DNA of 40,615 bases from a virus. The stretch covers positions 1-40,615 of the IMG/VR virus record IMGVR_UViG_3300025853_000219. The stretch is one strand, 5' to 3'. This document shows positions 1 to 40,615 of this stretch, piece by piece. The translations under genes were made by a program, and so were the position numbers. The notes under the pieces are model-generated. The model made no database searches, was not told the DNA's origin, and was given only the letters and a program-made list of their open reading frames with translations. Numbering within the stretch: position 1 is the first letter of the stretch; each line of letters begins with the position of its first letter.

Positions 1-185
1 TAAAAGTGACCTTCACTTGGCAACTCAATGACTTCCGTTGGAAAATCATGTTGAACAGGAGCAGCTGGAGCTGTTGCCTGTGCATTATCAATGTCGTTTT
101 GTAATGCTGCTTTGACCTCTTCTGGCAAATCCAAATTTGGATTGATGCCATCAGCGCCCATCTTTTTAATAGGTATATTATCCAT
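1..185 (-). CDS. Partial CDS, possible T4 gp26/gp51-like baseplate protein (N-terminus only)
   Basis: The frame opens with ATG at 185 and runs off the left edge, so only about 61 residues are visible, beginning MDNIPIKKMGADGINPNLDL. After an Ala/Pro/Gln-rich stretch comes PTEVIELPSEGHFY. That 'LPS-x-G-x-x-Y' turn is typical of the start of the conserved domain in T4-type baseplate hub assembly proteins. The role is inferred from this short motif only. The next gene upstream ends at 249, and the 63-nt gap shows no ATATTTAT box and no clear Shine-Dalgarno sequence. Many phage structural proteins share an LPS-x-G turn, so the family name is tentative; the gene itself is likely real. Confidence 0.5.
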   Translation of the reverse strand, partial: MDNIPIKKMGADGINPNLDLPEEVKAALQNDIDNAQATAPAAPVQHDFPTEVIELPSEGHF

Positions 186-248
186 AACTAAACTTTTGTA
201 TTAATTTGTAACTGTGTATATATAGTAGCCGAATATTTTTTTATCCGA

Positions 249-770
249 TTACTTGAAAATTTTCTTTAGGTCTTTAACCTCAAACAATCCGCCCATGTCA
301 TCTTCACCGCCCATGTCATCAACAGGAGCTTCTTCTTCACCACCCTCTTCAGGTTCTTCCTCTTTTGCATCACTTGTGGTTGCTTTCAACTGTTTGTCGT
401 ATTGATTTTGATCATCTAATTCATCGCTTTCACGATTATGTGGAATTTCATCATCCAAATCAACAGAATCAGCTTCCTCTTTATCATCCTCGATTTCAGA
501 AGTTTTAGCTTTAACCGAAATGTCTAAATTCTTAATCAAATCAGCAGTCAAACTATCCACTACAGTTTGATCAACTCCAGTTAAAGCACCGGAATTAATT
601 AAAGTCTTAATAGCACCAGCAATAATTCCTTGTGCTTTCTTTGGATTTAAACCAACAGGAGCATTAGGATCTGTTATCTGTGGTTGAGGTTGTTCTTGTG
701 ATTCAAATAAACGTTTTCTTTGTATACGTAACTCTTCGTTAATTATTTTTTTTAAGTCTGATTTTTTCAT
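249..770 (-). CDS. Acidic protein with capsid-targeting-like leader
   Basis: This is a 173-residue protein of unknown function. Residues 1-12, MKKSDLKKIINE, match the leader pattern shared by several neighbours: a basic start, hydrophobic residues and a terminal [I/L]-x-E. A Pro/Gln linker and a possibly helical segment (about 45-85) follow. The C-terminal half is very acidic, rich in Glu/Asp and Gly-Gly, and ends in a short basic tail (LKKIFK). A low-complexity acidic body behind such a leader resembles internal or core proteins of T4-type heads. It starts 11 nt after the previous stop with the position-locked ATATTTAT box before ATG. Packaging in the head is an inference. Confidence 0.8.
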   Translation of the reverse strand: MKKSDLKKIINEELRIQRKRLFESQEQPQPQITDPNAPVGLNPKKAQGIIAGAIKTLINSGALTGVDQTVVDSLTADLIKNLDISVKAKTSEIEDDKEEADSVDLDDEIPHNRESDELDDQNQYDKQLKATTSDAKEEEPEEGGEEEAPVDDMGGEDDMGGLFEVKDLKKIFK

Positions 771-774
771 ATTA

Positions 775-782
775 ATAAATAT
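775..782 (-). promoter_or_regulatory. ATATTTAT box four bases before ATG of the 770 gene
   Basis: Coding-strand ATATTTAT spans -12 to -5 relative to the ATG at 770 and directly follows the stop codon of the preceding gene. There is no Shine-Dalgarno sequence. It is one of nine such elements with identical spacing in the window. It could be the -10 element of a late promoter or a translation-start signal. Confidence 0.5.
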
Positions 783-1846
783 TACATTTTTGCAAAATAT
801 CTTCTTTGTAGTCTTTCTGCTACCGTATAACCTAATTCATCAGCAGAGTTCTTTAAAACATCAATAGCATTTCCTAAATGATCCCGACGTATCATTAAAT
901 TATGTTTGCCGTTGTTATATCCCATCTTAGAATCAACGCCACATTCTTTTAAACGATAAGCATACCCATTTATAGCGGAGTAATCTTCACTTATAAATCC
1001 ATTTACATACTCTTCCTCAAAAACAGACTCATTTACAGGTTTTGATTTTGGTTTCATATCAATTTCATATACAGTTCCATCAGCACCCAAAATTTCACCA
1101 TGCCAACCGTCTAATTTACTGTGTGAGGTCAATACTTTGTCAACCGTAGGTAACTTTTCCATCGATGTGATGATTGAATTCATGCTAGTTGATATTTTTT
1201 TAACATCCATCATTTCTTCCAACGATTCTTTTATTATTTCTTTTAATTGTTCTTTCATATTATCCAAAGGTAATCCAACCTGTTGTAATTTATCTTCCCA
1301 TTTTTGTTTCCATCCAATATCTGACAATTTTAATCCAGCTTCTTTAAATTTAGAAGACCATAATTTGCTCCATTCTTGACTTTCATTATAGTCAAATCCA
1401 GTATAATCGGGTTTAACAAATTGCCATTTGTGGTGATATATTTGACCAACTTTACGAAGGCCTGTTTTTTCTTTATTTAAATCCACTGAGTAACCGTAAT
1501 CAACAAGGGGTTCTCTTGCTGAATCAAAGTCGGAACTCTGTAAAAAACTAATTTTGTTTTCTTTTGGGGAATATTTGATTATATTGTATGTTTTGATGTC
1601 ATCTCCAATTAATGATAATGCTTTGGATAATACATCGGGTGGAACTATATCATCAACATACGTCTTGTGAAAATACAATGCACCTCCAATGTATTTGCCA
1701 ACTCCATATTGTTTTCTTAAATTTTCATCAATTTTTTCAAAAGTCTCTGGATCACGATCTTGTTTATTAGCAGTAGCATAATAAACTTTCTTTCCCGCTT
1801 CTTTTCCATATTGATCTTGAAATTTCTTTATGATGTCTTTTGGCAT
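782..1846 (-). CDS. Hypothetical protein with internal leader-like motif
   Basis: This is a 354-residue protein. Residues 1-40 (basic helix, then KKVYYATANKQDRDPETFEK) resemble a short domain I recall from many phage proteins of unknown function. The middle is Trp/Lys-rich. Around residue 197 there is MKEQLKEIIKESLEEMM, which matches the [I/L]-x-E leader found at the start of neighbouring proteins. That Met (ATG at 1258) has a weak GGA 5 nt upstream and could be an internal start giving about 158 residues. The C-terminus looks like a compact domain with LMIRRDHLGNAIDVLKNSADELG. It begins 4 nt after the stop of the upstream gene, so it is probably co-transcribed. Function unknown. Confidence 0.75.
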   Translation of the reverse strand: MPKDIIKKFQDQYGKEAGKKVYYATANKQDRDPETFEKIDENLRKQYGVGKYIGGALYFHKTYVDDIVPPDVLSKALSLIGDDIKTYNIIKYSPKENKISFLQSSDFDSAREPLVDYGYSVDLNKEKTGLRKVGQIYHHKWQFVKPDYTGFDYNESQEWSKLWSSKFKEAGLKLSDIGWKQKWEDKLQQVGLPLDNMKEQLKEIIKESLEEMMDVKKISTSMNSIITSMEKLPTVDKVLTSHSKLDGWHGEILGADGTVYEIDMKPKSKPVNESVFEEEYVNGFISEDYSAINGYAYRLKECGVDSKMGYNNGKHNLMIRRDHLGNAIDVLKNSADELGYTVAERLQRRYFAKM

Positions 1847-1850
1847 AACA

Positions 1851-2204
1851 CTATCCGTTTAAAATTTGTCGGTCTTGTTTATATTCTTTTCCAACCACAC
1901 GATGTCCGGATGCTTCCATGTTAGATACCACATCATCAGCCATTCCAAATTGACCTTTTAACATAGCAAGTGCTGCTTTAGGCCCCATCTTACCAAAATC
2001 AAATCCCATGATGCCATGTTTCTGACAAAACTCTTCCAACTCTTTTATGTCTTGGGGATCAAATTGAACCGTCTCAGGAACCTCTTCACCGTCTTGAACA
2101 CGTTTACGTCTCATCATCATATCAATTGGATCGAACGTTGGTAAATTAGCGGTCATCGGCGAATGACCTGCTGGATATGGTAAATTTTTAGTTGATAGGT
2201 TCAT
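1851..2204 (-). CDS. Hypothetical phage protein
   Basis: This is a 117-residue protein I do not recognise. It starts MNLSTKNLPYPAGHSPMTAN and has a Met-rich MMMRRKR stretch, an acidic region and a helical part with FCQKHGIMGFDFGKMGPKAALAMLKGQFGMADD. There is no signal peptide, membrane segment or leader motif. The start lies inside the end of the upstream gene (17-nt overlap with 2188-2880), which indicates translational coupling. It may be a small structural or chaperone protein, but nothing in the sequence decides this. Confidence 0.7.
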   Translation of the reverse strand: MNLSTKNLPYPAGHSPMTANLPTFDPIDMMMRRKRVQDGEEVPETVQFDPQDIKELEEFCQKHGIMGFDFGKMGPKAALAMLKGQFGMADDVVSNMEASGHRVVGKEYKQDRQILNG

Positions 2205-2880
2205 GTCTGTATTTTGGTTTTATATCTTTTTTGTCAACGACTAACTGTTTACTGAATTTCAACATTTCCTTCCATATTTTCTTCAATTCTGCTATTTTAT
2301 AATGAATTATTTCTAAAATAGAAGCTTCGTCTGATGGATCTATATCGTTCAATTGAATTATAGATTTGATGTAATGTGATCTTGCACTAGATCCGGTTCC
2401 ATCTATATTATATTTCTTATCGGATAATATATCGTGAATTATATTAATAATTTCTTCATCATATTTGTTTGTTGATGTCATATAAGATCTGACAGCAGAC
2501 AACATATAAGTCAATTCTCCTTTAGTTTTTCGTGGAATGTAAGAAATCAATTTTTGAATTATCCCATCGGCCACTTTTTTTCCAAACCGATCTTCAATTA
2601 TCTTCATCGTGTTATGAAATCCCTCATGAGGAACTGTCTCTTCGTCTTTTGCAAACGCTATAGGTTCATACCATTCATCCGATGGTAAAGAAACTCCACT
2701 AACAGTCTTTCTACGAAACATTCCAGGCTTCATTCCACGTTGTCGTATTATTTGACTTCCAACTCTTTTTTGTTTTCCCGTTTTTGTCCGCTTAACCAAA
2801 CTATCAGGTCTATGATTCCCCAAAAGTTTGTCAAATTTCAACTGTCCAATAGATTCGTCTATCTTGTAACGGTATTTCAT
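2188..2880 (-). CDS. Leader-bearing protein with HExxH motif
   Basis: This is a 230-residue protein. I chose the ATG at 2880 because it lies four bases after the conserved ATATTTAT box; the frame extends a little further but would cross the promoter region. Residues 1-9 (MKYRYKIDE) fit the short leader ending in [I/L]-x-E. At residues 85-89 there is HEGFH in the context TVPHEGFHNTMKII, a classical HExxH zinc-binding/catalytic motif. The C-terminal 140 residues are mostly helical and Lys-rich. A third zinc ligand is not obvious, so peptidase activity is only a possibility. The gene is divergent from the SWIM protein gene at 2915. Confidence 0.75.
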   Translation of the reverse strand: MKYRYKIDESIGQLKFDKLLGNHRPDSLVKRTKTGKQKRVGSQIIRQRGMKPGMFRRKTVSGVSLPSDEWYEPIAFAKDEETVPHEGFHNTMKIIEDRFGKKVADGIIQKLISYIPRKTKGELTYMLSAVRSYMTSTNKYDEEIINIIHDILSDKKYNIDGTGSSARSHYIKSIIQLNDIDPSDEASILEIIHYKIAELKKIWKEMLKFSKQLVVDKKDIKPKYRHEPIN

Positions 2881-2914
2881 GTATATAAATATAGCATAAT
2901 AACTATTTATATAC
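2881..2914. promoter_or_regulatory. Symmetric divergent promoter region
   Basis: This 34-bp gap separates two divergent ATGs (2880 minus, 2915 plus). It contains TATAAATA on the plus strand at 2884-2891 and on the minus strand at 2904-2911, each 23 nt from the ATG it points to. It also contains ATATTTAT (minus, 2885-2892) and CTATTTAT (plus, 2903-2910), each exactly four bases before an ATG. No Shine-Dalgarno sequence is visible for either gene. Confidence 0.6.
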
Positions 2915-3502
2915 ATGATCAAATTAAAAGACTTGTTAAATGAAACTGAAACTGAAATTATTTCAGAATGGGTTTCATATGATCAATTGAAATCATCGAC
3001 TGATCAAAATTTTCCAACTAGGTTACAAACAACCAAGAATGTTAAAACATCTCCGCCTAAATTTGTTATGTTACGTGATGGCAACGTGTCTTTGAAATTT
3101 GATTTTAGATCATTTCCATCTGTAGAAGGAAAATCTCATAGAGGATATATTAAATTTGCACCAGCTAAATCCGATGAAAAATCAATGATGGGTAAAGTGG
3201 GAATCTGGTGGAAGTCAGTTAGACAAAAATTTAAACAATTTGTTAATAAGAAAATACCGCCTCAAATTTTGAAAGGTGAAGATCTAAGACAAATGAAATG
3301 CAAAGTTTCATGTGATTGCAAAGATTTTAAATATCGTATGGAAAAAGCAAATCAACTTCAAGGAGCATCCGATATAGAATTTTCAAATGGCGCTCTTCCA
3401 AATGTAACAAATCCTACATTTGAAACGGGATTATGTAAACATTTATTGGGATGTTTGAATCATCTACAAGGTGATGTGGAATTGAGAGAAGAAGAAAATT
3501 AA
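2915..3502 (+). CDS. SWIM-type zinc-finger protein with capsid-targeting-like leader
   Basis: This 195-residue protein has a leader MIKLKDLLNE, ten residues ending in L-N-E, very close in layout to the T4 MKTYQEFIAE sequence. The C-terminal part has a SWIM arrangement C133-x-C135 ... C174-x-H176 (SCDCKDFKYR ... GLCKHLL), with a conserved-looking NPTFETG segment between. I recall SWIM proteins of this layout in many T4-related viruses; their role is not established, though SWIM fingers bind DNA or proteins. It is the only non-mobile gene on the plus strand. It converges on the amidoligase gene with a 27-nt gap. Confidence 0.85.
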   Translation: MIKLKDLLNETETEIISEWVSYDQLKSSTDQNFPTRLQTTKNVKTSPPKFVMLRDGNVSLKFDFRSFPSVEGKSHRGYIKFAPAKSDEKSMMGKVGIWWKSVRQKFKQFVNKKIPPQILKGEDLRQMKCKVSCDCKDFKYRMEKANQLQGASDIEFSNGALPNVTNPTFETGLCKHLLGCLNHLQGDVELREEEN

Positions 3503-3521
3503 TCAAGATCCGGTTTCTCTG
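3501..3521 (+). repeat. Direct repeat copy 1 flanking the amidoligase-kinase gene
   Basis: The 21-bp sequence AATCAAGATCCGGTTTCTCTG recurs with one mismatch at 5652-5672. Read on the minus strand, both encode an EKPDLD-stop tail. Here it belongs to a 13-codon mini-frame beginning MQDSNLSEKPDLD. It looks like a remnant of the 3' end of the 5650-5928 gene. Confidence 0.7.
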
Positions 3522-3529
3522 ACAAATTG

Positions 3530-5641
3530 CTATCTTGCATAATAATTAGCTCTTACGTTGTTTGTGAACCCAAAATCAATTAATACAGGTTCATCCTTGC
3601 CGCCTCGATTTACAATTCCCCAACTACTAGGTCTTACCAGGTCGCCAACTTCCATGTCAATATTTCCAACCAAATCTACCAATTGTGAAGCATACTCATG
3701 TTCCCACAATTCATCCATTCTTTCTTGTGAAATTTTATATGATCTATACGATGGCCCTCTTGAGTTAGGATTATTGGCAATTAAAAAAGACTCTAATTCT
3801 TCTAAAGACAATCCCAACAAGTGTTCCAATTTTTTCTTATTTCGATTGATGGGAATTGCCAACTCCATTTCAACCCAATATGGCATATCATGTTTATCGT
3901 CGTAATCAATAATGTTAGCAGTTATATCCATTTGACCAAAATATCCATCAGTTTCAACTTCGTTTTGTGCCAATCCTTTACCGTTTTTTGCTAACTTTAA
4001 TACCTTATTATTATCAATTTGAAATACAACACGAGAAGAACCTGCTCCTAATTTCTTCAAGCGGTCATTAGCGTATTTAACCTTCCCTCTATAAGAAGGA
4101 ATGTTATTAAATTCTTCCATAGAAAAACTTTTAGGGTAATCTTCGTTTATACTCTTTTTATTGGAATCATCAAATTTATCGATTAACGATCTTAATTTCT
4201 TATGAGAATCCATATTAGGGTTTTTAATCATCGCAAGGAACTTGTTACGTTTGTTTAACGGCATTCCTTTTAACGCTTTGACGAGTGTTTTTCTGTCATC
4301 GTTTTTGAAATATTTCAATCCTTCGACTCCTGTGTGTTCACGATCCTTCATATCATCTGGGGATATTCCGGATGGGAGTTTACTAGAAGATTTGTCATCA
4401 TCGAATATAATTTCAATCTTTCCTCCTGGAATACGTTTTAATTTAACCACATTGCCTTTTTCTCCAAAAACAACATCCTTGCGTCTTTTGGCAACATGAG
4501 GCAAAACCAAAAAATATTCAATCCATTTTAAAAATTTCTTTGGTTTGGAAATGATCTGTGATGAAAAATATCTAAATTCAATAGTTCCTTGTTTAACGAA
4601 TGCTGTTGTGTTTGTTCCAAAATATTTTCCAATATCTTTTACTATTTGCAATAACTCAATTTCTGAAACAAACGTTGACTGTTTAAAATGGTTTTTTAAT
4701 ATATGATATAACTTTAAATGTAAAACGTCATTTAAATTAGCCCAAGAAGTAAATTTTCTGTCTGGAGAAATATCTTTCTTTATCTTGTCTTCATCAACTA
4801 ACGTAGCCATAACAAGAGAATCAAACCAGTTAAGATCAGGCACACCAACATGAACATGAGCAGAAGAGCCACCGTGAACTTTGAAATTATCGTGAATAAA
4901 TTTCATTAACTTTACCAACAACGGAAAATCCTTTTTAGTCAAGTGTCTACTAGCAACTTCAACCATATTGTCGTGTTCCGGAAAAACTGCCCAAGTGGTT
5001 TCGTCCGGATCATCACCAACAGATTCACCCAAATCCTCCAAAAAATTCGTTACCGATGATATAATTTCCTCGACGTTGTTATAGTCGCCAAATAAATTAT
5101 CAATGTCGTCAGAATCCAAATAACGATCCAATTGATTATTGGTAAACACGTTCTCACAGAAGTCATCCATATTATTATTTTTTTCAAAATGCTCCCATTT
5201 ATTGTAAATTTCCTCAACCTCATCTCGTTTGACATCCCATTTCTCTAAATCAATTTTGTATTCTTCTTTTGAATCGTAATCTTCTCTTTCAGGCTTAGGA
5301 TTTTCTTCCGTCCATGTTACAACATCAATAGGCCCATACGAATCATCCCAGTCGTTTACTGAATTATTTCGATTTAATTCAAATCTTTTTTGTTCTACAA
5401 AATTGTCATAATCATATTCAAAGCTACCGGGAAGGTTATTTTTTAAATACTTAGCGACAATATCTTTATTGTTGAACAATAAAGCTACCAAATCAATATC
5501 GTTTTTAGAAGAAAACTCAAACTCTACTCCAAATGTTCCACCGTCAAGAGTGGATTTGCCATGTTTAGATTTCAATCCACGTTTTATACTAGCAGTTTTG
5601 CCGAATGGTATTTTTTCCTGTATAATGTCTTTTAAATTCAT
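3530..5641 (-). CDS. Amidoligase fused to a protein-kinase-like domain, with leader
   Basis: This is a 703-residue protein. I chose ATG 5641 (MNLKDIIQE), since a TTG four codons earlier would overlap the previous gene and spoil the leader. Residues 38-42 are GVEFE; near 260 comes SSAHVHVG and near 355 TIEFRYF. These three signatures are those of the amidoligase_2 family (glutamine-synthetase-like fold, ATP-dependent amide bond formation). Residues about 525-703 look like a kinase fold: a Gly-rich loop GAGSSRVVF (near 533), Lys in VLKLAK, and LIDFGFT near 688 as a DFG-like motif. The two activities in one leader-bearing chain suggest a head-packaged modifying enzyme. Substrate unknown. The gene is bounded by 21-bp direct repeats. 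Confidence 0.85.
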   Translation of the reverse strand: MNLKDIIQEKIPFGKTASIKRGLKSKHGKSTLDGGTFGVEFEFSSKNDIDLVALLFNNKDIVAKYLKNNLPGSFEYDYDNFVEQKRFELNRNNSVNDWDDSYGPIDVVTWTEENPKPEREDYDSKEEYKIDLEKWDVKRDEVEEIYNKWEHFEKNNNMDDFCENVFTNNQLDRYLDSDDIDNLFGDYNNVEEIISSVTNFLEDLGESVGDDPDETTWAVFPEHDNMVEVASRHLTKKDFPLLVKLMKFIHDNFKVHGGSSAHVHVGVPDLNWFDSLVMATLVDEDKIKKDISPDRKFTSWANLNDVLHLKLYHILKNHFKQSTFVSEIELLQIVKDIGKYFGTNTTAFVKQGTIEFRYFSSQIISKPKKFLKWIEYFLVLPHVAKRRKDVVFGEKGNVVKLKRIPGGKIEIIFDDDKSSSKLPSGISPDDMKDREHTGVEGLKYFKNDDRKTLVKALKGMPLNKRNKFLAMIKNPNMDSHKKLRSLIDKFDDSNKKSINEDYPKSFSMEEFNNIPSYRGKVKYANDRLKKLGAGSSRVVFQIDNNKVLKLAKNGKGLAQNEVETDGYFGQMDITANIIDYDDKHDMPYWVEMELAIPINRNKKKLEHLLGLSLEELESFLIANNPNSRGPSYRSYKISQERMDELWEHEYASQLVDLVGNIDMEVGDLVRPSSWGIVNRGGKDEPVLIDFGFTNNVRANYYAR

Positions 5642-5649
5642 ATATATTT

Positions 5650-5928
5650 TCAATCAAGATCTGGTTTCTCTGGTAACTCCATATCAAGTTCATTATATAA
5701 CTTGTCAATGTGTTCTCTAGCCCAACTTAAATACTTCCAGTGCATTCTGTCAGTTTCGTCTTTTTTGTTTTGCCATGTTGTGTTGTCTTGAATTTGTTGT
5801 AAAGTAACCGTCATTTGTGACAACTTAGCATTAGTTTCAAAATGTTGTTTTAATGACCAACCACCAAGAGCTAACGTTACGCTTAGTAAAAATCCTACTA
5901 ATAATTGTATGATCGTATTGTTGTTCAT
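5650..5928 (-). CDS. Small membrane protein with one N-terminal TM helix
   Basis: This is a 92-residue protein. Residues about 5-25 (IIQLLVGFLLSVTLALGGW) form a single hydrophobic helix. The remainder is a polar, helical tail with a possible coiled coil, ending EKPDLD. Its size and topology are like phage holin-type or spanin-type proteins, but no family signature is visible. The gene follows a terminator (5950-5972) and has ATATTTAT four bases before ATG, so it appears to start a new transcript. Its stop codon lies just inside the 5' flank of the amidoligase gene. Confidence 0.7.
   Translation of the reverse strand: MNNNTIIQLLVGFLLSVTLALGGWSLKQHFETNAKLSQMTVTLQQIQDNTTWQNKKDETDRMHWKYLSWAREHIDKLYNELDMELPEKPDLD
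5652..5672 (+). repeat. Direct repeat copy 2 flanking the amidoligase-kinase gene
   Basis: AATCAAGATCTGGTTTCTCTG matches 20 of 21 bases of the copy at 3501-3521, 2,151 bp away. It encodes the EKPDLD end of the 5650-5928 membrane protein on the minus strand. Confidence 0.7.
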
Positions 5929-5932
5929 AACT

Positions 5933-5940
5933 ATAAATAT
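5933..5940 (-). promoter_or_regulatory. ATATTTAT box four bases before ATG of the 5928 gene
   Basis: Coding-strand ATATTTAT spans -12 to -5. It sits about 15 nt after the T-run of a terminator (5950-5972), with CATGCGT between. Transcripts from upstream should end at the hairpin, so a start site is needed here, which favours a promoter reading of this box. Confidence 0.55.
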
Positions 5941-5949
5941 ATACGCATG

Positions 5950-5972
5950 AAAAAACCCACTAAATCGTGGGT
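5950..5972 (-). terminator. Rho-independent terminator (minus strand)
   Basis: The 6-bp stem ACCCAC/GTGGGT has a 6-nt loop and is followed on the minus strand by TTTTTT. It would stop minus-strand transcripts from the endonuclease genes before the 5928 gene. Confidence 0.75.
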
Positions 5973-6012
5973 CGGTAACAGTTAGTTAAAAATCTAAATT
6001 AATTACAAAATG

Positions 6013-6027
6013 TTACAAAAATCTAAA
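6013..6027 (+). repeat. 15-bp inverted repeat, left of tnpB
   Basis: TTACAAAAATCTAAA is perfectly inverted at 7178-7192, bracketing the tnpB gene. It may mark the ends of the mobile unit. Confidence 0.65.
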
Positions 6028-6090
6028 AATGTTATGTTATTTGGTAAATAATTAAAAAAGGATTATATTTATAATAAAGATTAACCCATT

Positions 6091-7176
6091 ATGAAATTTA
6101 TTAGATCATCAAAATGTTCATTAAAATTTTCTACTAATAAGAAACGTAGTGAATTGGAATATGTGTTAAATGAATATTCAAAGGTTGTTAATTTTTTTAT
6201 TGAATATTTCTGGAATAAAGAAAAATTAGATAAAGGTTCATTATTAAAACCTATTGTTGATTTGCCACAAGAAACTACTTGGTTATCTGCACGTTTAAGA
6301 AAAGTTGCAGCTAGGGAATCAATTGATATGATACTAGCGTCAAGAGAACGATGGAAAAATAAACCAGATAAAATGAAGAAACCCACTCATAAAGGTGATA
6401 GAATATATTGTTCATCAACTATTGCAGATTTACAAGAATCTAATTCTTCATTTGATTGTTATATTAGATTAACATCAATCGGTAATAAAATTAAATTAGA
6501 ACTTCCTATTAAGAAACATAAACAATTCAATAAATGGGAATCTAAAGGTAAAAGATTAAATTCCTATGTTATTACTAAAAATTATATTCAATTTTCATTT
6601 GAAATGGAAGTTGATAAAAAGAAAACAGAAGGAAAAACAATTGGAATTGATACTGGTATTAAATGTCTTGCAACAACATCTGAAAATCAAAGAATTGGTG
6701 ATAATATAGAAAATATCATTGAATCCATAAAAAGATGTAAACAAGGAAGTAAAAGACAAAATCAATTAAGACTTTATTTAAAACATTATATAAACACTTG
6801 TGCCAAAGAAGTGTTTAAACAGAATCCAAGATTACAACGAATTGTGGTTGAAAGATTAAAAAATATGAATTTCAAAACTAAAACTAATCGTAAGATTGGT
6901 AAAGGTTTGCGAAAATCTATTGGTAATTGGAATTATAGGTATTGGTTAGATAGGATACAAAGAGAATGTGAAGAAAACCGTGTTTGTTTCACTTCTGTTA
7001 ATCCTATGTATACTAGTCAATCTTGTAACCAATGTGGTCATACTGATAGGACAAATAGATCAAAACAAGATACTTTTAAATGTGTTAATTGTGGTCATAC
7101 TGACCACGCTGACCATAATGCTGCTAAAAATATCTTGGATTTAGGAGTCTCCCTAGTTTACCGTAGGGGAAAATAA
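6091..7176 (+). CDS. tnpB: TnpB-family RNA-guided nuclease (IS200/IS605-type OrfB)
   Basis: This is a 361-residue protein with a complete set of RuvC-like catalytic positions: D187 in GIDTGIKCLATT, E254 in IVVERLKNMN and D341 in DHNAAKNI. A zinc ribbon C312/C315...C331/C334 lies between the last two. The length is typical for compact TnpB proteins. It lacks a TnpA partner, so movement would need help in trans, or it acts as a homing-type nuclease among the neighbouring endonucleases. The guide RNA of this family is usually encoded at the 3' end of tnpB and just beyond. It is on the plus strand, opposite most genes, and inserted in an intergenic gap. The frame is intact. Confidence 0.93.
   Translation: MKFIRSSKCSLKFSTNKKRSELEYVLNEYSKVVNFFIEYFWNKEKLDKGSLLKPIVDLPQETTWLSARLRKVAARESIDMILASRERWKNKPDKMKKPTHKGDRIYCSSTIADLQESNSSFDCYIRLTSIGNKIKLELPIKKHKQFNKWESKGKRLNSYVITKNYIQFSFEMEVDKKKTEGKTIGIDTGIKCLATTSENQRIGDNIENIIESIKRCKQGSKRQNQLRLYLKHYINTCAKEVFKQNPRLQRIVVERLKNMNFKTKTNRKIGKGLRKSIGNWNYRYWLDRIQRECEENRVCFTSVNPMYTSQSCNQCGHTDRTNRSKQDTFKCVNCGHTDHADHNAAKNILDLGVSLVYRRGK
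7151..7168 (+). other. Hairpin at the 3' end of tnpB (possible end structure or guide-RNA scaffold)
   Basis: CCCTA (7151-7155) pairs with TAGGG (7164-7168) around an 8-nt loop, inside the last codons of tnpB. IS605-type right ends and TnpB guide-RNA scaffolds often contain hairpins here. The RNA is not demonstrated. Confidence 0.35.
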
Positions 7177-7177
7177 C

Positions 7178-7192
7178 TTTAGATTTTTGTAA
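7178..7192 (-). repeat. 15-bp inverted repeat, right of tnpB
   Basis: TTTAGATTTTTGTAA is the exact reverse complement of 6013-6027. The stop codon of the flanking endonuclease gene lies 3 nt beyond. Confidence 0.65.
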
Positions 7193-7194
7193 GT

Positions 7195-8847
7195 TTAAAG
7201 TAACGGTTTCCATATATACTTTAAATTGCCACAATCGTATATTCGATCATATCCATTCATTTGCATATTTTCATACTCCGTTAACTCAGAATCAAACACG
7301 TTTAACTTGTTTTTCAATAAGGATTTTCTGAAATTAAATCGATGGTGTCTTTTATTGTATCCGTTTTTAAAATACCAAAAATTAACAGGAGTAATTCCAT
7401 CCAGAACGAACCCTATCTGATCATACAACGTGTTGTCTAAAGAAGAAAATCTTCTATCAGCATAACTTGTAACTTTTGTTGGGTTATAAGTTGAAGTAAA
7501 ATATTTAAATAATTTACCAGCCGCTCCAACTACTCGCTTGGATGTTGCAAATCTTGATAATTCATATTCATTTTCTTTTGACTTAGAACCTAATGCTACA
7601 CGATTCTCCGAGAATGTCATAACAGAAATGAGTTCGTCTTCATGGTATAATCCCAATTTAATCTTGCTTTTGTCTGACCCTTGTATGTGATTTGATTCAA
7701 GAAAAGTTCGTTTCAACTTAGAATCGATTTCTTTAACTTCACATTTTCTAGCATAAACAGCCTTCTCCGTGTCATTTCCAATTATTGATTTTAATTTTGA
7801 TTTTACAACATTCTGATTATTTATCCATTCGTCTTCAAATATATGAATCAAGCGGTAATCTTTTTCTTCACATGCTATAGTCTTGTCAATGTGATAATCT
7901 TTCCCTACGTGACTAAATGAATGATAATAAAACGAATCATATTCTATTGCTAATTTTAAATCTTCTATTACAATATCCAACTCTTTACCATCGATTATAT
8001 CACGTCGGTTGGTTGAAACTCGATCATCGCCTAAAATACTCTTTAGAAAATCAACAATCTCATGTTCACATACAGATCCTTTATTCAATGGATAACATTC
8101 AATACAACGAGGAAGATGACCACCATCAATGTGATCGCTGAATTCACTGTCACATTTTAAGCATTTGAATTTATAATTATGTCTTCGATCGGTATTAATA
8201 TATTCATCCAATGAAAATAAAGGTTGAACCTTTAAGTTTAATTTATGTATTGTATTTAATTTATTGTAAAATGTTTTTTTGTAAGCGGAATCCATCTTAC
8301 TTTTAATTTCAGTGGATTGTGATGGGTATTCGACTCCGTATCTTTCCAGATTAGACTGTTTGATGACATCCTTAACTTCGGCTGACTGAAATACATTATC
8401 AACTCCATATCGATCATTAACTGTAGATTTTACTTTTTGTTTAGTCTCGTCCAATTGAGATACGTTATCTACGCCTAATGTTTCTTTGGTTTTTTTCTTA
8501 AATTCATCTGTGGTGAAAAAATGACCGCCATATTTTTCATCCATTGTTTTTTGTATTTTGTCTTTAACTTCCTTTGTCTTGGAAGCATTATCAACTCCAT
8601 ACTTTTCCAAACACGTTTTTTTAGCCTTATCCACATTTACATAAGAAGAATCTCCATAACGCTCTAATTTCGTTTTCTTGATTTTCTCGATTCTATCTTT
8701 ATCATTAGCAGTAAATGAACTAGAACATTTTCCACAACAAAATCTTTGATTGCGTGATTTTAATGCTTCAAATCTTTTTCCACATTGGTCACATGTTTTT
8801 TCTTCCCAAAATTTAGAATTCTTTTTCTTTTTGTCTTTATTATCCAT
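7195..8847 (-). CDS. Vsr-like (PD-(D/E)XK/EDxHD) homing endonuclease, copy 1
   Basis: This is a 550-residue protein (ATG 8847; a GTG directly before it is also possible). The N-terminal zinc finger is CDQCGKRF...CCGKC. Then come about six repeats of the type 'ERYGVDN-x-x-(Q/K)', each followed by a short helix, a DNA-reading module common in homing endonucleases. A second zinc ribbon (CLKC...CIEC) precedes the nuclease core with KELDIVIEDLKLAIEYDS, YHSF and LIHIFEDEW. The C-terminal 190 residues (HIQGSD, LGLYHEDELISVMTF, GAAGKLFKYF, SYADRRF) look like a GNAT-type fold. It has two close paralogues here. A host-type promoter lies directly upstream (8872-8899). Confidence 0.88.
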   Translation of the reverse strand: MDNKDKKKKNSKFWEEKTCDQCGKRFEALKSRNQRFCCGKCSSSFTANDKDRIEKIKKTKLERYGDSSYVNVDKAKKTCLEKYGVDNASKTKEVKDKIQKTMDEKYGGHFFTTDEFKKKTKETLGVDNVSQLDETKQKVKSTVNDRYGVDNVFQSAEVKDVIKQSNLERYGVEYPSQSTEIKSKMDSAYKKTFYNKLNTIHKLNLKVQPLFSLDEYINTDRRHNYKFKCLKCDSEFSDHIDGGHLPRCIECYPLNKGSVCEHEIVDFLKSILGDDRVSTNRRDIIDGKELDIVIEDLKLAIEYDSFYYHSFSHVGKDYHIDKTIACEEKDYRLIHIFEDEWINNQNVVKSKLKSIIGNDTEKAVYARKCEVKEIDSKLKRTFLESNHIQGSDKSKIKLGLYHEDELISVMTFSENRVALGSKSKENEYELSRFATSKRVVGAAGKLFKYFTSTYNPTKVTSYADRRFSSLDNTLYDQIGFVLDGITPVNFWYFKNGYNKRHHRFNFRKSLLKNKLNVFDSELTEYENMQMNGYDRIYDCGNLKYIWKPLL

Positions 8848-8871
8848 CACATACGGTTACTCTTTCATATA

Positions 8872-8899
8872 AGTATATCATATCATGAAAATAAGTCAA
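8872..8899 (-). promoter_or_regulatory. Sigma-70-like promoter for the 8847 endonuclease
   Basis: On the minus strand TTGACT (8894-8899) and TATACT (8872-8877) are separated by 16 bp. The -10 box ends 24 nt before ATG 8847. Confidence 0.65.
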
Positions 8900-8908
8900 T
8901 TAAAAAAA

Positions 8909-9433
8909 TCAATCTTCAGAAGCCAGTATTATTTTTTTAAATTTAGTGCAAGCAGCTTTTAATGCTTGATGTCTGTATTTATATTTTTTAGGAGATACTA
9001 GCTTACCAGTAGATTTAAATGTTATATAAAATCCATTATCCTTAATGATTTCAACTAATGAAGTAATGGTAATTCTACTGTCTATGTTTTTGTTGAATTT
9101 TTTACTATTTTTTTGAATACATTTTTTATATTTTTTAGTAGCACTCCATACGTTTGTTTTCAAACCTTTCTCTAAACTATGAGTATTTCCGTGACATTCT
9201 CTACATAACAATACAAGATCATTTAAATGTTCATTACCCAATCTTTTATATGTTCTATGATGTAAATCCAATGGAATGTCAGACTTATGACAAGAATAAC
9301 AACAAAATTTATTACATCCCTGATAATACGTTTTATATAATTTTGATGCATAATACCTTTTCCGTAATTCCCCCCAATGTGGAGATTTTAAATACTCCAC
9401 ATATTTCTCTTTAGTCATTTTAATTCGTTTCAT
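8909..9433 (-). CDS. HNH endonuclease
   Basis: This is a 174-residue protein. The start MKRIKMTK at 9433 overlaps the upstream stop as ATGA, typical of coupled translation. The N-terminus YVEYLKSPHWGELRKRYY is a known lead-in of phage HNH enzymes. The HNH core has C45/C48, LHH at 57-59, RLGNEHLNDLVLLC with N71, then C77, C80 and H81, and H85. The basic C-terminal tail probably binds DNA. It lies in tandem with another HNH gene and is presumably transcribed from the promoter at 10247-10275. It acts as a free-standing homing endonuclease by inference from family and location. Confidence 0.88.
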   Translation of the reverse strand: MKRIKMTKEKYVEYLKSPHWGELRKRYYASKLYKTYYQGCNKFCCYSCHKSDIPLDLHHRTYKRLGNEHLNDLVLLCRECHGNTHSLEKGLKTNVWSATKKYKKCIQKNSKKFNKNIDSRITITSLVEIIKDNGFYITFKSTGKLVSPKKYKYRHQALKAACTKFKKIILASED

Positions 9434-10239
9434 AAATTGTAACATGGATGTAATTCACAGTGACACTTTTTACATATTGTAATCCCTGATATATTATGTT
9501 CAACGTGATACTCCATTACTTTATCCGCTAATATTTTCTTATCTTCAAACCACTCACTGTTCGCTAAATCAACGTTCTCTTCTAATATAATACCAATTAC
9601 CTCACTGAACTCAATATCGTCGTGGTGAACTTGTAAATCGCTTATAGATCCACAATGTTGACATGTGAAGTTATCTCTCTTTAAAATGGGATATTTCCAA
9701 GTCTCATAATGTTTCTTTGAACCACGAGCAATTTGCTGGATGGTTGAACTTCCTCCGTTCCATTGTGAATGAGCAGAGCCTGTTAATGGAGTTATGATTT
9801 CATTTTTCCACATTTGTTTCATACGATCAGAATATTCTTTCTTTTGTTCATCCGTAAATGATTCTGATTTCATTTTTCCATTGTTAGCAACACGATCATC
9901 AATATCTTTATTTAATCCTTTATTCCAAACTTCACGTTCGCCATTAGCAAATTGTTGTCTTCTCGTTTCTGCTGATTTCTCAATGGCTTTCTTGTTGTGA
10001 CCCCAATTATTCGCCACTCTTGATTGATGACCTTGAACGAATTCTCTAAACGATCCATTTACTGGATTCCATTTTACTTTTTCACCACATCCACATTTAC
10101 ACGTAGGCCATTCTCCGTTCAAATAATAATCAACATAACATTTCTGAGAATTAATTTTATGAGTTCTACTTACATGTCTTCTCATTGAGTCATATGATTC
10201 AAATTCACGATCACAATACATACACTTAAATTTATCCAT
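9430..10239 (-). CDS. HNH homing endonuclease with C2H2 finger and NUMOD3-like segment
   Basis: This is a 269-residue protein. Residues 1-30 contain a C2H2 finger (C6, C9, H22, H27). A Cys-rich CKCGCGEKVKW segment follows, then NUMOD3-like VWNKGLNKD and SQWNGGSS motifs that bind DNA in homing enzymes. The C-terminal HNH core runs WKYPILKRDNFTCQHCG, LQVHHDDIEF and ITICKKCHCELH. A strong host-type promoter (TTGACA-17-TATACT) is placed so that the mRNA would begin close to the ATG. It lies directly downstream of the tail-tube gene and its terminator, a usual landing site for homing genes. Confidence 0.9.
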   Translation of the reverse strand: MDKFKCMYCDREFESYDSMRRHVSRTHKINSQKCYVDYYLNGEWPTCKCGCGEKVKWNPVNGSFREFVQGHQSRVANNWGHNKKAIEKSAETRRQQFANGEREVWNKGLNKDIDDRVANNGKMKSESFTDEQKKEYSDRMKQMWKNEIITPLTGSAHSQWNGGSSTIQQIARGSKKHYETWKYPILKRDNFTCQHCGSISDLQVHHDDIEFSEVIGIILEENVDLANSEWFEDKKILADKVMEYHVEHNISGITICKKCHCELHPCYNL

Positions 10240-10246
10240 AAATATA

Positions 10247-10275
10247 AGTATATGTTATGATTATGTTTTTGTCAA
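10247..10275 (-). promoter_or_regulatory. Sigma-70-like promoter for the 10239 HNH gene
   Basis: On the minus strand TTGACA (10270-10275) and TATACT (10247-10252) are separated by 17 bp. The -10 box ends 7 nt before ATG, predicting an almost leaderless mRNA. Confidence 0.75.
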
Positions 10276-10283
10276 TATATAAT

Positions 10284-10315
10284 AAAAAAACCCCTCAAAT
10301 TTAATTGAGGGGTTT
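10284..10315 (-). terminator. Terminator after the tail-tube gene
   Basis: The stem AAACCCCTCAA/TTGAGGGGTTT has a T7 run on the minus strand. It ends transcripts of the 10348-10836 gene and isolates the HNH genes. Confidence 0.85.
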
Positions 10316-10347
10316 CGTAAGTAGTTGAAAATGAGTGAGTTACAACA

Positions 10348-10836
10348 TCAAAATTGTAGCACAGCGTAGTCGTAACTGAGCGTAACGTTAACCATAACTG
10401 GATCTGGAGTTGCCCAATCCATACCGTTAAAGTTTGCTTGTGATACGAAAGCACCTTTTAAAGTCCATTCTTCAACCTTGTCACCGACAGGTCCCAGAAT
10501 ATTGAAAGTTACATCTTTTTTGTAAAAATCTGCGTAACCGTCTCTACCAGTCACACTTTCATGTGATAGACGAATCCACTCCATAACAGCTTGAGCTGCT
10601 GAAGGAACAACTGCATCATACATGGTGATTTCGATATCGTTCCATTCCGCTTTACCTTTCAGTTTACGGTAGATGTTCATATGTTCCATCTTAATAGTGT
10701 TAAGATTGATTGATGGTCTTGCAGCACTTTTGATCAAATACGCAGGAATTCCATCAATATACATGATGAAACGATTCTGAGTTTTTGGCTCAAATGCTGT
10801 AAAGAATTGTTCATTTGCTTCTAATAAATCAGCCAT
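10348..10836 (-). CDS. Tail tube protein, T4 gp19-like
   Basis: This is a 162-residue protein, essentially the length of T4 gp19 (163). It starts MADLLEANEQFFTAFEPKTQNRF and contains the typical tube features: RFIMYIDGIPAYLIKSAARPS, IKMEHMNIYRKLKGKAEWNDIEITMYD, and a final DPVMVNVTLSYDYAVLQF strand. It polymerises into the inner tube of a contractile tail through which DNA passes. An AAAGGA Shine-Dalgarno sequence lies 7 nt before ATG, and an ATATTTAT box lies about 34 nt upstream. In T4 the tube gene directly follows the sheath gene. Here they are 8.4 kb apart, and the tube gene is flanked on both sides by endonuclease genes. Confidence 0.95.
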   Translation of the reverse strand: MADLLEANEQFFTAFEPKTQNRFIMYIDGIPAYLIKSAARPSINLNTIKMEHMNIYRKLKGKAEWNDIEITMYDAVVPSAAQAVMEWIRLSHESVTGRDGYADFYKKDVTFNILGPVGDKVEEWTLKGAFVSQANFNGMDWATPDPVMVNVTLSYDYAVLQF

Positions 10837-10869
10837 TGTTTTTCCTTTAGGTTAAAGTTATATCTTATA

Positions 10870-10877
10870 ATAAATAT
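10870..10877 (-). promoter_or_regulatory. ATATTTAT box upstream of the tail-tube gene
   Basis: The element lies 33 nt before the ATG at 10836, and the intervening leader carries AAAGGA. The leader (TTATAA...AACCTAAA) resembles the one before the YadA-like fibre gene at 26364. Confidence 0.4.
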
Positions 10878-10884
10878 TTTTTCG

Positions 10885-10913
10885 TTGAAGTATTACAATA
10901 TAAATGATATACA
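10885..10913 (+). promoter_or_regulatory. Sigma-70-like promoter for the 10925 endonuclease
   Basis: TTGAAG (10885-10890) and TATACA (10908-10913) are 17 bp apart on the plus strand. The -10 box lies 11 nt before ATG 10925, which argues for that start over the ATG at 10904. Confidence 0.6.
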
Positions 10914-10924
10914 ATTATAATTAT

Positions 10925-12436
10925 ATGCCAGTTATTGAGCCTATGGGTAAACGAAAATCAGTTATAAAGAGTTGTAAGTATTGTAATGGTGAATTTGAGG
11001 TTAATTATTATAAACGTAATGTTCGTAAGTATTGTAGCAAGAAGTGTTCTAATGCTGATCCTGAAACAAAGCGTAAAATTGCGGAAAGTCAGCGTAAAAC
11101 GTATATTGAAAAATATAACGTAGACCATCCAATGAAGACTAATAAGGTAAAGGATAATTTTAAGCGTTCAATGTTAAAGAAATATGGAGTTGAAAATGCT
11201 CTGTGTAATGATGTTATAAAGCAAAAAGTTAAAGATACTAAGTTTGATAAATACGGAGATAGCAATTACAATAACATACAGAAAAGCAAACAAACGTGTT
11301 TAGAACGGTATGGGGTGGATAACATACGTAAAAGTAAACAATTTAAAGATAAGTGTTTTGATACAAAGAATGCCACGGAATATTCTACATTATTAGAGTA
11401 TGCTAAACAAATAAACGTTGAGTTGTTATTTGATATTCAGGAGTTCACAGGTTACCGCACAGATAACATATATTCGTTTAAATGTAATACGTGTGGTAAA
11501 GTGTTTGAAAATTATGTATATTCATTGCAGAATGTTTTCTGTAGTGATTGTGAGGTTGTTATAGATTATAAAACAGAACTATTTGATTTTTTAAAATCCG
11601 AAACAACATATAACATACAAACTAATGTAAAAAAACCTTTCATTGGATTACCGCTCGATTTTTATATAGAAGAATTAAACTTAGCAATAGAATTATGTGA
11701 TCATAAATCTCATTCAGAAAAAGCCGGTAAGTTAAATAAAACGTATCGTATAAATAAAACAAATAAGTGTATAATGAATGGTATAAATTTAATACACATA
11801 TTTGAATATGAATGGAAACAAAAAGCGGAAAACATCAAAAGCATACTAAGAACAAAATTAAACTCTAATAATATAAGAAAAATATTTGCTAGAAAATGTG
11901 AATTCGTTAAATTGTCAAAATCGGAAAAAAACGAGTTTCTACAAATAAATCATATACAAGGAAAAGATAAAAGTTCTTATGAATATGGATTGAAATATAA
12001 AAATGAAATTGTGTCTGTTATGACGTTTTGTAAAAGTAGATTTGATAAAAAAATACAATATGAAATAAGCAGATTTTGTAATAAGTTAAATACGTCAGTA
12101 ATTGGAGGAACGTCAAAATTATTTAATTGTTTTATAAATGAAGTTAATCCTGATACAATATTATCTTACGCTGATAGACGCTTGTTTGGTGGAGATGTGT
12201 ATAGAGAGTTAGGATTTGAGTTTTTTAAAAACACGTCACCTGGCTACCATTATATTACACCTGACTATAAAATGATTATAAACCGTATAAATTTTCACAA
12301 ACACAAACAAAAAGATAAACTTCAGACATTCGACCCAACATTAACCGAATGGGAAAATATGAAAGCTAATGGATTTGACAGAATATGGGATTGTGGAAAT
12401 TTGAAATGGGTGTATACAAAAAAACCGTTGAAATAA
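10925..12436 (+). CDS. Vsr-like homing endonuclease, copy 2 (divergent)
   Basis: This is a 503-residue protein when started at MPVIEPMG; the in-frame ATG at 10904 lies inside the promoter. Domain order matches its paralogues: zinc finger CKYCNGEF...CSKKC, YGV-type repeats, second ribbon FKCNTCGKVF...CSDC, nuclease core LPLDFYIEELNLAIELCD with HSEK and LIHIFEYEW, and the C-terminal domain (HIQGKD, GGTSKLFNCF, SYADRRL, MKANGFDRIWDCGNLKW). It has fewer repeats than the others. The core differs from the relatives at FNGNYWHSE-type positions (CDHKSHSE) and EDEW (EYEW), so activity is less certain. It is on the plus strand, next to the tube gene start. Confidence 0.87.
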   Translation: MPVIEPMGKRKSVIKSCKYCNGEFEVNYYKRNVRKYCSKKCSNADPETKRKIAESQRKTYIEKYNVDHPMKTNKVKDNFKRSMLKKYGVENALCNDVIKQKVKDTKFDKYGDSNYNNIQKSKQTCLERYGVDNIRKSKQFKDKCFDTKNATEYSTLLEYAKQINVELLFDIQEFTGYRTDNIYSFKCNTCGKVFENYVYSLQNVFCSDCEVVIDYKTELFDFLKSETTYNIQTNVKKPFIGLPLDFYIEELNLAIELCDHKSHSEKAGKLNKTYRINKTNKCIMNGINLIHIFEYEWKQKAENIKSILRTKLNSNNIRKIFARKCEFVKLSKSEKNEFLQINHIQGKDKSSYEYGLKYKNEIVSVMTFCKSRFDKKIQYEISRFCNKLNTSVIGGTSKLFNCFINEVNPDTILSYADRRLFGGDVYRELGFEFFKNTSPGYHYITPDYKMIINRINFHKHKQKDKLQTFDPTLTEWENMKANGFDRIWDCGNLKWVYTKKPLK

Positions 12437-12451
12437 AAAATCAACGGTTTT
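12421..12451. terminator. Bidirectional terminator between convergent genes
   Basis: The perfect 11-bp inverted repeat AAAACCGTTGA/TCAACGGTTTT gives T-runs on both strands. The last codons and stops of both convergent genes lie inside it. Confidence 0.85.
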
Positions 12452-12701
12452 CAGTAATTTTGAAATCAAGATTATATTCTGATAGAATATGTGATTTTAC
12501 TTTACACTCCTTGAGAGATCCTTGATATATTTCCATATAACCAATTTTTCTAAATTCATTTAATTGTTCAAGAGAATCTTCTGAATTACGAAATTGATCG
12601 CTGACTAAACACAATGCCTCATCGGGTGAAAGAAATCCCCTATCGTAATGGTATTCGGTGTTTATTACTATAAGTTTATGAGTGTTTGTTTTTGTCATCA
12701 T
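12441..12701 (-). CDS. Small protein, paralogue of 14290-14544
   Basis: This is an 86-residue protein of unknown function. It begins MMTKTNTHKLIVINT and ends YQGSLKECKVKSHILSEYN plus a short tail. The same frame pattern, THKL(I/V)...T near the start and GSL-x-x-C...K-x-IL-x-x-Y near the end, occurs in the 84-residue protein at 14290-14544, so the two are paralogues. There is no membrane segment or signal. It has its own host-type promoter and a strong terminator, suggesting early or independent expression. It may modify host functions, but that is only a guess from size and regulation. Confidence 0.7.
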   Translation of the reverse strand: MMTKTNTHKLIVINTEYHYDRGFLSPDEALCLVSDQFRNSEDSLEQLNEFRKIGYMEIYQGSLKECKVKSHILSEYNLDFKITENR

Positions 12702-12708
12702 ATATAAA

Positions 12709-12737
12709 ACATTACACCATAAATTTCAATAAGTCAA
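12709..12737 (-). promoter_or_regulatory. Sigma-70-like promoter for the 12701 gene
   Basis: On the minus strand TTGACT (12732-12737) and TAATGT (12709-12714) are 17 bp apart, with the -10 box 7 nt before ATG 12701. Confidence 0.6.
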
Positions 12738-12755
12738 CCTTTTTTTTTTAAAAAA

Positions 12756-13415
12756 TTACATTCTTCCCGTAGAATCTCTTGCAATAGACTGTCCCGCTGT
12801 TGGTGTGATTGATAACGGAATAATTCGTCCTCTACCTGATTGATATCCAACAGGAACATAAGTTGATGGAATTTTCTTTTTCTTTCTTAACAATATTGAA
12901 AATTTGTTAATCTTACCCTTAAATTCCTCCATTTCGTCACCTGAATGATCAGCAGGCCCTTTCAATTTCAGTGGAATTGCAACTTTCTTACTATCATCTC
13001 CTAATTTACCGTCTTGGAAATATATTGTAATCATAGATGTTTCGGGTGCTTCTTCCTCCAACACTTCTTTTATCAGTGGAAGTAACATTTTCTTTATTCG
13101 TTTATTTTCTGATAATTTGCGTTTTTTGTATTCAGCAATTACAACTTCAGTAATGCTCTCTTTAATTAAATTTCTGATTGATTCTTTCATTGTCTTTTCT
13201 CCTGATAATGCTTCTCCTAAATCGGAACCAGCTGCTAATCTAGCATTAATTTCATCAATATCAAACTGTTCATCATTTTCAGATGAAACGCTTGCCACAT
13301 TTCCGTTTTGAATTTCTACGTTATATATCTCTTCATCATCAGCAACGATTATGGTATCGTTGCCAATGAGATCGTTGCTCTTTAAGAAATAATTCTGTTT
13401 AGGATCGTCAACCAT
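12756..13415 (-). CDS. Hypothetical protein with internal leader and internal start
   Basis: This is a 219-residue protein whose ATG overlaps the upstream stop as TAATG. Residues 1-75 are acidic. At residue 76 begins MKESIRNLIKESITEVV, the same [I/L]-x-E leader seen at the N-termini of neighbours. Its ATG (13190) is preceded by AGGAG at 8-nt spacing, so a second product of 144 residues (12756-13190) is likely. A second similar helix (LLPLIKEVLEEE) follows. The C-terminal 100 residues are beta-rich with MITIYFQDGKLGDDSKKVAIPLKLKG and a Gly/Arg tail. Function unknown; a head-internal or scaffold-type role is inferred from the leader. Confidence 0.8.
   Translation of the reverse strand: MVDDPKQNYFLKSNDLIGNDTIIVADDEEIYNVEIQNGNVASVSSENDEQFDIDEINARLAAGSDLGEALSGEKTMKESIRNLIKESITEVVIAEYKKRKLSENKRIKKMLLPLIKEVLEEEAPETSMITIYFQDGKLGDDSKKVAIPLKLKGPADHSGDEMEEFKGKINKFSILLRKKKKIPSTYVPVGYQSGRGRIIPLSITPTAGQSIARDSTGRM
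13188..13204 (-). promoter_or_regulatory. Internal ribosome binding site and start
   Basis: Within the 12756-13415 gene, AGGAG lies 8 nt before an in-frame ATG at 13190 that begins MKESIRNLIKES. It is a better Shine-Dalgarno sequence than the one at the full-length start. Confidence 0.55.
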
Positions 13416-14254
13416 TATACCAATCCAGCTTTTTGTAATGTTAAATGAATAGTTTTCCTAGCAGAAGCGTCATTTAAATATGCTTCTGATAAATCTTCTA
13501 CAATATCACCCCATTGTTTACCAGCAGGAGAAGAAGTATATTCTTCAGCAAGTTCCATCAATAAAGAAGACTGTAAATGTTGTAATGTATTAAATAACTC
13601 ATTACGACTTAAATCACTTTGAACTTCACTTACAATTTCTTGATCTGATTGTGGGCCAGAACGACTCATTTTCATTGTCTGTGGATAAACGATTCCACCG
13701 ACCATATCAAACGCTCTTTCGGAAATCAATCCTTTGTCGTGAGCTTTGTATTGGGTTGCTGGTTTTACAATTCCCAATTGTTCTTTAATTGTATTTTCGT
13801 TTAACGTTTCATTTTCGTATGATTGAGGTTCAGTGTGTTCTCCGCAATTTGAACAAATGTCGCTCATTTTAATTGGAGCACCACAACAAGAAGATACTTC
13901 TTCAGATTCATTCATAACATGATTTACGTAATCGTCAGCCTCACCACTAGCAGGAGTCAACATTTTACTTTGGAATTCATTCTTTGATATTTTTCCGAAG
14001 TGAAATTGATTTATCAAATCTCTTGCAATACTGATATCCATGTTTGGATTATTATTTTTCAACCAGTTATGTAAAGGTTTTGAATTTCCCAATCCAATGT
14101 GTGCTGAAATAGCATTCCATAAACTAGAAATTTTAGCTTCCGTTTCTTCGGAATTTTCATCTAATTTAGAAGGAGAACTACATCCAATGCTTGTAACAGG
14201 TTTAATGCCTGCTAAAACAAACATTCTTTCATTTAATAATTTTTTATCGCTCAT
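13415..14254 (-). CDS. Leader-bearing protein with small zinc ribbon
   Basis: This is a 279-residue protein. The first residues MSDKKLLNE end in L-N-E at position 9, matching the leader pattern, followed by RMFVLAGIKPVTS. Around residue 120 there is a four-cysteine ribbon, SCCGAPIKMSDICSNCGEH. The rest is soluble and mixed, with a helical C-terminus (SSLLMELAEEYTSSPAGKQWGDIVEDLSEAYLND). ATATTTAT lies seven bases before ATG, with AAGG between as a weak Shine-Dalgarno sequence. The stop overlaps the next gene as TAATG, so the two are translationally coupled. I do not recognise the family; packaging in the head is inferred. Confidence 0.78.
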   Translation of the reverse strand: MSDKKLLNERMFVLAGIKPVTSIGCSSPSKLDENSEETEAKISSLWNAISAHIGLGNSKPLHNWLKNNNPNMDISIARDLINQFHFGKISKNEFQSKMLTPASGEADDYVNHVMNESEEVSSCCGAPIKMSDICSNCGEHTEPQSYENETLNENTIKEQLGIVKPATQYKAHDKGLISERAFDMVGGIVYPQTMKMSRSGPQSDQEIVSEVQSDLSRNELFNTLQHLQSSLLMELAEEYTSSPAGKQWGDIVEDLSEAYLNDASARKTIHLTLQKAGLV

Positions 14255-14261
14255 ATACCTT

Positions 14262-14269
14262 ATAAATAT
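14262..14269 (-). promoter_or_regulatory. ATATTTAT box upstream of the 14254 gene
   Basis: Coding-strand ATATTTAT spans -15 to -8, with AAGG directly after it. The preceding ATGC is shared with the boxes at 2885 and 5933. Confidence 0.45.
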
Positions 14270-14289
14270 AAAGCATATATAAAAACGAG

Positions 14290-14544
14290 TTAAATCTCAA
14301 CTATTTCATTGATGATTGAATACGAATCTAGTATTTTTTTATATTCGTTGCACTTTTCGAGTGAACCAACAAAACAATCTGTTTTCTCACAATTTTCAGC
14401 ATCATCAATAATTTTAGTCGCTAACTGATTTTTTCCGTCGTGGTTTTCTTTGTCGTAAATTACCCAAACAGCTTCATGAGCACAACCCAATTCAACGTCG
14501 GGAGTGTCATATAAAACTAATTTATGTGTAACTGTGTCATTCAT
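14290..14544 (-). CDS. Small protein, paralogue of 12441-12701
   Basis: This is an 84-residue protein starting MNDTVTHKLVLYDT. I chose ATG 14544 over an upstream in-frame start because it aligns with the paralogue and follows a TATAAT-like sequence. The C-terminal part CFVGSLEKCNEYKKILDSYS matches the end of the 12441-12701 protein. It is acidic, with three or four cysteines and no membrane segment. A TTGACT (about 30 bp before a TATAAT) is too far for a standard promoter, so its regulation is unclear. Function unknown. Confidence 0.68.
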   Translation of the reverse strand: MNDTVTHKLVLYDTPDVELGCAHEAVWVIYDKENHDGKNQLATKIIDDAENCEKTDCFVGSLEKCNEYKKILDSYSIINEIVEI

Positions 14545-14593
14545 ATTATATACAATGACACTCTTTTTATAAAAAGTCAACTATTTTTTCAAA

Positions 14594-15211
14594 TTAATTG
14601 TCTGTATATAAAATACTATCCAAAGGAACTTGCCCAGCAACAGCAACTTTCTTGTGCATGTCGTTTGATGCTAACGTATTGTCAATTCCCTGTGGGTAAT
14701 TGTCTACGTCACTTTTAGGAACTAACTTTTTAAATTTAATTTTATGAGTGGCAGCTAATGATCTAACTTGTTGAATAGGCAACTGTATAATGTTCGGATG
14801 TTTGGGATCACGTAATGGTTCTAACTGATCTTCACCATATTCAGCTTCTAACTTCTTAAAATCAATAGGAACACTAACCGCCTTTGGCTCTTTTCCTAAC
14901 TTCTCTAACTCATCATGAGCTTTAGGATAACGACTAACATATGCTGTTCCATCAGCAAATACAAAAATTTGATAACCACCGTAGAATTCCTGTAATAATT
15001 CAGATTCTTTCATCGGCTGATTGTGCCAACCTTTGATTTTTCCAGGTTTAGTTTTATAACGGCCAAGTTGTTCCTTGTTTTTCTTAGAAACAGCTTCTCT
15101 TTCTTCAGGAGGAACTGCAAGTGGGCTCTTTTTCAATCCATCCCACATTCCTTCTTCAATTAATTCGGAAATGCACTCTCTTATTAAATATTTTAATTTA
15201 TTCGATTTCAT
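14594..15211 (-). CDS. Leader-bearing hypothetical protein
   Basis: This is a 205-residue protein. Residues 1-12, MKSNKLKYLIRE, are nearly the same as the leader of the methyltransferase encoded just upstream (MKTQELKSLIRE), and both continue with C-(I/L)-S-E. After a linker rich in Lys/Pro, MKESELLQEFYGGYQIFVFADGTAYVSRYPKAHDEL forms a small domain. The C-terminus has repeated Pro/Lys segments. The start overlaps the upstream stop as TAATG. Function unknown. The shared leader with an enzyme strengthens the idea that the first 12-20 residues are a targeting signal. Confidence 0.78.
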   Translation of the reverse strand: MKSNKLKYLIRECISELIEEGMWDGLKKSPLAVPPEEREAVSKKNKEQLGRYKTKPGKIKGWHNQPMKESELLQEFYGGYQIFVFADGTAYVSRYPKAHDELEKLGKEPKAVSVPIDFKKLEAEYGEDQLEPLRDPKHPNIIQLPIQQVRSLAATHKIKFKKLVPKSDVDNYPQGIDNTLASNDMHKKVAVAGQVPLDSILYTDN

Positions 15212-15846
15212 TATTTTTTAGCAATTATATATTGACCTTTACGAACAGCATTAGGAAAGAATTGTTGGATTTCTTCTAAGTAGAAATCCAATGGTTGTGC
15301 ATTCTGCCATCCATCTTTTGTTTTTTGACCAACAAAATCGTCGGTTTGTTGAAATTCTTTTGATTTAGCAGCAGCATATACTGATATTAATAATTTACCA
15401 CCTGATTTTAATAAACCATGAATCGCTTTAATAACAGAAAGTCTATTTGATTTCTCTTTGATAACGTTTAATACATTAGCATTTAAAGCAACATCAGCAC
15501 CACCATTCTTATCAACCATTGCTAATACAGCGTTATTATGTTTATCGTCTCTATTAAATGGGTCGTATACTAAATTCTTAGTTCCTTTAATGGATGATTC
15601 AATGAATTCTGTAGCATCATCAAATTTGCCACCACCGAAGTCTAAAATTAGATCTCCTGACTTAGCAAGACCTTGTTTGACAACTAACCTATGTAAAGTA
15701 GGAACTTGTTTTCTTGATGTCTTTGCGCTTGAAAATTCTTGTTCCGGAGGATTAAAGTTATTTTGATCCACATCCGATTGCCCCATTTCAGTGATCACTT
15801 CAGATAGACATTCTCTGATTAAAGATTTTAGTTCTTGGGTTTTCAT
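15211..15846 (-). CDS. SAM-dependent methyltransferase with capsid-targeting-like leader
   Basis: This is a 211-residue protein; ATG 15846 follows the ATATTTAT box by four bases. Residues 1-20 are the leader MKTQELKSLIRECLSEVITE, with [I/L]-x-E at 12 and at 20. The rest is a class I methyltransferase fold: motif I D69-F-G-G-G, acidic residue D95 in LVYDP, then DVALNANVLNVI (118-129) and a strand-loop LLKSGGKLLISVY. The target (DNA, RNA, protein or small molecule) cannot be read from the motifs. The gene starts right after a terminator and is coupled to the next leader protein. Confidence 0.87.
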   Translation of the reverse strand: MKTQELKSLIRECLSEVITEMGQSDVDQNNFNPPEQEFSSAKTSRKQVPTLHRLVVKQGLAKSGDLILDFGGGKFDDATEFIESSIKGTKNLVYDPFNRDDKHNNAVLAMVDKNGGADVALNANVLNVIKEKSNRLSVIKAIHGLLKSGGKLLISVYAAAKSKEFQQTDDFVGQKTKDGWQNAQPLDFYLEEIQQFFPNAVRKGQYIIAKK

Positions 15847-15850
15847 GTAT

Positions 15851-15858
15851 ATAAATAT
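15851..15858 (-). promoter_or_regulatory. ATATTTAT box four bases before ATG of the methyltransferase
   Basis: It spans -12 to -5 and lies only about 12 nt after a terminator T-run, with ATGCGTT between. Since the terminator should block readthrough, initiation must occur in this short stretch. Confidence 0.6.
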
Positions 15859-15870
15859 AATAACGCATAA

Positions 15871-15902
15871 AAAACCCACTTCTAATATTAGAAGTGGGTT
15901 TT
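15871..15902 (-). terminator. Terminator, perfect 16-bp palindrome
   Basis: AAAACCCACTTCTAAT pairs with its exact complement and is followed by Ts on the minus strand. It ends the transcript of the 15914-16681 gene. Confidence 0.88.
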
Positions 15903-15913
15903 GTTAAAAATAT

Positions 15914-16681
15914 TTACTTCAATAACGAATCACTTAATTTTTCGGAATATTGTTTAGCTAAACTATATACTTTCAATCTAATAGAAGATTCATCGTCATA
16001 CATGTTTGCTTGATTATATAATTTGGATTTATAACCTGAGTTATAACTTGTCCAATATCCATCCAATACATCTTTGACGGTTATATGATACTCATCATCA
16101 TAATTTCTATCTTTCGATATTATACTAAGCATTTCTTTAGCTTTCTTAAACTCATTCTTTTTCACAAAAGAGATAGCTTTTTTCTTAATTTCATTTTTAA
16201 TTGATTTTAATTTATTGTCTAAATATTTATCCGCTGTTTTGACAGCGGATCGTCTAATAAAATCCAATTCATCATCTCTTGTCAATTTATTAGAGCAGTT
16301 TCTATAAGATATTCCGTTTGAAATTGAATAATAGTTACAAATATCTGTCATTACAGATAACCCCTTTGTTAATGAAACCCTATCCCATTTTTGTTCAATT
16401 TCTCCGGTCGGTGAAATTTTATTCACATTTACTTTGCCTGAGTCTCTAACGACAATATATAAACTGCCAATACGATCAACTCCAATTAATACATTTGAAC
16501 AATTAACTGTGGAGGTAAATGATTTTTTTAATTCCGTTTTGTTTTTTTGTGTATTGACCGTGACTCCATTAAATAACCCGATGTTAGTATGAAGAACTTT
16601 TATCTGAGACTTAATGTTTGATTTCTTAGACAACTCTGCTGATCTATTTAATATCGTGTATATGGTATTTCGTTTTTTCAT
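15914..16681 (-). CDS. Hypothetical protein in a self-contained cassette
   Basis: This is a 255-residue, Lys/Ser/Asn-rich protein starting MKKRNTIYTILNRSAELSKK. It has no recognised domain. The middle is beta-rich (NVLIGVDRIGSLYIVVRDSGKVNVNKISPTGEIEQKWDRV) and the C-terminal half helical, with KKKAISFVKKNEFKKAKEMLSIISK. There is no leader, signal peptide or membrane segment. It has its own sigma-70-like promoter and is framed by terminators at both ends, so it is expressed independently of the structural genes, like a moron. Function unknown. Confidence 0.75.
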   Translation of the reverse strand: MKKRNTIYTILNRSAELSKKSNIKSQIKVLHTNIGLFNGVTVNTQKNKTELKKSFTSTVNCSNVLIGVDRIGSLYIVVRDSGKVNVNKISPTGEIEQKWDRVSLTKGLSVMTDICNYYSISNGISYRNCSNKLTRDDELDFIRRSAVKTADKYLDNKLKSIKNEIKKKAISFVKKNEFKKAKEMLSIISKDRNYDDEYHITVKDVLDGYWTSYNSGYKSKLYNQANMYDDESSIRLKVYSLAKQYSEKLSDSLLK

Positions 16682-16690
16682 AATATTTTT

Positions 16691-16719
16691 AATTTATCAT
16701 AACTTTCATAAAATGTCAA
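16691..16719 (-). promoter_or_regulatory. Sigma-70-like promoter for the 16681 gene
   Basis: On the minus strand a consensus TTGACA (16714-16719) is followed after 17 bp by TAAATT (16691-16696). It lies between a terminator and the ATG. Confidence 0.7.
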
Positions 16720-16744
16720 ACTTTTTTTAAAAAAAACGCATAAA

Positions 16745-16771
16745 AATACCGCTTTCATAAAAAAACGGTAT
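16745..16771 (-). terminator. Terminator after the tail-anchored coiled-coil gene
   Basis: The stem ATACCG/CGGTAT is followed on the minus strand by TTTTT and then ATGCGT, the same hexamer that follows the T-runs at 5950 and 15871. Confidence 0.6.
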
Positions 16772-16784
16772 CCTTAAATTAATA

Positions 16785-17099
16785 TTATACTAAAATAGCA
16801 CCAATCACAACACCAACAACAAGAACTCCTGCTAATAATGTAATCAAAGCTGCTTTTTCTACTTTAGACGCTTTCTTGAAATATTTGACGATGTTATTTC
16901 CTTCATCTTCAATTTCATCAATATAAGAGTCAACGTCATTTTTCATTTCATCAATCTTTTTCTTAACGTCTTCTTTCAACTCTTTAGCATCATCTTTTAA
17001 ATCGGCCGTAAGATCCTCTAACTTGTTTTTAATGTCATCAACCTTACCAGCAACATCTTCTTTGATGTCGATAACTTTTTTCTTTATTTCTTCACTCAT
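16785..17099 (-). CDS. Tail-anchored coiled-coil membrane protein
   Basis: This is a 104-residue protein. Residues 1-75 are an almost pure charged helix of Lys/Glu/Asp heptads (DIKNKLEDLTADLKDDAKEL), predicting a long coiled coil. Residues about 82-104 (AALITLLAGVLVVGVVIGAILV) form a C-terminal membrane anchor. AAGGAG at the end of the preceding gene serves as Shine-Dalgarno sequence. Together with the upstream gene it forms a two-gene membrane unit with opposite topologies. A lysis or envelope role is possible; no family is recognised. Confidence 0.78.
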   Translation of the reverse strand: MSEEIKKKVIDIKEDVAGKVDDIKNKLEDLTADLKDDAKELKEDVKKKIDEMKNDVDSYIDEIEDEGNNIVKYFKKASKVEKAALITLLAGVLVVGVVIGAILV

Positions 17100-17102
17100 G
17101 AT

Positions 17103-17330
17103 TTACTCCTTGTTTATATTTTTATTACATTCAGAACATCCTTTTATCCCAGCAACATCTACTTTGACCGATGTTATGTCGTCACGAACTTTATTAACTC
17201 GTTCATGCAATAACAAATCTCCTTCTTTTCGTTCCTGTCCTAAATGCTTGACTATTCCCCAGAATAACGCTCCCATTCCAGCAACGAAACTTCCTAATCC
17301 AAAAACAAATAATGATATGTTCGGGTCCAT
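17103..17330 (-). CDS. Small membrane protein with N-terminal TM and coiled coil
   Basis: This is a 75-residue protein. ATG 17330 lies four bases after ATATTTAT, and an earlier in-frame start would read through that box. Residues about 6-27 (SLFVFGLGSFVAGMGALFWG) span the membrane. A charged helix follows and ends CSECNKNINKE. The layout is similar to haemolysin XhlA-type phage proteins and to the 92-residue protein at 5650-5928. It is the first gene of a two-gene unit with 16785-17099. A holin-accessory role is possible but not shown. Confidence 0.72.
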   Translation of the reverse strand: MDPNISLFVFGLGSFVAGMGALFWGIVKHLGQERKEGDLLLHERVNKVRDDITSVKVDVAGIKGCSECNKNINKE

Positions 17331-17334
17331 GATA

Positions 17335-17342
17335 ATAAATAT
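17335..17342 (-). promoter_or_regulatory. ATATTTAT box four bases before ATG of the 17330 gene
   Basis: It spans -12 to -5 and directly overlaps the stop codon of the upstream endonuclease gene. Confidence 0.5.
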
Positions 17343-19087
17343 CATTCACTTTCCCAAATAAATTTTAAATTTCCACAATCCCAAACTCTATCATATCCAT
17401 TTAATTTCATATTTTGCCATTCTGTTAATTTTGGATCAAACGTATTGAGTAATTTTGGAAGCTTGTGTTTTTGAAATGACGATCGGTGATGTCGTTTGTT
17501 TACTTTGCTATTTAAATGAAAATACCAATAATTAGGCTCTGTTTTTGAAACTAAATTAAATCCAAGTACATTATATAAATTACCTATGCTAAATCTACGG
17601 TCAGCATAACTTATTATTTGTTTTGGTTTATAATTTTTTGTGAAATATTTAAACAATTTACTAGCACCACCTATACATCTAATAGATGATGAAAATCTAA
17701 TTAACTCATAGTGATTTTGTTGTGGTTTATTTCCAAGTGATATACGCAAGTCGCCAAATGTCATGACAGAGATCAGTTCATCTTCGTGAAACAGACCCAA
17801 CTTAATCTTACAACGATCTTTTCCTTGTATGTGATTTTTTTCCAAAAATTCGTTCTTTTGTTTTGACTTAATTTCCTTTACAATACAATTTCTAGCATAA
17901 ACGGAATTTTTGTTACATTTTAATATTGATCTTAATTTTGACTTGACGATTTCCTTGTTTAACAACCATTCATCTTCAAATATGTGAATTAATTGTATTC
18001 CCGATTTTTCACATTGTTCTGTTTTATCTAAATGATATTTTTTATGTTTTCCGCCTGTGTATTCTGAGTGCCAATAATTTCCGTTGAACTCTATAGCTAC
18101 ATTAATTTCTGGTAAGTAAAAATCCAATTCCTTTTTGCCTAATATGGTTCTATTGTGTAGGTGTATTTTACCGTCGTATATTGTTTTTATAAACTCTTCA
18201 ATCTCAATTTCAAAGGTATTGTCTTTGGTGTCACATTTAGGACACATTGGGTATTTTCCGTTATTAACATTATATTCAAATTCCAATGAACATTTATTGC
18301 ATGAAAATTCATATTTATTATTAATTCCTGAATATTCATTAAATGAGAATTTTGGAGAAAATCTATTATCCGATGAAATTCTGTCATACACGCGATCGAA
18401 GTGGTCTTTCTTAAATGTCTTTGTTTTAGCAAAATTATCCACTCCATATCGTTTTATACAAGTTTCCTTCATTTTTTGTTTTACTTTTTCGTTTTGGGCT
18501 GGATTTTCAACTCCATATCTTTCAATACATGTTTCTTTTGCTTTTTCTGAATTCACATATATTGGATTCCCATATCTTTCTAATTTTTTGTTTTTTGTTT
18601 TTTCAACGAATTCATCCGTTTGCGTGTAATATTCAACTCCATGTTTTTCTAAATTATATTTTATATTTGATTGTAATCGCTTGTTTTTAACTTCATCTGT
18701 TTTCATGAATTTTTCAAAACAAACATCCGAACAACATGATTTTTGTCTCTTTTTATATACCTCAAATTCATTCCCACATGTTATACATTTCCTAAATTCC
18801 CTTGCTATTTGTTTTTTAATAATTCCGTTACATTTAGCAGAACATGTTTTTCTATATCCTTTGTAATAACCATCGAATTTACATTCGTCATCACAAACTA
18901 TACATTTCTTATCATCGTCGCCGTTAAACAAAAAATACATCTTTTCTGCGAATTTTTTACCCGGTAAAAGATCGATTTCGTTGTATATTCTTTTATATTT
19001 TCTTTTCAATTGTATTGAAAAATTTTCACGATTTTTTTCAATAAAATTTAATATGACTTGTTTTGTTATGGTAGAATTTATTTTCAT
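17342..19087 (-). CDS. Vsr-like homing endonuclease, copy 3
   Basis: This is a 581-residue protein, the longest of three paralogues. It has an extra N-terminal Cys-rich region (CIVCDDEC...CSAKC), the zinc finger CITCGNEFEVYKKRQKSCC, YGV-type repeats, and a ribbon CNKC...CPKC. The Vsr-like core is intact: KELDFYLPEINVAIEFNGNYWHSE and LIHIFEDEW. The C-terminal domain (NHIQGKD, LGLFHEDELISVMTF, GGASKLFKYF, SYADRRFS, NGYDRVWDCGNLKFIW) is closest to that of the 8847 gene. It lies between the sheath gene terminator and the membrane-protein pair. A near-consensus host promoter precedes it. Confidence 0.9.
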   Translation of the reverse strand: MKINSTITKQVILNFIEKNRENFSIQLKRKYKRIYNEIDLLPGKKFAEKMYFLFNGDDDKKCIVCDDECKFDGYYKGYRKTCSAKCNGIIKKQIAREFRKCITCGNEFEVYKKRQKSCCSDVCFEKFMKTDEVKNKRLQSNIKYNLEKHGVEYYTQTDEFVEKTKNKKLERYGNPIYVNSEKAKETCIERYGVENPAQNEKVKQKMKETCIKRYGVDNFAKTKTFKKDHFDRVYDRISSDNRFSPKFSFNEYSGINNKYEFSCNKCSLEFEYNVNNGKYPMCPKCDTKDNTFEIEIEEFIKTIYDGKIHLHNRTILGKKELDFYLPEINVAIEFNGNYWHSEYTGGKHKKYHLDKTEQCEKSGIQLIHIFEDEWLLNKEIVKSKLRSILKCNKNSVYARNCIVKEIKSKQKNEFLEKNHIQGKDRCKIKLGLFHEDELISVMTFGDLRISLGNKPQQNHYELIRFSSSIRCIGGASKLFKYFTKNYKPKQIISYADRRFSIGNLYNVLGFNLVSKTEPNYWYFHLNSKVNKRHHRSSFQKHKLPKLLNTFDPKLTEWQNMKLNGYDRVWDCGNLKFIWESE

Positions 19088-19108
19088 GTTACTAATACTA
19101 TAGTTATA

Positions 19109-19136
19109 ATTATATCAAATTATTTTTAAAAGTCAA
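19109..19136 (-). promoter_or_regulatory. Sigma-70-like promoter for the 19087 endonuclease
   Basis: On the minus strand TTGACT (19131-19136) and a perfect TATAAT (19109-19114) are 16 bp apart, 21 nt before ATG. Confidence 0.75.
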
Positions 19137-19149
19137 TATTTTTAAATAA

Positions 19150-19181
19150 AAAAAAGCGACCTCATAAAAGGTCGCTTTTTT
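19150..19181 (-). terminator. Terminator after the tail sheath gene (bidirectional)
   Basis: GCGACC (19156-19161) pairs with GGTCGC (19170-19175), flanked by A-runs and T-runs, giving a U-tract in both directions. Confidence 0.88.
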
Positions 19182-19203
19182 GATAATGAATATGTTATAT
19201 AGT

Positions 19204-22200
19204 TTAGAAACTATCAAACGAAGCTCCCGTAGGAAGTACGTTGAAGTCCAGTAATATAAACTCGGCTGTGCGGGTTGGTTGTAAGAAAATTTGCCCGTAA
19301 AGAATATTTCTATCTATAATATCAGGCGTATTATTATTTTCGTCCATTACCACGCGGAAAGCGTATAATCCACTTCTTTGTTGAACTGATTCTAAGTATG
19401 GGTTAACGATACTAAGGAATCTGTTGCGAGTTACCGATACATTTTGTTCAAACACTAAGTATTTGGAACTTGAAGCGATAAACTTTTTAACAGCGATCAA
19501 CAATCTTCTAACGTTAATTCTATCCAGAGCGGAAGGTTGAACTTGAAGAGTCTTTTGACCCCAAACGGTAACACCTTGTCCTGGGAAACTAACGATAGGA
19601 TTAACGCGTCCTTCATAAAGAACATCACGTTCTGAATGCGTAAGTCTGTCCATTACACCTTGTGCAATTTCGATACCACCACGATTTAGTCCAGCAGGTG
19701 CGAACCATTCAGCAGCACTTCTATCATTTTGTGCGTATACAGCAGGCATAACAACAGAAGGTGGAACTTTTACGATCTTGTTAGTGTTTGTATCGATGAT
19801 ACGAACCCAAGGATAATAAGTAGCAGCGTAGTTTGTGTCAAACTCAGCGGCTTTGTCCACAACGTTTTGAACTGAACGACCACCAGCATTTTGGTTTTGA
19901 TATATATCGAACACATAGAAGCAATCACCACGAGCTTCACACATATCAATTGCGTTTTTAACAACGTTAGTGTGGTAGTTGTAGATGATACCTGGCGTCC
20001 ATAGTAGATTAATATCTACTTCATCAGCATTACCAAGAGCGTTGATAGACAATTTATATCCTACGGAACCGGAAGAAGTCAATCGAGAACAATCAAGTCC
20101 TTGTTGATTCGTAGCAAGAATATCGTCGCCAACTAAGATTGGTTTACTTGGAGATTGTCCATTGAAACCGCCTTGGAAACCAAGAACGAAACGTCTCATG
20201 CGAACATTATCTGCTTCAGTTGCTGGGTTATAAACAGGAGATAGATCAGCGATACCGTCTGTAGAACAGAACTTATCAAGATCGAAATCTTCGTTTATAG
20301 TAGCAACAGCACCAACTGGTAACGGAGCATTGTATTCTTTATTATCTAACTCAGGACCTTCTTGAGTTCCTTTTGGATAATAAGAGGTTAACTCTTCATC
20401 AGCACCAACAGGAGCTGGGTTGAACTGAACACCGGAAGCATATCTTCCTCTATTTTGAGAGTAGATAGATGCTTTAGTATATTCCATAGTTGGGCAGTTA
20501 TAAGCGTGTTCACTTCCACCGATTGGCGTAGCGAATGCTTTAAATCCATAAGGAACGGAAGTTTTTGGATAAGGAGCTTGAGTCATTTCTACTCTCACGA
20601 ATAGTGACTTATTTCCATAATCGCCAAATTCCATTACTTTACCATTGAAGTTGATTCTGTTATATTTGTCACCGATTTTACGAGCAACGAAATTAACTGA
20701 ATCCGGATCAAGTGAACAATTAGCGAAGTTCTCAAGAGTTTGAGGTTTAGCTTCTGTGTCGTTATAAGCACGGATGTTAACATCGAACATACCATAATCA
20801 GATCCAGGAACTGTTCCTGCGAGTTTAACATTGGAAATTTCCAATTTATAAGCAGTGTTCATGTCTGTTCCATGAGCAAGTGTGTGAAACTTGAACAATT
20901 GGAAACTTTGTGACGCTGGAGCAGAACCACTAACAGCACCCTTCCAAGGAGCAACCATCTGTGAGGTAATCCAAGGCGTTTCAGCAGTACGAATATCATA
21001 AGCAGACCAAGCAGTATTGTTTACACCACCACCTCCACCAGGCACACCGTCTGAGAATTTAAGTGCGTATGACGCTACAAATTCTTCTAATTCTTCATCG
21101 AAAACTGTGGAGTCTGTGGAATCCAAACGAATTTTCCAAGAACCACTAGCTTGCATTTCTCCCCATACGTCAACCATAGAGTCTCTGAATAGATGTGAAA
21201 TATAAGCAGCGTCAATTTTAAATCCACTTGGAACGTCAACTTGACCGGCTTGAGCATTACGACCAAACACCTCAGCAATATATTCCATGCTTGTTGGATC
21301 AATTGAGAAATCATATGTTCCGTAAGAAGCACTAGCAGGATTTCCTTCGCCGTCTAACCAACCAGAATTCAATACGATTGAATATTTGTCAGTTACTTCA
21401 TTAGAACTTGAAATCAATGTAGATCCGCTAAATCCATATAAATTTTGAGCTTCGTCAAATGCAGTGTTTCCAAGAACAGCAAGAACTTTTTTATTTGTTC
21501 CTACGATAGCATTAGCAAAATCAAATTTACCATATTGACCATAAACTCCAACTTCATGAACAATACAAGACGCTTTGTTCGGATTGGTTGGGAATGCAGT
21601 TCTGTGAATTTCAAACAATGTAGCAGGAGTAGCTGAACCACTTCCACCGGCAAGACCTGTGAATGTCGGAACTACTGATCCTGAATATGGAAGAACAAAG
21701 TTAACAACATCAATGTCTGTTAAACTAGCAGTTGTGAACCAATCTCCGTTTGAACCGGATTCTAATGAGAACGATCCACTACTTACAACAGCACGTAGTT
21801 CTCCGATTGTGTATTCACTTCCTGAGTTTGGACCTGTTGCCCATGTTCCTACAACTGAACCTGTAACAATGAATCCAGCAGATGCTGTTCCATCAGAAAT
21901 AGATCCTGTAAGATGGTCGCCATACATACTACCACTTTTTGTAATCGTGCAACTTTTCAATTTAACTACTGGAGCCAAACTTTCAGAAGCAGTCAACCTT
22001 TGAGTTGTAACAGATTGTGCGTAAAGAACAAGTGGATTCTTTTGGATGTAACCACCCAAAGCACCTACACGAATTACCGTGATTTGTCCTTGATTTTTAA
22101 GATACTCTTTAGCAGAGTATGGACCATAATAGATCCCGTCAGCTACACCGAACATAGTCTCTAAGTCGGGTTGGCTGGAAATTAATGTTGGTGAAAATGC

Positions 22201-22347
22201 AGGCCCTTTTGGGAACGGTGCTACGATAGCGCCACCGATGTTTGAAATACCCTGTGGTAAGAATGATTGATCATTCTCACGGGTAAAAACACCAGCAGAC
22301 ACGATACGTTCTTGTGGACTCCATCTTCCTCCTTCTGGAATTGGCAT
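19204..22347 (-). CDS. Tail sheath protein, T4 gp18-like, oversized
   Basis: This is a 1047-residue contractile sheath subunit. The N-terminus (GGRWSPQERIVSAGVFTREND, PFPKGPAFSPTLISS, FGVADGIYYGPYSAKEYLKN, ITVIRVGALGGY) and the last 170 residues (GVMDRLTHSERDVLYEGRVNPIV, GVTVWGQKTLQ, LDRINVRRLLIAVKKFI, RSGLYAFRVVMDENNN) are typical of gp18-family sheaths. T4 gp18 has 659 residues, so about 390 extra residues sit in the Ser/Gly/Thr-rich middle, probably as surface domains. The start has TAGGAG nine nt upstream. It ends at a strong terminator, so it does not share a transcript with the tube gene. Confidence 0.95.
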   Translation of the reverse strand: MPIPEGGRWSPQERIVSAGVFTRENDQSFLPQGISNIGGAIVAPFPKGPAFSPTLISSQPDLETMFGVADGIYYGPYSAKEYLKNQGQITVIRVGALGGYIQKNPLVLYAQSVTTQRLTASESLAPVVKLKSCTITKSGSMYGDHLTGSISDGTASAGFIVTGSVVGTWATGPNSGSEYTIGELRAVVSSGSFSLESGSNGDWFTTASLTDIDVVNFVLPYSGSVVPTFTGLAGGSGSATPATLFEIHRTAFPTNPNKASCIVHEVGVYGQYGKFDFANAIVGTNKKVLAVLGNTAFDEAQNLYGFSGSTLISSSNEVTDKYSIVLNSGWLDGEGNPASASYGTYDFSIDPTSMEYIAEVFGRNAQAGQVDVPSGFKIDAAYISHLFRDSMVDVWGEMQASGSWKIRLDSTDSTVFDEELEEFVASYALKFSDGVPGGGGGVNNTAWSAYDIRTAETPWITSQMVAPWKGAVSGSAPASQSFQLFKFHTLAHGTDMNTAYKLEISNVKLAGTVPGSDYGMFDVNIRAYNDTEAKPQTLENFANCSLDPDSVNFVARKIGDKYNRINFNGKVMEFGDYGNKSLFVRVEMTQAPYPKTSVPYGFKAFATPIGGSEHAYNCPTMEYTKASIYSQNRGRYASGVQFNPAPVGADEELTSYYPKGTQEGPELDNKEYNAPLPVGAVATINEDFDLDKFCSTDGIADLSPVYNPATEADNVRMRRFVLGFQGGFNGQSPSKPILVGDDILATNQQGLDCSRLTSSGSVGYKLSINALGNADEVDINLLWTPGIIYNYHTNVVKNAIDMCEARGDCFYVFDIYQNQNAGGRSVQNVVDKAAEFDTNYAATYYPWVRIIDTNTNKIVKVPPSVVMPAVYAQNDRSAAEWFAPAGLNRGGIEIAQGVMDRLTHSERDVLYEGRVNPIVSFPGQGVTVWGQKTLQVQPSALDRINVRRLLIAVKKFIASSSKYLVFEQNVSVTRNRFLSIVNPYLESVQQRSGLYAFRVVMDENNNTPDIIDRNILYGQIFLQPTRTAEFILLDFNVLPTGASFDSF

Positions 22348-22416
22348 ATATTTAATCTCCTATAGGTTATTTTGTTATAATTATATTTTTCTGTACAGAT
22401 ACAAAATTCTGTAAAT

Positions 22417-22424
22417 ATAAATAT
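22417..22424 (-). promoter_or_regulatory. ATATTTAT box upstream of the sheath gene
   Basis: The coding-strand element lies about 70 nt before the sheath ATG, inside GTTTATATTTATATTTAC, in a gap without a gene. The intervening leader carries the TAGGAG Shine-Dalgarno sequence. Confidence 0.35.
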
Positions 22425-22483
22425 AAACAAAAATTCTCAAAAATAATCTTTATAAAATAATAAATTAAAAAAATTATAAAAGA

Positions 22484-22759
22484 CTATTTAGTAGGAGTAA
22501 ATACGCCGGTTTTTGGGTTTAAACTGCCCTCACCATATTTTGTCTGAATTTCATTGATTAACGCTTCTTCTTGTTTTTGCAATTCAAGATGTTCGTCTTT
22601 CAATTTAGTTTCATCACTTTTCAACTTTTGAATTTCTTCATCAATCATATAACCGCGAAGTTGCATCTGCCCCATCGCTAAAATTGATCTATGAAATTCA
22701 GCCTGTAAATCGGTGAATCTTTTCATTTCTTCTTCTGTTAATTTTATTTGTTCTGACAT
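22484..22759 (-). CDS. Coiled-coil phage protein
   Basis: This is a 91-residue protein starting MSEQIKLTEEEMKRFTDLQA. I chose ATG 22759 because it has AAAGG upstream; the open frame extends further only into the sulfotransferase gene. Residues 10-75 are a continuous charged helix, and the end is KYGEGSLNPKTGVFTP, which I recall as the common end of small coiled-coil proteins in marine T4-like viruses. Role unknown; possibly a tail-assembly helper, since it precedes the sheath. A CATATATATAATTTTAAT element upstream is shared with the glycosyltransferase gene. Confidence 0.8.
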   Translation of the reverse strand: MSEQIKLTEEEMKRFTDLQAEFHRSILAMGQMQLRGYMIDEEIQKLKSDETKLKDEHLELQKQEEALINEIQTKYGEGSLNPKTGVFTPTK

Positions 22760-22817
22760 AATAACCTTTTTTTGAATTAAAATTATATATATGAAATAAA
22801 AATTATAAAAACTTTTT

Positions 22818-23642
22818 TTATTCGGAATATCCAAATGTTTCAAAATACCACCGATGGTTATTGACAATCCAATCACAAATTTCTTTTCCAAGAACTTCCT
22901 CGTAGTCTTGTTTTAATGGTTCCAGTTTATTTCGTATTTTGTGATCTCCATACGGTCTGTGAATTACATCGTTTTCGTGTGTTGTTTGTTCTATGTTGTT
23001 AAAGTCATGTTCAAACCTATCGACTTCAAGATAATCATAAATTGTATTCATTACTGATTGCGGGTCATTAAACAATCCTTCATATCTGATAAATTGTATG
23101 TTTGTTCTGAATTCCCTATTTAACATATCCTCTAATCTATCTAATGAAATTCCAATAGGCATACCATTTTTCCAAACATCTATACGTTTTGCTGGTGTAG
23201 TTCCACTCAATTCTACCGGGTTATCTGTTCCTGTGTATATTTCTGGATTCTTTCTATAATTTTTTTCCATACTAGCGAATATAGAACGCAAATCTCTAAC
23301 CATACAAATCATTTTGGGTTTATATGGTAAAAATTTTTCAACCCAATCGTAATGTATTCCCCAACCACGACTTTTATCAACTATATACGGTTTGTCTGTG
23401 ATCGCTTCATAATATCCGTGTAACGCTCCATTACAATATCCCCTCCATGCCTTTAAATCTCGTTCCTCATCCGTAGTAGCCTTAAATTCATCAGACGTTG
23501 TAAAAGCATTTCTACTTTGATATAACATCTCTAATACACCTGACGTTGGTGTGGTATGAAACTCTGGATTTTGTGCTAATATGTTTTGTAATAATGTAGA
23601 ACCAGCACGTGGCATTGAACTTTGAAAAAATATTTTACTCAT
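22818..23642 (-). CDS. Sulfotransferase
   Basis: This is a 274-residue PAPS-dependent sulfotransferase-like enzyme. The 5'-phosphosulfate loop is MPRAGSTLL at residues 10-18. The 3'-phosphate-binding part is MVRDLRSIFAS, with R116, D117 and S120. IQFIRYEGLFNDP and the C-terminal helix are also typical of the family. It transfers sulfate to a hydroxyl or amine, often on sugars. The start overlaps the end of the glycosyltransferase gene by 8 nt, so the two are made together. A natural reading is a two-step decoration, glycosylation then sulfation, of a virion or host glycan. Confidence 0.88.
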   Translation of the reverse strand: MSKIFFQSSMPRAGSTLLQNILAQNPEFHTTPTSGVLEMLYQSRNAFTTSDEFKATTDEERDLKAWRGYCNGALHGYYEAITDKPYIVDKSRGWGIHYDWVEKFLPYKPKMICMVRDLRSIFASMEKNYRKNPEIYTGTDNPVELSGTTPAKRIDVWKNGMPIGISLDRLEDMLNREFRTNIQFIRYEGLFNDPQSVMNTIYDYLEVDRFEHDFNNIEQTTHENDVIHRPYGDHKIRNKLEPLKQDYEEVLGKEICDWIVNNHRWYFETFGYSE

Positions 23643-24516
23643 TGATTGCCTTATACACTTCTTCTAAATTAAACACGTCTGGACTTTCAAATGGACATTC
23701 ATGAAATGTTCCTGTTATGTTATCTTCTAACAAATACGAATCTATCTTATGAGTCATATGTTTATTTACCGACGAATTTATATTGTTATGAAAACCATAA
23801 CCTAATATTTGTGAGTTATCAACCGGCCACAAAACAGTGGATTTTAACCCAAAACAAGCAGCCACGTGTTGTGAGTAACTATCTATCAGTATTCTATTTT
23901 CTGAAAATTTTATTACACCAAACAAATCACGAATATTTTCAGTTTCAAATGGATATACATTTTCCAATTGTGGTGCTTCTTTTTCTTTTAATTGTATTAC
24001 TTTTTTTCCTTGAACATTTAAATAATCAACGATTGATTGTGCTTGTCTAAATGGTATATCTCTTACCCAACTATATTTGGATGGGTTGTTTGTTCCGCCG
24101 GAACATTGTATGACCGTATATGGATCATTTCCCATTAACCCACTAATATATTTATCTTCTCTCCAATTGTAATATATTTCGGGGGTTTCTCCTTGATGTC
24201 TAACTCCACATTGTTCACACCATACTTCAATTAAATGTCTCTTTTTTAACATGTAATCTTGATGATGGTATGGTTCGTGTTTGAAAACTAATATATCGTT
24301 TCCGCGAATAAAATCGTCGTAAAAATAAGGAACATTTCCAAACCCATATACCCTATATACATTAGGATTATTTAACCATACAGCAGGCCACCCACATACC
24401 ACCACAATTTCATAATCTGAATATTGTTTTTTCAGAGCAGACACTACGGCTGTTGCCATAATGTTTTTGCCCATTCCGCCTTGAACGTCAAAAATTATAT
24501 ACTTTTTCATAACCAT
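23635..24516 (-). CDS. Glycosyltransferase, GT-B fold, heptosyltransferase-like
   Basis: This is a 293-residue protein (MVMKKYIIFDVQGG; the second Met at 24510 is also possible). The N-terminal FDVQGGMGKNIMATAVVSALKKQYSDYEIVVVCGWPAVWLNNPNVYRVYG is a Rossmann half typical of GT9/ADP-heptose-type transferases. In the second half IQCSGGTNN and LIDSYSQHVAACFGLKSTVLWPVD resemble the sugar-nucleotide pocket of that group. It follows a terminator and has an AT-rich promoter-like CATATATATAAT before it. It is coupled to the sulfotransferase. The acceptor is unknown. Confidence 0.8.
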   Translation of the reverse strand: MVMKKYIIFDVQGGMGKNIMATAVVSALKKQYSDYEIVVVCGWPAVWLNNPNVYRVYGFGNVPYFYDDFIRGNDILVFKHEPYHHQDYMLKKRHLIEVWCEQCGVRHQGETPEIYYNWREDKYISGLMGNDPYTVIQCSGGTNNPSKYSWVRDIPFRQAQSIVDYLNVQGKKVIQLKEKEAPQLENVYPFETENIRDLFGVIKFSENRILIDSYSQHVAACFGLKSTVLWPVDNSQILGYGFHNNINSSVNKHMTHKIDSYLLEDNITGTFHECPFESPDVFNLEEVYKAINE

Positions 24517-24535
24517 TAAAATTATATATATGCTC

Positions 24536-24569
24536 AAAAAAAGCATTCCGTTAAAGAAATGCTTTTTTT
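24536..24569 (-). terminator. Terminator after the YadA-like fibre gene (bidirectional)
   Basis: GCATT (24543-24547) pairs with AATGC (24558-24562), extended by an A7 run on the left and a T7 run on the right. It separates the fibre genes from the glycosyltransferase pair. Confidence 0.85.
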
Positions 24570-24603
24570 GTGGGTGCTCGTGTCGTGAGTGAGCTAAACT
24601 ATA

Positions 24604-26364
24604 TTAAACAATTTTTAAATTGTTTGTTGCGTTATCTTTCCAAACTGATCCGGATGGTAGTCCAGTAGATCCTGTTGGAAGACTCATGATCGATAGGTTG
24701 TTTACGAATGTAGTACAATCTCTGTCGGTTGTAATGTTACTTCCTACGACGAATGATTTGTATGAGTCGAGAACATTATAATAACCACCGACTGAAGTGG
24801 ATCCTGACGTGTTTAGACAAACTGTTGTTCTACATCCACCAAGAACACTATTGAATCCACCTCTCATACATGTACATCTACCACCAACAACAGTATTGTT
24901 ACATCCTCCGTTTGATGGTATGCTGTGTCCAGTTCCACCGACTATAGCATTAAATGTAGATCCTTTGGTTAAATCATTTAAATTGTTTCCGATAACAAGA
25001 GATCCGCTTGAAGTTGTTCTTACAGTACCTCCAATAGCAACAGACCAATGACCACATGAATAAGCAGCATTACCAACTGCGAGTGAACAACATCCTGTTG
25101 CTGTAGCACGTCTACCAGCAATAGCTACCGAATATTTTCCGGATGCAGTGGATAATCTTCCTCCTGCCGCGAATGATCTACATCCAGATGCAACGTGTGT
25201 ATCACCACCAACTACAGTAGCCATATTAGCAGTAGCACAACTTTCATAACTTCCCAATACAGATGAATATTTTCCGGATGCTAAACTTTTCTTACCACTT
25301 AATACAATAGATCCTGTTCCTGAAGCAACATGTGTTGCAAGCGATCTGCTTGTCTGTAAATCTATTGATCTTGGCCCACGTGTATTTCCAGCAATACCTC
25401 CGCCTTCGTCAGTTGGTGTGATTGTAAGATCAGCAGATTGAGCAGTTCCGCCGCCACCAAGTCCTGTCAATCCAGAACCATCACCAACAAAAGCACTTGC
25501 TGATACTGTTCCTGAAGCGGTAACATGACCAGCAACATTTAAATTATTTACAAATGTGTGACATGCTTCTGTTGCCGTTATATTTGAACCGATGATGAAA
25601 CTTTCGGTTTCGTCATTTGTATTTCCATATCCACCTAAGATAGCAGATGCAGTTCCAGTTGAATGATTTTGACATCCACCCAATACTCCGGCAAAACGTC
25701 CTGAACAATTCAATCTTCCGCCTCCAGCGGTAGACATATATCCTTCAGCGGTAACATTCATACCTCCTAAAACGGATGCTCTGGCACCCAATGCTTTTGA
25801 ATTATTTCCGCTCCCAACGATTGAATCTATTCCATTCGCACAGTTTCCAAATCCACCTCCTACAAAAGAACAAATTCCATTAGCATAATTATAATGACCA
25901 CCTGCGACAGTTGCTCCATTAGAACAAGCACGATTTGATTTTCCTCCTGCGATAGTAGAATGATCTCCTGAAGCAATAAATGTTGATGATTGACGTATCG
26001 TTTGGAGTTCAACTGAATTTTCACCTCTAGCATCACCTGCAGTGGCACCTTCATTTGCCGCTAAAATATCATACGTTCCGTCAGTTCCTTGGACGGTTCC
26101 GCCACCACCAACGCCTGTCAATCCAGAACCATCACCAACAAAAGCACTTGCTGATACTGTTCCTGAAGCGGTAACATTTCCGGTGATGTTTAAACTTCCA
26201 AGACTTCCTGTGTTTAGATTTGTGAAGTTTGATTGCGTTACCGATGATAACGTTCCATTTTCGTCTATCGAAATTAATCCTGTTGTAACGGGAGTAATTG
26301 TTTTCGTTTCCCATGCTGTGTCAGCAGAGTTACGTTGCATTATAAATATGTCGTTTCCAGCCAT
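24604..26364 (-). CDS. Tail fibre with YadA-like beta-roll repeats, cysteine-rich
   Basis: This is a 586-residue protein. The N-terminus MAGNDIFIMQRNSADTAWET is followed by two long runs of 'S-x-A-x-G-x-x-S-x-(V/A)-x-GG' repeats, the pattern of trimeric-autotransporter (YadA/Hia) head domains that form left-handed rolls. Each run is preceded by VSASAFVGDGSGLTG and ends near FIIGSNIT/FVVGSNIT plus C-x-TFVNNL. The end GSVWKDNATNNLKIV is typical of phage fibres. At least 16 cysteines sit in the repeat turns, which is unusual for a secreted-side fibre. A 64-bp perfect direct repeat lies inside the gene. Likely host-binding; trimeric by analogy. Confidence 0.85.
   Translation of the reverse strand: MAGNDIFIMQRNSADTAWETKTITPVTTGLISIDENGTLSSVTQSNFTNLNTGSLGSLNITGNVTASGTVSASAFVGDGSGLTGVGGGGTVQGTDGTYDILAANEGATAGDARGENSVELQTIRQSSTFIASGDHSTIAGGKSNRACSNGATVAGGHYNYANGICSFVGGGFGNCANGIDSIVGSGNNSKALGARASVLGGMNVTAEGYMSTAGGGRLNCSGRFAGVLGGCQNHSTGTASAILGGYGNTNDETESFIIGSNITATEACHTFVNNLNVAGHVTASGTVSASAFVGDGSGLTGLGGGGTAQSADLTITPTDEGGGIAGNTRGPRSIDLQTSRSLATHVASGTGSIVLSGKKSLASGKYSSVLGSYESCATANMATVVGGDTHVASGCRSFAAGGRLSTASGKYSVAIAGRRATATGCCSLAVGNAAYSCGHWSVAIGGTVRTTSSGSLVIGNNLNDLTKGSTFNAIVGGTGHSIPSNGGCNNTVVGGRCTCMRGGFNSVLGGCRTTVCLNTSGSTSVGGYYNVLDSYKSFVVGSNITTDRDCTTFVNNLSIMSLPTGSTGLPSGSVWKDNATNNLKIV
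25463..25526 (-). repeat. 64-bp direct repeat, copy 1
   Basis: Identical to 26114-26177, 651 bp apart, encoding the VTASGTVSASAFVGDGSGLTG segment of the fibre. Confidence 0.9.
26114..26177 (-). repeat. 64-bp direct repeat, copy 2
   Basis: Identical to 25463-25526. Recombination between the two would delete one beta-roll block in frame (651 is divisible by 3). Confidence 0.9.
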
Positions 26365-26397
26365 TGTATTTTATGTTTTTAGGTTAAGGTTATTATA

Positions 26398-26405
26398 ATA
26401 AATAT
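26398..26405 (-). promoter_or_regulatory. ATATTTAT box upstream of the YadA-like fibre gene
   Basis: The element lies 33 nt before ATG 26364, with a leader (TTATAA...CCTTAACCTAAA) closely like that of the tail-tube gene at the same distance. Confidence 0.4.
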
Positions 26406-26419
26406 TTGTATTTTTTAAA

Positions 26420-28501
26420 TTAAACTATTGATCCTGTAGCATTAACCCAATTGTTTCCGTTATACCAAATCGGCGCTCCTACTGTCGTGTCGAAGAATAC
26501 CGATCCCGTAGACGGTGTTGTTGGTCTTGTGCTTCCTTGATCGTCGTTTGGAGTATTATATGATGGGTATGTTAGATTTGTTAAGTTATCCGTCAATATA
26601 GTTTTATTTGATTTGCAGTGATTTAAATATAAATCGTAATTTGTGGAACCGGATATAGCATAACTCCCACTATCGCCGCTTTCAAAACTACAATACTCAA
26701 ATCGAATATCCTTTTGTGTTATTGTAGAACCGATCTCAACAACACTCTTTAACTCGTTTTGGGTTTCTAACCTACAATTGTTGAAAATTATTGATGATGT
26801 GAAAAATTGTTGACTACTATCAAATGAAACAATCGATCCTAATGAGTTTTTAATAGTGGTGTTGTAAAATTTAGCATCCGCTGTATTAATTCCAAATGTA
26901 AATATGTTTCCTATATTATTAAAATTATATACTCCATCATACGATTCAAACACACAACGTTGATTTAAATTTTGAACTGTTCCTGATGACACAATATTTC
27001 CTCTGTGAATGAGACGAGGGTATGTAGTAGCATTCAAGAAATAATTATTTGTTTCAAATATCGTATCGGTGGAAGAACTTCTGATATCACCATTTACATG
27101 TAATTCACATTTAGTATTAGCATCTTCAGAATTTATCACAAACAAAGCATCTGTTCCTGTATGATGAACATCGCCATTAAATTTGAAAATTCCACGTTTA
27201 GCAAATATAAAATCACCGCCACCGGAATTAGAGCTTTCCTCTATCAAATTAAAATCAATTCTTAAATTCTCATGTCCTTCTAATATTTTAATTCCTTTTG
27301 TGTTACTTCCGTTTGTATTGTTACATACAATTTTTTTACCTCTTACTGAGATTGTAGCATTCCCGCCTCCCAAATCAAATAACTTCGATCCTGCGGCAGC
27401 ATTGTCAACTTTCATAACTCCAAGTCCTGATATAGAAAATGAACTTCCCGTTACACTTGTAAACGTTGTTCCTGTTGTAGACGTTATGATTACTCCATTT
27501 TCTAAATGAAGATTTACTCCGTCTGCCATATTCAGTTCCTCATCATATGTTCCTGGTGCAACTACAATTAAATCTCCACTCGAAGCATTAACCAATGAAC
27601 TTGATATTGTATTAAATGGATTTAAAATGTCAGATTTATTGAGTCCTGTTCTATCATCCGTTGCGGTTGGTGATGAGTTATTAACATATAGCAAATTTCC
27701 TTGATTACTTTTTAACGTTTCTAAACTAGAACTTAATGTCAACAAAGCACTCGTTAATGTAGAAGTTCCGCTCCAAAATGGTCCAGTTAACGAAGCGGTA
27801 ACAATAGTATCGGTGGTTTCGATATTATTAGCAAAACTTGAACTTAATGTGTTTAAAGCGTCTTTAACGGATGATCCAGACACGTCACTGTCGTTCGCCA
27901 CCAAACTAGCGGTTGATGTTGGCGTTGGTATATTGTCAAGATTGTTATAGTCAAAATAACTAGCGGTGCTAGCAAGTGATGCTGTTGCTACATACAATGA
28001 TGATGTCTGTGAGTTTAATACATAATTATCAAGACTTGCACTTAACACTGATCCTTGATTTATTAACGTTGTAAATGTATCATTAACATCAACTTCATTT
28101 ACAGTTACCGATCCTGTAATATTTAAACTTCCTGTAAACGTATGTCTATCAGTTAATAACTCTCCGAAATTTGAACTACCGCTTATTGTAGATAAAGATT
28201 GCGTAACCAATGTAGCATATAAAAAACTAGCAGATATAATACCAGCATTTACATTTCCTAATGTTACATTTTGTCCACTTGCTGAAATATAAACGTTTTC
28301 AGCAATACTTGCGGTTTGTGCTATTGACGCTGAAACGATCTCACCACCAGCACCAATTGCCATTCTAAATTTTTTAACTGTTGATATGACATTTGTGTAA
28401 TCTGTACCGTCTTTTGTTGACAATAATGGGATTACGTCGTCGTCGCTTATTTCAGCAGCGGTTACTTTTTGTAAACTAGAAAACTTTACTTTGTTTGACA
28501 T
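26420..28501 (-). CDS. Tail fibre with N-terminal adaptor and beta-helix domain
   Basis: This is a 693-residue protein. Residues 1-45 (MSNKVKFSSLQKVTAAEISDDDVIPLL) match the start of the next fibre upstream (MSQKVKFSSLPLVKSNEITD), so they are probably a shared attachment adaptor. Next comes one copy of the ENVYISASGQNVTLGNV...FTGSLNITGS module. From about residue 300 a right-handed beta-helix is likely: DLIVVAPGTYDEELNMADGVNLHLENGVI and many short polar strands with stacked Asn/Cys/Ser. The end GSVFFDTTVGAPIWYNGNNWVNATG is a common fibre terminus. It may bind or degrade surface glycans. Confidence 0.85.
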   Translation of the reverse strand: MSNKVKFSSLQKVTAAEISDDDVIPLLSTKDGTDYTNVISTVKKFRMAIGAGGEIVSASIAQTASIAENVYISASGQNVTLGNVNAGIISASFLYATLVTQSLSTISGSSNFGELLTDRHTFTGSLNITGSVTVNEVDVNDTFTTLINQGSVLSASLDNYVLNSQTSSLYVATASLASTASYFDYNNLDNIPTPTSTASLVANDSDVSGSSVKDALNTLSSSFANNIETTDTIVTASLTGPFWSGTSTLTSALLTLSSSLETLKSNQGNLLYVNNSSPTATDDRTGLNKSDILNPFNTISSSLVNASSGDLIVVAPGTYDEELNMADGVNLHLENGVIITSTTGTTFTSVTGSSFSISGLGVMKVDNAAAGSKLFDLGGGNATISVRGKKIVCNNTNGSNTKGIKILEGHENLRIDFNLIEESSNSGGGDFIFAKRGIFKFNGDVHHTGTDALFVINSEDANTKCELHVNGDIRSSSTDTIFETNNYFLNATTYPRLIHRGNIVSSGTVQNLNQRCVFESYDGVYNFNNIGNIFTFGINTADAKFYNTTIKNSLGSIVSFDSSQQFFTSSIIFNNCRLETQNELKSVVEIGSTITQKDIRFEYCSFESGDSGSYAISGSTNYDLYLNHCKSNKTILTDNLTNLTYPSYNTPNDDQGSTRPTTPSTGSVFFDTTVGAPIWYNGNNWVNATGSIV

Positions 28502-28505
28502 ATTA

Positions 28506-28513
28506 ATAAATAT
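28506..28513 (-). promoter_or_regulatory. ATATTTAT box four bases before ATG of the 28501 fibre
   Basis: It spans -12 to -5 in a 16-nt gap after the upstream fibre's stop. A sense TATAAATA also overlaps this gap. Confidence 0.45.
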
Positions 28514-28517
28514 CTAT

Positions 28518-31500
28518 TTATATCAAATATGGATATGATATTATATAAAGTTCGTTGTCGCCGTATAAATAACCGGATAATCCACTACCGCTTATTTCAA
28601 TTTGATTTGGTGAAATTAATCTAAAGTCCGGTGTTATATCCATAACCGAAGTGTCTCCGCCTGTGATTGTCAAACTTTGTGAGTTAACCATCTCAACAGA
28701 ACTTTCGGGACGTAACCGTACTTGCGTTAAATCGATTGGGTTGTATGTTAAATCAAATACAGTTGTGGAAGAAGTAACAAAATAATATTCCGTATGTATT
28801 TTGGTTTCTTGATAGTAACTAGCAGTCACAGCAACACTAGCAGTATTAGCATTTAATGCTGTAAGAGCAATATCAGATTGATCAGCGTGAAATGCGTTAA
28901 CAGCATTACTTGCTGAATAAGCAAAACTTGCTGAATAAGCAAAACTTGCGGTAAGAGCATAACTAGCTGTAGTAACTGATAATGACGATGTTATATCTGA
29001 TGTAATTACATGATTACCATTATATTTAAATGATGATCCTGTTATATTAACACTTCCGGTAAATGTGTGTGTGTCATCTATTGTATCGCCAAAAGCAGTA
29101 GATCCGCTTTCGTATATAACACTTCTTGTTGTGGAAGTGATATACATTTCATTAGCAGTTAAAATGTCAGCTGTTACATTTCCAAATACAACGTCTTGTC
29201 CACTTCCGCTAATGTAAATATCAGATGATGTTAAAAAAGGATCTCCGTTAAACGTAAACGAACTGCCGCTGAAAGCGTGAGTGTCGTTTATTGAAATATA
29301 TCTATAAGCAAATTGATTTGATCCGCTTTTATATAACCTAAAGTCTCGATTTAATTGACCTTGATTAAACGTGTAACTTTCATTAGCAGAATCAATTACA
29401 ATTTCGTTTGCGCTAGCTCCTGCATTGAAAACGATCCTATCAACAACATCATTCGACCAAGGCCCGAATACAATTTGATCATTTGCATTATTTAATGAAA
29501 ATATTTCAACGAAAGAACCACTTGCGTTATATGACGATATTCCAATGAATTCTACATTTTCAACTCCAGCATATTGACTTCCGATGTATAGATCGTTTCC
29601 TACATTAACATTTCCCGTTGTTGTTAATGTTGTAAAGTTTCCGGTTCCTAAAGAAACATCTTGACCACTAGCAGAAATATAAATGTTATCTAATCCGATC
29701 AAATAACTAGCAGTCACAGCAACACTTGATGAATTTGCATTTAATGCTGTAAGAGCAATATCAGCTTGATCAGCGTGAAATGCGTCAACAGCATTACTCG
29801 CTGAATAAGCATAACTTGCGGTATGAGCATAACTTGCGGTTGTAACCGACAATGAAGATGTTAATTCAGATGTAACAACCGTGTTACCATTCCATTGAAA
29901 TTCACTTCCTGTAATGTATAAACTACCGGTATAACGATGTTCATCGTCTAATGTGTCGCCGAATGTTGAACTTCCGCTCTCATATATAACACTTCTTGTC
30001 GTTGACGTAACGTATAACTCATTAGCAGTTACAACATCCGCTGTTAAGTTTCCAAATACAACATTTTGACCACTAGCAGAGATATAAATATTATCTAAAC
30101 TGCTACTAAAATCTTCTAAATCCGAAACTCTTGTTTGTAACGATGAACTTAGATTTATATACGACCCGCTTATATCACCAGCGATTTGAGCAGAACTTGA
30201 AATTAATGTGGGTTTATTTGAAATGTTACTATATTCAATGTGACTTGCAGTTATTGACGTTAAAGCAACACTAGCAGTATTAGCATTTAATGCTGTAAGA
30301 GAAATATCAGCTTGGTCAGCATGAAATGCATCAACAGCATTACTCGCTGAATAAGCATAACTTGCGGTATGAGCATAACTTGCGGTTGTGACTGAAAGCG
30401 ATGACGTTAAATCGGATGTAACGACCGTATTGCCATTCCATTGAAACCCACTTCCGGATATGTAAAGACTTCCTGTATATTGGTGTATATCGTCTAAGGA
30501 ATCTCCAAATATAGTTGAACCGCTTTCATATATTATAGATCGTGTTAACTCCGTAATTACAAGTTCGTTTACATTTAACGTTCCTTGAACAGCAACATTG
30601 CCTGTAAACAAAGCGGTAGATCCTGTTAATTGACCAACTGTTATATTCTGTCCACTAGCAGAAATATAAATGTTATCCAGACTTGAACTAAATGTTTCTA
30701 AATCAGTTACTCTTGTTGAAAATGAACTGGATGCTTCTACAAACGACCCGCTTATATCACCAGCGATTTGAGCAGAACTTGAAATTAATGTGGGTTTATT
30801 TACTACGTTATTATACTCAACAAAACTTGATGTTTGAGAATAACTTGATGTAATAGCATTTAATGCTGTAAGAGCAATATCAGCTTGGTCAGCATGAAAT
30901 GCGTCAGCAGCATTACTCGCTGAATAAGCAAAACTTGCTGTTTGAGTGTAACTTGATGATATTACGGATAAAGAAGCGGTAAACTCATCGGTCAGCACAC
31001 CAAACCCATTCAATGATAAACTTCCTGTTATGTTTACACTACCTGTATATGAGTGAACATCATCTAAACTATCGCCGAAATTTGAACTACCACTTTCGTA
31101 TAATACAGAACGGGTAGTCGATGTTACATACAGTTCATTAACAGTTACAATATCCGCTGTTAAATTTCCAAATATAACATCTTGTCCACTAGCACTAATA
31201 TAGATATTATCTAAACTACTACTAAAGTTTTCTAAATCGGTTACTCTTGTTGAAAAACTTCCAGAATCGATTTGTAAATTATTTATATCAACCGCAATTG
31301 AACTTGAAGCCACCACAAACGAACCGCTAATGTCACTTGATAATTGTGAAGAACCACTTACTAATGTAGGTTTGTTAGCTACATTAACATAGTCAACATA
31401 ACTTGACGTTGTATCTGTACCAATGGATGATAAACTTGAACTTAATGAATTTAAAGCATCACGTACATTGTCACCGGTAACGTCGGAATCGTTAAAAACC

Positions 31501-32120
31501 TGACTTGCGGTGGCAGCAATATCCGGTTCACCATCAACGTTTGTCCATGATATATAACTAGCAGTAGCAACCGACATTGAACCGGTTTCACTTTCCAATA
31601 TAAAATCAGGAACATTATCAACTCCTGACCAATCAATATAACTTGCTGAATCAGCGGTAAGTGATGACGAATCGGATGAAACCAATAACCGTTCGCCATT
31701 CCATGTAAATGAACTTCCTGATAAACTTATACTACCTGTAAAATCATGTCTATCATCGGTAGTGTCGCCGAATTTAGTAGATCCGCTAGCATATAATATT
31801 GAACGATTTGTTTCTGTTACATTTAACGTATTAGCAGTCAACACATCAGCAGAAACATTTCCAAAAACAACATTTTGACCTGAACTTGAAATATAAACGT
31901 TATTAGCCACTCCTGCTGTATTAGCATAATTTGCTGTATCAGCATATAAAGCTATTGATGCTGTGAAATCCGTTGATAATAAATTTTTAATTTCATGGAT
32001 TTCGGTGGCTCTATTTACCAAATCCGAACCATCCCGATGAAGAATTATAATTCTGTCAAAATCGGTTATCTCATTTGATTTAACTAATGGTAAACTTGAA
32101 AATTTTACTTTCTGTGACAT
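28518..32120 (-). CDS. Very large repeat-built tail fibre
   Basis: This is a 1200-residue protein. After the adaptor (MSQKVKFSSLPLVKSNEITD) it consists of six tandem modules of about 130-190 residues. Each starts N-(V/I)-YIS-(A/S/G)-SGQ-(N/D)-V, continues SADxLTxNxLxVT, SGSxxFGD-x-x-DD-x-H-x-(Y/F)TGS and WNG, and ends with Ala/Ser/Tyr-rich linkers (SYAYSASNAVDAFHADQADIALTALNA). Module starts lie near 31900, 31205, 30675, 30085, 29690 and 29220. The end is a different, beta-rich cap. The stop is 16 nt before the next fibre. Repeats this close in DNA sequence invite recombination and length change. Confidence 0.88.
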   Translation of the reverse strand: MSQKVKFSSLPLVKSNEITDFDRIIILHRDGSDLVNRATEIHEIKNLLSTDFTASIALYADTANYANTAGVANNVYISSSGQNVVFGNVSADVLTANTLNVTETNRSILYASGSTKFGDTTDDRHDFTGSISLSGSSFTWNGERLLVSSDSSSLTADSASYIDWSGVDNVPDFILESETGSMSVATASYISWTNVDGEPDIAATASQVFNDSDVTGDNVRDALNSLSSSLSSIGTDTTSSYVDYVNVANKPTLVSGSSQLSSDISGSFVVASSSIAVDINNLQIDSGSFSTRVTDLENFSSSLDNIYISASGQDVIFGNLTADIVTVNELYVTSTTRSVLYESGSSNFGDSLDDVHSYTGSVNITGSLSLNGFGVLTDEFTASLSVISSSYTQTASFAYSASNAADAFHADQADIALTALNAITSSYSQTSSFVEYNNVVNKPTLISSSAQIAGDISGSFVEASSSFSTRVTDLETFSSSLDNIYISASGQNITVGQLTGSTALFTGNVAVQGTLNVNELVITELTRSIIYESGSTIFGDSLDDIHQYTGSLYISGSGFQWNGNTVVTSDLTSSLSVTTASYAHTASYAYSASNAVDAFHADQADISLTALNANTASVALTSITASHIEYSNISNKPTLISSSAQIAGDISGSYINLSSSLQTRVSDLEDFSSSLDNIYISASGQNVVFGNLTADVVTANELYVTSTTRSVIYESGSSTFGDTLDDEHRYTGSLYITGSEFQWNGNTVVTSELTSSLSVTTASYAHTASYAYSASNAVDAFHADQADIALTALNANSSSVAVTASYLIGLDNIYISASGQDVSLGTGNFTTLTTTGNVNVGNDLYIGSQYAGVENVEFIGISSYNASGSFVEIFSLNNANDQIVFGPWSNDVVDRIVFNAGASANEIVIDSANESYTFNQGQLNRDFRLYKSGSNQFAYRYISINDTHAFSGSSFTFNGDPFLTSSDIYISGSGQDVVFGNVTADILTANEMYITSTTRSVIYESGSTAFGDTIDDTHTFTGSVNITGSSFKYNGNHVITSDITSSLSVTTASYALTASFAYSASFAYSASNAVNAFHADQSDIALTALNANTASVAVTASYYQETKIHTEYYFVTSSTTVFDLTYNPIDLTQVRLRPESSVEMVNSQSLTITGGDTSVMDITPDFRLISPNQIEISGSGLSGYLYGDNELYIISYPYLI

Positions 32121-32124
32121 AATA

Positions 32125-34101
32125 TTATTCCGTAATAATGTAATCTAAATCCTTTATCGCAACGACACTGGACGTTGTAAATAGAGGATCTAACATATCT
32201 CTGAATGCCGATCCTGAAAATCCAATAGTATTCCAATAAACCCCAGCAGATTCATCAGCTTCAAAATCGAATGCATGAGATCCTGAGTTTCTTTCTAAAT
32301 TTTGTGTATCTGTTACAAACCAACCATAATCTCTAAGAGCAGATACCACCGTTTTAGCAGCTATCTTATTGATGTTGCTATCCAACGTATCTATCCATTC
32401 CGCTTCTTGTGTGTCGGTTATGTTCAACATGAACCTTGCACCATGTGGAACTGTTGGCGGCGGGGTTAAATCACGAGCATATCCCAAATATGTAGTAATC
32501 TCAGCTTCAGTTCTTTCCAACTTAACAGCAGGAAATACATAATCTGCTTTTGGATATGTGATTCTCATACTCAAAGCATGATGTATAGAACCGCTTTGTA
32601 TCTCTTCAGCCCTAACTGCCATTGCACCATACTGTATACCAGCACCACGTGAGGCAGAATATTCGTTCTCATAGTCATATATGTTAACTGGAAATCCTGT
32701 TTGATCCTTGATGAGATTTCCGTTTTTGGCTTCAACTGTGTTGCTTGATGTATTAAACGTAGCTCCAAATAAATTGTATTCGAATCCCGTTTTGCTATCA
32801 TATATGATCATCTGACCATCGATTTGTTGAGGAGCAGTCCAATCTGTATTAAATGGAATCATTTGTTGATGTATATTTGAACTGGAAGGCCATAGTGTTA
32901 TGTTTACTGGATAATATCCAACATCGAACTTCTGTATGTCGTAGATAGCATAACTCTTTAGTGTATCGATCCCCTTGTTAGGTTTGTTGTAATCTGTTAT
33001 ATGAACGGATCTAGCAGAACTACTTTCGTGTATCAAATCAGCATCAGTTAGATTAAATGTCTCTTTTAATTCGTATATACTTAAATTCCAAGGAGCATTA
33101 TCTCCATAAAAACGATTATATTTATACGTTATACAGGTTGTTTGTTTGCAATACAATTCAATAGGGGATATATCAATACCTCCTTTTTTGGTGATTCCTT
33201 TGTATTCTAAAACGCCTTCTTCGTCGCCTTTTGGATATACATTTCCATCAAAATCATCTTCGATGTGAATATTAAATACAACTTTTCTTGGTGTGAATGC
33301 TTTTTGTGTAGTGGCTCTCCAATCTTCTGTGCTTTCTGGCAACAAGTAAGCATAAGACATTAAAGTAAATGTAGATCTAACTACACGTGTTTCTCCGTCG
33401 GATACTTCGGTTGTGTTGCTGTAATCTGAAATGCTTGTTCTAAATTTAAATCTTCTATCGTCACCCCAATAATCTTCAGTAGCCCAATTGATCTTTTCAA
33501 TTATAGAATTATTCTGAGTCACCGTGTCAGTCCAAACGATAACTTCGTAATTAACTATAACATGATCAGGCATCGCTACATTATATGTTTCGTGAACTGG
33601 CATATTAGTGTTATTCAACAAAGTAAATCTATCGTATTGATTTTTTGGAGAATATTTTCTTTGAAATGGCATATTCAAATAACGATTAAATGTAATCAAA
33701 CTATCATTACGTTGAACGTTACTGCGTTTAATCATTATAAGAGGTAGCTGCAAACGTCCCTTTGCATCACGAAGGTATCCATCCGACTGAACACTTTTCC
33801 ATCTCTCTGGCGACCCATATATAACAGGAACTTTGATCTGTTCACCTTGACTCATAATCACAGGCGCAATAGATTTGTCCAAATGTTCTATTAAAGTTGT
33901 ATCAATGTCTTCGATTGTAACCGAAAAATTTTCAACCTTATCCGTGTCACGTCTTACCTGTTTAGCACGATTTACATCGACCTTTTTTGCGCTATGAGTT
34001 TCTTTTGGCAAATTCTCAACGTTTGGTTCAACCGCTGGTGAATTTGTCATTGGTGGCGGAGAATCCGCAATCTTTTTGTTCTGATTTGGACGCCAAGCCA
34101 T
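32125..34101 (-). CDS. Conserved virion structural protein
   Basis: This is a 658-residue protein. After a Pro-rich, charged N-terminus comes VENFSVTIEDIDTTLIEHLDKSIAP, then VPVIYGSPERWKSVQSDGYLRD, RLQLPLIMIKRSNVQRND and NQYDRFTLLN. I recall this set of motifs in an uncharacterised structural protein that accompanies the neck genes in distant T4 relatives. Further on are EVIVWTDTVTQNNSIIEKINWATEDYWGDD and several beta-rich segments. It overlaps the gp14-like gene as TAATG and precedes the fibre genes by 4 nt. It probably belongs to the neck, tail or fibre attachment. Exact position unknown. Confidence 0.8.
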   Translation of the reverse strand: MAWRPNQNKKIADSPPPMTNSPAVEPNVENLPKETHSAKKVDVNRAKQVRRDTDKVENFSVTIEDIDTTLIEHLDKSIAPVIMSQGEQIKVPVIYGSPERWKSVQSDGYLRDAKGRLQLPLIMIKRSNVQRNDSLITFNRYLNMPFQRKYSPKNQYDRFTLLNNTNMPVHETYNVAMPDHVIVNYEVIVWTDTVTQNNSIIEKINWATEDYWGDDRRFKFRTSISDYSNTTEVSDGETRVVRSTFTLMSYAYLLPESTEDWRATTQKAFTPRKVVFNIHIEDDFDGNVYPKGDEEGVLEYKGITKKGGIDISPIELYCKQTTCITYKYNRFYGDNAPWNLSIYELKETFNLTDADLIHESSSARSVHITDYNKPNKGIDTLKSYAIYDIQKFDVGYYPVNITLWPSSSNIHQQMIPFNTDWTAPQQIDGQMIIYDSKTGFEYNLFGATFNTSSNTVEAKNGNLIKDQTGFPVNIYDYENEYSASRGAGIQYGAMAVRAEEIQSGSIHHALSMRITYPKADYVFPAVKLERTEAEITTYLGYARDLTPPPTVPHGARFMLNITDTQEAEWIDTLDSNINKIAAKTVVSALRDYGWFVTDTQNLERNSGSHAFDFEADESAGVYWNTIGFSGSAFRDMLDPLFTTSSVVAIKDLDYIITE

Positions 34102-34577
34102 TATCTATTCCTCTGAGTTATACTCAACCCGCTCATACGACTCAAGTTAGTTTCACATATAATAGACAATTGTTTGTCAGCTTGACCACCGACATATTGT
34201 TCCTGAATGACATTTGATATTTCAAAATACAAATCATCCCAGTAAATTATATCACCGATTTCAGGATATAAGTTAATCTGTTGCATGAAGCGTTCGTTAA
34301 ATTTGAATCTAACTACCTTTTGTTTGTCTGGACCAAATCCTTCGTAATTTACAGTAGAGTCGTTAAACTCGATCAAACATTCAGCATCAACTCCTGGATA
34401 AAACATCTTGCCAACCGAATCATTCGCTTCTCCGTATATGTTTGTGTCTGTGTCTTCAGCGGCTATTTTGTAGATTTTAACAAGTGTTTGTACAATATCA
34501 TTCAATAGCTCAGAGTTAAACGAATGAACCAAATTAAAATCCCTCGGTGAAAAATATCTTCCTTTATAATCAGCCAT
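34101..34577 (-). CDS. Neck protein, gp14-like (tentative)
   Basis: This is a 158-residue protein. It begins MADYKGRYFSPRDFNLVHSFNSELL, contains TDTNIYGEANDSVGKMFYPGVDAECLI, and ends GDIIYWDDLYFEISNVIQEQYVGGQADKQLSI, a 'GD-x-(I/V)-Y...FEI-x-x-V' pattern seen in gp14-type neck proteins. T4 gp14 has 256 residues, so this one is short. Position directly after a gp13-like gene supports the call. In T4, gp13 and gp14 close the filled head and join the tail. An alternative is another head-tail connector of similar size. Confidence 0.6.
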   Translation of the reverse strand: MADYKGRYFSPRDFNLVHSFNSELLNDIVQTLVKIYKIAAEDTDTNIYGEANDSVGKMFYPGVDAECLIEFNDSTVNYEGFGPDKQKVVRFKFNERFMQQINLYPEIGDIIYWDDLYFEISNVIQEQYVGGQADKQLSIICETNLSRMSGLSITQRNR

Positions 34578-34583
34578 AATCTA

Positions 34584-35780
34584 TCAAAATATATAAATTC
34601 CAAGTGGAACTCCCTTGAGTCCTGCTTGTAAGTTTTCTACTTCTTGTGCCTGTGCTTCCAATTGAGCCTTACGTCCACTAGCTTCTAAACTCTCACGTAA
34701 CTGAGTTATCAATGTCTCTTTTTCAGCTTGAGCTTCACTTCTTAGTTCACCACCATCTAACGTAACTTCGGCACCAGGAATAGGTATGCTTTGATACTTC
34801 TGACGAATACTTCCCAACAACTCTTTGCATAATGCTAAAAAGTATTTCCGTATCCATTGTTTGCCTGGTTGATTAATGTGTTCATATACTAAATTGTTAT
34901 ATGGTGCGTTTGACGGGTCGCCTACAACTCGTAATTCATTTCCGTCAGAATCAACTGGTGTATTGTAAATGCTTCCGTCTCTTTCGGATGTTAACAAATA
35001 TTCAAACCACAACTTAAAATTCTCATTTGGAATCGGAAATATTTTAAGTTTATTATTTACTAACTCAAAACTATAATGGCTTTTGCGAACAATATCATTA
35101 AACTCAATTGCTTGTGTTCTTAGTAAATCTTCAAATATCGGAGTCATTAAAAATTGTGTTGCTGGTGAATACCCAGCAAATCCCATTTCATTTAACACGT
35201 TGCTGTAACTCATTCCTGTCATACTGAAGGGGTCATATATTCTAGCAATCGCTGGTGGTCTATGATGAAACACTCTTCTTATCTCTATATCAGCACCATT
35301 TTCTTCACAATCTGCCCACAAAGCATCTAAATCATAATTCTGATTTCCGCACGTGACATTTACATATCCACTCTTCCAATCAACGTCACCGCCAGCACCA
35401 GCCTCAGTTCCGTATGCTTGTGCCATTCGTATGAAGTATGATAACGGTGCTCCGTTTATGTTTTTCTGAGTGGCATCTTCCGTAGCATCTGTTCCTGCTA
35501 ACAATAACATGTTTTCACGAATGTTAAACTCATTTATTTGGCGAGAATATTCATTCACAGATTCCTCAAAACAAGCATAAAAGTTAACATCGATCATCTC
35601 AATGTCAACGATAGGATACCCCATTCTTTCAGCAGCCCATTCGGCTGCTTGGGGAGCTTCTAATATAAAATCTGGATCAGTATCATAGATGCCAAAAGGT
35701 GTGTTTCCAACTACAGAAGAACCGCTACCTTGCCATCTTACTCTGTTTTGATCGAATGGTTGTTCATAATCTGCTGACAT
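34584..35780 (-). CDS. Neck protein, gp13-like
   Basis: This is a 398-residue protein. I chose ATG 35780, four bases after ATATTTAT, starting MSADYEQPFDQNRVRW. The N-terminal half has WAAERMGYPIVDIEMIDVNFYACFEESVNEYSRQ, and the C-terminal half KQWIRKYFLALCKELLGSIRQKYQSIPIPGAEVTLDGGELRSEA. The latter matches the 'W-(I/V)-K-x-Y-x-LA...KE-x-LG-x-x-R-x-K...PG...LNG' pattern of gp13-like head-completion proteins. An acidic, Gln-rich helix ends the chain. It is longer than T4 gp13 (309). The gp14-like gene follows after 6 nt. Role: joining head and tail. Confidence 0.72.
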   Translation of the reverse strand: MSADYEQPFDQNRVRWQGSGSSVVGNTPFGIYDTDPDFILEAPQAAEWAAERMGYPIVDIEMIDVNFYACFEESVNEYSRQINEFNIRENMLLLAGTDATEDATQKNINGAPLSYFIRMAQAYGTEAGAGGDVDWKSGYVNVTCGNQNYDLDALWADCEENGADIEIRRVFHHRPPAIARIYDPFSMTGMSYSNVLNEMGFAGYSPATQFLMTPIFEDLLRTQAIEFNDIVRKSHYSFELVNNKLKIFPIPNENFKLWFEYLLTSERDGSIYNTPVDSDGNELRVVGDPSNAPYNNLVYEHINQPGKQWIRKYFLALCKELLGSIRQKYQSIPIPGAEVTLDGGELRSEAQAEKETLITQLRESLEASGRKAQLEAQAQEVENLQAGLKGVPLGIYIF

Positions 35781-35784
35781 AATA

Positions 35785-35792
35785 ATAAATAT
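35785..35792 (-). promoter_or_regulatory. ATATTTAT box four bases before ATG of the gp13-like gene
   Basis: It spans -12 to -5, in a 35-nt gap. No Shine-Dalgarno sequence is visible. Confidence 0.5.
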
Positions 35793-35815
35793 CATGACAA
35801 CACAGATTTGTAAAA

Positions 35816-36226
35816 TTATTTGGGTATACTATAGTCTGATAAGTATTTTTCAGTTGATTTCCAACTAAATTTGCCAAACATTTGTAATGCAAAATGTATC
35901 AAAAATATTTTCCACTTTACAACACCATCCAATTTCATTGCATTCACAAACATTTTGTCAGCTGTTTTTCGATCGACTGGTTTATATCTATATAACCAAT
36001 CATGAATAACTGATGCTCTTCCATGCTTTCCCCATTGGGATACAACAGGTATAACGAATCTTGGAGAAGATGCGCCATCGGTTATAAATCCACTTGGTAT
36101 ATTTATTTTTTGGTTAAACTCTTGGTCGGTATAACTAAAAGGGGATGTTACAATCCAATGCAATCCATCCCATTTTTCATTATTGTGTCTGGGAGTAATA
36201 TATAAGTCACCATCGAAATGATTCAT
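35816..36226 (-). CDS. DUF1353 protein
   Basis: This is a 136-residue protein. I chose ATG 36226, just after the stop of the upstream gene; the longer frame overlaps that gene heavily. Residues about 45-60 (IPSGFITDGASSPRFVIP) and about 67-80 (KHGRASVIHDWLYR), followed by RKTADKMFVNAM, are the signature of DUF1353, found in many tailed phages and some bacteria. The conserved Asp/His residues suggest an enzyme, but its activity is not known to me. A hydrophobic patch (WKIFLIHFALQMFG) near the end may contact membrane or partner. It sits between fibre and neck genes. Confidence 0.85.
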   Translation of the reverse strand: MNHFDGDLYITPRHNNEKWDGLHWIVTSPFSYTDQEFNQKINIPSGFITDGASSPRFVIPVVSQWGKHGRASVIHDWLYRYKPVDRKTADKMFVNAMKLDGVVKWKIFLIHFALQMFGKFSWKSTEKYLSDYSIPK

Positions 36227-36230
36227 GTTA

Positions 36231-38324
36231 TTATTGGTCTTCTCGTGTGTTAAGTGTAACTGCAACCTCATCAATGACACCGCCAAGTCCATTACCAACC
36301 ACCGACAGAGTTTCACCTGGTTGTATTGTAATTTCATCATCAAATGTATGAACCAAAGATCCTTGAACCGATAGTGGCATCGAGAATACCACTTGACTGT
36401 TATCTTCGATTGTTGCTAAACTTCCCGTCGTATCAAAAGATGTGACAGATCTCTCAGAGTAATTGTCAAATTTTACATTTCCGGTCAAATCTGCATTTCT
36501 TAATAATGTGATGTTTGTTGGGTTTCCATTCGTTGCGTCTTTAGCGGCCGCTGAGATTGATACAAGTTTTATGACTGCTTGGTTTGCTACATTTTTATAC
36601 ACCAAATTATTTTGTATTGTAAAAAATGCGTTATTTCCGGTCGCTGACAAATTCACTTTTACTGCGTTATATGAGAAACGATTTCCACGTAAAACTTGAT
36701 CACCCTCAATAAACCCAGCGAAAGATCCACATTTGACTTTCAAATCAGTGGTGGAACCAGCACTATAAGCGGCCATGGTGAACGGAAAACTCGGATTGCC
36801 AAATGTTGTATCGGTCAGCGAGTTTGCACTTCGTATCGTGTGAACCTTAACAAATGTGGAATTGTTCCTATCACCCGAGGTTTCAACCTCAAATGTTATA
36901 GCCCCAAATCCCAAATACTGAATTCCGATTCTGAATACATTACCCTTGGTTGGGTCTAATGTAATTCCACTTGGACCAGTCCCATCCATTTTATCACCAT
37001 TCCATTGACTTTGTGATATAAATGTCTCATTTCCTGCCGATCCTGATCTTGTGGTTTCTCTAGTAACCGTAGCGCCCGTTGTTCCTGCGTCAAAATCATA
37101 CAATCCTGATTTTGGATTGGCAGATGATGCTACAAACACAACTTTATCTTGATTCTGATATGAATCCCATCCTGTATAGTTGAATTGTGATATTTCATAA
37201 GCTGTTCTATAAACATTACTTCCATTATCTGACAATGGAACTGAGAACGATGCGCTGTTTAATGTAATCGTAGCATTTGCAGCAGTATTTGATCCTGTTG
37301 TAACGGTAAACTCTTCAATGTGACGATATGCTCTATTAACATATAAAATTCCAAATTCAAGCATATCCGCTGTGTCTGGACCAAAACCACCATAATAAGC
37401 ATTTCTATATCCAAAATAGACACCATCTTCGGGATGACCAAGTCCTGCTATTTGATATGAATTTGTTACTGGTGTGGTATATAATGCCGTGAATTTACCA
37501 ACCACCCCTTGTCCCGGACGATAACGTAATCGTCTACGGCTCTGTATCACTCCTTGTGCAAGAGACGCTGTTCCTGTGTTTACAAAGAATGAAGAGTTTT
37601 CAGTACCTGCTCCACCTGTAAGTGCGCTACTTGTGATTACTTGACCTTCGTTTATACCATAAACGCCATCAGTTTGAAACACTGGCGTTAACTTTTCTGT
37701 GTGAATTGATCCAAATGGCAATCTAGGAGAGTGTAATGCAACTTCCAAATGTCCTTCGCCATCCACGGGAACATTTAAAAGATCACCGCTATCGGTTTGT
37801 CCCATAATAACCGACCTAACATTGGTTACGTCGGCATTAAATGCTAGATTTTGATCCAAACGTGAAACCAAATGAACTTGTTCAGTGTGAAACATAGTTT
37901 GCATATCAAATGATGTCATTGCGGTAGTTCCGTTTACATAACGAACTCTAAAATATTTAGCAACAACTCCAAGTGTTCTGGGAGGAGCATTAGATACATC
38001 ACTCACTGTAACAGAAATCGATCTATTGGTAATGGATGTGTCGTGTGAAAACTCTAAATATAAAGTTCCATCCGATGTTCCTGCGCTTGTGCCGTCGACT
38101 AATACCGTTATTCCATGATATCCGCTTACATCCGACCAATCTCCTGTGAACTCTTGAGATCCTGATAAGTTTGAAGTGGAACTGTTTAAACTGTCAACGC
38201 CGCTTGTAACTGATGCGTTATTTACATATAATGCTCCGTTTGTGTCTGACGTAAGCGGTGCATAGTTTCCGGTGTTGTATGTGTTTATGTTTGTATTGTT
38301 TCTTACTAATGATGTTATGCTCAT
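36231..38324 (-). CDS. Large beta-rich virion or fibre protein
   Basis: This is a 697-residue protein starting MSITSLVRNNTNINTYNTGN. Segments such as QSRRRLRYRPGQGVVGKFTALY, GLGHPEDGVYFGYRNAYYGGFG and RIGIQYLGFGAITFEVE resemble a family of large virion proteins found across phages and some large viruses. The composition is Ser/Thr/Gly/Asn-rich with few charges, as in fibres. No enzyme motif is seen. CTATTTAT lies four bases before ATG. It is 20 nt downstream of the LamG-type adhesin gene and is probably expressed with it. Confidence 0.78.
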   Translation of the reverse strand: MSITSLVRNNTNINTYNTGNYAPLTSDTNGALYVNNASVTSGVDSLNSSTSNLSGSQEFTGDWSDVSGYHGITVLVDGTSAGTSDGTLYLEFSHDTSITNRSISVTVSDVSNAPPRTLGVVAKYFRVRYVNGTTAMTSFDMQTMFHTEQVHLVSRLDQNLAFNADVTNVRSVIMGQTDSGDLLNVPVDGEGHLEVALHSPRLPFGSIHTEKLTPVFQTDGVYGINEGQVITSSALTGGAGTENSSFFVNTGTASLAQGVIQSRRRLRYRPGQGVVGKFTALYTTPVTNSYQIAGLGHPEDGVYFGYRNAYYGGFGPDTADMLEFGILYVNRAYRHIEEFTVTTGSNTAANATITLNSASFSVPLSDNGSNVYRTAYEISQFNYTGWDSYQNQDKVVFVASSANPKSGLYDFDAGTTGATVTRETTRSGSAGNETFISQSQWNGDKMDGTGPSGITLDPTKGNVFRIGIQYLGFGAITFEVETSGDRNNSTFVKVHTIRSANSLTDTTFGNPSFPFTMAAYSAGSTTDLKVKCGSFAGFIEGDQVLRGNRFSYNAVKVNLSATGNNAFFTIQNNLVYKNVANQAVIKLVSISAAAKDATNGNPTNITLLRNADLTGNVKFDNYSERSVTSFDTTGSLATIEDNSQVVFSMPLSVQGSLVHTFDDEITIQPGETLSVVGNGLGGVIDEVAVTLNTREDQ

Positions 38325-38328
38325 AATG

Positions 38329-38336
38329 ATAAATAG
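38329..38336 (-). promoter_or_regulatory. CTATTTAT box four bases before ATG of the 38324 gene
   Basis: A variant (C for A at the first base) of the position-locked element, -12 to -5. Confidence 0.45.
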
Positions 38337-38344
38337 TTGTTTTA

Positions 38345-40285
38345 TTAAATATATTTTCTCGATTTAAAAACTTCTCGCTTCACCCACCCTTCGTTTTTAT
38401 GGTCTTTATATACACGAATGTCAAACATTTCACCTGTAAGATTTCCATCGGTTTCGTTGTACAATGCACCAATCACTAAATCTTGAGATCCTGCAGTGAA
38501 AAATGGATTTAATTGCTGATCGTCAAATGGAATTTTAACACCATCAAAATATAAATCTGTTCCTGCTAATGTGTTAACGTTTCCGTTGTGCGTAACGCAA
38601 AAATTATGCCAGCCTGTATCGTTGGTATCTTCTGGCAAAGTCCAATTCTTCACATTAATTCCGTCGGTGGTGACTCTAGCACTAGTATTTGTGATTAATC
38701 TTAAACTAAAACTAGAAGAAGGATTTGAATTTCCAATTGACCATAAATTATGGTTTGTTATGGATGTATTTATTTTAGCCCAACAAAAAATTGTTCTGGA
38801 AGATGACCCGTATATTCCTGTTGCTCTGTTTGTGTGAATGTTGCAATTGCCAGAATTAAACACCATTTTACGACCTAAACTTATCATTTCATTGTTATAC
38901 AATGTATATTTTCTATGTGACAAATCTTTTGTTCCGCCTAATGTATGAAATATCAAAGAACTATCTCCTGATATAAAGTTTTTTAAATCCTCCTTTACCC
39001 ACTGTTCGTCTTTAACTTCATCGTATATTCTGAAATTGCTCATGTTTGAAAGGTTGCTAAATCTAAAACTAAGACCGTCAAGTGAACTTGATGGTATGAC
39101 AGCATTTTGCCAACTATAATTTTGTTCTCCCACTTTTTTGCCATCCAAAAACAATTTCATTTTTTGACTGGACGAATCAAACGTTGTAACTACATGTTCG
39201 GAAACATATGCGCTACTTGAAACGCTGCTTGATAAATTCCATCTTGTAGTCGGAGAACCGTCGTATGCCAACTTTGTTCTATACATACTACCTGTTACTC
39301 TAACTTCAAATCCGTTGTTTGAGTCTCCCATTCTGAAAATTCTCGCGTTTTCAAAAACAGAACCTCCATAAAAAGCAACAGTGAAGCTTCCTGATTTAAA
39401 CACGTCGCTTGCTTGTTTGTGAAATGGTCGTTCCAATGTTGTAGATCCGTCTTGTATAATAGATCCGTTTGCTTCTATGAACAATGAACTTCCTGTTTGT
39501 GGAATTTGTCTTCCTGAATTAATAGCATCCTCAAATGTATTTAAGTCTTTACTAAAATACAAAACCTTTAATGATGAATCCGTGACAAAGCTAGATGTCG
39601 TTGGTGAATTTAACCTTGATGTGACGGAAGGTTGTTTTGGTTTACTATCGGTTCGAGCAATCTCCAACATTTCAGAACCGGTTAACTCAGTATTATATAT
39701 TCTTACATTATTTATATAACCGTCAAACGCTGATGCGGGTGTTGTGTCTAGATTAGTTGCTCCTATTGCTAAGCTTTGAGATTGATTGTATATGTATGAC
39801 GTTGGAGATCCTGTGTCGGTGTCGGTTAATTCTCCGTTTATATAAAACTTAACTACCCCTGATGAATTTACAGTTACTCCAACGTGAGATGCTCCTGTTA
39901 TTAACGAAGAAGTCGATGTTGTAGCAATTGTTTGATTTGAAGATCCTTTAAATTGTAATTTTCCATTTTCTAAATTAAATCTGTATGCTTTTTGATCAAC
40001 ATTATAATCCCATACATTTACAATTTCTTTTTGTCCCGAAAACGATTCGTTCTCAATATAAGCGGTAAATGACAATGGTGGTTGAACGCGAAACCAAGAT
40101 GCTGAATAAACTTGGAAATAATCAGTTCCATTGAATTTAGGAGACTCAAATCCAGCTATATTCGTATTAGCCCAATTTACTCCTTGATAATACTCTATGT
40201 CTCTTCCATGACCGCTTATGTCTTTGGTATGTCCTGTGAGTGGATAATGTGCTAGTAGATACTTGGTGTCGTTTACTTTACTCAC
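38345..40285 (-). CDS. Adhesin with three LamG/concanavalin-like domains
   Basis: This is a 646-residue protein that starts at GTG 40285 (read as MSKVNDTKYLLAHYPL), 2 nt after the upstream stop. Three lectin-like jelly-roll domains are visible: residues about 10-210 (LLAHYPLTGHTKDISGHGRD ... DGYINNVRIYNTELTGSEM), about 240-430 (ending SNMSNFRIYDEV), and about 445-640 (LIFHTLGGTKDLS ... LTGEMFDIRVYKD). The repeated ending '(N/F)-x-(V/F/I)-R-(I/V)-Y' is the classic LamG tail. Such domains bind glycans, so this is a likely receptor-binding or decoration protein of the tail. Confidence 0.85.
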   Translation of the reverse strand: MSKVNDTKYLLAHYPLTGHTKDISGHGRDIEYYQGVNWANTNIAGFESPKFNGTDYFQVYSASWFRVQPPLSFTAYIENESFSGQKEIVNVWDYNVDQKAYRFNLENGKLQFKGSSNQTIATTSTSSLITGASHVGVTVNSSGVVKFYINGELTDTDTGSPTSYIYNQSQSLAIGATNLDTTPASAFDGYINNVRIYNTELTGSEMLEIARTDSKPKQPSVTSRLNSPTTSSFVTDSSLKVLYFSKDLNTFEDAINSGRQIPQTGSSLFIEANGSIIQDGSTTLERPFHKQASDVFKSGSFTVAFYGGSVFENARIFRMGDSNNGFEVRVTGSMYRTKLAYDGSPTTRWNLSSSVSSSAYVSEHVVTTFDSSSQKMKLFLDGKKVGEQNYSWQNAVIPSSSLDGLSFRFSNLSNMSNFRIYDEVKDEQWVKEDLKNFISGDSSLIFHTLGGTKDLSHRKYTLYNNEMISLGRKMVFNSGNCNIHTNRATGIYGSSSRTIFCWAKINTSITNHNLWSIGNSNPSSSFSLRLITNTSARVTTDGINVKNWTLPEDTNDTGWHNFCVTHNGNVNTLAGTDLYFDGVKIPFDDQQLNPFFTAGSQDLVIGALYNETDGNLTGEMFDIRVYKDHKNEGWVKREVFKSRKYI

Positions 40286-40287
40286 AA

Positions 40288-40533
40288 TTAATCTTTGTAG
40301 ATGAACGTTTGTTGTTTTTCGAGATAAAATATATTATTATTTTCAATTTTACCATATTTTGCTCCGGCGTTTGGGTTTCGTATAAATGAATTTATTAATA
40401 TTTCTCTGACCCAATCTATATTACCGTAGTTTTTTAATAAAAATTGAATTAAATTTTGCTTAGTGATAGATCCTTTTTCCTTAATGTGTTGTCTAGCAAC
40501 CGTTATAAATGAATCTGGATGTATAAGTTTCAT
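40288..40533 (-). CDS. Small hypothetical protein
   Basis: This is an 81-residue protein starting MKLIHPDSFITVARQHIKEK. It has a very good Shine-Dalgarno sequence (AGGAGG, 7 nt before ATG) lying in the end of the upstream gene. The sequence KGSITKQNLIQFLLKNYGNIDWVREILINSFIRN looks like a small helical, possibly winged-helix-like, domain; no family is recognised. It lies between two structural genes and ends 2 nt before the GTG start of the LamG adhesin gene. Confidence 0.7.
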   Translation of the reverse strand: MKLIHPDSFITVARQHIKEKGSITKQNLIQFLLKNYGNIDWVREILINSFIRNPNAGAKYGKIENNNIFYLEKQQTFIYKD

Positions 40534-40534
40534 A

Positions 40535-40615
40535 TTATCTTCCTCCTAAGTAATAACCACTAATTGTAGCAGAACTTACGCTTGTTGCTTTTAAACGAAA
40601 ATATCTAATCTTTTG
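40535..40615 (-). CDS. Partial CDS, C-terminus of a probable structural protein
   Basis: Only the last 26 residues are in the window: QKIRYFRLKATS, then VSSATISGYYLGGR and stop TAA at 40537-40535. The pattern 'IRYFRLKA-x-S-V' followed by a short strand is common at the end of phage fibre or sheet-rich virion proteins. Its final codons supply the Shine-Dalgarno sequence of the next gene. Function cannot be assigned from this piece. Confidence 0.55.
   Translation of the reverse strand, partial: QKIRYFRLKATSVSSATISGYYLGGR

Follow-up and report, generated by a model that had tools for sequence, protein, structure and literature searches.

The window, by which we mean the whole 40.6 kb (40,615-nucleotide) stretch of viral DNA analysed here, encodes seven proteins that were originally predicted to begin with one common leader ending in [I/L]-x-E. 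All seven leaders are present, starting at 770, 2880, 5641, 14254, 15211 and 15846 on the minus strand and at 2915 on the plus strand. Five of them share the core spacing hydrophobic-x-x-hydrophobic-hydrophobic-x-Glu, with the Glu at residue 9-12, and for these five the claim of a common leader holds; the core pattern is not met by the 2880 protein, which has an IxE only, or by the 14254 protein, which carries a different tag. Written as M.{1,6}[LIVFMY]..[LIVMF][LIVM].E, a regular expression derived from the window leaders themselves, the pattern matches 5 of the 37 ORFs in the window, at an internal-position background of ~1% (binomial p = 4e-05). We refer to this leader as type 1 and to the tag of the 14254 protein as type 2.

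As had been claimed, the bodies behind the leaders differ. Type-1 leaders of the short form precede a protein with a SWIM-like CxC...CxH body (2915-3502, plus strand; MIKLKDLLNE; phrog_18980, 1.9e-13) and an amidoligase (3530-5641, minus strand; MNLKDIIQE; phrog_7469, weak PF12224), whose C-terminal half matches phrog_4301, is kinase-like in appearance and forms a separate ORF in a related record (L156:4939-5631). The long form, MKxxELRxLIREExxxxLxE, is found on a protein of unknown function (14594-15211, minus strand; leader MKSNKLKYLIRECISELIEE|G at 15152-15211, the bar marking the candidate cut), whose body also occurs in record L090 on a protein with a different N-terminus, and on a methyltransferase (15211-15846, minus strand; leader MKTQELKSLIRECLSEVITE|M at 15787-15846; PF13489, 8.7e-07) that shares 39% identity with one domain of a multidomain phage ORF of at least 1176 residues with an HENKH motif. 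An acidic protein (249-770, minus strand) carries the type-1 leader MKKSDLKKIINE at about 702-770, with another candidate cut at residue 23, RLFE|SQ; its homologue L156:2883-3413, of 42% identity, keeps the leader as MKSSDIKKIVKEEIRTQRKRLLAE|AF. The HEGFH-motif protein (2188-2880, minus strand) starts with the weak leader MKYRYKIDE|SI. A family search with it found no match, in Pfam or otherwise, and the SWIM-like motif of the 2915-3502 protein had no Pfam match either; both are assigned from sequence alone. A search for close relatives of the proteins starting at 2880 and 5641 returned a single record, 100% identical across both.

Two more window proteins carry the type-1 motif internally: the 782-1846 protein (minus strand) between its two domains, as MKEQLKEIIKESLEE at residue 197 (about 1205-1258), and the 12756-13415 protein (minus strand) as MKESIRNLIKESITEV at residue 76 (about 13131-13190). 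The C-terminal domain of the former is a stand-alone protein with its own leader-like motif in L156:3425-3841. Most leader proteins have one domain; the 3530-5641 and 782-1846 proteins have two each. The gp19 tail tube protein (10348-10836, minus strand; phrog_4542, 1.5e-25) and the gp18 tail sheath protein (19204-22347, minus strand; phrog_23, 8.8e-74) are without leader.

Spread of the leader among related phages

Relatives were fetched with the window gp19 tail tube protein as anchor. Its closest cultured relatives are those of Microcystis phage Mel-JY01 (62% identity), Flavobacterium phage immuto (51%) and Rhodothermus phage RM378 (41%); judged by this protein, the window being without gp23, the phage is a member of the Far-T4 group. 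In 21 related Far-T4 records, the regular expression matches the N-termini of 150 of 2358 proteins (6.4%), compared to 0.7-1.2% at seven internal offsets. Across 242 protein clusters, residues 5, 12 and 20 stand out as positional spikes. A set of 320 leader proteins falls into 190 body clusters, and among 133 distinct members the alignment holds in the leader only.

Broken down by annotation, matches are found in 0 of 168 tail, 5 of 130 replication and 132 of 1921 unnamed proteins, so that the idea of a portable signal survives the check for the same N-terminal pattern in replication and tail genes. Three of the five replication matches belong to one 5'-3' exonuclease family and were rejected as true leaders on the grounds that they form a single orthologous family. 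Matches in TerL (6 of 15) were likewise rejected, as they stem from an in-domain helix (KDIIKEEYxKC...YFMKKYxxIQHP). That TerL and a few replication proteins match by chance or via an in-domain helix was counted against reading the leaders as capsid targeting sequences.

Outside this set, the leader was found in 0 of 63 ORFs within 45 kb of RM378 and 0 of 44 ORFs within 49 kb of cyanophage Syn9, and T4 itself has one match among 59 ORFs in two stretches. Since the leader is not shared by all T4-like phages, gp21 alone does not imply its presence. A tblastn search of annotated phages with a 21-residue type-1 leader gave no match, which we do not read as absence, since short queries are insensitive and immuto carries similar leaders. 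In the literature, we found no report of this leader in Far-T4 phages and no virion proteome for any of them.

Prohead protease, candidate cut sites and the second tag

The capsid targeting sequence of T4, MKTYQEFIAE, is known from the internal proteins IPI, IPII and IPIII, alongside the Alt propeptide; its residues 4 and 7 serve targeting, and residues 8 and 10 processing (Mullaney and Black, reviewed in PMC9026906). The five core-pattern leaders of the window follow the same 4/7/8/10 register, as does T4 gp24 (MAKINELLRE). As a check, the original prediction had named the finding of a prohead protease and of its sites in head proteins. Both are found in relatives; the genes for gp21, gp22 and gp23 all lie outside the 40.6 kb window. 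A prohead protease of the gp21 family (Peptidase_S77) is encoded in 8 of 13 related records and in 10 of the 23 records of at least 40 kb that were retrieved by the leader, and of these 23, all six that reach 99 kb or more encode gp21 as well as gp23. In 15 of 16 major capsid proteins, [ILV]xE|[AS] aligns to the T4 cleavage position FLTE|A, with LxE|S in the remaining one, and this conserved site points to a protease of [IL]xE specificity in this lineage. The capsid protein N-terminus itself shows the hydrophobic pattern of the leaders in 15 of 16 cases, compared to 11% of all proteins.

The position of the cut was originally placed at the first [I/L]-x-E, which does not seem to apply to long leaders. 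There, E12 is followed by another E in 86% of cases, unlike known cut sites, whereas the residue after the second [ILV]xE is A, S or G in 42%, against a background of 20%. We therefore disfavour E12 and regard the second site, at about residue 20, as the likelier cut.

The type-2 tag, ...[ILV]xE...RMxxLAGI, is represented in the window by MSDKKLLNERMFVLAGI (about 14204-14254) at the start of the 13415-14254 protein (minus strand), and it is conserved in L082, L090 and G012. In 15 of 15 gp22 scaffold proteins of Far-T4 phages, RMxxLAGI with an [ILV]xE just before it forms the C-terminus; the two differ in that the sequence is C-terminal on the scaffold, but N-terminal on the putative cargo. We know of no N-terminal scaffold mimic of this sort in T4. 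Either tag, type 1 or type 2, is found on homologous bodies.

This exchange bears on the possibility that conservation resides in the DNA, as a cassette spread by recombination or an element for translation initiation, and that a peptide is encoded only incidentally. Several leaders of G024 do have near-identical codons (ATGATCAAACTCAAAGACATA), which indicates recent cassette copying. Across records, however, the same residues are encoded by different codons, for example in G027, the pattern tracks amino-acid spacing and the T4 register, A, S or G follows the second site more often than background, and homologous bodies bear two different tags in the same position, making this explanation highly improbable.

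Cargo and a proposed route into the phage head

Most leader genes of the window adjoin tail genes rather than head genes, which we counted against head cargo. In the window and in G012, they sit between gp18, gp19 and the tape measure gene, as would be expected if the tag served to load the tail tube or the baseplate with cargo, comparable to the N-terminal signals of contractile injection systems. Yet the largest leader arrays (G024, 165-173 kb; G019, 101-104 kb) are far from tail genes, the tag is missing from all tail proteins surveyed, and the features it resembles, in the capsid protein, gp24, gp22 and the prohead protease site, are none of them tail features. We consider tail loading very unlikely.

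Among the bodies is an Alt-like ADP-ribosyltransferase in a relative (L127:3925-5073; phrog_802, 3.8e-12; leader MIRLKNILLEE), encoded between gp21 and gp22, and others are NUDIX enzymes, a zeta-toxin-like kinase, a methyltransferase and an ATP-dependent DNA ligase. Many more are small and without known domain, and as most have no recognised function, the term effector is unproven for most. Leader-like N-termini also occur on small proteins beside gp21, gp22 and gp23 (e.g. MNVESFIKKLKESEEYREFTEE), and T4 IPIII has an assembly role too (PMC9026906). The tagged proteins could accordingly be core or scaffold components of the prohead, analogous to gp67 and gp68, that reach the core by means of the tag, are shredded or freed by the protease and serve assembly without being injected. 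The clear enzymes among the bodies argue against this, as do the strong variation in leader content among relatives and its arrangement in tandem islands, both unlike assembly factors, and we regard it as unlikely.

We consider it quite probable that the leaders act as capsid targeting sequences in head assembly of the T4 type, mediating prohead loading and gp21 trimming, probably followed by injection. The core of the original proposal, a T4-like portable signal on unrelated cargo, is well supported by the register, the protease and capsid site in relatives, the leader-like capsid protein N-terminus, the Alt-like enzyme amid head genes and the lack of matches in tail proteins. As a whole, the proposal is only partly supported: there are at least two tags, two of the seven proteins fall outside the main class, the second site is the likelier cut in long leaders, the window does not include gp21 and gp23, and packaging and injection are steps we infer. 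In the proposed mechanism, the amphipathic type-1 peptide would bind the scaffold/core or the shell of the growing prohead, much as the major capsid protein does with its N-terminus, and the type-2 tag would make a contact of the kind made by the gp22 C-terminus, so that any tagged protein would be trapped inside. A gp21-type serine protease would then cleave behind [ILV]-x-E, so that the tag comes off and the cargo is released, before DNA is packaged. The cargo, comprising ADP-ribosyltransferases, methyltransferase, amidoligase, NUDIX and kinase-like enzymes and many small unknowns, would probably be ejected with the DNA, by analogy to T4 Alt and in view of the enzyme bodies, and act early in infection. 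We give an even chance to a general, modular payload system in Far-T4 phages with two interchangeable tags, one mimicking the N-terminus of the capsid protein and the other the gp22 C-terminus, which would let cargo into the prohead at either side of the scaffold-shell interface. Both tags would be cut by gp21, and new effectors would be recruited by gaining a leader of ~20 residues.

A rule so far known for a few proteins of phage T4 would thereby extend to ~190 protein families in uncultured T4-like phages. If this is true, a 20-residue motif lists, from sequence, head-delivered proteins of widespread uncultured aquatic phages, most of them now 'hypothetical', and what phages inject apart from DNA turns from an open question into a searchable and testable set. 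The scaffold-mimicking second tag would reveal how assembling heads recruit their cargo, a process that, to our knowledge, has been mapped in detail for T4 IPIII only, and the tags could serve to load chosen proteins into phage heads.

Comparison with known systems

Trimming after a short x-E motif, as well as ejection, is known for many head proteins of phiKZ and SPN3US, compared here via the literature (PMC10052503, PMC5694885). Their cleavage motif differs from that of the leaders described here. We also know of no comparable shared short leader in these phages. Polyvalent proteins and MuF-fused head-packaged effectors (PMC5512222, PMC9503650) have packaged, injected enzymes in common with the system we infer, but are built as one giant fusion protein, whereas the proteins described here mostly have a single domain and a short tag. 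A further parallel is the window methyltransferase, with its counterpart domain in a very large phage ORF. Closer are the propeptides of T4 gp24 and gp23, which are cut by gp21: that of gp24, MAKINELLRE|, is shaped as MIKLKDLLNE, and the [ILV]xE|[AS] of the capsid protein N-arm is conserved. These, however, are shell proteins, while here the peptide fronts enzymes and proteins of unknown function. The likeness to the T4 capsid targeting sequence comprises an N-terminal peptide of 10-19 residues with hydrophobics at 4/7/8 and E at 10, an [IL]xE cut, unrelated bodies and an Alt-like ADP-ribosyltransferase; the Far-T4 leaders differ from it in their longer consensus with two candidate sites, in fronting ~190 body families rather than just a few, in their tandem cargo islands and in the existence of a second tag type.

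The leader in the window and its relatives

All seven proteins for which a shared leader had been predicted begin as proposed, with start sites and leaders verified, but the common pattern itself held for only five of them. Hydrophobic-x-x-hydrophobic-hydrophobic-x-Glu, its Glu falling at residue 9-12 (type 1), opens 249-770, 2915-3502, 3530-5641, 14594-15211 and 15211-15846, while MKYRYKIDE (2188-2880) fits weakly and 13415-14254 starts with MSDKKLLNERMFVLAGI, a second kind of tag. A broader pattern starts 5 of the 37 window ORFs (binomial p = 4e-05).

The window, a 40,615-base fragment that is complete as a virus record, carries a T4-type structural module whose genes lie mostly on the minus strand and encode a gp13-like neck protein (34584-35795, phrog_211), gp18 sheath (19204-22347), gp19 tail tube (10348-10836), tail fibres and virion structural proteins; head genes gp20-gp23 are absent from the fragment. 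The tail tube is 62% identical to that of Microcystis phage Mel-JY01, 51% to Flavobacterium phage immuto and 41% to Rhodothermus phage RM378, and judged by these relatives the window belongs with the 'Far-T4' phage group (Roux et al. 2015, PMC4360716). The module is interrupted by three related large proteins (7195-8850 (-), 10904-12436 (+) and 17342-19087 (-)), likely endonuclease-like mobile genes, two of which match DUF7487 and one also the Mom family. It further contains a TnpB-like gene (6091-7176 (+); Cas12f1-like_TNB, 3.1e-16; weak OrfB_IS605); none of the window ORFs examined was recognised as TnpA. A sulfotransferase (22818-23642; Sulfotransfer_3, 1.4e-16) adjoins the tail fibre genes. 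Six window genes (249-770, 2915-3502, 5650-5928, 15211-15846, 26420-28501 and 36231-38324) have a promoter-like TATTTAT exactly 11 bases upstream of the start codon, so near that the transcripts might be leaderless.

To follow the leader further, 89 related loci were fetched around gp18 and gp19. Across their 242 protein clusters, [IL]xE occurs at about 1% in the body but peaks at residues 5, 12 and 20 (5%, 11% and 8%), and from these peaks we defined a long leader, MKxxELRxLIREExxxxLxE. In the viral collection, a degenerate DNA pattern encoding MKxxELRxLIREE matched at least 120 stretches, against fewer than one expected by chance on our own estimate; among the matches listed, it forms the N-termini of proteins with very different bodies, often several consecutive. 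In 21 records (the window, Mel-JY01, immuto, 12 reached from tail loci and six chosen for containing the strict leader), 150 of 2358 ORFs (6.4%) begin with the broader pattern, compared with 0.7-1.2% at seven internal offsets; this and all other counts should be read in view of the partial selection of records by the leader itself and of an ORF calling that took the leftmost ATG and used no gene finder. In total, 320 leader proteins were collected, falling in 190 body clusters, and an alignment of 133 distinct ones is conserved in the leader only, the informative point in this pattern-selected set being the unconserved bodies. Identical leader residues use different codons between records, so selection acts on the peptide. 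In one related record, G024, near-identical leader codons indicate recent copying of a leader cassette; there, at 165.6-169.1 kb, seven consecutive genes with MIKLKDIL-like starts have three long-leader genes at their flanks.

The distribution over protein classes, assigned from homologues among the annotated genes of Mel-JY01 and immuto, supports the portable signal of the original prediction: none of 168 tail, baseplate and fibre proteins has the pattern, and 5 of 130 in replication or metabolism do, three of them one exonuclease family, versus 132 of 1921 unnamed proteins. Matches in TerL (6 of 15) were rejected as false positives, being part of a conserved in-domain helix. Near TerL, NMNAT/cytidylyltransferase-like proteins bear leader-like N-terminal extensions ending in E (G003:31474, G007:26651, G010:39711, Mel-JY01:11243), the G035 homologue lacking one; they are possibly head-delivered NAD metabolism enzymes. 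Four proteins of related records (G024:103172-103528, G012:30958-31458, G003:72260-72931, G008:14292-14963) have a type-1-like motif near the C-terminus, so the tag may work from that end as well.

A second, scaffold-like tag

The 21 records contain 34 occurrences of the second tag, RMxxLAGI (type 2), compared with 6.8 in shuffled proteins; these occurrences fall in N-terminal tags of the MKKQILSEQFRRMQKLAGI type (12 by pattern, that of G004 doubtful) and at the very C-terminus of the gp22 scaffold. The gp22 C-terminus is RMxxLAGI or a close variant (KLANL, KLANI, RIAGI) in 15/15, with an E ahead of the motif and, in most, [IL] at -2 of this E. The type 2 protein of the window, 13415-14254, is conserved in L082, L090 and G012. 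A DNA pattern for type 2 matched 41 stretches, some in records also holding type 1, and one protein has both tags in tandem: MKKPELKQIIKEEIQKILSEQQKRMQKLAGI. Moreover, bodies with type 1 in one phage have homologues with type 2 in another (L318:7162 and L264:627, 5e-10; immuto L324:4807 and L336:9451, 5e-25; L257:3598 and L352:2651, 4e-26), an interchangeability that argues for one function of both tags.

Prohead protease and cleavage register

The prohead protease and its predicted sites in head proteins, expected if the leaders are processed, were found in relatives. Of 13 related records, 8 encode Peptidase_S77 (T4 gp21 family) and 10 encode gp23; among 23 records of at least 40 kb selected by the strict leader, gp21 and gp23 occur in 10 each (figures without a background rate from random large viral contigs), and all six of at least 99 kb encode both. 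The column of the T4 cut, FLTE|AEIGG, holds E in 16/16 major capsid proteins and [ILV]xE|[AS] in 15 (QLIDE|SS, QLVTE|AS, QIVSE|AN); that of G027 reads YLAE|S. Hydrophobic-x-x-hydrophobic-hydrophobic begins at residue 3 or 4 in 15/16 capsid proteins versus 11% of all proteins, and the full leader opens three of these capsid proteins (MSLHSILNES, MNIKSILNES, MSEISKLLKES).

T4 gp24, with the N-terminus MAKINELLRE|STTT, is cut after MAKINELLRE. The first ten residues of T4 IPIII suffice for packaging, residues 4 and 7 serving targeting and residues 8 and 10 permitting processing (PMC9026906), and T4 MKTYQEFIAE, T4 gp24 MAKINELLRE and window MIKLKDLLNE have like residue classes at 4, 7, 8 and 10. 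In the long leader, the residue behind the second [ILV]xE is A, S or G in 42% versus 20% in the background; as this resembles the capsid protein sites, the long leader is probably cut there.

Cargo bodies and a model of loading

T4 Alt is the classic enzyme packaged in the head and then injected. A relative encodes an Alt-like ADP-ribosyltransferase with the leader MIRLKNILLEE between gp21 and gp22 (phrog_802, 3.8e-12), and other recognised leader bodies in relatives are a Tox-ART-HYD1 protein, a zeta-toxin-like kinase, NUDIX, 5' nucleotidase and ATP-dependent DNA ligase. Head packaging of ARTs and NUDIX proteins was earlier inferred for many myoviruses (PMC9503650).

The window methyltransferase (15211-15846) shares 39% identity with one domain in an open frame that is at least 1176 residues long, also has a HENKH motif and yielded nothing convincing in Pfam; we would file this frame with the injected 'polyvalent proteins' (PMC5512222), which it resembles. 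In L368:991-2016, this methyltransferase is fused to the N-terminal domain (phrog_16075) of window protein 782-1846, suggesting that the two work together; domains are thus shuffled. Internal leader motifs of 782-1846 and 12756-13415 lie at domain borders, and in L156 the C-terminal domain of 782-1846 stands alone as a protein that has a leader-like motif of its own. Window protein 3530-5641 fuses amidoligase and kinase-like halves, the C-terminal half being separate in L156:4939-5631; the junction in the window protein, SINE|DYP, is a possible internal protease site.

By analogy with scaffolded capsids in general, scaffold and shell presumably meet through the gp22 C-terminus and the capsid protein N-terminus. 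If these are the binding partners in the window phage, cargo mimicking either side of the contact would enter the prohead, be released there by gp21 cleavage, remain in the head alongside the DNA and could then be injected. The sequences show the tags, their portability, register and exchange, and the conserved protease site, from which binding partners, packaging, processing and injection are inferred. Capsid targeting sequences are already known from T4, where they were suggested as an evolutionary mechanism for loading varied proteins (PMC9026906). Our literature search found no paper on the scale or form of the leader in the Far-T4 group or on a scaffold-like second tag, and it is in these respects that the proposed Far-T4 capsid targeting is new relative to that of T4.

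Follow-up and report, generated by a model that had tools for sequence, protein, structure and literature searches.

A phage gene that looks like an amide-bond-forming enzyme joined to a trimmed-down kinase behind an apparent head-import tag

Introduction

Among the closest described systems are the head-packaged proteins of phage T4. As excerpted from PMC9026906, the T4 protease gp21 cleaves after the motif L/I-x-E, and head targeting of IPIII needs no more than its first 10 residues. A second point of comparison is provided by the polyvalent proteins, in which conflict enzymes such as kinase, ART, GNAT and nucleotidyltransferase domains are mixed within phage proteins (Iyer et al. 2017, PMC5512222). 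Kinases of these proteins are described, in sections of the same source, as devoid of the C-terminal subdomain with the active site retained, and as characterized by a Gln in the last N-lobe strand, a Glu before strand 2 and an insert between His and Asp; the word amidoligase occurs nowhere in its main text (PMC5512222).

Here, a gene was analyzed that lies in a stretch of viral DNA of 40,615 nucleotides (IMG/VR record IMGVR_UViG_3300025853_000219, positions 1 to 40,615; hereafter the window). The gene looks like a predicted amide-bond-forming enzyme joined to a trimmed-down kinase behind an apparent head-import tag. The original prediction knew of no described system in which this combination is delivered from a phage head; no title among the amidoligase-and-phage matches listed reported such a fusion, although titles are weak evidence of absence. 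Literature searches for packaged kinases or cargo polyproteins listed a single paper, on phage P1.

Results

The features of the locus are collected in Table 1. The fusion gene is carried by the minus strand, a detail left unstated in the original prediction, and its frame is open over 3530..5653, with an upstream TTG start at 5653 and the ATG of MNLKDIIQE at 5641. Counted from this ATG, the motifs named in the original prediction were recovered at residues 38 (GVEFE), 262 (HVHVG) and 353 (TIEFR) for the amidoligase and at residues 532 (GAGSSR) and 687 (LIDFG) for the kinase-like domain. Frame, profile matches and motifs together confirmed that both domains belong to one chain behind this leader. 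An identical 703-aa frame was found on a second IMG/VR contig (loci L002/L012) that shares 5743 bases with the window at 99.98% identity, and therefore the fusion is not an assembly slip of a single contig. No second amidoligase–kinase pair was found outside the window virus in the IMG/VR scans.

Table 1. Features of the fusion gene and its surroundings in the window (residues counted from the ATG)
Feature	Position	Strand	Details
Amidoligase/kinase-like fusion gene	3530..5641	-	703 aa from ATG, 704 codons including stop
Leader MNLKDIIQE, candidate capsid-targeting sequence	5615..5641	-	I-x-E at residues 7-9
Amidoligase_2-like domain, about residues 34-390	4472..5542	-	Profile matches, alignments, model
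Amidoligase key residues			G38xE40xE42, D224, E228, H262xH264, E284, R295, N344, G352, E355, R357
Long acidic insert, about residues 90-222 (about 130 residues)	4976..5374	-	Between GxExE and D224/E228 strands
INE498-500, candidate prohead-protease (L/I-x-E) site	4142..4150	-	At domain junction
Kinase-like domain, about residues 515-703	3533..4099	-	Profile match, alignment, model
Kinase-like key residues			G-loop 532, K549, E563, D667, S673, D689-F-G691
Direct repeat copy, at and just past fusion gene stop	3501..3534	-	Copy of upstream gene's 3' end
Direct repeat copy, 3' end of upstream gene 5650-5928	5652..5685	-	79% alike to 3501-3534
Neighbour gene, leader MIKLKDLLNE	2915..3502	+	SWIM zinc-finger match weak

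The amidoligase half was matched in a PHROG profile search by PHROG 7469, annotated as amidoligase enzyme (E 2.2e-7), and by PHROG 2443, also called amidoligase (E 1.6e-4). The Pfam model Amidoligase_2 (PF12224) was hit with E 0.002 and 18.5 bits, under its curated cut-off of 22, and the domain is therefore termed amidoligase-like here rather than a scored member of the family. Identity to L092, Vibrio phage VPp1 and Geobacillus phage GR1 was 24-25%, and in the alignment with these three relatives all the key residues of this half listed in Table 1 were invariant; in this 4-sequence alignment and a further one of 11 sequences (the window half and ten IMG/VR relatives), invariance held for G38, E40, E42, E228, H262, H264, R295, N344, G352, E355 and R357. 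An AF2 model, weak overall (pLDDT 54.6), placed the signature motifs on strands 37-44, 226-231, 260-266 and 353-358. Structural comparison of this weak model by VIA-align ranked glutamine synthetase best (Z 8.8, rmsd 3.5, 174 aligned), with 1tt4 at Z 8.3, YbdK at Z 8.1 and Dop at Z 7.2; Foldseek matches were weak (1tt4, E 0.24; YbdK, E 0.31), and a PDB profile search with the amidoligase alignment gave no match at E <= 1. The acidic insert is mostly missing from the aligned relatives and was largely modelled at low confidence. As a query for close relatives, the N-terminal half alone recovered the second contig of the same virus only, whereas the alignment retrieved 16 distant amidoligase loci, with no kinase fusion in the 12 whose frames were examined. 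The putative amidoligase keeps the residues expected of an ATP-using enzyme, from which we infer its activity.

The kinase-like half was matched by PHROG 4301, of unknown function (E 7.5e-8), and its relatives in Munch-type phages carry the annotation 'putative protein kinase'. Across 67 family sequences the beta-3 Lys, the second Gly of the G-loop and both residues of DxG were invariant, and the alpha-C Glu and the catalytic-loop Asp were each kept in 66. The window protein has the G-loop, beta-3 Lys, alpha-C Glu, catalytic Asp and the Asp and Gly of DFG. At the position of the metal-binding Asn the 67 sequences contain N (33), S (24), T (9) or L (1), the window residue being Ser673, and there is no His before D667, so that the His of HRD is absent. 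The chain terminates 12 residues past DFG; consequently, the C-terminal subdomain is missing and there is no normal C-lobe. A 54-sequence alignment yielded a confident AF2 model (pLDDT 90.3, pTM 0.84) for which VIA-align ranked CDKL1 best (Z 8.7, rmsd 3.5, 128 aligned), followed within about 1 Z by PKR, TTK, ULK1 and APH(2''); the aligned ranges in the top kinases end shortly past DFG. Foldseek placed the aminoglycoside kinases APH(2'') first (E 1.7e-5) and also matched protein kinases. None of the 54 family members matched a Pfam protein-kinase model at E <= 0.1, one matched PRK (phosphoribulokinase/uridine kinase family) at E 0.054, and the only match of the family in a PDB profile search was the secreted effector kinase SteC (E 0.0034). 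The family has an invariant Gln (Q559), located in the helix after beta-3. Scanning genome contigs with a 4-row kinase alignment produced 172 pattern matches and no relatives, so that the scan speaks neither for nor against bacterial or prophage copies. Judged from sequence, the kinase-like half is a member of a widespread phage family that goes undetected by Pfam kinase models, and it keeps the residues expected of an ATP-using enzyme. Since alignments and models back both of the predicted folds together with their catalytic residues (with the amidoligase model weak), neither absence of the two folds nor loss of the catalytic residues was found.

A scan of IMG/VR for the kinase module returned 80 loci, from which L012 (identical to the window), L091 (a weak match, E 2e-5) and rows whose domains were identical were removed to give a non-redundant set of 66. 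The module was standalone with a short leader in 37 members, fused in 12 and part of long leaderless proteins in 17; L042, at first counted as a fusion by its length, was moved to the standalone group because its likely start lies downstream. The module is C-terminal in the 12 fusions and stands at the front of the 17 leaderless proteins. Partners in the fusions comprised GNAT domains (L024, L059, L065 by eye, and L067 with a weak match), ART-PolyVal (L058, 929 aa), deaminases (L076, and L081 by likeness), a nucleotidyltransferase (L041, E 0.01) and, in L054, a ParB-like stretch seen by eye and lacking a Pfam match; among the loci scanned, the amidoligase partner occurred in the window virus only. 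On a tree of the module, 6 changes are required for the fused label, no fewer than 5 of which are forced by starred branches, and the window kinase forms its own lineage inside a clade of 34 rows. Fusion, as reconstructed on this tree, arose at least about five times. L026, L027, L071 and their relatives have the leaderless module at the front of proteins whose length reaches about 1300-1540 aa or more; poly(A) polymerase/CCA-type domains are additionally present in L026.

A motif resembling T4 prohead-protease sites, [LIVMF]xE, was present at the leader/domain boundary in 35 of the 37 standalone copies and in 9 of the 12 fusions, and in none of the 17 leaderless ones; as background, [LI]xE occurred in 19% of 16-aa windows outside the boundary zone of the same proteins. 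In standalone kinases the motif directly precedes the domain, as in LLE-APLP or LGE-DYP, and in the fusions it sits at the same place relative to the kinase domain: INE-DYP in the window, IDE-EYP in L058, LDE-VPLP in L054, LSE-VPLP in L067, VNE-MPLP in L041, LDE-MALP in L059 and L065, and LDE-MPLP in L076 and L081. The exact motif is missing from the other three fusions. This candidate cleavage motif is thus recurrent across independent fusions, and the likely protease cut site usually present at their joints is a hint that, in some phages, several host-modifying enzymes may be packed as a single chain. The window protein contains five [LI]xE sites, located in the leader, the acidic insert, the junction and, twice, within the kinase fold; in the kinase model, the junction falls within the flexible, low-confidence beginning (block means of 50 and 69). 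A front leader was visible by eye in the window protein, L054, L058, L059, L065 and L067, and not in the other six fusions. At 9 residues, the window leader is one under the range of 10-19 given for capsid-targeting sequences in the extracts of PMC9026906.

Leaders of this kind were also observed in other genes. The leader-motif pattern fits 9 of the 52 genes of the window virus, and in L084 the leader MKFADFLNE adjoins the leader MKFVDFLNE of a neighbour gene. Of the genes beside standalone kinases, 8 of 46 bear a leader, versus 11 of 164 further off; the counts were 0 of 9 beside fusions and 0 of 20 beside leaderless kinases, and internal Met residues showed the pattern in 0-8%. Taken together, these counts are suggestive only. 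In L013, the kinase is the middle one of a consecutive trio of genes whose leaders, MKSTRKYVRNILSE, MKFLRKYIRTILKE and MKIRHYIRQVLEE in gene order, are similar; the gene before it weakly matches ART-PolyVal, and the product of the gene downstream aligns with residues 163-264 of L058 at 53% identity over 104 positions. No similarity was found between L058 and the upstream gene of L013. Like parts therefore occur both ways in different viruses, as separate tagged genes (L013) and as a single chain (L058). A run of about eight adjacent genes, mostly with leaders like MKIDxLYESLLEE, was observed in the Alishewanella phages L003/L007, where the kinase ends the run; one of these genes matches ART-PolyVal and several others are ART-like by eye.

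Sheath and tube were identified by profile matches within the window; past its left end, the second contig gave matches to baseplate hub, SSB, UvsX, exonuclease and DnaB-like helicase. The virus is termed a myovirus because of sheath and tube together with the baseplate hub and other second-contig matches, and T4-like on account of the whole set. Head genes lie on neither contig: gp23 was found on neither G000 nor G001, the two contigs of the window virus, and its gp21-type protease was consequently not seen. Packaging genes were surveyed in relatives, namely 33 records hand-picked from the 80 IMG/VR loci and three named phages, to which the gp23 set added the window and its second contig (35 records). 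The same 19 records had both the gp21-type protease (PF03420; 19 of 33) and gp23 (PF07068; 19 of 35). Both were present in 17 of the 19 leader- or fusion-type records of at least 95 kb, and absent from the remaining two, G002 and G018 (102 and 154 kb). Of five leaderless records of at least 100 kb, one (G028) had both genes and four had neither. PF12224 was found in a single one of the 33 kinase-bearing records, as a separate gene.

The 19-nt core of the direct repeat that flanks the fusion gene occurs twice in the window, against 0.03 expected; gain of the gene by recombination beside gene 5650-5928 would fit this arrangement. Leader DNA of the fusion gene is 75% alike, over 28 nt, to that of the opposite-strand gene at 2915 (inverted pair I1). 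Other genes of the window were also recorded. A TnpB-like ORF on the opposite strand near the fusion gene (6091-7176, plus strand) matches a Cas12f1-like TNB domain (E 3e-16) and OrfB_IS605. Three related ORFs (7195-8850, minus; 10904-12436, plus; 17342-19087, minus) contain DUF7487, two of them also matching the Mom family and one an MTES_1575-type endonuclease domain; these are free-standing, perhaps homing, genes located among structural genes, in which a nuclease is coupled to a Mom-like domain. A sulfotransferase-family gene (22818-23642, minus; E 1.4e-16) lies amid structural genes. The product of 13415-14254 (minus) has a leader-like KKLLNERMFVLAGI echoed as KGLISERAFDMVGGI near residue 176 and could be another two-part cargo, and in that of 782-1846 (minus, 354 aa) a stretch resembling a leader, MKEQLKEIIKESLEEM, lies within the chain at residue 197, making a fusion of two cargo genes possible.

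Discussion

On balance, we lean modestly towards the view that the gene encodes a head-packaged effector of the T4 Alt type, targeted by its leader, cut at residue 9 and perhaps a second time at INE500, and delivering two host-modifying enzymes by ejection. MNLKDIIQE would serve for capsid targeting and bring the protein into the prohead core; cleavage by a gp21-type protease would follow after the I-x-E that ends at residue 9, and perhaps after INE500; an amidoligase and a small kinase-like enzyme would then be ejected along with the DNA and modify molecules of the host as infection begins, in the way that T4 Alt works through ADP-ribosylation. What we infer from the features described above comprises packaging and ejection, the two cuts, the two enzyme activities and their targets. 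A two-enzyme head cargo of a T4-like phage is the most likely account, and cutting of the chain in two before ejection leans slightly to the improbable side. The head-cargo idea of the original prediction is backed indirectly, by the leader, the common cleavage motif and the presence of gp21 and gp23 in relatives. Its further suggestion, that the kinase activates or marks the target of the amidoligase, found no support, because the module stands alone or is fused to domains of other kinds and a probable protease site lies between the two halves.

The same facts weigh on the quite unlikely alternative of a single, uncut bifunctional enzyme whose domains act on one target, the kinase for instance phosphorylating the group that the amidoligase uses, or one domain regulating the other. 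One uninterrupted frame on two contigs is consistent with this, and covalent linkage would hold the two activities together. However, a kinase module that is standalone in 37 of 66 members and elsewhere joined to GNAT, ART, deaminase, nucleotidyltransferase and other domains does not depend on an amidoligase, the junction is flexible and retains a protease motif, and a GS/GCS-type amidoligase uses ATP to activate its own carboxylate. It is also unlikely that the protein stays unpackaged inside the cell, its leader being an amphipathic start that arose by chance and LxE belonging to the fold of the kinase module. The motif could persist by descent, and ORF170 of XacN1, a standalone kinase, is unnamed in the main text of the virion proteomics paper (PMC5852040); yet all 17 leaderless copies retain the fold and lack the motif, four of the five large leaderless records are devoid of gp21 and gp23, and leaders are shared by neighbour genes (L084) and fit 9 of the 52 genes of the window virus.

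Compatible with packaging, and a minority possibility of some weight, is that the kinase-like half does not phosphorylate proteins and is instead an APH-like small-molecule kinase, an AMP or other transferase, or a nucleotide-binding adaptor. The absence of a normal C-lobe and of the His of HRD, Ser rather than Asn at position 673, the best Foldseek match to APH(2'') and the lack of Pfam kinase matches point this way, whereas VIA-align ranks protein kinases first (Z 8.7, with APH within about 1) and SteC (E 0.0034) is the sole sequence-profile match among solved structures. Finally, the fusion may be a recent accident or moron, in which two cargo genes recombined and were inserted beside gene 5650-5928 with no selected joint role. 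The flanking repeat of the upstream gene's 3' end, the restriction of the amidoligase–kinase pair to the window virus in IMG/VR scans and the single, separate PF12224 gene in 33 kinase-bearing records would all be expected of such an event. We regard it as rather improbable, given that both halves keep an open frame and their catalytic residues, and that the same kinase module was repeatedly fused to other enzymes.

Beyond this gene, head-cargo packaging could take a more general form, in which T4-like phages make cargo polyproteins with one leader, prohead-protease cuts at I/L-x-E joints and the minimal kinase usually last, the fused enzymes being those that other phages pack as separate leader-tagged proteins. 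We consider this generalization possible, at somewhat short of an even chance, and it is checkable against existing virion mass spectrometry data. If true, packaged enzymes that modify the host could be sought in uncultured T4-like phages by a simple sequence rule, a leader with L/I-x-E joints; a large family of kinase-like proteins outside Pfam would become candidate head cargo, and the chemistries that phages may deliver ahead of any expression of their genes would come to include amide ligation.

Comparison with known systems

The amidoligase half resembles Amidoligase_2 (PF12224) and the COOH-NH2 ligases of the glutamine synthetase/YbdK type in its signature residues and, in a weak model, its core strands, and departs from Amidoligase_2 families by the acidic insert, a Pfam score below cut-off, the fusion and the leader. 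The kinase-like half shares weak profile similarity in the N-lobe with SteC-type secreted effector kinases and fold similarity with APH(2'') kinases; unlike these, with which it has no overall sequence relation, it lacks a C-lobe. PHROG 4301 and the 'putative protein kinase' of Munch-type phages are the same family, but the Munch-type proteins are short and have no recognizable LxE leader. Like the kinases of polyvalent proteins, presumably Kinase-PolyVal in Pfam, the window family keeps active-site residues and lacks the C-terminal subdomain; unlike them, it matches no Pfam kinase model (0 of 54), and its modules have leaders and LxE boundaries that distinguish them from polyvalent proteins. 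Pfam and the features compared do not place this putative kinase family among the polyvalent-protein kinases. A further parallel is with T4 Alt and IPI-III, which likewise have a short N-terminal leader ending in L/I-x-E, in line with the T4-like gene set of the window virus and with gp21 and gp23 in most of its large relatives. Unlike T4 Alt, the window chain contains no ART and its packaging is a prediction; unlike both Alt and IPI-III, it combines two enzyme domains with a second candidate cut site between them.
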